DNA of 64,000 nt. Source: Isoetes taiwanensis (lineage: Eukaryota > Streptophyta > Lycopodiopsida > Isoetales > Isoetaceae). Every line of letters starts with the position of its first letter. The first letter of the stretch is position 1. The notes under the pieces are model-generated. The model saw only the letters and a program-made list of their open reading frames with translations, was not told where the DNA came from and ran no database searches. Below, in pieces: positions 1 to 64,000 of this stretch. The stretch is taken from NCBI GenBank assembly GCA_021234155.1, contig JAJEKV010000002.1, positions 124,001 to 188,000 of the forward strand, in the 5' to 3' direction. Made by a program: the position numbers and the translations under genes.

Positions 1-2080
1 CATTTTCCTCGGAAATCCGACAAAGGTTTCTTTATGTGCCTGGAATCACGCTTAAAATTTCTCGCAGGCCGCCGTTTTCCTGGCTCTCTTCTCGGGTAAT
101 CTTTGACGTGGTCTTCGGGCGGGGTCGACTTCGATGGTTGACCCGGTGCCCTGATCCATGGTTCATGAATAGTCCCAGACTGGACGCATGTGACCAATAA
201 TTTCCACCTAATGACACTTAGTGGAGAGAGAAAAGGTGGAACGATTCGTGAGGCGTGTTCCGTTAAACAAAAATCCCATCTTGTCTCGCTATAGCATGAT
301 GAGCTCGCTCCTTTGAGAGCCTCCTGGGTATTGAGACCAATTGCCTTAGTGGCATCAATGAGAATCCTGACTAATTCATGTCTTCAAGGGTACCTGCGAG
401 CTTTCGCTATTGGCATTCCATCAAAAGACGGTCCGAGTCCAAAAAAGTACCGGCACTTGCATTCGTGATTACAATAATAAATATGCAGCCGTAGAACACA
501 AGAGGCACTTCAATGCAAAGCATCTAAACCGGCTTGATCTGAACTCAAGGATCTGATCGTGGCAAGATGCTCCAAAAACTGGGAGACTCCTCACAAAGAC
601 AGAGTAGGCCCCGCCGTTCTTCATTGGGGATAGTAGATCCAATTGTTATCAGGCTCCAAGGGATCCCCTTCTGCCGTATGAGCTGCTTAACAAATCGGAT
701 CCTAACGAGATCGAGAAAAATCCGGAAAGGTGAGTCCACCGGCATGACCCGTAACTGCGGGTCCAAAATGGAGACGCCGTGCAGAGGTGAGATAGCCGAT
801 GCCATGGTATTCCATTGCATGAGTTTCGGGTTGGGGCTGCATCGGGTTTCGAGCCTACTCGGAATTTCCTAACAAGATCGGCAGATCTAAGGTTTGACAC
901 CAGCTGTTTCACGTAATGCGGGTGCCATAGCATGTACAATGTGGAGGAGACCCATTCGTACGATGGTCGGCCCCGACATACTAAGAGTGTTATATCCGCC
1001 TAAGATGGTGCAAATAACTGGCAAATTGAATAATTCCACGCCTCTTGGACACGCTTCTAGGCACTGTTGCAGTCTCTAATCTAGAGAGTGAAGATGATGA
1101 GCATATACCCCTTTGAAGGTGGAGGCTTGAGTTGATCCTCGCAGTTATTTGTTCTAGGCGTTAACAACCATTGAGCAAGTTCATTGGCATGGAATACCTG
1201 CCATTCATCTATCAAACTTGTCCATGGTATCACCTTTATAGAAATCATGGAGGACATAAGCCATCGGGCAAACTAGACTAAGATGAAAATTCGTGATCCG
1301 TGAGAAGACCATAGATCACTTGGTGAGCACGTAAAAAGTCATTGGCTTATCTGTAGATCGGGCCATATATTGAGGAGATCAAATATTATAGTATTTGGTT
1401 AAGTGGAAACATTTACCAATGGAGGATGCAACTGGGTTCTTAAACAGATGAAAGTGTATTTACCCATATTTTATGCGGCAATGCTGTATTTTAACCATTC
1501 ATGATATAATCGAATTAACCCAAAGGTAATGCAATGCATCAGAGATCCCATGTGATTGTATGTATGTTTGATCCAAAGACTCCATCATATAAGGGGGTTG
1601 GCTAGATGCGGGGCATAGAGGCATTCGGATAGGACGCGCTCGTCTACGGCTATAATGGGAACATTGCCATTCCTTACATTGGGACGAAACGCAAGCCTTA
1701 GGCATGATAGGATTTCCTTCATTCATGATCCCTTCAACCACACTATTTAAATTGTTTTATAAGTAATTCCATGCATCAGACTCATAGTCGACAGCATGTA
1801 ATCGGCCGTGATTCCTCATAGAGCTTCTCGGCGGGCCCTCGTCCGAGGCCATCTTTGTTATTTTCCACTTACTTTGCATGTGTGTTATTCCATATAATTT
1901 TTTCCTATGATATTTGTTAGTTGCTGAGAATGACTATTGGTCCTAAAAAAACTTTGATCAGTGATCACTTGCTGTAACTTTTTATTCTTTCTTGAAGTAA
2001 TTTTACCTTCCATAACTTAATCGTTCTTGTTTACCTGCCTAACCCAATGCTGAGGACATCATTATTCCAATGGGGGAGAA
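1..2080 (+). other. Unassigned stretch ending in a Gypsy-like polypurine tract
   Basis: I recognise no intact gene here. The last bases before 2081 read GAGGACATC... and then GGGGGAGAA, which is how the end of a Ty3/Gypsy interior and its polypurine tract usually look just upstream of a 3' LTR. The stretch is therefore probably worn retroelement interior. No conserved protease, reverse transcriptase, RNase H or integrase motif could be read with confidence. Confidence 0.3.
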
Positions 2081-2662
2081 TGTAACATTCCATGTATTTA
2101 TACGGTATATGTATAAATACTATGACACTTCACCCGAGTATAAGTAGGCCCCTAAAATATTAGGGATAACTTAATAACCTAAAAGGGCTTTTTGTTAGCT
2201 ATTAAACTGTTAATAAGTTAATTGTTTAATTAGACTAATTAATATTATTAATTAGTAAGTGTAGGCTAATTAGGAGCTGCCACCTCGCCCACCTCGATTG
2301 GCTGTGGAGACTTGCTAAAAAATTGGGGTTGGTCCCCACTCCCCACCTTCCAAATCGACGGTGGGGAAGAGTTGGATAAGGAGGAGCTACCATCACTGCA
2401 TCTGCACTAAGAATGGAAAGTCTAGATAATGGCTCTAGCCAAGAGACCATTAACTTCTAGGATAGTTGTGTCAGCCTTAACCCTTGTATGACTAGGTGAA
2501 TGGTCAAATTCCTTTATGTGCCATTAACATGATGATGATACTTTGTTTATGATTATGTTCCCTCCTCTATTCCTCCCCGTGTGTTTGGGATTATACGGTA
2601 GATCTCCAAAAGCTCAATAGTAGTATTTTCCTTACAGAACCCTGACCCGCGAAATGCGCCTG
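2081..2662 (+). mobile_element. LTR of a Ty3/Gypsy-like fossil
   Basis: The block opens with TGTAACATTCC directly after a purine-rich GGGGGAGAA tract. It is followed at 2664-2677 by TGGTATAAGAGCCC, close to the plant consensus TGGTATCAGAGCC that pairs with initiator Met-tRNA. The interior is AT-rich. No second copy of this LTR occurs in the window, so no age can be taken from an LTR pair. The element looks broken. The strand comes from the order polypurine tract, LTR, primer site. Confidence 0.5.
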
Positions 2663-2663
2663 G

Positions 2664-2677
2664 TGGTATAAGAGCCC
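2664..2677 (+). other. Primer-binding-site-like motif (tRNA-Met type)
   Basis: TGGTATAAGAGCCC differs from the usual plant TGGTATCAGAGCC core at one base. It sits immediately after the LTR at 2081-2662, where a reverse-transcription primer site is expected. Confidence 0.5.
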
Positions 2678-3779
2678 ACCTGGTCAGATGCTATGATGTG
2701 GTTCAACACCAAATAACTACCACAAATGGTGAAGTATGAGCTCACGAAGCATGGCTACCGGGGCTCCTGTATGGTGCTAGGGCTTATAGTCGGGTCACTA
2801 AGTGTGGGCTGGGTATGGTCCAGATCCTTGGGTCACAGGATACATGTATTCTTATAGGGACATCCCGACTCTCAGATAGATTTAGGGGTTAAAGTTAGTA
2901 ATGGATGCAGCACCGAGGTGGCATGTATCCTCTAGCACACCCATGAAACCATTGTGATTCGAGGGGATTCATCCCCTTCCCTACTTCGCCGTAATCGGCG
3001 GAGATGTACTCGTGAGTAGTCTCCATAGGGTGATTCCATGAGATCACGCCCTGGTTGCTACAACCACGATAGCATGATTCTTCCTATCCGCAAAGTGTGC
3101 AGAGGAAGGGCGGATGGAGGAACTACTCGAAGACATTCTATGCCACGAAACTTCATGTTATACTTTTGTCTGTTTATCCTGAGGTCTCCGACCACGTAAT
3201 GATCCTCTCCCCGAGTCCGGGAGCTCCTGGTAGAGTTCTTGGTACTTTTATGTTATAATTACATTGGTATTGTTGTTTATATGGAAGATGGATGGATCCA
3301 ATCTCTTCAGGATGGTACAATATTTGTGTATGCCAACCAGGTGCCACATGTATGCATGCTTCCAATCAAGATAGCATTCCATTAGAGGCGGGATCTAATG
3401 ACATCTCCATGTCCTCCTTCAATCTTGACACTTGGCCATCCCAAGTGGTCCCGAGTTAATGAGGGGCCCTTCCATGGTAATTAGCTCCACGAGGGAGGGA
3501 ATTCAAGGTAGTTGCACGATGGAAGCATCGTGATAGGTCCGAGCAGTCACATCTATAGTTAGATATTATTATACCTTCTTGAAGGGAAAGAATCTGCATT
3601 ACTGCAACACCAAGAATAAATGTTCTATCTCCCTCGATTGTCACCCGTGACATCTCTACAGCGTGTAACAAGCCCATGAAATTTGAATGGAATATCACGT
3701 CGGAACAATAGGTACAATACTTGCAGCAACTGAATGATCCTCTTGGACTTCTAGTAGCAATACCCTCATAGATGGGCCC
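2678..3779. other. No recognisable gene
   Basis: This stretch lies between the primer-site motif and the first readable LINE reverse transcriptase block. By position it could be leader or gag remains of the LTR element, and its right part (from about 3460) could be upstream LINE sequence. No motif settles this. Confidence 0.3.
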
Positions 3780-5833
3780 AACGTTTGTCATTATAGATGC
3801 AGATGTCGCTGTATGTTTACAACGCCTCGCAATGGCAAGGTGGTAGATTTAGATGGCCTCAGACAGAGTCAGCTCAAAATGGCCTGCCTCTCGATAATGC
3901 AATACGTCGACAAAGATTGTTCAATAAGGCATTGCAAGACGGCTTTTCTCTACAGTGGACCACTAACATAGTAGTTGCAATATACAAGGGGGGCGACCCT
4001 CAATGCCTGGCCAATTACCACACCATCATGGTCAAATTGTTTCCTTTGTAGATTAAGTTGGTCGGGCATCTTGAGCGCCAGCTTGACAAATGCGGGTGAG
4101 TAGCAGAGGTGTATGGTTCATGTAGGCGGTGGCTTCACCGTAAGCACTCCATCATTGATCATATTCACTCTATGTACCTTAGTGGAAGATAGTAGGAATC
4201 GTCAGCAAGACCTGTAATGTTGCTTTATGGACTTCGCGAAAGCTTTTGACATTGTGTCTTATTCAAGTTGTGGGACAGATTGAGGCAGTTGGTGGCTCCT
4301 ATAGATCTATAGAATGCAATATATAGGTTGTATGGGATATGCTCTGGCAGATTGACACTTTCAGATTTAGTTGTCACAACACCGGGAGTACGCCAGAGCC
4401 GCCACTATCCCTAACAATCTGGCTGCCAATGACAAGCCGAGGCTTGGCTTACTGGAACGGGGAGCCTGCCTTTGGTACCATAATCTATACCATCTATGCC
4501 GACAACGCGGGACTCATGAAGCTACAACCCATGCCATGCGACTATTTGGATGCTTTGGATACTTTCTGCCAGTTCAATGGCATGGGTTAACTTGGCGAAG
4601 ACCAAGGTACTAGTATCCTCGCCTAGCTACCCTCCTTCACCTATCTGGAACAAAACGTGGAGGTTGCTCCCACTTACAAGCATTTAAGGATGGAGTTCTC
4701 TACTACAGCATATTGGGACACCTCCATCTGGTTATGCGTCACAGCAGGCTGAAAATACTATATGCCATGCAGAATAATAGTCACAAAGCAGAGTTGTATG
4801 TCTGGGGCACTTGCTTTGGACCTTGGTAGAGCCTATTCTCTTATACGATGTTGAGGTCTGGAGCCCAGTGATATCCCATGCCATTTGGAATGATCTGGAG
4901 CAAGTGCATAAGACATTCCTGGCTCGAGCGCTTGGGGTGAAGTCCACAAACCTATCGATTTTGCTGACAGGAGACAGGTGTTCTACCCTTCAAAGGGATG
5001 GTAATAAATTCAACATATCACCTACTTCTCGTAAGGTGTCGATATGGGTGTGATGTGTCGCCCTCAACCTTTTTAATATTGTGGCACTGGGCCAACATCA
5101 CCTTAAAACCTACTGGAAGGAAGAACAAACTCTGATTCTCCCGATGGAATGTCCAGGCACACAAGTGCATCCATGTCCAGTCTAAGGAGGATCACAATCA
5201 CTATGGGCAAGCATCTTTGATGGCCAAGTTCCCTTTAGCAAACTCTCGATATGTATGCACTGCATAGGTTAAGACAAAGCCACACTACCAAAGAAATAAA
5301 TTAACTTCTATGCTCAAATGTGATCCATAGTGCTGCTTGTGTACTTTGCCCATAAAGAAGCATAGGGTGATAGCCTCCATTTGTAATGTACGATCACCAC
5401 ATTGAGACGCGGCAAGGTAAATGGACTCGAGGCACGTGGAGATGTGGATCCGCTAATGTCAGCCAGCTTTGGGATCATTGAGGATGAATGCCATGCCCTT
5501 CAGACATGTCCAGTCCGGCCCCGCTATGTTCAGTTGGTCTTGCCCAACGAGCCATTGCATATGTTATTAGATATGTACTCAGTGGGCTTATTGGAATCAT
5601 ATCTTCAAGAAGTCATGGATACACACACTCAGATATATCCTCCAGGGCAGTAATGAATTGTACCATGGTTTCATTGTATAAGTTTTCTCACACTCCACAT
5701 CAAGAAAGGTTTTTCTTCTATGACAACCCTTCCCGGCTTAGGGTTTTCTAATCCTAACAAAGAATACATTTGATGCTCCTATTGGTTAAACTATGAAATA
5801 ATTGGTCTTAGAGGACAATAAAAACTCATTCTT
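3780..5833 (+). mobile_element. LINE copy A, 3' part (reverse transcriptase to 3' tail)
   Basis: Broken non-LTR retrotransposon. In order it shows a fingers-region block with WTTNIVVAIYKGGD (about 3955-4000), FMDFAKAFDIV at 4224-4256 (the F/Y-x-D-F-x-K-A-F-D motif of LINE reverse transcriptases), and YADN at 4495-4506 where YADD is expected. The second catalytic Asp pair is thus altered. Then come NLAKTKVLVS at 4589-4618 and a C-terminal block with VEPILLYDVEVWSP and ALGVKS (about 4820-4968). These blocks fall in different frames, so the copy is dead. The 3' end at 5800-5833 (AATTGGTCTTAGAGGACAATA, then AAAACTCATTCTT) matches the 3' ends of other LINE copies here. I see no endonuclease part, so the copy is 5'-truncated or its 5' end is unrecognisable. 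Confidence 0.85.
4495..4506 (+). other. LINE A reverse transcriptase active-site motif, YADN
   Basis: The bases read Tyr-Ala-Asp-Asn in the frame running on to LDALDTFCQFNGMG. The family motif is YADD, whose two Asp residues bind metal. The Asn replaces the second, which fits an inactive copy. Confidence 0.8.
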
Positions 5834-6822
5834 GAATCATGGATCTTTTAATCCCCAATGGTAATGGCCCTATCATATACATAAATTTAGTCCCTATAGT
5901 GTTTATTTGCATGAGTGAAAGTTAAATCAATTCAATTTAACGCATTCTAAATTCATTTGTAAGTATATATCTTATACATTCTAACTTCATAGTTGTATCT
6001 ATATGCTTGAGATTAAAGCAACAATTGCCCTTGTTGGTTAATAATTATGATTGTAAATAGATGCTTGAAAGCAACAATTGCCCTTGTTGGTTAACAGTGT
6101 CATATTAGTCCAACCATTTTTTGGGCAAAAAAATTTCATATATCTTGGTCTATGAGTTTTGAATGCAACCTGGCAGCTTCCCGAAGTTTGAGGTCACTTC
6201 AAAAATCTTATTCACTATAAGGTGGTTGGGATGCACTCCAATAAAGCAACTTTGTGTGGTGTGTGCATCATATATATTCAAATTGACGCTGCAAAGGGCT
6301 AATAATGATGTAAAAGATTGGTTTCTCCCTTCTTCTTCTTCTTCTTCTTGATATGCACCATCACTATCTTCATGCAAATGACCTCTACTTTGTCTAACAA
6401 AAATTTTAATCTGATTGTACAATGGTGCCTTGTTAATTAAGTCTTTGAAATAATTATTTGTATCCATAGATAATACAACCTGTTAGGAAACACAACGTAT
6501 TAGTGCTCTAGAGATTCAGAATTTGACTAGATGTAACGTTTTTCTTTATAACATCTTAATGCATTAGCATGCCATGTCTATAGCATTCATTTGGTTTTCA
6601 TTTACCATAATATTGGCTATCATAAAATGCTAGGTTGGAGATGGGTTTGTATTAATAATATGTGATCCTCATATAATTTTTGTTCTTGCTTGATATGTAA
6701 CTTTTGAATTGTATTTGTAAAATATCGAGATAGGTTCTGAAAAAATGCAGCCTTTGGTGGGCATTCCCTTTTATGCATATACCAAATAAATATACATACA
6801 CAAGTTACAAAAGCTAAGTAAT
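5834..6822. repeat. AT-rich intergenic DNA with a small tandem duplication
   Basis: No gene was recognised. Two copies of AAGCAACAATTGCCCTTGTT (near 6018 and 6070) form a close tandem duplication about 52 bases apart. A short (CTT)n run lies at about 6335-6351. Confidence 0.6.
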
Positions 6823-7205
6823 AAAGCATCAAAATGTTAAGAACCTTGGTGTTCATATTTTTATTATATTGTTTTTATTTTCATCGTAATAGTTAGCTGA
6901 AGCATTAAAGCATTCAAATACTAAGAACTCCAGTGTTCATATTTTCATTGTATTTCGTTATTTTCATATTTAGTTCTATCTTTTGTATCTTTCATTCTTT
7001 CACGTGTATTTTTCTCTTACGTTTTATCTATTTATTTGATTTTATCATATTCTTGTATTTTCTATTATCATCGTATTTTTCATGCTTTTGACACATTCTT
7101 ATCATGTTTCTCGTATTTCATATTTTTACATTTTCTATTTCCATCATATTTCTTGTCTTTTCTTATTTTTGTTTTATCTTCATCATGTTTCTTTACATTT
7201 TCATA
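6823..7205. repeat. Tandem duplication followed by a T-rich low-complexity tract
   Basis: A unit of about 78 bases containing AAGCAT...GTTCATATTTT...ATTTTCAT occurs at about 6825 and again at about 6905. It is followed to about 7205 by a pyrimidine-rich tract built of shifting CATATTTCTTGT-like words. It is non-coding by appearance. Confidence 0.6.
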
Positions 7206-7746
7206 GTCCCCCTACCAAACTATTTAGGATCGGGTCCCATTGTTATACCGAACATCTTGGGTCATTGACAGAAAGAGTGAGATTCACTTATCGAAATTTA
7301 TGATAATGAAAAGATGTTTACCTTGTTAAAAAGCTTGTGTCCATATCCAATCAATCGTCGTGATACGAAGTCAAAGACCCAAGTTGGAGCATAGTCTATC
7401 TTGAAGTCTAAATCTAGTACTAACCTATTTTCAGAAATAAAAGGGGATGGAAATTAATTAAGAATTCAAATGATGTTGAAACACAAAATCTTTATCGTAA
7501 ATTGAAGCTAAACCAAATTACATTGTGTAATATCTATAAAATATTGAGCCGCATATTTAGCTTCATAGTTTGAGATGGAAAAGTAAAAGAGGTTTTATAT
7601 GACACCGTGTGAAGTGTTTTGTACTCATATGTACTACTACGACTCCCCATCTCCGCCCCAACCAAATCCGAACCACAAAGAAAAAGGGAAAACAAAAGTT
7701 TCACAGAGATTGCTTTGGTGTTTGTCTTATTGTCTCCCCATAATAT

Positions 7747-8454
7747 TAGGAAAAATTGAGCCCATCACCCTTTAATTTTAAAGCACTTCCATATTGGCTC
7801 CTGGATATTTTCAAACTCCTAAAATGCCCTCAGCCTTGCACCCCTAAATTCTTTGTCAGTTTTATACCGCTTATAAGATCTTTTATTCCATCCTGAAGAA
7901 TTTCCAATGTGGATTTAAATTGGAAGAATTTGACCATGAACAAAGGATGTGTTCCAGAACAAAGTAAGAGTCATGGAGCCACAAATCTATGCGTGAAGCA
8001 TGGAAACAATGCCTCTTCGGCTGAATCAAACTCATAAACAAACGGCAGCATTCAAGCCCCTTCTCTTTTACCCCTCATCATCCCAAGGGCTCTTCTATTC
8101 TTGGCACCATCTATGGCGCACTTGAAAGGTCTTCCTTCCTACTTTTCAAAGCCAACTGAAGAAAACTCAACCTCGAAGGGGCTTAATCGGGTTGTAATTT
8201 CTTTCTTCCAAATACTAGATTTGAGATGGATTATTATTAGAATAGTTCTACCTCATGTGCTCCTCGGCTCCCTCAAGAATTTTGCGCTAGCGATAGATTG
8301 ACAGGCCCACCATAGAAAAGGAACGGATCTTATAGGCCAAAGGCAGTAAACGAATTTGGGAATTTTAAATTAGAGGCATTTTGGAGATTTCAAAAATATC
8401 AAGGGCAATTTGAAAAATACTTGAAAAATTAAGGGTGTTTGAGTAATTTTCCCC
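7747..8454. mobile_element. Non-autonomous DNA transposon with long terminal inverted repeats
   Basis: The left end (GGAAAAATTGAGCCCATCAC, then CCTTTAATTTT... AAAATGCCCTC) pairs with the reverse complement of the right end (GGGGAAAATTACTCAAACAC, then CCTTAATTTTT... CCAAAATGCC) over roughly 100 bases. Long inverted repeats and a core of about 500 bases without a transposase suggest a Mutator-like or foldback MITE. I could not find a clean target-site duplication, so the exact ends are uncertain. A 66-codon open frame in the core (8101-8301) resembles nothing I know. Confidence 0.65.
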
Positions 8455-9315
8455 GCTCTCATGACATGTAGATAACACTTGACTATTTTCTTGACATTGT
8501 TTTACGCCGCATAGTGGATAGTGATGTAACAAAAGCTAAGGCGTAAAGTCACAGAGAATATACCTTGCATAACTACGGTGAACTAGACATCTTCTCAGCA
8601 TAACAAATGCACCATTCACATTTGAACGAATTGATGATTTGCTAGTATACGAAAATGTGTTTTAGATTGTTAAAGCCAGAAATTTCTCCTCGATATCTCA
8701 AGGGTTGCCAATGGAACCTAAAATAAGAGTTGAATTGAAATGAATTGAAAGCTAAAGAAAAATGAAAAATAGCATCATCAATTTTTTACCTGTATTTTAT
8801 AAAAAACAAAAGATCGTGATCTTGCTCGACACATCTCCACCCGCCAAATGCTGGGATACATCAACTTCTCGAATAACAGGCCAAGGCAATTTCACTCTAT
8901 TAGAATACATCATCTTTTTGTTACTTTCTTACAACAAGAAGGAAACAACAAAGAAATAAAGGTGAAGCTAGCATATGTAAAAAATGAAATAGAAGCAACC
9001 TAATATACACAACCGTGATGTCCTAGCTTCTCTCTTTATAGACTCCTCATTGTTGAACTCTTTGAATCTTGAAAGCACTTTGGCCACCTAATTGATGTCC
9101 ATTGTTATTATTCTTATCATTGAGTAAAACAACGAATGGAATGGAACATCAATCTCACCATTCTTTGTATGACGGAACTTCCCATAATACACATAAAGCT
9201 ACAATAATGGCATTGCAAAAATGTTAGGGAGAAAAAAAAAATTATAATTATCCTTTCCTTTATATATATCCTTTTCCTTTATATATAGAATTAGCTAGAG
9301 AAAAACCTTCTCAAA
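8455..9315. other. No recognisable feature
   Basis: AT-rich sequence with no convincing open frame, RNA gene or repeat that I can see. Confidence 0.5.
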
Positions 9316-9318
9316 CTA

Positions 9319-9373
9319 GAATTGAATTGAATGGGTTCTTATCTCCACGGAGACCAACAGACATATGGGATTA
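9319..9373 (-). mobile_element. LINE-family 3' end fragment with (AATTC)-type tail
   Basis: Read on the minus strand, the bases give CCCATATGTCTGTTGGTCTCC, a short spacer GTGGAGATAAGAACC, then a tail of AATTC units. This is the same 3' terminus as the longer LINE copies in the window (CATAGGCCNATTGGTCTC, spacer, short tandem tail). Only the last 60 bases or so are recognisable, as expected for a severely 5'-truncated insertion. Confidence 0.65.
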
Positions 9374-9689
9374 CCCATCATCCACCTATTCATCAATAAG
9401 TTTCCATCTAGGAATGATTATGGCATATGTCCACGTGGTCGGTTGAAATTGAAAGTTTCTAGATATCTTAGAATAGCATGTGGTCGACACGTGTTGGATC
9501 GATCAACTAGCATGATTTACACTTAATCACAAAGTTATGCAAAGATCTAAATTTTCATCTAGAAATGATCGTGGCTACCTTATATGTCCTTCGTGGACTT
9601 ACATAAAACTTATCAAGCACGTCAAGACTGAAATAGAAAAAGTTTAAGATTAAATAGAAGGTAATCTAACAATAGTATATCTCGGCCTA

Positions 9690-9760
9690 CTATGCTATTG
9701 TATCTATCTTTTGGCTTGGACTTTTGATAAAGTTTGACGTCCTTCAAAAAAAAAAGAGGA
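9690..9760 (+). mobile_element. Short poly(A) retroposon with 19-bp target-site duplication
   Basis: The 71-base insert ends in TTTGACGTCCTTC followed by ten A residues. It is flanked by AATAGTATATCTCGGCCTA (9671-9689) and AATAGTATATCTCAGCCTA (9761-9779), a 19-bp direct repeat with one mismatch. Poly(A) plus a long direct repeat is the signature of LINE-driven retroposition. A related 3' end (TTTACGCCCTTC then A residues) occurs at about 48771-48829, so this is a family with a poly(A) tail, distinct from the microsatellite-tailed LINEs here. Confidence 0.8.
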
Positions 9761-10487
9761 AATAGTATATCTCAGCCTAAATAAAGAGTCTTTAGAAGTG
9801 CTAACTTTTGCCTAAAGTAGCATTTTCTAGCATAACTTGTGTCAAGTCTCTAGAATGCTCAAAGTTGACCAAGTCGATGTTGACTAGTCTATCAGCATGA
9901 ATACAGCCTAAAGAGAAAAGTTTGTAGAAAGAGTAATCTTTGTCAGATGATTTAGGGTCCTCTGAGAGTTAATTAATAGGCGTTGAATCGTCAAATGGCA
10001 TCTCGAGAGTAAAATCGAAATCTTGGCCGGGTATAAAAGCACTTTACCATAAAACAAAACAAGCTTCTATAAAGGTAACTTCATGATATTTAGAATCTCA
10101 TGGAGATTGATTGGCCAATCACATGAATAAGCAGCTCAAGTTTAAAATAAAAGGATCTTAAAATAGTGAGTCTTCTGGGATTAGATTACTGGACTTTGAC
10201 TGGTCCTCATTAAGGGTTGAATAGTAGATGTTGACTGGTATAAGTAAGCTCATTGAGCTTAAAATAGAATCTTTTGAGAGTAGTAACTCTTTTACATATT
10301 CTAGGATGCTCTAAGGTCCTTTCCAAATAAAAAAAAATTAAATAGTATATAAACTTCTAAGCTAGCTGCTTTAATTAAGACATATAAATTACAATAGAAC
10401 TTAATAAAATAATTGGTTAGAAGAAAAAGTTGATAAAAATTGGGGATTATATAATCTGTTATCTATCTATTTGATGTATTCTTTTTT

Positions 10488-10545
10488 ATTGGGTCCGTAG
10501 GCCAGTTGGTCTTTGTGAGTGATAAAAATTCATTCAATTCAATTC
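10488..10545 (+). mobile_element. LINE-family 3' end fragment with (ATTCA)-type tail
   Basis: The sequence GGGTCCGTAGGCCAGTTGGTC is followed by a short spacer with GATAAAAATT and then a tail of CATTCAATTCAATTC. It matches the shared LINE 3' terminus on the plus strand. The rest of the element is absent or unrecognisable. Confidence 0.65.
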
Positions 10546-10830
10546 ATCCAAGCTTTGGCCTAAGAATGACATGGATGATTGAGATCCCGTAGGGGTCATT
10601 GAGCACATCAAGACTAAAGTGCTTGTGTTGACTGGTCAACTAGCATGAACAAGTACCTTGGATCTAAATAGGAAGATTATCAAAATAGTAACTTCTACCA
10701 TACGTTTTAGAGTCTTATGGGAGTTGTTTAATGGGTGTGGACTTACCGACTAGCATGAATTATCCTCGGTCTAAAGAAGTTTATTAAAATAGTAACTTTT
10801 GTTAGACATTCTAGAATGTTTCAAACTATA

Positions 10831-13800
10831 GAAAACTGATCCTCATATACTCAATTTCTAGTCAAAATAGCTCCTCAAAGTTGCGGGTTCTGACCAAATG
10901 TCTCTTGGTCTGACCTTACAACACCTCGAACTTATACTGTGTGAACGCACTAATTTCTTATACCTTATACAGTACTTAAAAGGAAGGGATAAATAAGATA
11001 ACAAATAAACCTCTCACCATTTACAACCGAGCCTTCAATGATTCCCTCTGTAGAGTAAGTATGACATGATGTCCCTATTAACGAATCTTTTACGTAAACA
11101 TGAAAGCGATATTATCTGCCCCTCCTTCACCTACATACAAGAGGTAAATGTTCAAGGTATATACTTTTTTCTTGCGGTATTTTGAGCAAAGATGTCTTAT
11201 ATGTAAGAAAAAAGTGTAGGTTTATTACACGCACGTTCCAAAACTCACTTCTTTGAAATAGAGGATAGACATGACCTAGCCTAAGAACCATGATTTTTCC
11301 CATGTTGTATTATCAAGAAGAAAAAAAAGAAGGTGGAGAACACTACAATCACTAAAACAAAGAATAATGACCTATAATGTCACTCTCAGATACCTAGAAG
11401 TCCTCAAATAGCATGCCCTAAGCGTATACAAATGTTCTAGCTACCGGGACTCTGTGAAATTTCAGCTATCCATGTTCCCAGACATTACTTCGTTTTCTTA
11501 AAAACCCTTTGGTGTGGGGTTTAACCCTTTATGATTGGTTTGGTGTGTAAGACATTCTCGTTATATCCTCAGAGGTCTGGAGGTGCACTCTAAAACCAGA
11601 GAAAGATGTGTATGATGGGTTTTTTGCCCAACCGTATTCGTATAAGTATATAAGAAGGCTCTGTTTTCCTTGAATCTTACATAACTTATATAAGAAATAT
11701 GGTAGGGGTATATGAAATATGAGAAAAAAAATTTAAGGAAAATTTCGTATAAGGGTTAATTTCTCTTGACCCTATGCACGCATATGCCATATGTGCCTTA
11801 CATTAGCTGCACCCCCCCAGGCCCGTAGGTCATTGGTACAATCTATAGGGCAAACCCTAGAGATGGATGTGGTTAAAATAGAATATGCCACGTATATTTA
11901 GAGTGGAAGACCGAGATTTTGGGAGGAAGATTAATTGAGAGCAGTGATTGAATATGGAGGAGTTCCTAATGCTAAAGCCTTATAACCACTGGTACGTTTT
12001 TTCTCACTGAGGTATGCATGTAGACCGATTGATGTGGTGTATTGGATTCATGCTTGAGGTTGCTTGCAGGCAACATAGTTGATTTTTCTACAGAATACGA
12101 TGGGCCATCTGCGCACTGCAAAGAGACCATTTTTTGAAACGGTTTCTTTCTTTTCTAATGCAGAAAACATACAAAAGGCAGATTATCAAAGGTACTAATC
12201 TTCAATTCATATGTTTAGTAACCTTTCCTATTCGCTCAGGCTTGACAAACCATGTAGTAGTTTTTGGCTTTTTAAAAAAAGACATAACTGCCATGTGAAT
12301 GAATTAAAAGCTCTGTCTAAAGGAAGTCAACAAATATTCTGTTCAAAATAACATCCTAGGACCCATAAGAAATGTTGTAAATTCCCATATTTATGCATGC
12401 AGCTTACAAGCTTTTAAAACAGCCACTATATATATTCCTATATTAAATAGATATGATACATTTCATAGGGCTTTATGGCATGTGGCACAAGGAAAGGAGC
12501 CCTCATCACTGTATGCGGGTTTCAATCTACTTCAAAAACATGTATTATCTTTTGGAAACTAATCAGGGAAGGAAGAGCATCATTTTTTTTCTAGAAATCG
12601 AAAGTGCAAAAGCATCAAACAAGCCAATTAAGCATTTATATGCCGAGGATCGGGCTTTTTGCCTTTGTTTAGAGTATTTTAAAGGTATCGAGAGATATGT
12701 TCCGGCATTTTAGCTCTTTTACAACAAATTGCTCTTCGTATACACTTATGGGTCTTGGAAGCCTCTAAAAGTTCTTGCTTTTTGCAATAATGGCTTACAG
12801 CTTGTAACAAAGTTTCATGTCATAACAAGACTTTTGCGCAGATCTTCCGTGATTTCGGAAGTTTTGCTACGACATGCCGCCTAAGAGTTTCAAGTAAGAA
12901 CATGTTGAAAAACTCTTAGGGTGCCGCCATCAAATTTCCAAATGAAATCTGTGGTTTCAGCTATCACCATTCCATGAGTGGGCAACCTTCCTGCAATTGT
13001 GATGTTGTTTTGCTTTCACCATCTTTAAGAGAAGTAAAGGTCTTACATGTAGCTACGGATGCACATTTTCAAGAATATTTGTCAAGTACATGTATCATCA
13101 ATATTATGAGGTAATCCACATCTTTGGGCCATTACGATCTTTAATGGTGTGTTAGCACCGCTGTCATTAAAGATTATAATTGCCTTGTCGTGTCTATCAC
13201 CCAATGTAAAAGCTTAGTGAAGAGTAACGGCAAAGGCAAATAATAGCTTAATGATGGCGCGTAATAATTGTGTGGCTTTAATAAAAGACTTTAATAGGAC
13301 ATTCTTCCTCGTGCTTTGTTTTGTGAATTGCATTATATTTCACATCATGACCATTCATTTCCTAATCATTGCACACTTCACTCATGCGTTAATCGTAACA
13401 TACCATCCATTCTTTTGTGGTGGTTCTTTGTTCTGGATGATCTCCACTTGCACCTCGGGGAGCCGTTAAGGCATTCCTAATGAGCTCTAAGACGTGAACC
13501 CATTTAATGTATCATCGAATCCACTTTTTATACCCCAAGCGCATTCCTCATCATCTAGTAAGAGAATACACATATCAATTCATCTAATGTGTTTATAAGC
13601 ATTTTTATATAAGGTGTAGGCCGCACCCGTGGATTACAACCATGGGGCAATAAAACCATCTAGCAAAATCCTACCAAAATTTGCACCCACTCATCAAAAT
13701 CATTTTCAAAATCATGAAACCTACTGCATTAAGCAAAAGCCAGCCAAATCTTTGTAGACCAACAACCCAATTCAAGCAAAGCAAACAAAAGAATGTGGGG

Positions 13801-15610
13801 CTTGGGAGGGGGTAGGCAAAGAGGAGGAGGTGAGTGCATCCGACGAAGCTATAAAGTTAACGCGATAAAGCTTTAAGCAAGCTTGGCAAAGGTTAGAGCC
13901 CTATTGGCTAGATTGCTAGTATTGAAGCTTGAGACGCAAGGGCTTGGCTCCCCGGCCAACAAGATGGGGCTAAATACCAATAATCCGTGGGCTGGGTTTC
14001 AGGGTTTCGGTGCCAAATGCGTGTCCTTGGTGAGATGGCTAAAAGCATCTCTAACAATATACTTCTTTGGACATGGAACGGGTGGCTATCTTAATGCTCC
14101 CTCATGCAAAGGTCGTTTTGCTCATGCCATGTAACAACACTGGAGATGCAATCTCACCGCCAATTGGCACACTTCAAGCAACATTTTCTATCAACCTTAC
14201 CTTCCTAAAGTTTAACTTCAAGCAACCCAAAACGCTTAAAACATATAAGCAAGAGAAGATGCACATGTCACACATTATTAATATTGCCAAATGTAATCTC
14301 TGTAAAGCTCCTACATATATACAGGATTTTACCATCCACGCAGATCAATTGGCCTACATCCTAAAGAGAGCGCAATGTGCTTATTACCGGCCCCGCTTAA
14401 AAAAACTCACTCAAAAGATTTCGAGGGAAAATCGTGAAAGTAAATAATAAAGTGATGTCAAACTGCAAACATACATATCATGTAACACATATATAAGTTT
14501 CCAAATAGTAACTGATATAGTTGATCCCAAGACATCCATAACCTCCTGAAGGGCGTGGTTCCAAAGATCCTGATGTTGGAAGAACCTATAAAGGAGGTAG
14601 CAATTGCATAGGTTAAGGCAAGAACCCACACCCCCTTCCCCCCTCAAAAAAATAAATAAATAAATAAATAAGAATGATGATTGGTTGGTGAAGCCCGTGG
14701 GATTCACATAGAAAAATATGAGTGTCTAGAAGGGGTTTATTTTGGGTTTTTGCATACATATACTAGGGGTTGAAAATCATTTTAATGTATTTTCTCGACA
14801 AAAGGGGTGTTTTTTCAAGGCCTTGGTGTACGTATATAGGGGTGTTTCTCATTACCCCAAGTACCAGCGCATGCCTGAACAATCCCATATGTTTAAAAAA
14901 GACTACTTCAAGCATATTTCTAGCCTCTCCATCTTTAAACAAACAAAAACGTTGCTCTCTGGATGGAACTTCTTTTGCCACTTTAATTTCAAATCCTTAA
15001 CCTTCTCTTACAACTTGCCAACCTCCTCCTACCCACTTGCCATATATCTTCCTTGCTCTACAACGATGTCTTTCTCAAATTTATCTTGGACATTCAAGAG
15101 AGGACGCCCACCATCCAAATGTAGGGAGGCCTCAAAATCAATTCACTTTAAGGAATGGCAAAAAATTGAAACGCAAAAGTAACGCACATTTACTTCTAAA
15201 ATGAACTATATGTGGTTCAAATTTAGGTCCAAACCTGAGCGCCTTGGGGTTTGGCGACAATTCTTGGAGCTTAGGTTGAACAGTCATAGAAACCTTGAGG
15301 AATTCCCCAGCTCATGCAAACTTTGAGTACTCTATTTGTTGATGGGAAACCATTCCTAGGGTTCATTTGAGAGCGTAAGATCTAAGCTTCTAAGCTTCCC
15401 AACGCACCTATCTTTGTCCAATTTTGGCTAAGACTCCTATTCCATATTGAGTGAAATACGGGCATCCTCTCTTAGGGCACATCTCAATTAGGCGCTTATT
15501 ATCTCTTCCCGACCTTGCCGTGTGGCAAGGCAAGAAGCACCTTCCCTAAAGTTTATCCTACATGGCACCCAGTACCTCAAAAGATTTGGATAGGTGAAGG
15601 CATCTCAAAA
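10831..15610. other. No gene recognised
   Basis: About 4.8 kb of AT-rich sequence. The longer open frames (for example 12453-12713, 14067-14447 and 14742-15182) have no motif I recognise and no splice or codon pattern supporting them. A (AAAT)n run sits at about 14646-14673. A pyrimidine-rich block near 15010-15080 resembles one near 16020-16130, so the area is partly repetitive. Confidence 0.5.
14646..14673. repeat. (AAAT)n microsatellite
   Basis: About six tandem AAAT units follow a run of A residues and a C-rich stretch. It may be the tail of an old plus-strand retroposon, but no body was recognised. Confidence 0.8.
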
Positions 15611-15828
15611 CCTTTGTGTTCTAGCTTATAAGACAAATTTGTGTTCTAGCTTATAAAACAATCTATAAGGTAAAAGTAATGGGGAAGAGGAAACAAACCG
15701 AGCAATACATCTCAATATCTCAAGTCAGTCCACCTTTGTGTTCTAGCTTATAAAACAAATTTGTGTTCTAGCTTATAAAACAATCTATAAGGTAAAAGCA
15801 ATGGGAAGAGGAAACAAACCAGACATAT
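15611..15828. repeat. 122-bp tandem duplication
   Basis: The segment starting CCTTTGTGTTCTAGCTTATA at 15611 is repeated at 15733 with very few changes, running to GGAAGAGGAAACAAACC in both. Inside each copy, TTGTGTTCTAGCTTATAA is itself repeated at about 27 bases. The close similarity suggests a fairly recent duplication. Confidence 0.85.
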
Positions 15829-16372
15829 GAAGAGGGGGAGAGCTAAGAAGTTGACGATGAATAAGCTCCTTCAGCCCGAGTTTATTGTTGAGGGGGGCGC
15901 TCATCAAGGCTACTTTCGAGCCGATGCCTCGCCTTCTCCATCCTTGCACAGGAGACAAGTCACAAACAAAAAAAATTCCACTTCCTTCTCTTCTTCCTTT
16001 GCCACTTTTTAAACCCCCTCGCCACTTGCCCATGATACCTCCTTCCGACTGCCGATTTTGTAAACCTCCTCCCCACTTTGCCATTATTTTTTCACCCTCC
16101 TCCCCACTTGCCCATTGTACCTTGGTCTCTCTCAAATTTATTTTAGATGCCTAACAGGACAAGGATATTTCAATCTGTATGTTATCAGATCGTTTCAAAT
16201 AATTATCGAATATCAAATCATATGGACAATCATGACCAACCTAGGAAAAGAAGGGACCCAGCAATTTCAAGCCTCCCAACTTCTCGTCTTCTTTCCTTTT
16301 CAGTACTAAATGCATCCAACTTCATGATATAAGACATTTACCCCATAGCAGGGCAATTATGTATTAGGTAAT

Positions 16373-16503
16373 TTTAGGTTGGTGGGGCTTTATGCTTATT
16401 AAAATTCGAGGCGGCCTTGCGGCCCGGTGACGCTCGTCTTTCCACCGAAGGCTGGTGAGCGCCCGCCGAAATTTTTAAGAACCTCGCCCACCAACCTAAA
16501 CCT
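16373..16503. mobile_element. Small foldback (MITE-like) element
   Basis: The left end TTTAGGTTGGTGGGGC is the inverse of the right end GCCCACCAACCTAAA, and the similarity extends inward through TTAAAATTCGAGGCGG and CCGCCGAAATTTTTAA. The 131-base unit would fold into a long hairpin. It is richer in G and C than its surroundings. No coding capacity. Confidence 0.6.
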
Positions 16504-18399
16504 AAACGCTCAACTCGAGCGATGAGTTTAAATTTCCACTCCTTTGCTTGCTTTTGATCCGTGACCGCGATGAGCAAGGCAACAAGGGAAGCATTTCAAG
16601 TTCGCCCGGCATCAGGGGAGCTTTCTGGCCGGCGTCATGCGCCTGATATGACATCTGACGATTCTTTACGGTGGCAAGAAAATTCCTGAGGGCGGTAGAA
16701 GCATAAGAGGCAATCTGTGGCCATGGAATATAATCTGGCTGAATTAGCCCCAAAGCAGCGGTTCCTCAATATCTTTGTGGAGTGCGAGTGAAGCCTTCAC
16801 GTATGTGAGTCAAGTGAGTTTTGCAGGCCATTGAGATAAGCATGATCAAACGTTTGGTACCATATCCTGCGGGTTCTTCTTTAGTTCCTTCTTAGTCTCT
16901 CGATTAAGCGGAGTAACCAGCTGACCATGGCTGACCATGCATGGAGTCTCAATAGAAATATTACCCTTATTACCATTTTACTTCTTCTTCAAGATCAAAG
17001 TGGTGCATTGTGTTAAAAAGGGGGCGCATTGTGTTAAAAGGGGCTATTCACGAGGTCTCTAGCTTATCTGAGGAGGAAGCAAAAACATAAAAACCTACAC
17101 CGTTTGTAAGCAGTGATGTTGAGCAAATTTCAGCCCCAAATTCTCGATTCGGTAGGCAAATTGTATGGATCGATTTCTTCATCTAATTGACCAAGGACCT
17201 TATTATGCAGCGATGGAAAAATCAACTAACGCATATCTTCCGCTTCTAAACCCCAGATTTGGGCAAAGAAAACCAAGCTGCCGGCCTGAATTAAATCCCC
17301 TTTTCTGCGATCTATAAAAGCGGAAGCATAGATTTATTTACTGGCTTCGGCCTCAAACCCGATTCGAAGAGCGTTACTACGCATGTCGCGTAAATTTCGA
17401 GCAGGAAAAGTCGAAGAGAAATTTCGATGCGAGGCATGGTGGAGCGAGGAAGGAAGGCCAAGGCATGGAGCAGCTGGAGCGGGGAAAGGCGGCGCTCCCC
17501 AATATTTCTTGATATTTGCATTATAATTCTTGGGTAATAATGCGTAATTTGCAAACCCTCTTTGGTCATTACATAGCTCTTTGAGGGTCATTTACATGGC
17601 GCTATTTTCAGATTGGATCGGGGTTGAAAAAGTGGGGATTTGGCTCTAGGATTAGGTTGAATCTCTTAAAGTCGAGTTGAGGAGTTTAGGAGCTCTTTAG
17701 CGGAGTGGTTCAACAAAAATTTCAGACATATGGCCCAGTGCATGTAAAGATTCATCCAAACATGCAAATTTCGAGTTTAAAGGTTAGGGGCTGAGGGATT
17801 TTTGAAAAGGTTAGGCGACCATCTTGGGCATACTGGCTTCATTTGAAGTGAGTAGATTTACAATTGTATATCTTAGATTCATAGCCTAAAGTAGCAAAGT
17901 TGCGATTACATTAAAGGGGTTGCAATTGCCTGCCCAGGAGCTCCATAGATCTGGCACTAACACTCCCACATGATTTTACGGTATTAATGCTCTTACTTAG
18001 GCCAAATGAAATTTTGCGGGAGGACTTGCAGTTTACCAGGGAGCAACAATCACAGGTGGAAGCCATTCTTTGTATGCATGTTCCAAATTAGTTTGATCAT
18101 GTATGTATTTTTGTTTCAGCCTTTAAAGGGTGATAAGTTCAGGCAAATTTCCAGCAACTTTGTTTTGGAACTGCAGTTTCCAGTTCAATTTTGTAAAATC
18201 CGGTAAATATAAATAGAAGACGGCAAATTTTCTAGTTACATCTAAAATATTTTTCGAACCCTGGATTGGATGCTTTCGGCAGAATTTTGGTTCATACATA
18301 TTGCAAAATTGCATAGGCCAATATCCATACTAGCCTTTCTAGAAACCGTTGAGCTATTTGCATAGGCCAATAATAAGTACCAGCCTTTAAACCATCCCG
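16504..18399. other. No gene assigned
   Basis: Minus-strand open frames at 16502-16753 and 17312-17591 have an exon-like look (the second is GC-rich, with Arg/Ser-rich text as in organelle transit peptides). I could not match them to a family or join them with splice sites. I leave them unassigned. Confidence 0.35.
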
Positions 18400-21300
18400 C
18401 TACTGGGGCTCATCATCATAATTTGACGCTCGACCAGAACGGCCTTTAACACTCACATAATCTTCGAATTGATTCGTATCACTCTTGTATGTTTCAGATG
18501 GCTGTTTTTGCTCCAGCTCAAGCCCTTGAAAACTCCTCGTTGTAAAGAATTCTGCACTGGATTTAGGGTCCACTAGCTTCATTAAATGTGAGTTAGAAAT
18601 GATACCACCCCTTTCTTCCTTCACCGCTGCTAATTCCTTCAATGTGAGATTGCTAATCCTATCTGCATATTTCGAGATGCATTAGTAATAAACTCACCAT
18701 GCACCGAGCCAATGTCACCATTGACAACAGACCTGCAATCACATCTCTATTGGATGCGACATAAGCATTCTTTAAGAATGAGAAACGTGGTTCATCCTCC
18801 TCGGTACTTTCCTTAAGGGACTCCTTGAGAAGGTTATCGTTTAAGCTTTGAAAGTCGATACAATACGCCCCTGTCCAGTGATATTCCCTGAGATAGGATG
18901 ATGCGAGACTTGAATAAAAGAACCAATAATCCTTGTAAAATGAAATTAGTTACCTCATAAATGCTAATCTTGCCTCAAAGGGGGTGATAAGAGGTGCCAA
19001 AAATTCTTTGCAATCCATAAGTGCTGATTATTAGCATGCTACATATACAAACACATCACTATCCTATCTACCTTAGTAGATCCAACTATGAAAGCAAAAC
19101 CCATACCTACAGTACTATCTAATCCTTCTCAAAGGGATAGCAGCTCCTAGCCCTACAAGCGGTAGTAAGACCTCACCTCGGAGTTTGCCAGTTTGGCTGG
19201 ATTAGGCTTTCCCATCAGCAGAGTATATGACTTCTTGCCAAAGCTTTTCTGACTGACTGTCTTATTTCCTCAATCTCTTCACATTAATAGCCAGCTGTCA
19301 AAGCGGTGAAGTGAAGTAAGGGTGGAAGAAAAAGAAAATCGTCATCGTAGGAACTCCATTACCATTATCTAGAAATAAATACAATATTTGCCATGTCTTA
19401 GTAACTTGGATGCTGCCACTTAAGAAAATGAGTTAAATTCACAGGCCTAAGCCAGTCAAGTGTAGAAATTTCCCTACAAATGGTGTGTACTTGAAGGTAA
19501 GCATGAAACAAGTACGGCTTGGACCTGTAATCAGCGTGTTTATGTCTAGTAGTATTCTAATAAGAACCAGATGGAGCAAGATGTAAATCACGGTTATACC
19601 AATCCCAAAGTTCCAACAACAATGCCAACAATGTTTGCATCCTTTTGCTCTTTCCACTAAGGTAATACCTGTCAGGAACAAAACTCTAAGCTTTGGATCT
19701 GCTAGAAAACACTTCAGGGGAGCTACATGAAACCGTACCTGCGTTTCAATGTTCTCTCTACATTTGCCAACTCTGCTCTGCATCCAAATTCGGGATCACC
19801 CAACATATCATCTGTCATTTTCATCATCTATACCACAGTCAAAATAGAAATCAGGAACCATAGGGACCATTACATCTAGCTATTAAAATATAAGTAACAA
19901 CATGGTAGAACACATGATACACAAAATAGACAACAACAAACAACTAGTCGCAAGCACCCTTTTCAAAACAAATCTTTGTAGCCATCAAGTTACAGACAAC
20001 ATGATAGTGACAAGGCAAAAATCAATAAGGAAAATGCATTACTGCTCGAAGCTTTTATTAATGGACGAAAGGAGTGTTACTTACCATAGAAGTATTGTAG
20101 TGAGCATGATGTTAGTCAATGGGGACCTTCTTTTTCCAATCAGACTATCCTATATTCCTTCATTTTGCAAGACTTGGGAAGGAGTCCATCTGAGGCCTCC
20201 CAAAAGATGCTCTTCTGGTTCTGCAGCTTACTAACATGTTTATTTGAGCCAAGCAACGGCATCCCTTTCCATACATGGAGGCTCTGCAAATATGGCATGC
20301 TCAGGATCCCTCCCATTGCTTTAAGACTGCTTTATACTTCCTAATGCATGTGCATTACTCAAGCCCATAAAGAATCTGGATTGGAATGCAAACAAACTCC
20401 TCATTTTATATTATCAAAATATGTAGGAAAACATGCGTTATAAAATGGTAGCTTGAAGAGGATGGCTCACCACAAAAGGCTGGTGACTTCTAACATATCT
20501 TCAACTATATGTTTAGACAACCAAGATTCCACGCTACTGAGAAGATGGCCCGAAAACAAACCTCTGGGAAGAGAAGATGTCCTGTAGACCAATAATCTTA
20601 AGAATTAGAATTCCTTTATATTATAGGACATACTCCTGCAAGGACATCAGCATCATACTATAGCATGCAATTCTCATGTATATTTACCTAGAGATGCTAA
20701 CACCCTTTAAAGGTGCAGGTTTTCTTTATTCTAGTTTATACAGAATTGCACATGAAGCAGTTGCAGGTTTTATTAAACTTTCACTCATGGAAGCCACTAT
20801 CGTAATTTTTCAATTCCTGTGTAAATCTTCAGCAGTTATTTTAGTTCTAGTCACGGGCTAGTCAGCTGTACGTTAAATCCTTCATTCCCTCGTCTTTCCT
20901 CCAGCCAATACAGGTTTACCTGACACTAGCAGCCCTAGTGGAGGGCTAATTCGGGGACAACGAGCAGGAAAGATGAAATGATAACATGTGTTACATGTCA
21001 TCGAGAGTGCACATCATAGCAAAGTTGCTATAGACATACAGGCGGATCAGCATGAGGTTATAAATAATTTCAGCATTCTTTAAGCTGCAAACTTTCCCTT
21101 CAATGCGGGTGGCATTAGAGCTAATAAACTCTCAAATGCTTAACTTTAGAAGGAAGCTGTCATTACACCTACTGCAACACAGAGCCCTGGGATGTGCATT
21201 TTACATTTAGGAGTATTCTAGCAATTTCATGGGTCTGCAGCAACTTATCTGCGTGTTTCATAAGCAATGGAAATGACTCAATTGCCCAGTAAAACCTTAT

Positions 21301-21984
21301 GGAAAAATACGGATAACACAATGCAAGAGAAGAAAGCAGGCAAAACTATCAACAGATGCACACATACTCACGAGGCTCAGACATGCATGGCCATAATGTA
21401 TCACGCACTCTGCAGCAACATATTACGCTTAGCCACTTCGTCAATGCAACAACTTCATATATAGTATCTGCCATAATGAAAAGACATTGGCAGACTTTCT
21501 CGTTTTGACATATGCAGAGAATTATCATCCTTCACAGAGCTTTACTGGATTCTGTACGTAGGGCATTCGTTATAAGTACACTATTCTCCAGAAGATCGTC
21601 AGAGAGCTGCAAAGAAACAGGATATCAATCAGATGTGGCCCTGTATAATACACTTATTCACAAAAAAATGGTTTCATCTTGATCCCTGTCTTAGATGAAG
21701 TGATCAAGAGGAGTAAATAAATAAATGAATCAAAGCTGCGGAACGCGTTATTTCTGAACTAGACAAGTCCTTGTTTGAAGAATGGATAAAGTAATATTTG
21801 ATGTTATCGCTGCAGCCAGAATTAACCTGTAATGCGTACGCTTATATAGCCACGACATTGTGATGTAATCTGCAGTGGAAGCTATGTCGTAGCGGTCGAT
21901 GAGCGACATATCCTCCATCACCATTTGCTTGTCAAAGTGATGTGGCATATAGCGTGGCGCGAAGACCTTAAACCCTAAATTCAT
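18400..21984 (-). CDS. DPH2: DPH2, diphthamide biosynthesis subunit 2 (spliced, frame-interrupted)
   Basis: DPH2 pairs with DPH1 in the cytosolic iron-sulfur enzyme that moves the aminocarboxypropyl group of S-adenosylmethionine to a His of elongation factor 2, the first step of diphthamide synthesis. Exon-like blocks, 5' to 3': 21984-21827 (RYDIASTADYI), 21606-21372 (LSDDLLENSV; MADTIY; SCCIDEVAKRN; CVIHYGHACLS), 20563-20471, 20375-20085 (ILYGLE; PLTNIMLT), 19827-19739 (DPEFGCRAELANVERTLKR), 19668-19600 (VGIVVGTLG), about 19524-19491, 19248-19177 (GKKSYTLLMGKPNPAKLAN), 19063-18954 (DVFVYVAC; KEFLAPLITPFEARLAF), 18887-18733 (WTGAY; EPRFSF), 18662-18400 (FTTRSFQGLE; VKGRSGRASNYDDE; stop). The 70-base intron 18732-18663 has GT, an ACTAAT branch site, AG and matching phase. 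Odd: one-base slips near 21840, 21434, 21402 and 19640, and TAA TAA near 19030. It is either a decaying copy or sequence error. Start codon chosen as the first ATG; later Mets are possible. Confidence 0.85.
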
Positions 21985-22339
21985 GTAGCATACATCGTTG
22001 GAAGGGAAATGCCTTCAAGCTTCTCTCAAAATCCCCTTTGATTTCATAAATTCCCTCATAGATCCTTCAGATTCTCTCATAAGACTCATGAGATTCATAA
22101 AATTTTTTTCCCCTTATATCTCAGCAAGATTTCGTGATTCTTTCGATATTCTCTTGAATTCAATGGGCTTGATGACCTACTACAATGGAAACAATGTCAA
22201 GCAGTAGGTCATTGGTGTGGGTAACAAGATTCCAAGAGCTAAAGGGGTTCTTGGAGGTTCAACTAGTTCATAGTATGATATCGAGCATAGCTACTTACTG
22301 TTGCGGGATCAATATAGAGTAAACTCTGTCACCTACTTG
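21985..22339. other. Upstream flank of DPH2
   Basis: This would hold the promoter and 5' leader of the minus-strand DPH2 gene. I see no clear TATA element at a convincing distance. The sequence has several ATTCTCTC/ATTTCAT-like words but no defined repeat. Confidence 0.3.
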
Positions 22340-22870
22340 AGAACATGTAGGTGGAAAACTAGAGAGAGAAATTGGTTAAATAATAAGAGAGAAAGCATAA
22401 CAAGTAGATGCAAAACTAGAGAAGGGACTATACATTGGTGACCGATAGTAGAGTAAAACTAGAAGAAGGGACTATACATTAGCAAAGCGATGGAGGGAAC
22501 TAGAGAAGGGACTAATTCATTAAGCTGACTGATGATTAGGTGTTAGGACAAGTACATGGGAAACTAGAGAGAGAGAGAAAGTGGTTGAATGACAAGAGAG
22601 AAAGTAAGAACTATATATACATTGGCGAAGAAGCAGATGGGAAATTAGAGAAGGAACTATACATTAGTGAAGCAGTGATTATGTGTTAGGACAAGTACAT
22701 GGGAAACTGGAGAGAAAGGAATTGGCAAAGCAATGATTAAGAAAGTGGCTAAATGACAAGAGAGAAAGTAGAACAAGTAGATGGGAGACTAGAAGCAGTA
22801 ACTATGTGTTGGAACAAGTACATGGAAAATTAGAGAGAGAGGAAGTGGCTGAATGACAAGAGTGGCTAAA
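22340..22870. repeat. Minisatellite-like degenerate tandem repeat
   Basis: Purine-rich units of about 120-140 bases containing ACAAGTACATGGGAAACT (near 22551, 22690 and 22812), GAGAGAAAGT and AGAAGGGACTATACATTGG recur in shuffled, diverged form. Non-coding by appearance. Confidence 0.7.
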
Positions 22871-22963
22871 AAATTAAACTTGGTTGTGGCTGTGGTTGTG
22901 GTTGCGTTTTGGTGTGTATGGGAGATATTGTATTTTTGGGTTTGAAAAAAAAATGAAAAAACA

Positions 22964-23030
22964 GAATTGAATTGAATTGAATTGGATTGATTTTATTATC
23001 CGCGGAGACCAATTGGCCTATAACAACCGG
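22964..23030 (-). mobile_element. LINE-family 3' end fragment with (AATTC)n tail
   Basis: On the minus strand it reads ATAGGCCAATTGGTCTCC, a short spacer with GATAATAAAATC, and then about four AATTC units. This is the same terminus as the window's full LINEs. Little or no body is recognisable on its 5' side, so it is a short 5'-truncated copy. Confidence 0.7.
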
Positions 23031-24235
23031 CCACAACCTATAACATACCAAAACACAAAATTTGAAATTAGTTTTCTACATCATTGAAACGGACAGCTTT
23101 TTGAGCCGACCCAAAAGAACACTCTGACAAAATCCTTTTTTTCCACCGAGTTTTGAGGTTTGCCTCCTCTATTAACCTTTCAGAAACATTCAAATGATGG
23201 GATTCTTCAAATGCCCTGCGAGTTCCAGAATGCCTTCTTTAAAAAGTAGACAAAGATAGGTGTTTTGAAGGCGAGGTTAGGATGGGCTTCTGCAAAAACA
23301 AAGGTTGCAAATTAAATGGGAGTGTTGCAACACTCCTGTTTCAAAGATTCCCTTTAAAAAAATACCATGCTCTAAAAATTGACCCTTTTTGAAAAAAGTT
23401 GAGAATTTCAAAAGGTTCAAATTGCTTTTCCCTGCATTTTGAATCCTTATTAAGGGACAACCTTGTTTTTGTAAAGAAAAGCACTTGAAAATGACAAAAT
23501 TTAGACATAAATGTACAATCTCTGAAAGTAAGATATCGAAAACATCAAAATAAAGTAGAAAGAATAATATAATAATTATTTCTTTAAATTTTCTTAGTAC
23601 ATCAATCTTAGCAATAATTTAGTGTTAACAATAAATAGTTTAGCATAAGACAAGTCAGAGGTCCAAATCATAGTCTTCCTCGTTTTTTTTTTCTTGTCTC
23701 AGTTCGGTCCTTTGTTGTTGTTTGCTCTTTTTGTTGGTTGCCATGGTGATAGCTAGAGCTACTTCTTCCCGGTCAAAAGCAGTAATCTCTCCACCTTCAT
23801 AAAGTTCACAACCTCCTTGTCTATGTCCATGGCTACACAATTGCGACTATTCTTAAGTGCACAAATGCCTCTCTGCATTTGTAGAAGAAAGAATGAGTTA
23901 TTTGATGCTCTAACTGCCGTTAAAGTCCTTTGCTAGAATTAGGGTGCGTCGTGAGTTCTTCAATCCCGAGGATTTTGATTGCTCTGTGCAACAATTAGTG
24001 GCTTGAATTAACGTTGTACCATCAGGATGCTTGACAGGAGAAAGCGATTTTAGCCAGCATTAAACGGTTAGAAGCTGACAAGTTCATCGCGTTGAGTTCA
24101 GCCAGACCTGCAATGGTTCAAAGGGATCATTACACATTGCATTTTGCAAAGGTAGGAACCAAACACGCAATGGTGTCTCTCCAAATTCAAGATGGGCCTC
24201 TCATCTTTGATCTGAGCAAGCTGTGACATTCAGCA
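23031..24235. other. No gene recognised
   Basis: AT-rich DNA without convincing open frames or named repeats. Confidence 0.5.
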
Positions 24236-24290
24236 TAATTGTAATTGTAATTGTATTAATCAAGCCATTTAGGCTGAGGCCTCTATGGCA
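24236..24290 (-). mobile_element. Retroposon 3' end with (AATTAC)n tail
   Basis: Read on the minus strand, CCATAGAGGCCTCAGCC is followed by AAATGGCTTGATTAATA and a tail of three to four AATTAC-like units. The architecture (CATAG..GGCC, spacer, short tandem tail) resembles the LINE 3' ends here, but the central words differ. It may be a related subfamily or a SINE borrowing the tail. Confidence 0.45.
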
Positions 24291-27200
24291 AGTGCACCAA
24301 AACTGGCCACTAAGTAGCTCCATTCCTAGAGCATTAACCGTTCATATTCTTCCATAAGATTAAAGACAAGCCAATTATCTTCTCTTTCTTTCAACGCTAA
24401 GCACACAATATGCGAACTCAAGGTATGAGCAGGAATGTCAAACAACTCCTTGAGTAGACGTATAAATTCCATGCTTGGCCCTTATATGTTTATAGAATAG
24501 CGTTCAAGCCAGGCATGCTATTGTCTCTATCTTTGAGTCGGAACCTTTGAGGACAAAACCTCTCCCTCACGAGCTAACCCATGCATTCTACCGGTCTCAA
24601 TATGTAAAGAGTATGGGATGACAATCTGAGCTCGCAGTGCCATTTGTTTCTTTGTTGATATGAGGCTAAAGTAAGCTTGGCCGGTATAATCATTGAATCA
24701 TTTATCTACGCTAGATAGAACCTTTTCGCCCGGTATCACCGTCGCATTAACGCACATTTTTTTTTAAAGCATTATGCATGTGACTTGTTCATGTACTTCC
24801 TTAAACTTTGTTGGCGTTGGCCACATCCCATGTCCAACCATCTAGGCGCCCATCTTCTTATATCTTTTGCCATCCTCTTTCTCTTGGTATTTCAAATGCC
24901 AACTGGGGCCTCATCCAAGTCCATGACCCAAAATTCTATTTACGCCCAAATTTGATGGTTACTTAGCGCCTCTACCTCTAAAATGATGGCTTTGCTTATT
25001 AAGGAAACCTGTCGGTGTTTGAGATTTCCACACCCAATTCCAGAGGAGAAACCTTTTTGAATTTTTTCAATCTCTTGCCGGCATTTTTTAGAAGTCAGAC
25101 TGATTGGGGCTACCAGCCACAAAACTACTGGCTTCCACTGTATGCAACAACTATGATTCGATTACTCCAAAATTATTTCATTTTGCATTGATGCATCATA
25201 TTATAATAGGCCCTAAGCCCCGGGAAGCTCTCTTAGAACGCTTCCTGAGTCCACCTATAGTCATTTGTATCTATGCAGGATACTTATATTCTTTTTACAT
25301 TCCAAAGGAATTCCTCCATTGTAAAATGGATTTGAGTCTGACCACCAACAAATCATTACCTTGGATTTAGCGCATTAAATTTGCATACTATTATGCTCAC
25401 AAAACTCACATGCACATCAAGTGTTGTTGGAAAGCCATTAGCGGTTTAAAATCAAAACTATGTCATGTATAAAAGTAATAATTGCACAATATACTTACCT
25501 AGTTTTGCTCCAACTCCACCAGAATCTGCGCCAACCATCCCTCAAATCATCTATGAATAGCCCAAAAGCGTTGGCGACGAGGACACCTGATTGCTTAATG
25601 GTATTATCAATGCATTCCAGGTTCTAACATGGACAAATTCGTCACTAGATGTAATGCATTTGGATCACCAATAAGGTAATGCGTTGTCTTTGCTACCATT
25701 TGATTGGTGAATGCATTGAATCCACTAGAGTTAAAATCTAGTAATCCCATTGTACATAATGAAATTAAGCGCCTCACATAAATGCAATTATATGCTTGCC
25801 CATCTTATTAATAACCGTGTCTGTTTGTCTTGCGAGGCCAACTGAGCATAAAATCGATTGTTCTACTAGCCATAATGGGTTCTCTTCTCAGAGATAGAAG
25901 AAAGGCTTGCCTATTCTCCACCACGACCATTAAGGTCTCCTGCAATAAACATACGGACTTTCTATATGTTAATATCACGATCAGAATCGTATATTATATA
26001 CGCCCATGTCACCGCATTACATGTCATCATGACAAGTAGCAGAAGGCAAATAAAGGGCTGCACCACAAGGCAACCTCGTGAGTTGTGCATGTGCATCTCG
26101 CTGCCAAGTGGCAATCCACCAAGGCCCCAAAATGAATCATTATAGTCTTTTAGAACAGATTTTGCTGAAACCACTATTATAAAAGTGATGTTACTTTGTA
26201 TTGGGTTATGATTTATCGATTACGGTTTATTGCCATGACACACCTTCTTGGTTTGTTATAGTAGTTTATTCATATGGTTTCAATAATTAGCTTTATTAAT
26301 GTAGACCATTACCACCCATGATTTCAACTTTAATTCTTTGTGCAACTTAGAGTGGTTTCTCAATGAAGTCATGTAACATCTTTACATAGAAACCAATGTT
26401 GTTCCATCCATTAAAATGTTTTCTCTTTAAAATGTATAGATGAAATGCTAATGGTTTTCCATCAAGATAGTAAAAGGCTTTGCATCTTTACTAGCATATT
26501 TTTATTTACAGCATTAATAGTGCCGTAGCTAAATGCAATTTAATGTTCTATCGTGAGTTTCTCCATCTAACTGTGTCTACTAAGTATAACTGGTATGAGT
26601 TCCTATAACAAAGTAAGAATGTTTGACAACCATCTTATTGTTATTTTAGATGAGAAAAAATACAAGTCTATCTAAAAAAGTGATCGCGAGTTTATATCAA
26701 AACACGGAATCTTTACATAAGAACACGCATGTGTTTTGATTGATTTTCAATATTATAGCGGGACTCGAGTTTGAATACATTATTTCATAATATCCATTGA
26801 TGAAAAGAACTATTACATTTATTAAGTTAGGTAGCAAACCAAACACTTGAGCAACTTTTCAAGCGGAGTGTTAAAGCAAACCTTGAGCAGCACTGGCAAT
26901 GAATTGACAAGCAAACACTTGAGTAACTTTTCAAAGCGATTAAACAATTCTTGCCAAAACAAAATCGTACAATTGCTAAAAGAGAGCTTTACTCATATTA
27001 CCTCCTTTATGGCTTAGTGGTATAGTAAGCCATATAATAACCATTATGATGTAAAATTTTATTTAATCATTTTTTAAAATGCAAAATTGATAGAAAGCTG
27101 CTAATAAGAACAACTTGAAGCTAGAACCTGCGAACTTTGGACATACCACCTTTAAAGGTGCTTTCGACAAAAGAATGTGCCCATCCATATAATTATTAGC

Positions 27201-30140
27201 ACTTATGTAGGCTGTGGCAAATAGAAAAAAATATATTATATATGCCCAAGATTACTTACTATAAATGTTATGCTGCTGTGTATACAATGAGAATAAAATG
27301 TACATGCGTGCATTGCAGACAAATGTACATCGTTACGTGCATTATTCCTTAGGTCCTTGAGAACTAGTATGATGTCTGGAAAATGGTTATGTAAATTAAT
27401 TCAAAGAACCGTCCTATGAAAGGCATAAAGAGGAGCAAACTTTCAATTCAAAGAAAAGCAATATAAATTGCTTTCCTAAAGAGATAGCGTACCAGCTTTC
27501 CAACGATTAATTAGAGACACATTAAAGGTAGCAATAGAGATGAGAGCTTGGCATAACTACAAAGAGCAATATATAAGCTAAAAAATGGAACTCATAAGTT
27601 TTACAAAGACATGCTTGAAGGCAAAAGCCAACTGATTATAGCAAGTTAGAATCTTTGCAAAAAGCATTTAAAGTTCATGAAACAACATTAATCTTCGAAG
27701 CATCTTCACACATATGAGGGGATTCAAGACCATATGAGTTGAAGCGGTGATGGAAAAATAGTGCTCTAGGATCCCGAGACCATAACTAGAGAAGGATTAG
27801 CAAGTTCTAAGACCATACTCGTATGGATTAGAATCACAGAAACGAATCTATATAGTAGTTCTTTAGTACCGATACACTACAAATGGTGTCCTCTGACCAT
27901 AATATCATAAATGGCCATTCATTATCAAATGTCCACATCCCATATGCATATATGTGAACAAACTAAGCACATCTATGTATTGAAATATCCCTCATCCGGT
28001 AATCAGTGGAAAATCATTTGGCCTCTTGGTAGTCCAATTATGCGCCAAATAGAAGCTGGCCGAGGTCAATTTGGCAACTTCACATTAGAAATCTTCAAAG
28101 AGATTAACAAAATCTTGGTGCAAGCTTGGTTGAAGTAAAAATATTACATTGATATCAATCAGCGAGCTTGGATGTCAACCAATCTTGCTTTTGAGAACTT
28201 CAAAGGTGACCCATCACAAATACATAAATGAGGACATCTATGCAAAGGAAAACTAAAAAAGCAGAACCTATTATAGGAAACAAATAGAAGGCAAAGAACT
28301 ATCCTACTGAAACGTCGTACGAATGGATTAGTCCCTTATCCATCGAATGTTTGTTGCATCATACGTAAGCAAGTTGTAAAGAGCATAGGATCTTGCTCGA
28401 AGCATAATATTGTGGCAGCATGATGATGAAATGCTAGAAGAGACCAACACACCATCAGGTGCTCCATTAAAAAATTTACTTTCTTATTACCCTGCATCTT
28501 GTGACAAAGCTTCTCCTTCCTCCTCAAATGGCCGTGTCTTTCCATGCACTAATTTCCTCTCATATCGTGACATTTAGGTATTTGACCTTCGGCCCTTAGA
28601 TCCATCTCTAACATTCAATCTTAGCCATTGACTCTTTTCTAAATAAACGTGCTTTCCTAAAAGGAATTATTTTTCCACTTTTGGACCTATTTGTATGGCA
28701 AATGCATGCTCATTGCATGTTGCTCCACTTCAAATATCACTCAAGATGCCATTCACATTTATGGACCTATTGCATGTCAAATGCATGTTCTTGCATGTTG
28801 CTTTCTACTTAGTAGATATCACTCCAAAGACCATTCTACATCATGTCTGAGGCCTACTTGACATAAATTCAATAAAAATGTGCATAATACCACTACATGT
28901 AATTCCAACTCATATATTTGCATTAAAACTCTTAACTTTGCTCTAAAATGTTCACCATCTCCTCTAGAAATGTAAGAGCATAAATATAAGGAGAAGAAAA
29001 GTGCAAACAAGGATAAAAACAACCACATTTGCGCTAATGGTCCTATAAGATAGATCTCCACGTTCCAACCTTAAATGTTATCACCTAGCGGCATACACTT
29101 AAAGAGGAAGAAGATATTTTTAAATTGAGGAGAAATTTTGCTTTTGAGGCAGCCAACTAACTTTGTGATACTCATGGTATTTGCTGAAAATTCTTCGTGA
29201 AAAAATTAGTGAAACCCGATTTCCCTTTTCTAGCTAACCGGCGGGGTCTTATTTGAGTGACAACATATCTGGAAACACCCTTAGCGAGGAATCGACCATG
29301 GGAGGGAAATCATTTGGAGATCAACTCAAAATTTCTAGAAGAAGAAGCTCCCTGTTGGAAGGCGAAATTTCAAAGCCCCTTTTCTTTTGTTGTGATTAAA
29401 CTTCTTATATACTTGGCCCACATGATGTTCCGTAACCCTTGTATAGGAAGGAGAAAGCAACATAGCAGAAGCATAATATATGTGTATTAAATGGGGAGAA
29501 CATAATAAATAAGCTTCGTAGAAAACACTTGAATGAAAAACATTTGAAGAACATCCATCTACTTTAGTTTGTTCGATTACCTTAATTTTGATAAATCCAC
29601 ATTCCTCAACCCTCAACTACAAAACAAAAATGATTGAAGAAAGCTTTTATTTCTATTTAGAGGTCAATGTCATGTTGCATCTTTTGAACTCTGCCATACA
29701 ATGAGAGTCCAATAATTTAGTTTTGGTATTGAGTGCAGTCGCGATGCTTGTACGTCTAAAGCAATTATCGATCTTTGCCTTGGGCGATAACAAAATGTGT
29801 AGCCCGGTACGTACATCCTCAGCCGGATACTTGGCACGCAGGGCCTTTAGCCTGGTCTTGACCCCTAACAATGCGGCCTTGGGCCTTTCTTCAGCCAGCG
29901 ATTTTTTGTTTATCATCCTTGGCGACCAATAATGTTAACATTACCATGGGTAGATCAATTCTTTCAACAAATGATTATGCAAACAAAACATTATCCGCGT
30001 GCATTGGGTAATAGCTTTGCACAATCAAAGCGATCTCAAACCATGTGGCCGATTTGCGAGGTAGTTTTTATCAAGTCAATACTAGTTTTAATGAACTATT
30101 TGTATATGTATGAAGGCTGCCTCATAAATTATGACTAGTT
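24291..30140. other. Long stretch without recognised genes
   Basis: About 5.8 kb of AT-rich DNA. I see a tandem duplication at 28679-28840 and a partial duplication around 26838-26938 (CAAACACTTGAG...AACTTTTCAA). A hairpin built on ATGGCTTA...TAAGCCAT lies near 27010. Open frames are short and show no motif I know. Confidence 0.5.
28679..28840. repeat. Tandem duplication, about 80-bp unit
   Basis: Two diverged copies share TGGACCTAT, AAATGCATG, TTGCATGTTGCT and ATATCACTC in the same order, starting near 28679 and 28758. Confidence 0.7.
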
Positions 30141-30299
30141 CATAATAAACCACTATAGCGTGAAGAGCAACATAAAACCATGCACATACCACGATGGATT
30201 ATAAAGAAGCTGGCATGGCATGTGGTTTTCTTCTATAAATATATTCATGCATAGAAACCACATATATCATGGTTTTGAGGATCTAGTAGTAGTTAAATA

Positions 30300-31660
30300 T
30301 AGCACTAATTTTTTTTGGAGGCCTTGTAGATAACCCATTGGATCCTCTCTAACCTAACCCTAAAAGTTCTTATATAAGGAACTAAAGGGACCCTAAACCT
30401 TTTCTTCTTTGCCAATTAGGGTTTCCACGAGGCCATTCCGGTAAGCCAAGACTCTAGTTAAGCATTGCAGGGCATCAAAGCCACATTTGCTATGAGATCT
30501 TCGGGGAGCAGCCTTGAGTTGAGCGAGGCATGGATGCATTAAATTTTGGAAGCCCAGTCAAGGATCAATTAAATGGTCATTCGAGGGTGTGCAAAGCGAC
30601 TTTTAGTCCGGTAATGAGCTGGTTTAGCATGTTAGTTGACCTTAGAGGCCTCATAGATCCAGGATCACAAGCTCTAACAAAAGAACCTAACTCTGGATGT
30701 TTAGGTAAGATAGATTAGATGTTATTCTTCATTTCAGTTCTTTGATGATGATGGTGATTCCATTTTGTGCTCTCTATGTGGTAGGAGCGGGTAGAGACCA
30801 CGAAAACCCTCGTGAGATGTTCCTAGATAGCCTCATTAATTCCCAATTAATCGGCCCGTCTGCGAACCCCTTTGGTTGTGGAGTGGTGAGGCTAAATACG
30901 GTTGACAAGAGGACTTGTCCATGTGAGGCCGATCCCTCGGTGTGTAAAAACCTCTGAGATCTTGATAGGCTAGGCTTAATGGTTTTACCAACTAGCGTGT
31001 GGGCAAGGCATGGCTTCGACACCTCTTGGGTGATCGTCACCTTCAATGGGAGTTCCGTCGAATCTGGTGATGGCCCTCTAGCATGCATGCCCACAGGTGA
31101 CTCTCCTCCTGCCTTCATCGGGGCCCAGGGGAAGTCTGACCAATGATGGCAGCACGGCTATGCACCCGAGCTATAGTGAGGCCCCAATACTTTTCAACTG
31201 CTCTGAGGTATTGTGCAGGAGGGCGGATGGAAGTAGACTACCAAGCAACCATGTGTTAACATGCGGTGATCCATTGTGCCCGTAGATTGATTGACATTGA
31301 CCACAGAGATCAAGCCCGTGTTCGATCTGGTGGTGAGCCCTAGGACTCCCCTTGTTCATTTATTATTTATGTTGATGTATTGTTCATGTGATGATTATGA
31401 TGTATTCACCCTTGAGGTGACTTTATTGATATTGATGTCATGTGTTCATGTTTATTTAACCGCGGCTAAATTACCGACGAGAAGGAAGGCGGGGCAAAAT
31501 AACCATCCACTCTTCCTTCTTGCATTTCCGGTCAGCAGGATTGATGTCAGTGGATAGCCCTGCCGGTTTAGGCATCGAGGGGATGAACTCCACTTTTAAT
31601 CTGATGAGGAGCATCATTAAGAGGAAGTAGGGGGCGTCTGATGGTATCAGGAAACATGAT
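30300..31660 (+). mobile_element. Possible LTR relic with TATA-like box and primer-site-like motif
   Basis: TTATATAAGG near 30370 lies in a CCTAAACC/AGGGTTT-rich context typical of plant promoters. At 31642-31650 stands TGGTATCAG, the core of the initiator Met-tRNA primer site. Together with the downstream tandem repeats this suggests an LTR and leader of a Gypsy-like fossil. I found no second LTR and no clean left end, so the call is weak. Confidence 0.3.
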
Positions 31661-31799
31661 CTTGGCGAATCGGGATCGGTACGTAGCCATTTCCCTAAGT
31701 AGTACTAACGATTAGATCTTGATCTTGGAGTTGAAATCCAAATTATGAACCTCGAAGTGGGAAAAGATTCCAATCCTTAGAGCGGTAAGGTAGGATAAT

Positions 31800-32530
31800 G
31801 TTAAGTTAGGAAGAATAGTAGCAAACCTTGAGAACTACGGCCAAGGGTGTGACCCCTCCCAGTGCGCCCGGGGCCAATCCGAAATTTTGGAATGGCCTCT
31901 CAGCTCAGCGTGTGATGGTGGACCCATGTTGATCCTAGATAGATGCATAATTAGTATAATCGATAGTGCGGAAATGAAGCAATCCTTAGATTTGAGCTAG
32001 ATTTGTATGTTACAACACTAAGAAACTCTTTATAAAATTGAGAAAGGGAGCCAAAAGTGACCCCTCCTTAGTGCTTGAGAATGACCAAAATTTTGGAATA
32101 TGGCCTCTGCTTGTGTGAGAATAGTGGACGCCATATTGACCTAGATAGATGTATAATTAGAGTAATGGCGTAGCTCGGGTAGTTTAGAGCTTGTTTAAGC
32201 TAGGAATGTATGTTCTAACACACTAAGCATTTTATAAAACTAAGTTAGGAGAGTCCAAAGGGGTGACCCTCACAAAGTCGCCATGGGCCATTCCGTAAAT
32301 TTTGGAAGTGCCTCTGTGTGAATGATCCTGTGATCTATCACGGACTTGTCCCAATGTAGAAACTAAGAGGAATGATTCGCCTCAACTCACGAGAAATAAG
32401 TAGGATTTGGCCTTCATATCGCTTTTAAGGTCATCTAGGACCTAAACGAATTGGTGACCAATTGCGCCTGAGGCGGGGCCAATCAAAATTTTGGAATGGC
32501 CTCCTACTTGTGTGAGGGTCAAACTTTGAA
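31800..32530. repeat. Four-copy tandem repeat, about 200-bp unit
   Basis: The word AATTTTGGAATGGCCTC recurs with preceding GACCCCTC...GTGC...GGCCAAT near 31850, 32055, 32262 and 32452. Shared text further upstream in each unit includes ACACTAAG and TTTATAAAA. Unit lengths are about 205, 207 and 190 bases. Copies are clearly diverged. The repeat is not coding by appearance. Confidence 0.75.
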
Positions 32531-33720
32531 CCTTCATAACTTCAGGCTACTCTGACTCCAAATCACCTGAAATTTGTTGCAATAGGACCATTAAGCAGTC
32601 TAGAATCCATTTATGGCTCAAATTAGGTTAAATTATTATATTTCACCTCAAAATGACCAAAATTGCTCCAAACCCTAAATTCACACTTCCCAAACTAGGG
32701 TTTGTTTGAAATGAAAACAATAGCTTTTAGAATTGCAAGGCTAGAACCATAGGAAGGCAAGGGCATGACTTTTGAAGACATTGAAGACCGAGGAGAACTA
32801 TCTTGATAAAGAAGGGAGGAGAGTGAAAGATGGGCCAAGAGAGGAAGCGTTATGGCAAACACCTCTACAAGCGGAAGCGGAGTAGTGCAATTTCTGGCGG
32901 CTATCAGCAAGCTTCATCGGATGGAAGACATGCATTAATCATGCATGAAGAACCTTCTCGACTATCAAGCACCGGACTGCCCATCCGGGCGGCTCACCGT
33001 GAAGAAGAATCTCAACCCCTTCGCCATTTCGGCGCACGAGTTCAAATGGAAGAGCGCCAAAGGAAACATAAGAGGTGCAAGAGTGTATAGCCAGATAGAA
33101 GCTGGAATTAGAATCGAGTTAGGGTTAAAGAGTATAATCTTCCTTGAAGCGACAATTCATGGCGACGGGGCGCAAACAAACAGAGGGGAAGACCATCCGA
33201 TCTACATGCGCCGCTCAAGTGGATGTCCATAGCATCAACAAAGAGCAACAATGCTAGACAAGCTGCCGAGAACACCCATGTCGATACATGGCGAGTTTCG
33301 GCTCCCTTGCCTAGCTAGTAAGAAGACAATAATGACTTCGCCGGTTTTCAAAAATAGGGGATCATGATCAAGGAAGAAGAGGGAGACCGCGTAATAGGGA
33401 AGCACATCTCCGACTTAAAGAAGACATACTCGGCCATCGAGGGGCAAGTTCAAGGAGGAGGATAGTCAATCTGAACAAAGAGTTCGGATCAATGCACGCA
33501 AACCCAAGGAAGGATGATTCCGATTACTTACTCCGGTCAAGTAGTTCAAGACTTCGAGTGGACCGACCCCAAAGCGGGAGGAGCCGACCTAGCCAACAAC
33601 CACAGGAGACCACTTAGCCTTTCGAAGGAAATGATGGCATGTGCAATCGCAGGCGACCACATTTCGAGGCATGGGGGAGGCATCTCTATGAAGCAAAGTC
33701 AAACGAGAATTAGCACCTAG
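32531..33720. other. Unassigned open frames
   Basis: Plus-strand frames at 32830-33090, 32945-33232 and 33514-33720 overlap in different registers and carry no motif I know. By position they may be the interior of the element suspected upstream. Confidence 0.3.
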
Positions 33721-36700
33721 AAATTCAATCATGGAATAATTTAAGAAGGGCTAAACTTAGCTGTTGGCGATTTTTAGCACATTTTCAAAATAATTTGGCT
33801 AAAGTAAATGGAAAATTGGGAAAAATAATAATTTTAGCTTAACTGCAGGTGCACCAACCTTGGAGCTCTTTAATGGCGGCTAGAAAGTAAGAGAGAGTGA
33901 AATTTTGTATTGTTTAGCTAAACCATAGAAACTTTAGAATGGGAATTTTTGGGCGGTTTAAGTAACATCATTAATTTATATGAGTTGATGTTTGGGTTGA
34001 GTATAGCTAGAAGTATGAGAGAGGAAAAATGTGTAGAGTTTAGCTAAAACCCTGAGAAAGTTTTAGGATTAATACTCGAGGAGCAAGTTTAGCTAAAGTC
34101 ATTCTGGCTAATAAGAAATGTCACGATTAGTAATTTATTCCTTGAATTCAATACGGTCGAGAAATGACCTTGTCCTTAGCGATAAGCTATCTAGGAGCGA
34201 AGACATGCCAGAATGCCGTACCCAACAACAATTATTCATTACTCAAGCGATCAAAAGTAGCGCACACACATCTTCAACCTTGTATTTAATCGCATGTATA
34301 GACGCTTTGAAAGCGCTCGCCAAGATCTACATGCATTGTAAACACATTAAGAAGGAGCATTTTCAACTCATGGTTCAAGATCGAGGAACCTTCTTCTCCC
34401 GCGACTTGGGATAATGACCTCGCATCACACGGTCACCCATAGTCACAACACCTTTAAGGAACCCCTGGAAATGTATGTAACGAGGAAGATGCAACAAAAC
34501 TAAGAATCAAACGATTGAGGAGGGAAAATCCTAAAAAGAGTATAAACACTTACATATCCTCTTCTATAAATTAGAAAAGTGGATGAATTCAAAATCCCAA
34601 TATAATTATATATATATGTCTATCAGTATCGCAAAAGCCTAAGCACATAGTACAAAAATAGGATCATGTTTTAGGTTTAGTAAGTTTGTGATCAAAAACT
34701 CCATCGGCTTGACCGCCAAAGGATGGGGCGAAAGAACCACAGTGGCGCCAAAGTAGCAAGTGTTCAAATGGAGCAAATATAAGAGAGAGATCTACTCGTA
34801 GCCCAAGCCAAGCTCAACCTGCATACACTTCCGAGAAGCGTTTCAAGTAGAAGATCGCCACCCAAAGACAATGTCAAGATGAGAGATAATGCTAGTCATG
34901 TCAAGACCATCCTTAACGCTGCACCATCTAGGTTTGGTGTACCTACTCTATTACATCTTTTAGGGATGCAACTCTACCTCTTGTGGCAAAGAAGAATACT
35001 AATGACACGAAAGTGTCCTCAACAAAAGAAGGAGGAATCCATCAGACATCTTCAAAAACTGCCGCCATCGCACTTCTCAAGTCGACAGACGCCGAGGAAC
35101 TTCTGATCTAATCTATTAATCACCATCCAACCAGGGGAGGCAACCTCTGACAATTATAATCCTGCCTTGTAGCGGGTGATGTTTGTAAATATGCGGTCGT
35201 GATGGAGATACACTTAAGAAAGGCGCCACAACGACGGGTTATGACTATGCACGAGTGTAAATAAAAAGAATTCCAGAAGTTAGTTTCCTAATTGAGAATT
35301 TCCCGCTATTGGAGATTATAGTGCATTTAATTAATAAAGCAGAACATTATAATAAACCTGCATAAGGCATTAGGAACAAATGTGAAAGACATCACAAAAT
35401 AGAAATATTCATTTGAAATGTAAATCCTTCACATCACTTTGGTATCACATTATTAAGGGAATAGATTTCAGGGATTTAAATGTTCTTGTCTTTTAGCTAT
35501 TGAACTAGTTAACATGACTAATCAACAAATTGTTTAGTCCAATTTTTTTTCTTTTTCTTTTTGTTTAACACGAAGTCGGTAAAGAGAAATGTTTGTGGTG
35601 GCCTTGGCCGCACGATAAATTTCTTCTAGACATTAATTAAGTAACATTATATGGCCCAATATAATCCTCTCAAAGCATTTAAAAAGAAAAAAAAAACCAG
35701 ATGTTCGCTTTCATATAATTAATCAATTTGGTCAACTTGTTAATATAATTATTTTTCTTTCTGGGCAGTATAAGCTTTCATTGGCAGCGTTTAGTTCGCT
35801 CGATCAAGATAAAATTTACAGAGCTGGCCAGCTTAGCCTAAGGTAAATGGATTCAGCCCTGGGGCTGCAAAAGATCAACTGTGACTCGACACCATTTTGC
35901 AGTGCTTATCACCAAAGGATTATGGCTAATGCTTTTACCGATCTCTAAAACCGTGAGATGATGCTATTTACAAAATACAAAGAAAAGTGGGATAAAGGTA
36001 AAACCTCGTAGCCATTGGTTCCTCCCAGAATCTACTCCTTTGATCATTTCGTTCATCCCATGCATCATTCCGCGGGTCTCGAGGTGAGTTTTGTCCTCAC
36101 GCAACTTAGACACAAACAACAATTTTGAAAATCCAGAGCACTGCTAGCATTTAGCAGCTCAGCCTGATCTAACATAGCTCACAGGTCTAAGCAGGCCCCT
36201 GCCATCAGCATCTTATATAGGTGAATATGATTTTTCGCTCTGGCTTTGATGCCCTAGCTCCAACTGGTCCAGCCTCACCCAAGTTCCGGGGCCCAAAGAG
36301 GGGCCCATCAAACGTGATCTAGCTCATGGCCCCGCAAATTTCTCTCGAAATAACTTTCTTAAAGATCAACCATCTTCCACCAACTCTGCTGTCCCACTTC
36401 CTTCAATCAAAGATCCCACCTCCTCGTGATACCATAGCCTAGGACACCCAATAACCGCTTGAGTGAGAATGGCCATGCATAAACCATGGCTACTAAAAAT
36501 TTTGCTCCTACAAAATTTCCACTACATCCTGAGCCTGGGGTCATGGGTCCAAATTTTCATGGCCATTAATGAATCAAGCCCAAATTAATTTTTTCTCTCT
36601 ATTTAGCTTAAGATCTAAGAGCACCTCGCTTTGTAAGCTCATTGTTTCCTTCCACCTCGAATCATCTTTTATGTTATTTATTTGAGGGGAGGAAATGTGG

Positions 36701-37590
36701 CTACATGTCTCAATATTTCAGAGCGCTGGACAGCCAATTAATATCAGAAATTCATAAGGCACTCCAAAATTCAAAAACACTACATGGTTTTTCTATGGTT
36801 GTGACTAGAAACCATTCTAAAAACCTAGTCGGATGTTTAGTTAATTTCATTGTTCATAGCGGACTAAACTAGTTGGTCTTCTCAGAAGGTTTGTTAAGGT
36901 ATTAATATGGTGATTGTAAATGGCTTATTTCTAGTGTTTGTGAAAGTGGTATTATATGTTGGTACGCGGATGTGGTACATTATATCGCTTTTTAGGGTAA
37001 TGGGTCCATGTGGTATAACGCGGATGGTTGTGTGGATGGTTTCAATGTAGTGCTCTATTCATGTGGATTTCATAATGCGGTGTTGTTGCAGGGTTTTGTT
37101 TATTGTGGAAAAATCAGTCTCGCTTAATTTTCATGGTAAACCCTCAGCATCGGTTCGAATCTTGTGTTAATAGTAATAAATCACTATTATTGATTAGTCA
37201 AAAGTGTTTAGGGTTTTTCTATTAAAGCACTATTGTGCTTTCTATCAAAATTAGATATACTGTTTTGCTCAAAAATGTGCATGGTTTTCGTAATGCATCG
37301 TGTTCATGGTTGAATACCGATAAACTAGTAATGTTATGTAGTTTGGAAGTATCAAGTTAATAGACCAAAACCATTAAGAACTATGGATGGCTTCTACGAT
37401 TGTAGTACTTTGGCTGAAGTTGGTAATCCAATAATGGCTTCTAGTCTAAAAGCGCCAATTAATGCAGCAAAAGGCAATGACGCCTTTCCCACTAATAATG
37501 ATAAACCACTAAAATGATTTCTAGTGTTAAGCTTCTTTCATTGTCGCTTAATTTAACCTCTTCACCCACGCCCCAACAAATAGGAATTGA
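33721..37590. other. No gene recognised
   Basis: About 3.9 kb of mostly AT-rich DNA. Frames at 34118-34414 and 34879-35106 are short and unrecognised. The region 36770-37510 has scattered ATGGTTTT/AAAACCAT words like those at 45810-46130. Confidence 0.45.
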
Positions 37591-37596
37591 GGCTCA

Positions 37597-39465
37597 GCAT
37601 GGTCTCCTCGAATTGCTCTGGCTTCCATGGCGTATGAGATAGTCTCAACTCAGCCGCTACGCATACGGATCTCATCTTCCTCATGGAAACATGGGAGCAT
37701 GCAAGACACAGATTACCCGACTTGCAACCAAAGACTACTCAATCTTCAATGATTGCACAGAAAGCTGCATTGGGGCCACCGCTACCACCGGAACAACCCT
37801 ATAATACCAATCTCCTTGTTCAAGACACAAGCACAACCTGCACCGTAAGTGCGCAGTAAAACCGCAGCGAGCGCACTCTTTGTATGTACCGCTACTTTCC
37901 ACATGCAGTAAAAGCAACTTCTATCACACCCACTTGATGTGGATAGGCCGACCTCTGCGTCGCATCTATATGATGACATATAGCAGCATAAGTACGGCGC
38001 GGTTTCATACCTCGAGACTTCAATGCGCCGCGACCGGGGTAGAACAACCTATGATTTGATCCCTTGATCGATGATATGTTGCAGCTTAAGGCCCCGCAGG
38101 CGCCGCTGACAATTTTATTATCGTGATGACAATCGCCACGCGCTATGGTCGCATAGCTGCTTTTGCTCACAAAGATTCGCTCATGAGTAGATGACCTCGC
38201 GTAAATTTTGGTAATATCCTACATTAGAGCAACAGATGTGCTCTACCGATCGATGTGCTTAGGGACTCCGGGCAGAGAGGTGCTTTGGGATAAGCCGCCT
38301 GGCCATTGCATCTCCTGAACACAACCTTCCCACGCGAATCAATGGTGGTTTGATGCAGAGTGCAAGGAATGACAAACGCCGGCTCCGGCCAAGTCACAGA
38401 CCTTGCTTACCACATTCTTAAAGCAAGAAAGTCATGTGGCTACTGCAAACAAGCATCAAAGGGAAATGTTTTACCTCCTCGAAGATCATCACTCCTGTGA
38501 CCTTTCCGCTAAGGGTTCTAGAAAGCCAAGATACCACAGGAATATCACTCGGAAAGCGCGGAGGGCAATACTTGCAAATAAATTTTATACGACCCTCGTG
38601 GTGCACATGCATCTTACTTCCCTTGCAAGAAGGCTCCAGTACCGGAAATCACAGATTCGACGGAACAAGGCTTACGTACTGCCTTGCCAATGGGAAAGCC
38701 CCGCATTTCGATGCAGGCGCGTGCGTAATTGTTTAGGAGTAAGGGGGGCCGCCCATAATACCTCTCAAAGCCGACCGCTTTGTTCAACAAGGTATTATAG
38801 GAAGGCTTCCCCGCCGCGAAGGACCAATAGCAAAGTTGTTCTCATCTATAAGGCAGGGGACCCATCAGCTTGAAGCCACCACACAACAATCATGGTCAGT
38901 TCTATAGTTTGCAAAACCGCTTGGTCGGGATTCTCGAAAGCGCCAGCTTGACTGGGCCGGCAGAGGGCAAAGAGAGGTGCGGCCCTCACCTGTGCAGATT
39001 CGTGACCCCGCACTCAACCATTGACCACATCTTCATGTTGCAAACTCGATTGAAGACATCAGAACTGGCCAGTCGATCTATATACCGCTGTTTTGTGGAT
39101 TTTGGCGGCGCTTGACACCGTAAGCTCCTCGAAAACTAGAGGGGCAAGACCGCAATGTACCGGGGTTCCTCTAGATTTGCGCACGCAAAGCAGGCCAAAG
39201 CATATGAAAGATGCTCGGGTCGCTGCGTTGCAGCATAAGCCAACCATTTGATAGGCAGTATTCGTGGTTCGCCGTGGATGCCCTCTCCCCCAACATTGTT
39301 TGGGCTTTACATTGACGAATTGGAGAGTCGGGTTTGTCGATTAATGGGGGCTATGGAGTTTCACCTTCTATCGACATCGACAGCTTAATATATGCCGGTG
39401 ATGTGGACTTCCTAAATTATGACACTGTACAGCATATGCAACTACATCTCGATGCCTCGACACAT
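37597..39465 (+). mobile_element. LINE copy B, 5' segment (endonuclease and reverse transcriptase)
   Basis: This is the left half of a non-LTR retrotransposon split by a CACTA element. TDLIFLMETWEHARHRLPDL (from about 37665) fits the opening of an APE-type endonuclease, where the Glu of ETW is catalytic. DFNA text follows near 38015, the endonuclease G-D-F-N motif region. Reverse transcriptase blocks are VVLIYKAGDPS (38835-38867), HSTIDHIFMLQT (about 39011-39046), CFVDFGGA (about 39090) and YAGD at 39391-39402, where YADD is expected. The frame changes between blocks, so the copy is dead. The element resumes at 44408. No ORF1 was seen upstream, so it is probably 5'-truncated near 37540-37600. 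Confidence 0.85.
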
Positions 39466-39489
39466 CACTACAAGAGGAAAGGGGTATTA

Positions 39490-39960
39490 GAGTCAGATAG
39501 CGAAGAATGTTTTTGATGTTTTTTGAGGTGAAAATAGTGTTTTGTAGTTACTAGCAACACTTTTGGTTAGATATTTCTTTGTCAGCTAATTCCTCGACAG
39601 CTTATGTCCGACTCTCTATGTGAATGATGCTATCTCATTTTAACCACTCATGACGCTTATAACCTATTATTAGAAGCTAATGCATGAGTCAGCCGCATCT
39701 ATTAGTCAAAGATGTTAGCATTAGGGTTCAAGCATATAGGTCATCTCGACTCTAGTTCTAACCTTACTGACGCTTCATGTGACTCTATATTGACCTCTAG
39801 TTCTTTACCTACTGACGCTACATGTGACTCTATATTGACCTCTAGTTCTCACTCTATGTCCTGGCCACTATCATCAGCTCTAATCTCCGACTTATCAAAA
39901 TCCTCTATGTTTGATGTTGTCAGCCGACTATATATCTAACCCTTTGTCTGACACTATGAT
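39490..39960. repeat. CACTA left subterminal repeats
   Basis: Direct and diverged copies of GTGACTCTATATTGACCTC and TGACGCT words, including a tandem pair about 44 bases apart (near 39778 and 39822). Such clustered short motifs are where En/Spm-type transposases bind. Confidence 0.8.
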
Positions 39961-42625
39961 TGACTCATATATAATAGTATGAACTTTACAACTCATACTA
40001 ACATGTGATTTAACTCTTGTATGTATGTTATCTTTAGAGTTGATGCTATCATTGACTCTATATCCATATTGACTCTATATCCATCTCTATACCATTGACA
40101 TATATAGTGTATGCACTCTAACTAGTCATGCACTTTACTATTCTTTTTCAACTTATTGAATAATCCCATATGATAAAATATCAAAAGAGACACTTGCCAT
40201 CTATTCAAAGAACCAAGTCTTCATTTCATACTCATTCCTGCTAGAACAGATTTTGCTACAGCGAATATATCATCAATTGTGCATTATCGTGACGGTCTCA
40301 TATGATTCAAAAAGTTCATCAATGCATAGATAGTTCTATCAAGGATCTCAACACAATGTTCCTCAACGCCAATGACATATGTTTCAAAAAGGTTTAGTAA
40401 TGTCATCTAGTTAAATATGTTCAACCTCTTCTATTTTATCATAGAAGAGGTTGAGTGTGCTTCTTTGTCTATTTTTCTCTATTGTTCTCCTCATCAAAGT
40501 AGTCATCAAGTATATGATGTTCACATGCATTGGAAATCTCAAACTAAAGGTCTCGATGTCCTCTAATTATGAATCATGGTCATAATCACCATTTTTTCAA
40601 TCGGCCAATCAATCCATGAACTCAAAGGAAGTGGTAGGCTATCGATGATGATCCTGAGTGTCACAATTAGGATCATTAACGACGTACGGCAATAACTTTC
40701 CGGAGAAGATGGTTGTGAGTGAATCAACCGCAATTTCTTATCCCTAGGATTATCATGGAATTGACTTGTTTCACTTGACTAGGAAATTTCTTCCTTGAAC
40801 CATTTGTTCTTTAATACGCTCACATGGAATGAACGAAGTCCTCAAATCAAAAATCCCTCAAAAGATTTTCATTATAACTTAGGATTTGGTACCGCTTCTA
40901 AATTGATGATCAAGTAGCTGCTTCTAAAAACCTCCCCGATGGAATCACATGAGAAATTGTTAGCGTAAATGCTTCTCGCAGTTTCCAAAATGCGTACCAC
41001 ATTGTAACGAACCAAGATCCGTAACTCAGAAATTAAATTTTAAGCCGCGCGGAGCAACAGGTATCGCGGGAAACAAATGCCAAGAAGCAAACTCAGGATG
41101 GGCGATCCAAAGATGATCGACCGGGATTTTCTTGCTTCGTAACATCTCCAAATACAAACAATGGAAGACCTTCAACAAAGATAATAATCCTCACAACATT
41201 TCCTAGATCTTCTCAAGTGCCATCTAAAGCACTTTGAATGCATCTGGGGATGCCTTGGCATTACATCCAAAAATAAGTACTACACAAAAAAAAAAAAAGG
41301 AAAAAAAGGAATACAATCTAGATGCTTTAGAAATGAGGAGAAAATGGCGCGATATTGTCTCTCTAATATAAGTAAGAGACTCCAATTCAAGATTTATCAC
41401 AGCAAAAGTCTACATTTGTCAAGCTCCCTTTACCTAATATCGAAGATTTCATGTTCTCTCAAAAGAAGTAACTCTTGCGAATGGGGCTTAAATCTAGCTT
41501 GATAATTTTGCCTTTTTATAAACAGAATGCCAAAATAACGTACTCTTGTGTGGCATGCATGTTTGATGAAGCTAAGAATCAGATAGAATGTGGCTTCCAC
41601 ACCATAAGAACCTCTTCATCCGCTAACCTTCATCTGGGTCCGAACTACTAAAATCTCAAATAGCAAGTGGAGAGGGACAAAGTTCAAAATAGTCCCTAAG
41701 GGGACCCGCGAAGTTAGTAAGTGGAACGGCCAAGATGCCGTAACATGCGGCAAGGTTCCTAAAGACAAAAACCAAGGCCTTTCCTTTTTAAATAAGAAGA
41801 TAGGATGATGCTAGTGAATTTGTTCAAAATCCAGTTGGCATGTGTAAGAAATCCACATCAGCTATAGAAGTGACCCTAAGCCACATGGCATTGGAATAGG
41901 GTTAGCAGGGAAATCGATCTGACGGACGTCGAAGCTTGGGAGTCGAACTCGGGCTTGAAGTAGGAGTTGCATCGCACTCTTAGAATTCTTTATATATGGC
42001 CTGGAAGAACTAACGTTTTTTTTTCCAGATTTGGTAATGTTCAGGATGCTCTGGACCGACTTTAAGCATTTTGACGAGGACAAAGCATCGGGTAGGGTTT
42101 AGGATGCTGTAAAGCGGCAACATCATAGTATGCTTCCATTTCCACCCTCATAGTTTCTCCCATCGCCCTTTCAAATTAAAAGATTTGTATAGGCAGCATT
42201 TGCAGCTGCTGCTCTGATTAAATTATATTCATTTTCATACGGGTTCACTGTGGATAATAGTCATAGGCCATTTCTTATCTTGCCCAGCCACTGTTTTGGT
42301 TTATTTCTCCAGGTTCTTGAGTGGTCATCAATCAAAATTACCTATCGTGGCTAGCTATTATTTCGAATTTCCCAAGTTTTACCTATATTGTCCAGTATAT
42401 TTCGTTACATGGCATATGGTGGTAGTTGGATGTTACAGTTCATACTGTTTTGCCAAGATTCTTGCCTATATTATGAAATTCCTACACACAATAACAGGTT
42501 TTGTTGATCCTCTCATTTTTAGTCTACTTTTGACTATATAGTTCTTTTTGGTTGTGAATTTATTGATCTATTGAAGATGTCATGAGGGTAAGTTTTATGC
42601 ATTTAACTTTTGTCTGATTTTGCAG

Positions 42626-43460
42626 GTCAGCTTGAAGATAAAGCTGATGACTATATTTTATACATTTTGAAACTATCTCCTAAATTTCCAAAAGCATTCT
42701 GCTATTTAGAATTGTCAGCACGTGAACACTGAAGATGCTTCAAATTTTTGGTATGCAAGGAGTGAATATGTCAACCTTCTGGTAATTGTTCTTATGACAA
42801 CCTTGTCAAGCTGGTAATTTTACTCTCTGTGTCGTAAAACAATAACAATCCAATGCATAAAGAAGGTACAATTGATGCAGCATATATATCCCCTCTTTTG
42901 TCATTTCTTATGCCCTACACATAAGACTCTCTCTGTAATGCTGCAGACTTATAAACTTATAAACTGTCAATGGGCATCTTTGAGATAAGTGATTTCTCTT
43001 TCATCTTTGAGATAAGTGAGTTATCTTTGAGTGGGACACCTTTGAAGATAATATAGATTTGCTTAAAATCCCAACTGCAGGACATATGTCAAGATGACTT
43101 TTTATTGATGTCTGCCACTTTTTTCCAGGACAAGAATCCAAAGGTGAATAGAGCCATTGAGAGTGACCCTGAAGTTGAGATGGCATTAAGGCTACGTATA
43201 CAAGTATACAATGAGGACCTCTTGATGACTTGTGCTGTATATTCATTGACATTTAATTGGTTGGGATTCTTGTTTAAATTTCTTACAAAAGTTATATACC
43301 ATAATATAGCTTGCATGAATTAGATCATTTAATTTGGTTTTTGACACAATTTGTTTTACTCCTGTTTACTTTTATTGATCACCATAGTTTGTCTTTTTTA
43401 AACTCAGGCTGCAAGATGGACAGGTGTGGTCCTCTCTGGTGTTGTATATTTTGTTTGTCA
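42626..43460 (+). pseudogene. Exon-like host gene fragments carried inside the CACTA element
   Basis: Three segments preceded by good polypyrimidine-AG acceptors are open. At 42626-42733, QLEDKADDYILYILKLSP and onwards. At 43129-43205, DKNPKVNRAIESDPEVEMAL then RLRI. At 43408-43459, AARWTGVVLSGVVYFV. The third looks membrane-associated. I cannot name the parent gene. Spacing and splice-like borders argue for captured genomic DNA with introns, as in Pack-CACTA elements, and not for a transposase. A fourth acceptor near 42030 may mark another piece. Confidence 0.5.
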
Positions 43461-43939
43461 AGGAGGTTTGCATCAATGATCAATAAATAAGTTTAGAGTA
43501 AGCAGAGTGTATATGGTGGCTTGGATGATTTAACATTCAGAATCTTAATGTGAGCTGGGTTAAACTACTTGGATGACATTTGCAGGCTTGAACAGTAAGA
43601 AATGAAACGACAGTGCAACGCTAGCAGCCACTGACAATAGAAGTTAGCACTCTGGACACTGTTGGACTTACTGGTTCGAAGTCTTTGAGTTTACATGGCA
43701 TCTCTGATAACGCTAAATGCACCAGTGATAAATTCTGCTCATAGATTCTGTACAAGTGTCTCCTTTGCTTCAGTACAAACGCATTTGTGACCTTTAAATA
43801 TATGTAAGTCCCTCCCTTTGTGTCCGAGACCCTTTGCCTTTTTTTTTATATCCGAAAGATTAATTGTTTTATAGGAATTAGATTTTCTTGTGGGTAGGTT
43901 AAACGGCAATATCGTATGGTTCAAATCCTCAAATTTCGG

Positions 43940-44330
43940 CTATCTAATATACATTGATAATGAGGGCGTGACTCTAATTTTGATGATAGTATCACTTTTG
44001 TTACACACAAATGATGCCCTAAATTCTGTCGCTAGGGATTTGACTATAAGTCTGATGCTAGATTTGACTCTAAGTCTGACACAAAAAGTGACGCTAATTT
44101 TGACGCCAGATTTGACTCTAAGTCCGCACAAAATCGGCGATAATTCGACGCTAATTTGACGCCACCCAACGCTAATTGTGGCTGTTTGATTCTCCTAATG
44201 TTGCATCAAATTTTGACGTAAATTTCACTCTAATTTTGATTTAAAAATTCTCGACGCTAATGCCGACGCTTTTAAACGCATTGCATATAGAGAGTCGGGC
44301 TTGTGAAGGCCAAATTTTAAGGCCTGCTTA
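43940..44330. repeat. CACTA right subterminal repeats
   Basis: Many copies of TTTGACTCTAAGTC, GACGCTAATTTGACGC and close variants are crowded into under 400 bases, matching the word family in the left subterminal zone. This supports the two ends belonging to one element. Confidence 0.85.
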
Positions 44331-44407
44331 AGGTTTTTTTCATTTTTTTCAGTTTGCTTATAACTAAGTTCACTCTAAACTCGACTCTAATACTCCCTTT
44401 CTCAGTG

Positions 44408-45703
44408 CATTCTCAAGCAAGCTGCATCGAGCATGCGACATCAACTCCTGGCCAAGTGCTAAGGTGGTTTTCATATCTTCACGCTACCAGGGTCCCCTCC
44501 TTTAGTTACCAAGGCCAATCGTGGAAGTTGCATCCACATACAAGTATTTGGGAGTGGAGTTTCCTTCTACTATGCATCGGGACACATCCATAATGTGGGC
44601 TACGAAAGTGACTCAAGTAGCCGGGAAGGCACTATATGCAATGCAAAACAATAGTCATAAAGCTGAAGAAGTGATTGGGCCCACTACCACACCTGCTCAA
44701 GGTATTAGTAGTAGCCTGCCCTTTTATACCTGGGTGGAAGTATGGGGCCCAAAGAGTATCACTTGCTACTTGGAATGACTTGGAGCAGTCCGTAAAAGCC
44801 TTCTTAGTATCGGCACTAGGGGTGAAGTCCCATAGCCCCATATCAAATTTCTACCGCGGTGAGACAAGACTTGCTCTTCTCGCAGGGCGGCCCTGATCGC
44901 CACATTGTCTATTTTCAAGGTGGTCAATATGGACGCATGCTCGCTCCCTAAACTAGCTTATATAATGGCACGGAGCCGCAGCTACCAAGGCCTCGGGCTG
45001 AGGGAAAAGAGAGCTCAATGGTTGGCTAGATGGAATGTGCGTGAGCACAGCGCATGGCATGTGCAAACAGAGGCGCATCGCCATACTTGAGGCAAGTAAT
45101 ATCTTGACGCTTGCTTCCTCAAAGAAGCTTTTGGGATGCCAATGCCCTTGAACATGTCAAGACAAAGACACTACACCGCCATAAATCCTACATTGGAACG
45201 AGGCCCGCGAATGCTACATGCTGCATCTACTCCTGCCCATGAAAGGCGCAGATTCATTGCCTCCATTCAACAAAAAGGGCCATCATCTTCAATCAACAGA
45301 CGCGCATGGGATTGCAGCCACGCCGTGATAGGCTCACACGCCGCCAAATTGCCCAAAGACATATGATCAAATTCGGACAGCGCTTATGTCGTAGCTGGTC
45401 AGCCCGCCAGCCATTACATGTGACATTGAGCACAAAGATCCGCACGCGTGCCGATCATACCTTCCGTGAGGTTATGGACATGCGTAGATCAGCTATGTCC
45501 CTGGGCACACACTTGATATGTATATATACATTGATGTATACTTGTACAGCTTGACAAAGATTCTATTACTACCACGCTTTTCCTCTAAACCCGGCTGGTT
45601 TTTAACCTGACAAGTATTGCTCACAAGGCCCTATGGGTCCTTATAGGCCCATTGGCCTCAAGGTGATCTATATAAAAATCATTCTCATTCTCATTCTCAT
45701 TCT
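44408..45703 (+). mobile_element. LINE copy B, 3' segment with (ATTCTC)n tail
   Basis: This continues LINE B after the CACTA insertion. Text aligns with LINE A past the active site: an AKVVF-like block near 44450, YKYLGVEFPSTMHRDTS (about 44536), YAMQNNSHKAE (about 44635) and WNDLEQSVKAFLVSALGVKS (about 44773-44832). The 3' end reads CCTATGGGTCCTTATAGGCC, ATTGGCCTCAAGGTGA, then a tail of ATTCTC units at 45681-45703. LINE B without the CACTA is about 3.2 kb. Confidence 0.85.
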
Positions 45704-45809
45704 TAAGTTATCAAGATAGAAAGAATGGCGTATCTTTTCACCTAAGACCTAATAGTTTCTTCCTTCAATCATACAAGCAATGCACTATAACCCCAAAATC
45801 TGCTCTATA

Positions 45810-46130
45810 TGTAGTTTTGTCATGGTTTTGCAATAAAACAACCTCAAATTGTCTGAAAATGCTAGAAACAACAAGTAGGCTTTTTAATGTAGTTTTTCAC
45901 ACACAAAAATGCATAGTTTCTATGCATTGTTTTTACCTAAAAACAACCCGTGATTTTCTATGTAGTTTTTACCAATGGTTTTAGAGAAAACAACGCCAGA
46001 AATTTATGCGTGGTTTTCCCCAAATAAAACAACGTGATGGTTTTTTAGATGTGGTCTTCACCAAAAACAATGCATATGTAAAAATTTTAGCATGATAGTT
46101 TTCCTTCAATTGTCGACGCATTATTTTCAT
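45810..46130. repeat. Array of diverged GTAGTTTT...AAAACAA repeats
   Basis: Five or so units of 45-75 bases each contain (T)GTAGTTTTTACC or GTGGTTTTCCCC followed by AAAACAACG and ATGC. The pairing of GTTTT with AAAAC gives each unit weak hairpin potential. It may be the subterminal zone of a DNA transposon, but no terminal inverted repeat was identified. Confidence 0.5.
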
Positions 46131-48770
46131 TATTTGCAAAGGAAACACGTATTGTCTCTTGCATCATACACATGTTTTTTTTAAAATGTAGTTTGAAGAA
46201 AGATCAAAACTTAAGAATTGCGCTTTTCCGTTGTCACAAAGATTGCATAATTGCAATAGCAAAACAAATGAGTTTTGGCATTATCTAATGAGCATATATT
46301 TAAGTGCTTTCTTAATATATATAAGTGCTTGTTTCTAAGATCCAACCATTGGATACCAATAAAAGACATGCACATAAAACCATTGAAAAACAAGAATAGA
46401 TATTTTCAATGTATCCGTATTACAATGCATACGTCACATGTCAAGAACAACCAAGAACATCTCAGACATAAATATAATACGACACACAGATCGTGAAACA
46501 CTTGAGTTTAAACACATCAAGCTTGAGGGATATTCATGGTCACAATGCTGTGTAAAAGAACAAATAAATGAGCTATAGCACATGAAAATACTATGTTTGC
46601 ATATAACAGTGGATCATGTGCGACAAGATAAAGAATATGAAAAAAACTCCATCTAATCTCGTGGATGAGTATCCTTTTGTTTCTCGGCCATATCTGCCAG
46701 TACGTATAAACCTTTATTTCCGACTCACCCAAAGGCAATATCGAATGCGTGACTTTTTTCCTTAGTCCGCATTTCGGCTACGGCCTAAGTACTCTTAGAT
46801 AATCTTGATCCGCAACAACCACCACCCGCAAATATATGGCTCGCATCGATCTAGAGTCGATTACTACAAGCATCCCAAATTCGAGCAAGCAAAAGGGGCA
46901 CCTTATCATCCACTATGCTTAAGAATATCACCTACTGCTCTCCGCTCTCTTTGAAGTGAGACGGTACTCTTACTTGCCACCGAGCAAATAACACTTTCTC
47001 ATGAACCATTGTGTGCATTGTAACCATAACTAACTACACTTGAGGCTTACGCCGAAAGTGCGGTAGTCTTGATTCCTGGTCTGATTGTTCAAATCATCTT
47101 CATTTAAACTAAAACAAACCAAACTTCCAAATATCTAAGTTAAAATATCTAACAAAACAAGAATCGAACAAGCAAGACCCGCCATGAAATAACCTCCATA
47201 GCTCCAAGGTTGCCAAGGTTGTGCTAATCCAAGATCTTGGTCATCTTGATCTGCCACAGAGTAAGTGCCAAAACCTAACGCCTAAAAATACCCTCGAAAT
47301 GAAAAACCTAAGCCAAGAAAATCTTGAACGCCATGCCTCAGGCGCCTAATCAGACTCATTTGCTCAACAATAGCTTCCTGATTCTTGAGTAGGCTGGGGT
47401 TTAATAAAGCACAGAGTAGGGGCCGGATTTGCAATAATAATCGGATTTGCACAGAGTGTGAGGCACGTATCAATCGGATTTGCAACGGCGTTTTATAGCC
47501 GGAAATTAGTTGAACCAATAGGATGAAAGTATCGTGATCAAATTATCCGAAAGTCAGCTTATCTCTGGCCCAAAGCTGGCCTCACATTCTCAAATCCACA
47601 TTTGATTGGCCTCTTATTCTCACACATATTTTAAAGTGTAAATTGTAAAATGCCCCTATATTCCTTCTATAATTCACAAAATACCCTTTGTATTTTATAT
47701 TATTATCAAATGCCCTCTTCGTTTTGTGAAGTTTCCCCTGCAGAATATGTTTTGTCTTTATAGCTTGTAATGCTGTCGGGGATCAAGATCGAAGCATCAA
47801 TAGCAAGAATTTGCAATGATTCATATAAGTCCTGGGATATGATTTGTTTGCAGCCCCATGCTGGTTTTGGCAGCATTCTCAAGCTCCATTGGCCAGATTG
47901 TGGTCCTTATTACCGATAGGGACAAACCTCTGCTGCGTATGAGCTCAACTATGCCACGCTGCCATGCTGCTGCGTAAGCAAGGCACTCTAGAAGATAAAG
48001 GAGAAGAGAAGATAAGAATCCTATACTGGATGGGGACAGGCCTATTTGGCAAAAGGTTGCCAGTACTCGGCCATTGGTTGCCCTGCAGGCTATTGAAGGG
48101 TGCATGGGTTTCCCAAATTGCAGTATCTGGCTATGAGCATAGGCTTGTGAATTCTATGTATAGGTCGCTTGATAGAGATATCTTCCATCCATACTGTGGT
48201 CCTTCAGCTTTCACCTCCTAATTGAGAGACGATGTGACTTTGGGCTTGGAGGCAAACTGCCCCATCCTAAGGTGGTTGTGCTGCGCGTGATTCGCTCACG
48301 ATGCCTGTGGTGAATGTGTCAGTCCACGACGGATCCTCGAAAGTGTCGCCGCGACTGCCACCGCGCTAAAGGGACGTAGACCATTGGAGTACGTTTCTTT
48401 TATGTGTTCATTCTAGCCTCGTTGGTCTTGGCTGCTTTCTTTCATGTGACATTGACAAGTCAGCAAGTGCTTTCCCCGGCCGCCTATCCTGATACTGGAA
48501 TGTTATGAGCCAAGTATTTCCATTTAGCATCGATGGTTGTTGTGGTCCATCCGGGAAGCGCAGATCAAGCCTATCTTTCGTGTTTGATATTCCTCCCGCA
48601 ATTGTCCTTCAGACGCTATTGCTAGAATTGTTGGCTACTTTACCATTGTTCTTCGCCGCTTCCCCGCCGTTTACAATTGATATTTGAGTCCACAGGTGTA
48701 GTTATTCATGCATAGGTCGGTTCTACTCTGGATCACGGATCACATTATCCTTCCTGAGACTTTATTCCCG
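46131..48770. other. No gene recognised
   Basis: AT-rich DNA to about 47800. AAAATGCCCCTATA, AAAATACCCTTTG and AAATGCCCTC words near 47650-47720 recall the ends of the long-TIR element at 7747-8454. From 47850 to 48770, open plus-strand text (for example 47964-48221 and 48505-48687) may be the body of the poly(A) retroposon ending at 48829, but no family motif was found. Confidence 0.4.
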
Positions 48771-48829
48771 CTTTGCATTTGTATTTTTGCTTTTGGCTTA
48801 GAGCGGCACGCAGTTTACGCCCTTCAAAA
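48771..48829 (+). mobile_element. 3' end of a poly(A)-tailed retroposon
   Basis: TTTTGGCTTAGAGCGG...TTTACGCCCTTC followed by nine A residues matches the end of the insert at 9690-9760 (TTTTGGCTTGGAC...TTGACGTCCTTC and A residues). The 5' extent is unknown; the element may start as far back as about 47850. No target-site duplication was found. Confidence 0.5.
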
Positions 48830-48991
48830 AAAAAGCAACCGCATACTCTATAGCTTCAAATTCTATTATTCAGCCTTGGAATCTTTTTGGCAAAGGAATA
48901 CCCATTGCTAAATCCAAATCAAGTTAATCGGCGATCGTGTGGAATTGCCTTTGACATCAAACCGTGAAAATGGCCTAATTTGATCATAATA

Positions 48992-51900
48992 GAAGGAAGG
49001 AAGGAAGGAAGGAAGGTTCTTTTATCACCACGAGACCAATCGGCCCTATGGGACCCAATAAAAACGCTAGCAGTTTAATTATCGCCTCTGATTAAAAATC
49101 CCCGCCTAAGGGTTTTCGAGGGAAACGGCGGCAGCAATCACCAATGACAAACTCGTCTCTAACATATAAAATGCGTAAACACCCAAATATATACAAATAT
49201 GCACCACACCGTAGTGCCTAATCACGTGCATGCGGCAAAGGTGACCTCGCAGTCCGGGCATCTCTTGAATGTACCTAATCTCAGTGGCATCGTGATCGAC
49301 GGCAGGTTCATCAAAGAAATGCAAGGGCAAGTCCTACTGCACTAAGGACCGACCGCCCGATCCGGACCAACACCGCAACTCCGAAAGCGTGGAGACTATC
49401 CTCAATGGCACCCGCTTGACAAGATCGACAGAAGCCTGCCCCGGGCGGGTTCTAATCCACCGCCTGCCTCGACGCGAAGATGGTGGGCATCCGTATGTAA
49501 TGGAGGTACGAGTCCGCTGCTTTCAGGGCAACCGGAACGTAGAGTCACAGGCCCCAAGCAATAGGTTGATGTGCTCCTGTAATGGCCATTTTGACGGTTC
49601 TAGAGCCGGGGTCCCAGAGCTTGCCAAGGAAACAAGCTGCCCAGGTACTCCCCCGCAGCTGTCACGGACGGGCCACCGTGTCTAATTTTTGCACGCATCT
49701 CTGCTCCTCGCGACATTCCATCCGGCGCAACCACTGATCCTCTCTTACCCTCCAACAAAGCCCTAAGCCAAGGGACCCATGGCTACAAGTAAGCCAAAAG
49801 GAGCCGAGCATCACCCATAGTAACTACTCTCCTAAAAGTAGACGGCGTGTCTATCATGGCTGCCTCACAAGCCGCAAGAATCCGCTTTTCTCAGCTAACT
49901 TATTAGGGATCAAGGTTTCACCTCCCAAGTGCAGGCCAAAAATGCCTTCTCGTGACTTGTCTAAGTCACCTGTGTCGCCAAAGAAAAATCCACGCCCCAA
50001 ACCTCGACCAGCATTGCATGACGTGCCCCACTGCCCTAACAACATGTGACTCCATGGCCCCAATCATAGAGCTCCCGCCTCGGTGACCTGTTCTGCATGG
50101 CATAAAAGCGCCTAAACCACACACCATAGTTTAGATAGACGCCTCCCAAAGCCAGAGCGTAGGAGGGGAACTCCACCCTAGGTACTTGTAGTGGGCGGAC
50201 GGCCCACAGCCGCCCCCGATATGTGAGTGCAGTGAGGCATGGGGTGATGTGGAAGAGGATATGAGAACCACTCCGGTCTTGGGCTTGCATTTGATGCGCA
50301 TGTTCTGTAGCCCGGACAAAATGTGTCTAGGGCGCCCGTGACCGCGATAGCTTCGGGTGTGGGCCACAGGCCAACATCGGCCCTCAAGATAAAGACAGCC
50401 GGGCGATGACTGTAAAAGTCAGATGTTATCTCTATGCCTGCAGAAGCCGTGGCTCTAACTGACAATGTAGAGGCCAAAAAGTGTTGGCGGTAGAGGGGGC
50501 AACCTCACGTGACCCCATACTTCATCGTGAATGCTCTACCACGCAATACGCATCCCGCCAAAACAACTCTCATACAATCAGATATGGTGACTCACATTGT
50601 GCAGCTGAGTCTCACGACGCAGCCTAAGCCTACTTTTCCTTGAACTCAGATCGTGCTCATGGTCCACCTAAGCAATACAAGTCCTCGGCCATGATTCCTA
50701 CTGCCTTCAATCGTCTCGGGCAGTAAAGATATGGTCAATCGCTGCGGCGGCCTGTGCCGCTCGCGGTGAGGGCTCGCGACATCTGGCCGCTTCAGCTTCG
50801 CCGGGTCAATCGGGCCGCCGAGAATGCCTAACAATGGCGGGGCATCAACCCTACCATGATCGTCCTGCACTGGCCGACAAAGGTGGGTCAGCCATTGCGG
50901 AATGGGAACAACCCCGCCAGGGTCCATTGCTCCGGGAGACCTTCCCGCACGCTCGCTGGAATCGTGGTAGTGAGGACTCAAGATAAGCGGGCCGCCCGCC
51001 TATTTGAGTAACTCGCCTCGCATACTCATCGAGGTCACCGCTTTCCCATTGCCACCTCGCTGCAAAAGTCTCTCCTCAACATCCTCGGCCCACGGTGAAC
51101 CAATGGGGCCATCCCGCGGGGTATGGGCGCACGCTGCCCCCGGCGGGTCATCATAGAGCCGCCGCGTAGCACGGCCCCCATCGCCTCGTGATGTCCCCGC
51201 CAGAGGGTCAATGGGCCTTTGGCGCTTCGTGTTGCTCGAGGATGAGTGTCCAAAGAAATGTAACATCTCCTCCTCGATAACCGGCAAGGTACCGCCTTTG
51301 TGTCCCGGGATGGGCGCAGATCGTGGTGGTGGCTCCTCAAGCGGTACCGATCCGTGATAGATCTGAAAGCCGCCGCTATGCTTCTTTACACTCCGCATCA
51401 AAAACCATCTGCTACGCTGAATGTTGCCGACTCTCGAGCGCAAGGACGGTCTCAAGCAAAGCACTGTCCACCGTATCCCGTGAATAGCTAAGTCACCGGT
51501 TCTGTCTGGGCCGCTTCTAGTGTGGAGGTCTCCAGACCACATCGGGAGGGCGCCCATGAGCATCTCGGCTGTAGTCCCTTCCCCGCCTCGCTTCATAATC
51601 TAGTCTCAACTGAGGACGGGCGAGGGGTCAGTATAGTGGGGTTCCCCGCGCTTGCCAAACCAAAGTCCAAATAAAGTGGAGGTGATCTCGAGTTTCCATC
51701 TCCCTATCCCGATCACTGCGCTCCACCCTAAACGCGATCGATGAGATGCATATCTGCGCACCACGTAGCACATAGTCCACTACACTAGACCCCCGTATTG
51801 TCTCTGCTCCCCTGCATGCACTTGCGAATCGCCATCGCGGAAAGGCCATTGCAAATTATCATAAAAATGCCAGAGCAGCAGAGCAAATCGCTCCCGCCAA

Positions 51901-53891
51901 AGCGAAGTGATCTCGCCGCTATCCGGCCCGTGGCCGCCGCCATGGCGAAGGCGTGACATCGCCGCGAAGGGGCCAAGCCGCATGGGCTGCCTCTACTCGC
52001 CCTACCGCATTGAAAGGGCCCCAAGAAGCGACGCACCCTACCCAACCGGGCTGGTGGCTGCATGTCATCATATAGATCGACATAAGGGTCCATCCTATCC
52101 GTGACGGGGTGGCCGCGAGTAGAAGCTGTGCCGCCTGCATGAGGGAAATAACAGCGCCGTGGTGAGGGTTGCCATCGTATTATGCACACGCAACCCGCCA
52201 AGTACCCTAAGTAGGTTCTGTCATTTTCGGAGGGTAACCTAATGTGCTAAGGTTGTCCTGTAGTAGCAAAGCCACTCCACCATGACCCTCCGTCTCCGCA
52301 TGCATTTTAAACACCTAGAAATGTTGGTAACCCTAAGCAGCATCGTAGCCTCAGGCTCAAAGATGCTCCTGTATGTCTCCATGAGAGTATAGATCCATAT
52401 CTACGCTACTGAAGTTCGACTGCCCCTCTTCTCGGGCCAAGGGAAGCCTCTTTCGACATCCCATGAGCGACCACCCGTGAGACAATTCTAGCTTTGTCGC
52501 CAGGGATGGTACATGCGCAGCCTGAGTCGCAGGGGAGTGACTCCGAAGCAGAGGCCGAAAGGGAGAAGTAGATGGAGCCGAGGCAAAAGATGTGGCCGAG
52601 GGCGGGGCCATGAGGGAGCAGGAGTAGGAGCAGGAGAAGGCAGGCCGTAGGAGAAGCGTACAGCCATGTGTTTGCTACAAATAAGTAGTCTCGTAGCAGA
52701 GTGTGTCGGGTTTGGAATGTGCATCCCCGCCAACTAACTTCGCGCATTCCCCGTAAGTAATGCCTCACTTCGAAGGCTCCCCGCTGCCCCGCTGCGGCTC
52801 TCGCTGTGGCTGGTGTAAGAGGTCCTGGCCCACCGTGCATGTGGATGTCCCTTCAAAGACCGGCCCTCGGGCGCAATATGGTATCACGCGACTGCATCCT
52901 GGGAACCGTGAATATGACAATGCTGGCTTAATACCCGGGCACAGCCCTGCGATCTGCCGCCGAGAAATGTGAATCGCTCGAATGCCACACATCATCCGAT
53001 CGAGAATGTGTGTTCGATAAGTTGTGGGCGCAGACTCTCCTCAAGCCGCTCGGGGCATGCCTCGAACTACTGGGACAGGGCCTTCTCACCGCTAGCTTCC
53101 CGAGTTCCCTTCAAGCACAGCGTCAAAGGTGGGCGCAGGGCCGGGTCCTCGTGGCCGGGGGTGTGGTGGTGGCCGGGATGGCGGGAGGCCGGAGTGTGGC
53201 TGGATGGCGGGAGTGGCCGGAGGTGGCTCGATGGCGTGGAGTGGCCGGAGGAAGGGCAGCCATATGGGGGCGGGTCGGGCCGCAGGAGGCCGTATGGTAC
53301 GGGTCTCAGCCGCAGTTCTTCCCCTGCGGAAGCTCCGGGAGCACAGCCTGTAGGCCCGGCCAGTCGCCACATCTCCGGCCAGACCGGGCCAAGTAACTGA
53401 CCATGAACCTCAGAGGGAGACCCCGGGCTCGGTTCTGCGGGATGGTTGCCCGCGAACCCCCGGAGCTCCGTGCTCCGAAAAGTAGCGAGAGCGCGTTTCG
53501 AGCTCAGCAAAGACACGGCAAGGCCAGGCCGCAAGGCTTGCTGCTCCGGGATCTACTCCTCAAGATCCCGGGCCAGACCGGGTCAGTTCAAGAAGAGCGC
53601 CCCGCGCCCCCTCGCCATGGTGGTGGCTTCCACCGACCGGGGCCGGTGACACACAATCGCGACCATCGCCTCGTGACGCACAGCCCTCTCCTCGCGGTCA
53701 AGGTGTCCGTGAGTGATGAACAACACGTAGTCTAGGCTGCCCGCATGTCACCTCGCCGCCTCCCGCTGCCGCCGGGAAGTGTGCAAGGCCAAGGCCATCT
53801 TTCACATGTACCGCGGTCTCCGACTGCGGATGCGTTTTCTAATCATTTGCCTTTTGAGCACATGGGATGCCGAGACTCCATTCCATCGCCA
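48992..53891 (-). mobile_element. LINE copy D, ORF2 and 3' part with (AAGG)n / (CCTT)n tail
   Basis: Minus-strand, GC-rich LINE. Its 3' end on the minus strand reads CCCATAGGGCCGATTGGTCTC, a short spacer GTGGTGATAAAAGAA, then about six CCTT units (48992-49016 on plus). Text resembling the post-active-site region of LINE A and B includes YKYLGW (about 50190) and YAMQNRSPRRELYDWG (about 50060-50110). Upstream, an endonuclease-like region shows LYDDM and GPFNA text near 51990-52080. A proline-rich stretch near 53100-53350 probably belongs to ORF1. Frames shift often, so the copy is dead. The 5' remainder lies beyond the LTR insertion, at 60923-61640. Confidence 0.75.
53887..53891. other. Left target-site duplication of the LTR element
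   Basis: CGCCA borders the left LTR. Its partner CACCA at 60923-60927 borders the right LTR. Five bases with one mismatch fit integrase-made duplications. Confidence 0.5.
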
Positions 53892-54585
53892 TGAAACGCC
53901 CTCAGAGCTGCTAAAACACTTGAGATCAAAACACTAGAGAGAATAAAGGACCCAGATAATAAATATCTTTCATTAATTAATATTCATACCTGTTACAATT
54001 GGAACTACAGGGTTCAACACAAAATAGCATTCTATCGCCATGCTCCCTCGCTTCAACGCAAGTCACGTGAACTACTAGAATAACTGTAAGAAAAGAGAAA
54101 TGAAATAGTCCAGACAAGGACTGGCGGGCAACCGCTACTCGGCTCCAGATACAATCCGAAAAGAAACGCAACATGACAAATACAACTTCAACAGTAAAAA
54201 GAAACACAACATCACAACACACAAATATCGCCAATTATTTAATGTTATCCAGGATGATCACCCTCGGCTTGTGCTCTCACGCATACCGCTCATGCATACC
54301 TGATGCACGCTCACACACCACCACCGGTGTGCTCGGGACAGCCAATCAGCCTCCATAGAAATTTCCCAAGATCACCATGGTCGGGTTCATCCACACACTA
54401 ATCCATATCTTACAACATTCCACATAAACCATGTTAAGCATTTAGTCACAAATAAAGAAATAAAGAAAATTCCAACAATCATTAAATACTAGCAAGGAAT
54501 CCTATAAGGTACTCGATATATAGGTAGGAGCAGTATAACGTTATAAAGACTTAAAAGGAAAAGCTAGATAAAAGTTGAGTTTCAA

Positions 54586-54652
54586 CCAAAAACTCGAACC
54601 TGGGTCTATGGGGCAACAGGATAAACTCTAACCAACTAAGCTACCAATGGCT
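54586..54652 (-). repeat. tRNA-like sequence within the left LTR
   Basis: On the minus strand TAGCTTAGTTGGTTAGAG fits a tRNA D-arm/A-box, and GGTTCGAGTTT fits the T-loop/B-box. The spacing is close to that of a tRNA. The acceptor stem does not pair well, so it is not taken as a working tRNA gene. It resembles the head of a tRNA-derived SINE. Confidence 0.6.
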
Positions 54653-55258
54653 TTTAAAACAAATAAGAAAAATATGGATGAAGAACGATACAAAAAGGGT
54701 TTCCAAATAGGTATGACAGAGACTTAAGACTGCGTAGAACAGAGGGCTCAGCAAACATGATCGGATCTTAGCAGAGAAGGACCGGAACAGGCCGGAATAA
54801 GCAAATCTCAGGCCGATTTTAAGGAATGATTCTCTGCATGACATATAGAAGCTTTTCGATTCAAGGCTGTTCAGTCTGAGAACAAGTGTTTGGCCGCCAG
54901 GGTAGATTCATAGGCTTCCTAAAAAGAAACAAACTACATCAAGCCATGAATGGATAAGGAACGGCTTCAAGACTTATAACAGGAGTTTGGCTTGTATAAC
55001 TGGGCTGGCTGCAAGAACAACAAATAATGGCAGATTTGGAACAACCAGATACTTTCTGTGAATTTAGTAACAACAAACATATCAATCTAGCATTAGCGGC
55101 CAAGTCTCTCACGGGATTCTTATGGATTTGGCCTGATTAACCCAATCTGCTCGGATTGCTCTCTTCTTTCTGTAATCAGACCGAAGGCGCTGGCACAAAA
55201 AGACGTTTTTCCCTTTTGTTATGCTATAACCTAAAGTTGAGGAAAATATCCCCACTGC

Positions 55259-57597
55259 CCCATTCTACACTTCTATATATAATGCAGTTTCATATTTCTA
55301 TTTTCTGTTTTTGTCATACAGAATTTTCTGCGCCGCACCGTTTTGATGTTTAGATGCCACGTGTATAATTTCCTTTTGGACAATCTCCTCCTTCGATTTC
55401 AACGCCTGGCTATTGGCGATGGCGGGCAATGACCTCAGCCTGGCATGTATATGAGCTATGGCAGTACGCAGAAAAAAGGGATTGTGAGTGTTGGAAACTC
55501 CTTGATGCAGAAAAAAAAAGGGGGTATGCAGAGTGTTGAACTCTTGATTTGTGATTTCTCAAACAAACCTGGCTACTGACTTAAAGCTTCAGTCTTTGTT
55601 TTGCTCGGCAGCGCAAAATCACGGGGAGGTTTGAAGATCCGAGCAAAATGCCTCAGAGCAAAATGCGCTTCAGAACCACAGCTTTGCTCGGCGGTGGGTC
55701 GGAATAATTTCACAAAGATTTCGTAGGTAGACTTTACTTGCTTTAGGTTTAGGAGCAGCCGACTTGAGAGCAACGCTTGCTTTACATTTTTAGATTTATA
55801 TTAGTGTAATGGATTGTAAAAAATGTGGATCTGCAGGACCGTCCGTCACGGCAAGAAATGGCGAAACAACACTGGAAATGTAATGGCAAGCAGAAGATGC
55901 ATTAAGCAGGCAAACAAGGGAGAAAATTATGGTAAGGAAGCAATGACGGTGCGTCTTATTTAAGCTCAAACAGAGAAGCAGCAGTGGTGCAGGCGTGATG
56001 ATAAGAAAGGGAGAAATCCAAATCATAGAATGGCAAGAAGGGTACAACAAATTCGTTTTTATGTGTCCAAATTCTGTTGAAGAATGTTATGAATACACCC
56101 TTTAAGTTGTTGCAAAGGCAACAGATCCAGTACAGTAGTTAGTGGGATGCAAAATGCGTCAGGGCAACTGCTCAAGCTCCACGCTTCAAAGCATCTACTT
56201 ACTGTCTCTGCCATAGCCATTTACAAACTCATATCAGTATTGCTATTCGGTTAAAAGTGCAACAAAAATCATGACACATTCGTAGCTCCCTGTATATCTT
56301 TTTGGAAAAAATTGTCACAAATGCCACCAATGCACATGTAAGACTGTATTTGGCTAGATTTGCCATCAAAGAACTTGGCCCCTGAAAATTAGAGGTGCAT
56401 CAGCCACCAAATCTGGCTATGGGTGCTTGGCAGGGTCATCTATGGCAGAATACAATCTGATAGTGCCATATTCGGCATTCAACAAGTATTGTGTAGCTGT
56501 ATCATCCTATCAAGGCATTCAACAAGTGTTGTGTAGCTGTATCATCCTATCAAGTCTTAACGGCAACAAACTGGGTAGAAGACAAAACTGAAACTGTGCT
56601 TTAGCGAATCTTAATATGCTCTGTAGATTGGAAAGCAAAACAGATCATGCAAACGCCATGGGGTTTTGCGCCGGATAAGGTAAGGCCTTTCGGCCATATA
56701 TCTTATGGAAATAGGGTTTAGTAAGCCCTAAATCGATTTACATTTTGAAGGTCTAAAGTTTATACATCAATTTTCCACGAGAAACATGGCATTGCTTCTC
56801 ATTTTTTTTAAATTTTAACTGCTTACAGCTTACAGCTGGAAAAGGATTAGGCTAGAAGAAATTGTGTCTTCTTTTACACAGGATTTACAAGAGTGGTTCA
56901 AATAGCTATAAGACGAAAAGTCTTTTATTCAAATTAACAATGCTATAAACTACAGAGGTTTTATGTATGGTGGTTCAAGACATTCTCAAGTCTAATCCTT
57001 ACTCTATCCATGCTGAAGTTTGCTTTTGAGAAATGTTAAGAAACATTTTACCGTTAAGCAAGGGCTTACAAAGGGCCACATGCACATCTCTTATTCAAGT
57101 TTGACGAAGAGGCCAAGACTTCCCCGTTAACCATACATTTGGAGGTGATGTTCTTCGTGAATCGTGTCGTTAGAAAATGGCCGAGTGATCCATGTAAACA
57201 TCAACTTGAGTGCTCGACATTACCTCCATATGAATGGCTTTATTTCTAGATAGATCAATAATTAGGTTATCATTGACCTAAGTTGATTCCCCTATTGAAT
57301 GAATATGTACCCAATATACAACTTTTCGATGGCATTACATTTTGACCTATGTTTGGGTGAGGCAAATCATGGTCTTCTCATACGTGCCCCCAACAACTAG
57401 CATATATAAAATATTAGCTAGCATCTGAACAATTAATCTAAAAGTGTCTAGTTAATATTTGCAATTGCTCAACCGGGATGGATTTCCAAACATCCATACT
57501 TATGTGTTAGGCCTTAACTACTACAATTCAAACCAATAGTGAGTCGGGCTTGAAGAGAATGTTACAAGGCCCTACTACCGCGATAAATCTCCTCTCT
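55259..57597. mobile_element. Extra 2.3-kb block inside the left LTR
   Basis: The LTR sequence is continuous in the right copy (across about 60713) but is split here. Text up to about 55258 and from about 57598 matches adjacent parts of the right LTR. The block is most simply an insertion into the left LTR. I saw no terminal inverted repeat, LTR or tail that would name it. A 40-bp tandem repeat lies inside at 56475-56554. Confidence 0.55.
56475..56554. repeat. 40-bp tandem duplication
   Basis: Two head-to-tail copies of GCATTCAACAAGT...CATCCTATCAAG differ at one base (ATT against GTT). The near identity points to a recent event. Confidence 0.95.
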
Positions 57598-57859
57598 TTG
57601 TAATAATAAAAGATCTTTCTAATCTTAGCTTTACTATTTAAGTTCATATCCTAGATTTCAATAAGTAACTAGGCATAATACGCACACCGTGATCTACCTT
57701 GTTTTCTAACCCTTGATAATCCCTTCCAAAGTTAATTATTTCTAACCTATGGGTTAAAAAACTCAAATGTTAACTTGTCTCCGCCAACCCCCAGGTGTGT
57801 GTCACAATTTCTCCCACACTAAAAATTTACCCATGTCCTCATGGAAAGATTCTCAAACT

Positions 57860-58162
57860 TTACGCGGAACACAAATCATACCTGAAGCTTGGGCCTCCGT
57901 GGATTTCCTTCTGTGAATGCATACACGCGATGTAATTTTGGACGCCTTCAATGGTAATTGCCCGAGCATGGCTGGGTTGTTTACCCTTGCTATCCTTCTC
58001 TAGAGTACTTCCACCCCGCTGGATTGGATGGTGCCATCGCAAAGAATCATGTTCTTGTAACTTCCGGGACACACCCTCATTTGATGACCCACCGTGGCAA
58101 TAAAAACACTTTACGCTCTCTAAATAACTCGCCCTAACTTTTCCTCGCCTCGTGATTGGCAT
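57860..58162 (-). pseudogene. gag zinc-knuckle region of the LTR fossil
   Basis: Minus-strand text with KCFYCHGGSS...EH resembles the CCHC knuckle of retroelement gag proteins, which binds RNA. Further upstream on the minus strand (about 58300-58500), FRRFAALYGPQIRAKQLG is in the style of Gypsy gag. The element is a broken fossil. Confidence 0.6.
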
Positions 58163-59336
58163 TGTCCGCCATTGATATTTTTCATCGTCAAAATAATATC
58201 CTCAACTCTGTCTACGACATTGTCGACCGATTCCAACCTTATATCATCATTTGCACGCTTTCTTTTCAGGCCGGGTCAGCCAATACTTCTTCCTTATACC
58301 TAGCAGCTCTAATCGGGCTCACCCAAGCTAGGATATGTGTAACACCTCCAATTGTGAATTGCATTAAACCTGCTTCAAACCCTTTATATACTTATTTACC
58401 TAACTGTTTCGCTCGAATCTGAGGTCCATATAAGGCCGCAAATCGCCGGAACTTAATCAGATAATCTTCAACCTAATTTGTTTGGAGAAATTCAAGAAAT
58501 CATGCATCTTCGCCAATCTATATCCCACGTAGGTAATGTAATCAAAAAGCTTTACGGAATATATCCCCAACACATTCCGCTGCAAGCTTATGGATCTTCT
58601 TATAATCATTCCCACCAAATCTTAGCATAGTCAGAGTAACAACCAAGAATAACAAATTTCCGCTTTTCAAAGGCCTTCTTTACGCTGTAAATAGGAATTC
58701 TATGCCAATTTGTTACGCGCTCAAGATCATCGCCACTGCGGTATCCTCTCCCTCAGAAATCGCTCTGCTTGACATTAAGGATCTTGTTAATCTCGTCCGC
58801 TATCGATCTTTGCACGTATCCGGTTCCTCGAGCAAACCTAACTGGCCGGCCAAGACTCCTTGCAAGATTTGACCTAGTATCGGTACCGCCAGCTGTCATC
58901 ACCCTCCTCCATGTTAATCTATAATCCAATCTTTGTATAAGTTTGTTAGAGTTCTAGCAAGACAATCTAAGTCCAATCCCAACATAAGGTTAGTGCTAGC
59001 CGAATGGTCAGACACAAGTAAACATATATTTTAATTCATTCTCAAGAGAATACATGCACGCGGATCTAATCACTTGCATATCTATCCTTCTCGTAGAGGT
59101 TCATAGGATCTATCATGTTCAAAGAATGGTATTTGGCCTTGGTTTCGCCTAGTTCTCCCATTTCGGAAGTTTTAGGCTCTCCCTTGCCCCTCCGACCACG
59201 CTAATATCTCGACTAGATAATCCTTTCCCAAGAAGTTTTCCTTGGCCCCATAACTCTAATGTTAATGACTCCCATTGCCTCTGGCCCACAACCAAACAAT
59301 GGTTAATGATCGGAACCTAGGCTCGATAATTAAAAA

Positions 59337-60922
59337 TGAACGCCTCCTAGAGCTGCTAAACACTTGAGATCAAACACGAGGAGAATAAAGGACCCAGATA
59401 ATAAAATATCTTTCATTAATAATATTCATAACTCCAAGGTTACAATTGAACTACATAGGAATCTTCAACACAAAATAGCATCTCTTCTATCGCCATGCTC
59501 CCTCAACAACGTCACGTGAACTACTAGAATAACTGGTGAAGAAAAAGAGAATGAATACGGGATTAGTCCAGACAGTGACTAAGTGGGCAAATCATACCTG
59601 GTCTGCATAACTGAAAAGAAACGCTAAATATGACAACACAACTTCAAATGTAAAAGAAAACACAACATCACAACACACAACATCGCCAATTATTTAATGT
59701 TATCCGTGGATGATCACCCGGCCAGTTCACGCGACACCGTCACACATCTGATGCACGCTCACACACCAATCACCTGGTGTGCTCGATGCTCAACTGCCCA
59801 CCGCATCGTAATTTAAGGGAGCGGTTCATTCACACAATTAATCCATATCTTATTAGCATTCCACATAAAACCATGTTAAGCATTAGAAAACACAAATAAA
59901 GAAAACGCTCCAACAATCATTAAATACTAGCAAGGAATCCTATAAGGGGTACTCATATAAGGTAGGGAGCAAGATAACGCTATAAAAGACTTAAAAGGAA
60001 AAGTTAGATAAAAGTTGAGTTTCAACCAAAACTCGAACCTCGGCTCCAGGGGCAACAGGATAAACTCTTAACCAACTAAGCTTACCAATGGCGCTTAAAA
60101 CAAATAAGAAAAATATGGATGAAGAAATCCATACAAAAGGGTTTCCAAATAGGTATATAACAGAGACTTAAGACTGCGTAGAACAGAGTGGGCTCAAGAA
60201 ACATGATCTGGATCTTAGCGAGTAGCGACCGAACAGCCGGAATAAGTAAAATCTCAGCTTCATTTTAAGGAATGATCTCTTCCGCGATGACATATAGAAG
60301 CCGGATTCAAGGCCGTCAGCCCGAGAACAAGTGTTTGGCCGCCAGTAGATTCATAGGCTTCCCGAAGAAAAAAGAAAACAAACTACATCAAGCCATGAAT
60401 GGATAAGGAACGGCTTCAAGACTTATAATCGTGAGTTTGGCTTGTATAACTACTGCCGCAAGAACAAATAACAATGGCAGATGAACAAACCGTATACTTT
60501 CGCGGAATTTAGCAACAACAAACATATCAATCTAGCATTAGCGCCAAGTCTTCACGATTCTATGGATTTGGCCTCATTAACCCACCCGCTTCTGGGATTG
60601 CTCTTTCTTCTCAGAATCTAGACCTCATACCAGTAGCTTCCGAGACGATACAAAAAGACGCTTTTCCCTTTTGTTATGCTATAACCCAAAGTTGAGGAAA
60701 ATATCCCTCACTCCTATTAATAATAAAGATCTTTCTAATCTTAAATTTTTACTATTTAAGTTCATATCCGTATTTCACAAGTAACTAGAAGTATAATACT
60801 TAATACCGTGATCTACCTTGTTTCTAAACCCTTGATAATCCCTTCCAAAGTTAATTATTTCTAACCTATGGTTAAAAACTCAAATGTTAACTTGTTCCGC
60901 TAACCCCTAGGTGTAAGTGTCA
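59337..60922 (-). repeat. Right (5') LTR of the Gypsy-like fossil
   Basis: About 1.59 kb. It aligns with 53892-55258 and then 57598-57804. Shared landmarks include AGAATAAAGGACCCAGATAA, TTTAATGTTATCC and AAGGAATCCTATAAGG. Because the left copy is split, this copy shows the undisturbed length of the LTR. Confidence 0.85.
60026..60093 (-). repeat. tRNA-like sequence within the right LTR
   Basis: The same tRNA-like block as in the left LTR, with TAAGCTTAGTTGGTTAAGAG and GAGGTTCGAGTTT on the minus strand. Its presence in both LTRs means it was part of the element before this insertion. Confidence 0.6.
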
Positions 60923-61640
60923 CACCATGCCACCAAAGCAAGTAATCATAGTCTTCAATACGAAAGAATCGCTAGCCTCCACTCCCGCTTTGATTCTGCT
61001 CCACCGGCCGAGGCGTAGAGTTCCATGGTGGTCCGAAAGCAATCAATCCTTCCGCCGGGCCGCCTCGCCAGGGGCCTTAGCCTTAGCCCGAGCCTCTTCT
61101 TCATGGAGGATGACTATCCCCGGCCCATGATGGCCGATCGGGACCGCTTTGTGCTGCTGCCCCTTCGGTTTCCCTGTGCCTTTCATCTTTCCTCGTGGCC
61201 ATGATCAAAGTTTGAGGGGTCTCCGTCAAGTGAAAAGGGTGCTTAGAATTCAATTTGGGGACTACAACACGGCAGCACCTTTGGGGGTGGGGTTTTGGGG
61301 GTTCCAAAGTCCTGAGGGGTCTCGCTGATTCCCAAGGGTGCTTAATCCAATTTGGGGACTCCTGAAAAGGCAAGTGAGCACCTTTTGGGGTTTGGGGGAT
61401 GTCGGGGTGCCAAAGTCCGGGAGGGGTCTCCGTCAATACTTCAAGGGTGCTTTTAGAATCCACCTAGATTCAAAGGCAGAGCACCTTTGGGGGTTTTGTG
61501 TGTTTTGGGTCTAGAGAGAGATTGTGAAACCCTAGAGAGAGAAAGCCGTAAGTAAAATCAAGGGTCTAAGTGCAAGTGGAGTGAGGGCGCTTAGAGAGAG
61601 GGAGTAGAGAAGAGACACACCATAAGCTGCCAAGTGAAAA
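60923..61640 (-). mobile_element. LINE copy D, 5' end: leader repeats and start of ORF1
   Basis: This continues LINE D beyond the LTR insertion. On the minus strand a leader with AGGGTTTC and CTCTCTCTAG words is followed by three tandem units of about 100 bases, each ending in ACGGAGACCCCTC-like text (plus-strand starts 61216, 61316, 61423). Then an ATG at 61202 opens MATRKDERHRETEGAAAQSG and continues Arg/Pro-rich. This looks like the promoter-leader and ORF1 start of a nearly full-length LINE. Adding the 48992-53891 part gives about 5.6 kb. The exact 5' border (about 61640) is estimated from where the CT-rich leader fades. Confidence 0.55.
61216..61510 (-). repeat. Three tandem leader units, about 100 bp each
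   Basis: Units start with GGGGTCTC on the plus strand at 61216, 61316 and 61423. Each then carries AAGGGTGCTT, AATTTGGGGACT-type text, GCACCTTTGGGG and CAAAGTCC in order. Repeated 5' leader units are common in LINE and retroelement promoters. Confidence 0.75.
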
Positions 61641-62905
61641 AGCACAAAAGGGTATTTTGATAATACCCTAAATATTAGGCATTTTTACAATTAGAGGAAA
61701 AATACAATTTTATAATTTTTCCTATTTTTAAATCTCAACTTATAATTTTTAACCTAACATGATAATCTATGTTCTACTACTTTATGTGGTATCTTCCCTA
61801 TGAGTCTTGCTATGTTCAAGTCATATGGCCATAGCCAAAGTGGCTAGATTACGCGCTATGATCTTCCGGGAAAAATCTCCTCAAGAAGCTAATGTATATT
61901 GGGATCTTCCGACAAGTTTTCTTATGATTTTGGCTGTCTTAAGGGCAAGTGCTTCTACATATGGGAAGTTGAAAGATCTTGGGTATATAAGCCGAATATA
62001 CCCCGGATATCCATCAATGCATCGGCCTAAACTTTTGTGCGGTAAAAGCATGCTACTTGTGATACCACTTTTTGAACCCTCAAAAGTACCTAAGCACCGT
62101 ACTTTTAAAACTGTACTTTCTGCTTTTTCTTTCCATTAAAAATCAATTGAAATTTTTGAATTGAAGGTCAATAACATGCCAATCTATAGTAATGATAACA
62201 ATACTATTAGAGACTAAAATAAATGAATTAATCCTCAAACTTATTTTTTATCATAAAGATTTATGGAGGTTCCAAGATCTAGTGTCAAGGTACTTTTCTC
62301 TCGGTAGTTTTGCACTCCCTAAAAAGTACTTTAGATGGTACACCCCTAGCATGCTTTCACCCTTTATAGGCATTAGTCTGCATCATCCTTTTGTATCGGG
62401 TAACCTTAAACCGCAAACCGGCTATCGCTTTCAAAGATTTCAATCCTCAGAATTGGGTTCATCTTTGTGAGACTAGGCATTAATCATACTATGGTGTTAG
62501 TTTTATTGCCCGGGTGTGTTTACCGTGGCATAGAATCCCATTTGTCATGCCGCCAGTTGTTTAATGTGCATCTTCGATCCTATCTTGCAGGTGCCCCCTT
62601 CTTTTTGAAAGGTACCATTTACATACCCATCAAGGCACATATATATGTCATCTATTGTCTAATGGTTTCTCATACCTGTATTTATGCCCCGTAAAAGACT
62701 ATTAGATAAATGATATAGAAATTGCTTCAATCATGGACAAATCACAAATAGTGAATGATGAATGGGGATAAGAGCAACAAGAAACCCTTTAAGGATTAAT
62801 ATGGTCATGCTAATGAATATTCAAATTGTTCTCGGCCGATAGCGCAGAGAAGATTTGAGAAATCAATGGCTATGGTGGTTTTGGTGGCATCCCTCCTCAT
62901 TAGTA
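61641..62905. other. Spacer between LINE D and LINE E
   Basis: Three consecutive plus-strand open frames (61807-62139, 62192-62470, 62467-62694) are unusual for their joint length in AT-rich DNA, but I recognise no domain. They could be the remains of an older element between the two LINEs. Confidence 0.35.
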
Positions 62906-64000
62906 GAAGGAAGGAAGGAAGGAAGTTACTTTTATCGCCCACTGAGACCAATCTGGCCTATGGGACTCATCGTTAAACGCAGCAAGCTTGACATCACCGG
63001 ATAAAAAACCCCTCACTCGGCAAGGGTTTTCGAGGGAAAACCGTGGCAAAGAATCACTCACGACAAACCGTAAGCACTCATATAAAATGCGTAAAACATC
63101 CCAATATATACAAATATGCACCACTCAGAGTGCCTAGTCAGCCGGGACAGCCAAAGTGGGGCAAAGGTGACCTCGCAGTCCGGGGTGACTCGGATGTATG
63201 ACCCTCGGCACGACTGACAGGTGTTCATCAAGAATGCAAGGCACGCCCACCGTGCATTTAAGGGAGCTGATTCGTCTCGACCGATCAATCACAAGTAACT
63301 CGAAAGTGTGAGACTCATCCTCAACGGGCACCCGCTTGACAAAGACTCGACAGAAGCTCGTCTCAAGGGCTCCCAATCCACCGCCTGCCTCGATGCTAAG
63401 ATGGTGGGTAACTGTATGAATGGGAGGCAATGAGCCCCAAGACTTTTTCAAAGGCAACCGGGAACGCAGTAGAGTCAGGCCCCGCTAACACTCTGGGTTG
63501 ATGTGCTCCTTGTAATGGGCCATTTTGACCTCGCTTCTAGAGCAATGGGGTCCTGTGAGCTCACAAGGAAACAAGCATCTGTGCAATTCTCGCTGTGTCA
63601 GCCACGACGCTTCACTGCACGCATCCTGCGGCCTCGGCATCGCTCCATCGGGCGCAATCCACCATCTCTCTTACCCTCCAACAAAGCTCCTAAGCCACAA
63701 GCACTCATGGCTACAAGTGTAAGCCAAAAGTGGAGCCGAGCATCACCCATAGTAACCACTTTCTCTCAAAATAGACGGATTAAGATTGAGACATGCCGCT
63801 TCACTGCCGTCACCCGCTAGTGAGCAGACGCCTCCCGCCAGAGCAGGGAGGGGAACTCCACCCCTAGGTACTTGTAGGGCGGACTTACTGTGTCGGGCCC
63901 CCCGAGCATGTGAGTGTGAGGCTGGGGTGACGTGAAGAGGATATGAGAACCACCCCGTCTGGGCCAGATTGACAAGCAAGCATGTCTCCAGAGGCCCCAC
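62906..64000 (-). mobile_element. LINE copy E, 3' part, running off the window
   Basis: The minus-strand 3' end reads CCCATAGGCCAGATTGGTCTC, a spacer with GCGATAAAAGTAAC, then CCTT units (about 62906-62930 on plus). Alignment with LINE D is clear: 49081-49790 matches 62975-63740, sharing GGCAAAGGTGACCTCGCAGT and TCTCTTACCCTCCAACAAAG. Near 63960 the minus-strand text VNLAQT followed by FSYPL matches the NLAKTK region after the active site of LINE A. The copy carries frame changes, so it is probably dead. The rest lies beyond base 64000. Confidence 0.8.

Follow-up and report, generated by a model that had tools for sequence, protein, structure and literature searches.

How far a single LINE 3' end can carry different tandem tails is the question raised by the 64-kb stretch of Isoetes taiwanensis DNA analysed here (the window). 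The initial annotation described one LINE family whose terminus recurs at seven or more sites, with five different tail units behind it. An 18-mer of this terminus, allowing ≤3 mismatches, matches the window four times against 0.12 expected from shuffles, and a profile derived from 100 copies in the genome detects seven LINE 3' termini at E ≤ 1e-3; the same profile finds none at E ≤ 1 in 20 shuffled, approximately dinucleotide-preserving windows. Six of the seven proposed sites (5,800; 10,488; 22,964; 45,640; 48,992; 62,906) are among the profile matches. The site at 9,319–9,373 is marginal, giving no profile match even at E ≤ 10 and being recognized solely by a 3-mismatch pattern and its tail, and one 3' end, at 14323–14552 on the minus strand, was absent from the original list. 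The observation of a shared LINE 3' end with differing tandem tails is partly confirmed, and the interpretation placed upon it partly supported.

Copy 1 (3615–5832, plus strand) comprises a reverse transcriptase (RT) body, spread over several frames and broken by stops, plus a 3' end at 5640–5833 (profile match 5640–5824, E 7.9e-8); it aligns to genomic copy L016 with 62% identity over 2340 columns (blastn), tblastn recovers RT fragments, and the tail scan finds no tandem tail. The CATTCTT once read as a tail unit at 5,800 occurs there just once, and the 3' end near 14,340 (profile 14327–14481, E 1.6e-14; blastn to L014 and L016) likewise lacks an array. Three ends carry AATTC: the marginal one (9319–9374, minus strand; pattern at 9350–9367) has 2.8 units, a short 5'-truncated one (10469–10545, plus strand; profile E 2.6e-4) has 3.0, and a third, also short (22964–23022, minus strand; profile E 2.2e-7), has an imperfect 5.2 at about 22964–22989; AATTC and ATTCA, previously listed apart, are one unit in two phases. 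Copy 2 is split by a CACTA-like element into an upstream part (37575–39465, plus strand; blastn to L014/L016, tblastn) and a downstream part with the 3' end (44411–45703, plus strand; profile E 6.6e-12, TRF, tail scan), which from 44433 is 74–77% identical to L015, L009, L018 and L021 (blastn) and ends in (CATTCT)4.2 at 45679–45703, measured as ATTCTC ×4.2 by the tail scan. Copy 3 (48992–52537, minus strand; profile E 1.8e-17, TRF, tail scan) has the longest body of any window copy free of a large insert, with 61% identity to L014 over 3346 columns (blastn, 49375–52537) and a (CCTT)6.2 tail at 48992–49016. Copy 4 (62906–63777, minus strand; profile E 7.5e-22, blastn to 63777) is a 3' part with a C-terminal piece of the RT ORF (tblastn) and (CCTT)5 at 62906–62925, and may continue beyond the window end. 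The tails do differ, but they reduce to three distinct units (AATTC, ATTCTC and CCTT), and two of them are CCTT on copies 3 and 4, which both fall in clade A of the CCTT copies, so the spread is smaller than was claimed. Nor do the bodies form one family: the LINEs have a common 3' end but belong to several related lineages, the long window bodies being 60–67% identical to L014/L016 (blastn).

Genome-wide, this LINE group has thousands of copies in the 1.66-Gb assembly; GGCCNATTGGTCTC has 5,034 matches against 14 for its reversed control. The elements are non-LTR retrotransposons encoding a reverse transcriptase (RVT_1, E 3e-27; PDB matches to the R2 retrotransposon protein, E 1.5e-17, and L1 ORF2, E 1.6e-10) and perhaps an APE-type endonuclease, a 60-residue piece of L016 giving a weak Exo_endo_phos match (E 0.014) below the curated cut-off. 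Across 20 loci the copies are anchored at a common 3' end and variably 5'-truncated, similarity stopping between −47 and about −2300. The copy sample was picked largely via an exact 14-mer, which favours young copies and places the hairpin variants of CCTT clades A and B outside that sample; loci L001–L008 were omitted as the same places as later loci.

The initial annotation's conserved terminus proves to fold. A hairpin of ~30 nt, common to the lineages examined, lies directly 5' of a GATAAAA-like spacer, and its core is identical in the minimum-energy folds of all five lineage representatives. Four stem pairs are changed on both sides, compared with 1.1 in shuffles (0 of 500 reach four), and one purine-pyrimidine stem pair occurs genome-wide as A-U 2,567, G-C 1,905 and G.U 4,346 times, with A×C at 59 against 581 expected. 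Across seven clade representatives the last 45 nt are 87% identical and the next 155 nt 68%; a third bin (58% at 200–560 nt) was set aside because some representatives are truncated there. Other measures are less distinctive: single-sequence energies do not stand out (z −0.6 to −1.6), the percentage paired is barely above shuffles (93.5 vs 92.3), and shifting the 3' partners by +1 leaves three pairs altered on both sides. Judging from L2 and CR1 elements, the hairpin was most likely retained across lineages through binding by the reverse transcriptase that the element itself encodes.

At least six tail units adjoin this LINE end far above chance, as counted against reversed controls: CTATT (1,766 vs 3), CCTT (3,391 vs 3), CTTATT (270 vs 0), CAATT (124 vs 0), CATTCT (114 vs 0) and CTTT (19 vs 0). 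To place them on a phylogeny, as the initial annotation had proposed, trees were built after dropping copies with <90 nt alignable (108 to 85 in the first tree, 137 to 102 in the second); the duplicated insertions L099 and L031 were excluded from the second, and five rows without a recognised tail were left unlabelled. Over all labelled rows, 19 of them picked by their tail, the unit changes 15 times compared with 33 under shuffling (lowest of 200 shuffles, 30). The tail-picked copies number 31, of which 19 are in the tree and the others have too little alignable sequence; the 14 CCTT rows occupy two clades and the five CAATT rows one, which suggests that tails are inherited, with the proviso that the search patterns also specified some spacer sequence that could itself track lineage. 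Clades A and B hold every CCTT-labelled row except L077, which the tail scan read as CCCT and which was relabelled. The 78 labelled rows not chosen for their tails show no clustering beyond chance (15 changes vs 15.8 shuffled; 88 of 500 shuffles as low), and the argument for inheritance therefore lies in the tail-picked copies forming clades.

CCTT and CAATT thus go with clades where tail-picked copies are concerned, but the minority units (16 rows) scatter. The earlier proposal that tails are rewritten between lineages gains from near-identical copies with different units, as slippage would predict: the aligned 3' UTRs of L021 and L059 are identical, but their tails are CTATA and CTATT respectively. 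One CTATT-majority clade contains six units among 25 copies, with minority units in 10 of the 25 compared with 1 of 31 in another CTATT clade. Two duplicated insertions, L022/L031 and L098/L099 (3' flanks 98–99% identical), retain their unit.

We consider it fairly probable that these patterns reflect hairpin recognition combined with tail slippage at the start of reverse transcription, a mechanism already suggested for UnaL2, the units being inherited and sometimes changed. The element's reverse transcriptase would bind the hairpin just before the GATAAAA-like spacer, as in L2 and CR1, on an RNA that would terminate, past the spacer, in a tandem repeat of short units. During insertion, cDNA synthesis at the nicked target would begin on this repeat, and slipping or re-annealing may re-make typically 3–6 units, sometimes of another unit. 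Lineages would inherit their unit (CTATT, CCTT, CAATT) because the tail is copied along with the element, and occasional slips would found new ones (CTTATT, CTTT, CTATA), presumably at initiation rather than by mutation of source tails. A further suggestion, put forward tentatively as we doubt it more than we favour it, is of a heritable, readily rewritten priming tail decoupled from the RNA-selecting hairpin, with the reverse transcriptase or priming mode of one CTATT-majority clade rewriting far more often, and insertions made without target-site duplications. Were this true, slippage during the initiation of target-primed reverse transcription would have left a natural record in this genome, in a plant LINE that differs from the L1s with poly(A) and the RTEs with (TTG)n-type tails described from flowering plants.

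The alternative that survives best, although we regard it as rather unlikely, is that tails change solely through the usual mutation of microsatellite DNA in source elements, each insertion copying the source tail without rewriting it. That CCTT and CAATT go with clades accords with such copying, and replication slippage evidently happens: CTATT arrays reach 37 units (tail scan), and L098 and L099, one insertion duplicated, differ by one repeat unit. However, minority units scatter like random labels rather than as families from few sources (an argument weakened by tree errors), the identical UTR rows of L021 and L059 bear different units, and the unit is unchanged in both duplicated insertions.

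Less probable again is an origin of some minority units (CTTATT, CTATA) in the miscalling of repeats from Nanopore data. The assembly is described as combining Nanopore, Illumina and optical maps (PMC8566536), repeat-calling errors are reported in a telomere case (PMC9414165), and Nanopore base errors may be the source of some minority tails. Differences between copies are concentrated near CHG sites, at 15.9% against 2.3% elsewhere in bodies of the L009 group (7-fold) and 22.3% against 11.9% for the L016 group, and branches are therefore lengthened by assembly errors. The duplicated insertions also diverge much more at the LINE end than in the flanking DNA (L098/L099: 3' flanks 99%, 3' UTRs 84% identical; L022/L031: 98% and 89%), and errors thus extend into the UTR, blurring the tree. 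Against this reading, the CTTATT share depends on the preceding spacer letter (chi-square 39.5, p 2.7e-9; hand count of the first 100 places listed, A24/T23/C53 for CTATT vs A59/T28/C13 for CTTATT), whereas miscalling within the repeat would be expected to ignore lineage. Moreover, CTTATT arrays extend to 13.5 pure units (tail scan), and the tail units contain no CHG.

That the tails were microsatellites already present at the target sites, which the initial annotation named as a refuting case, is very unlikely and already contradicted. Its appeal is that microsatellites sit at the junction and that no target-site duplication places them inside the element. The expectation that each tail would be flanked by such a duplication found no support: from 139 copies, 92 had a measurable 5' end and 85 were tested at a detection limit of ≥7 nt, and duplications of ≥8 nt numbered 0 against 1.5 expected at the main setting and 1 against 1.1 at the strict setting, that sole match overlapping the tail. 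Planted 9-nt duplications were recovered in 79 of the 85 copies, and five window settings gave chance levels bar one copy with a ≥14-nt match in the two widest; the insertion junction is therefore not independently marked. Nevertheless, two units of a copy's own tail occur in the 5' flank of just 1 of 85 copies, CCTT and CAATT associate with clades, and a hairpin-like word lies ≤60 nt upstream of 20 of 22 tail-unit arrays in 234 kb (5.6% of random positions), 20 of the 21 sequences surveyed having been taken for their LINE ends, and of all four arrays in the window alone. The other refuting case, unrelated elements converging on the terminus, has bodies up to ~40% different in its favour and is just as improbable, given RT coding common to window and genomic copies (tblastn), third-position-biased divergence between lineages (e.g. 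L009–L011, p 3e-23) and 3' UTRs alignable over ~150 nt.

Known LINEs offer partial parallels. CR1 elements of birds and other amniotes are described as mostly 5'-truncated, with a 3' hairpin and (ATTCTRTG)n without poly(A), and CR1-W as a family with an altered 10-bp unit (PMC8665684, PMC2734521). The Isoetes LINEs likewise have a hairpin, a microsatellite tail and 5' truncation; they differ in their plant host and in units of 4–6 nt, several per genome and even among near-identical copies, and in tail scans neither the octamer nor the CR1-W 10-mer is the Isoetes tail. In the stringent-type L2-clade elements UnaL2/ZfL2 of fish, the ORF2 protein is reported to bind a conserved 3' stem-loop, and the TGTAA end repeats of UnaL2 are thought to serve template slippage (PMC3747384, PMC4176376); a conserved stem-loop and repeat end are shared, known in Isoetes from sequence alone, whereas hairpin sequence and units are unlike. 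A maize and sorghum L1 lineage described by Ohshima has a stringent 3' hairpin with compensatory changes and a last 45 nt much more conserved than the body (PMC3747384), as in Isoetes. According to the same review, flowering-plant L1s almost all end in poly(A) and RTEs in (TTG)n or (TTGATG)n (PMC3747384), and the Isoetes group would bring a hairpin-plus-microsatellite LINE to plants. RTEs share a microsatellite-like tail, but the Isoetes LINEs end in 4–6-nt repeats, and the tail scan found neither poly(A) nor (TTG)n/(TTGATG)n as their tails. An Aedes aegypti SINE (Tu et al. 2004) reportedly, by its title, combines changing tails with slippage retrotransposition. Bov-B tail units are described as varying between hosts, Bov-B having target-site duplications where none were detected in Isoetes copies, and the function of microsatellite-like LINE tails as without general consensus (PMC13295347). 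A survey of titles and abstract openings yielded no description of the present LINE. Thousands of copies, a covarying hairpin, at least six units and copies alike in UTR but not in tail would allow inheritance and rewriting to be measured along a phylogeny after correction of base errors.

Several copies have 3' UTRs 0.5–2% apart and bodies ~10% apart, with no codon-position bias. Trans-mobilisation of dead LINEs, their dead ORFs carried by the 3' end, was considered and dropped, since these differences sit near CHG sites and are explained more simply by wrong base calls where the DNA is methylated. Inspection by eye also showed unusual substitutions near CHG sites, for instance CTG to TTTG.

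The common LINE terminus followed by differing tandem tails, which the initial annotation proposed for this window, is real and well above chance, with some corrections to its details. Allowing at most 3 mismatches, the quoted 18-mer was found at 4 places in the window against 0.12 expected, and a profile built from 100 genomic copies recovered seven termini at E≤1e-3; at E≤1 the same profile matched nowhere in 20 windows of shuffled sequence. Six of the seven ends originally listed were borne out by the profile, the site at 9,319 being marginal, and a further terminus absent from that list was detected at 14,327-14,481. Five tail units had been claimed; the tail scan found only CCTT (48,992 and 62,906), ATTCTC (45,640) and AATTC (22,964, 10,488 and 9,319), with no tandem array at 5,800 or 14,340, and the window therefore contains three. 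The CTATT tail was seen at 0 of 8 scanned window sites and in 73 of 100 genomic copies fetched by an exact terminal 14-mer, a sample that favours intact termini and hence young copies; the window copies are more diverged than those sampled in this way.

The copies share a 3' end and differ in their 5' stop points (20 loci). Their bodies match reverse transcriptase (RT; RVT_1, E 3e-27) and, among solved structures, the R2 and L1 ORF2 proteins, and an upstream piece of the genomic copy L016 weakly matches an APE-type endonuclease family, under the family cut-off. Body sequence with RT-ORF matches is kept in four window copies. Divergence between lineages falls mainly on third codon positions: copies L009 and L011, for example, differ at 66 first, 56 second and 188 third positions, so the genes were still working while the lineages separated. 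When the group's RT was searched for in six frames, 127 of 53,150 loose candidates were scored and 128 matching stretches reported. At G000:C1028:10715544-10716482, a stop-free RT match lies within an open reading frame given as 1,085 codons long, which suggests recent activity.

Genome-wide counts were made over an assembly of 1,658,258,908 bases in 1,110 contigs, where the exact word GGCCNATTGGTCTC from the terminus occurs 5,034 times compared with 14 for the reversed word. The same core hairpin lies within the minimum-energy folds of five lineage representatives, with fold energies (z -0.6 to -1.6) that are ordinary given the base composition. When pairing was scored on 25 representatives, which we picked from 33, standard pairs reached 93.5% compared with 92.3% in shuffles, and two-sided changes occurred at 4 pairs compared with 1.1 shuffled (0 of 500 shuffles). 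Sliding the partners by 1-3 columns left 21-52% of cells paired, with 3 two-sided-change pairs remaining in the +1 version. At one stem pair in the context CATAGRCCNATTGGYCTC, genome-wide counts are 2,567 A-U, 1,905 G-C, 4,346 G.U and 59 AxC, the last against 581 under independence, these being copies from a few expanded lineages and not independent events. Three pairs in upstream stems are also changed on both sides in a 10-sequence alignment. Among seven clade representatives the last 45 nt show 87% mean identity compared with 68% in the preceding 155 nt, an excess that derives partly from sampling by words in that region.

Across the genome, contiguous words made up of spacer and tail were counted in forward and reverse, with the reversed word as control; as these counts are lower bounds that depend on the spacer as written, CCTT occurs at least 3,391 times (control 3), CTATT 1,766 (3), CTTATT 270 (0), CAATT 124 (0), CATTCT 114 (0) and CTTT 19 (0). 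Besides its 73 CTATT tails, the 14-mer sample comprised 6 CTTATT, 6 CTTT, 2 CAATT and one each of CCTT, CCCT and CTATA, with 10 copies lacking a convincing array. In the window and the long loci, 234 kb in all and including 20 sequences that had been fetched for LINE ends beforehand, a hairpin-like word lies at most 60 nt upstream of 20 of 22 tail-unit arrays, and of 4 of 4 in the window alone, where 5.6% of random positions have one. Among the 85 copies whose 5' end and tail could both be measured, 1 had two units of its own tail in the 5' flank. Some tails are composite: in L079 three CTATT units come after (CTTT)7.8, and L019 and L071 mix CTATT with CTTATT. In L132 (G000:C116:54162-54555), a CATTCT-tailed terminus is directly followed by a second, short CAATT-tailed terminus, apparently an insertion into or beside the tail of another copy.

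A tree was built from 102 3' UTRs, among them 19 of the 31 copies picked by their CCTT or CAATT tail, and in it tail units go with lineages on the basis of these tail-picked rows. Clades A (13 rows, including both window CCTT copies) and B (4 rows) hold 17 of 18 CCTT-labelled rows, the one outside being L077, whose CCCT tail we relabelled, and all 7 CAATT rows fall within one nine-row clade (support 88/85, not starred). One clade carries CTATT in 30 of 31 rows. A 26-row clade unites A, B and a nine-row CTATT clade; between relatives, CCTT and CTATT have therefore taken each other's place. A 25-row clade contains six units (15 CTATT, 4 CTTT, 3 CTTATT and one each of CTATA, CATTCT and CCCT, the last being L077). 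When the analysis is confined to the 78 labelled rows that the tail had no part in fetching, minority units require 15 changes compared with 15.8 under shuffled labels and are thus scattered over the tree; they are concentrated in one clade, with 10 of 25 rows compared with 1 of 31 in another (Fisher p 0.0013), two clades picked after inspection of the tree. Between copies L021 and L059 the UTR rows are identical and the tails differ (CTATA and CTATT, respectively). Two duplicated insertions, both chance finds, kept their unit, with tails differing by one base (L022/L031) or one unit (L098/L099); these two examples look like ordinary microsatellite change after insertion.

Within the limits set by assembly quality, there is evidence that the tail is inherited and also that it is rewritten. 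Young copies (L009, L015, L018, L021, L030, L047, L069, L081, L091 and L104, over the stretch from about -520 to -230 relative to the terminus) differ far more around CHG sites (15.9%) than elsewhere (2.3%). The differences include multi-base replacements (CTG to TTTG, CAG to AAAG) beyond what simple deamination explains, and the 3' flanks of L098/L099 and L022/L031 are 98-99% identical while their 3' UTRs are 84-89% identical. These patterns probably reflect Nanopore miscalling at methylated CHG, which would inflate divergence, frameshifts and tree branches and, if so, distorts divergence and ORF estimates for repeats in the Isoetes taiwanensis assembly. Single copies, L021 included, could carry miscalled tail units as well. 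However, pure repeat error would not make the CTTATT:CTATT ratio depend on the preceding spacer letter, as it strongly does (p 2.7e-9): by hand count over the first 100 places listed for each, this letter is A24/T23/C53 before CTATT and A59/T28/C13 before CTTATT.

We infer that tails are rewritten during reverse transcription. The simplest interpretation is that of a stringent-type LINE: its RT would pick the element's RNA via the hairpin and start on the short tail, with slippage re-making the tail. These ends likely work like those of CR1 or L2, by analogy: PMC8665684 describes a hairpin-plus-microsatellite end in avian CR1, with a changed unit in one family, and PMC4176376 describes stem-loop binding for zebrafish L2. 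According to PMC3747384, UnaL2 is proposed to slip on its TGTAA repeats, and almost all flowering-plant L1s have poly(A) ends; a maize/sorghum L1 group in which the last 45 nt are conserved and a hairpin is present, described in the same paper, provides the nearest plant precedent. Known LINE biology mostly explains the observation, and its interest lies in a plant LINE group of the hairpin-plus-microsatellite type that combines several tail units within one genome, together with the evidence for tail inheritance and rewriting. Among the CTATT tails of the 14-mer sample, 35 of 73 end in the phase ...TCT, the commonest stopping point and above an even spread over five phases, possibly a trace of priming by the target strand.

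The initial annotation also proposed checking each tail for a flanking target-site duplication, and this check fails, as flank matches are at chance level. The fetched DNA reached the 5' end of 92 of 139 copies, 85 of them with a scorable tail; under the main setting, matches of at least 7 nt numbered 3 against 5.1 expected and of at least 8 nt 0 against 1.5 (1 against 1.1 under a strict setting), duplications below 7 nt being beneath the reach of the procedure. Planted duplications were recovered in 79 of 85 copies at 9 nt and 84 of 85 at 12 nt. Such short duplications do occur in other systems: PMC2734521 mentions one of 5 bp around a chicken CR1.

LINE copy 2 (37575-45703, + strand) is split by a 4,942-bp insert at 39466-44407, with inverted termini starting CACTA/CACTG. 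By these termini the insert is a putative CACTA-type DNA transposon. It is accompanied by a 3-bp CAT duplication, and TGACTCTA-type repeats lie close to both of its ends.
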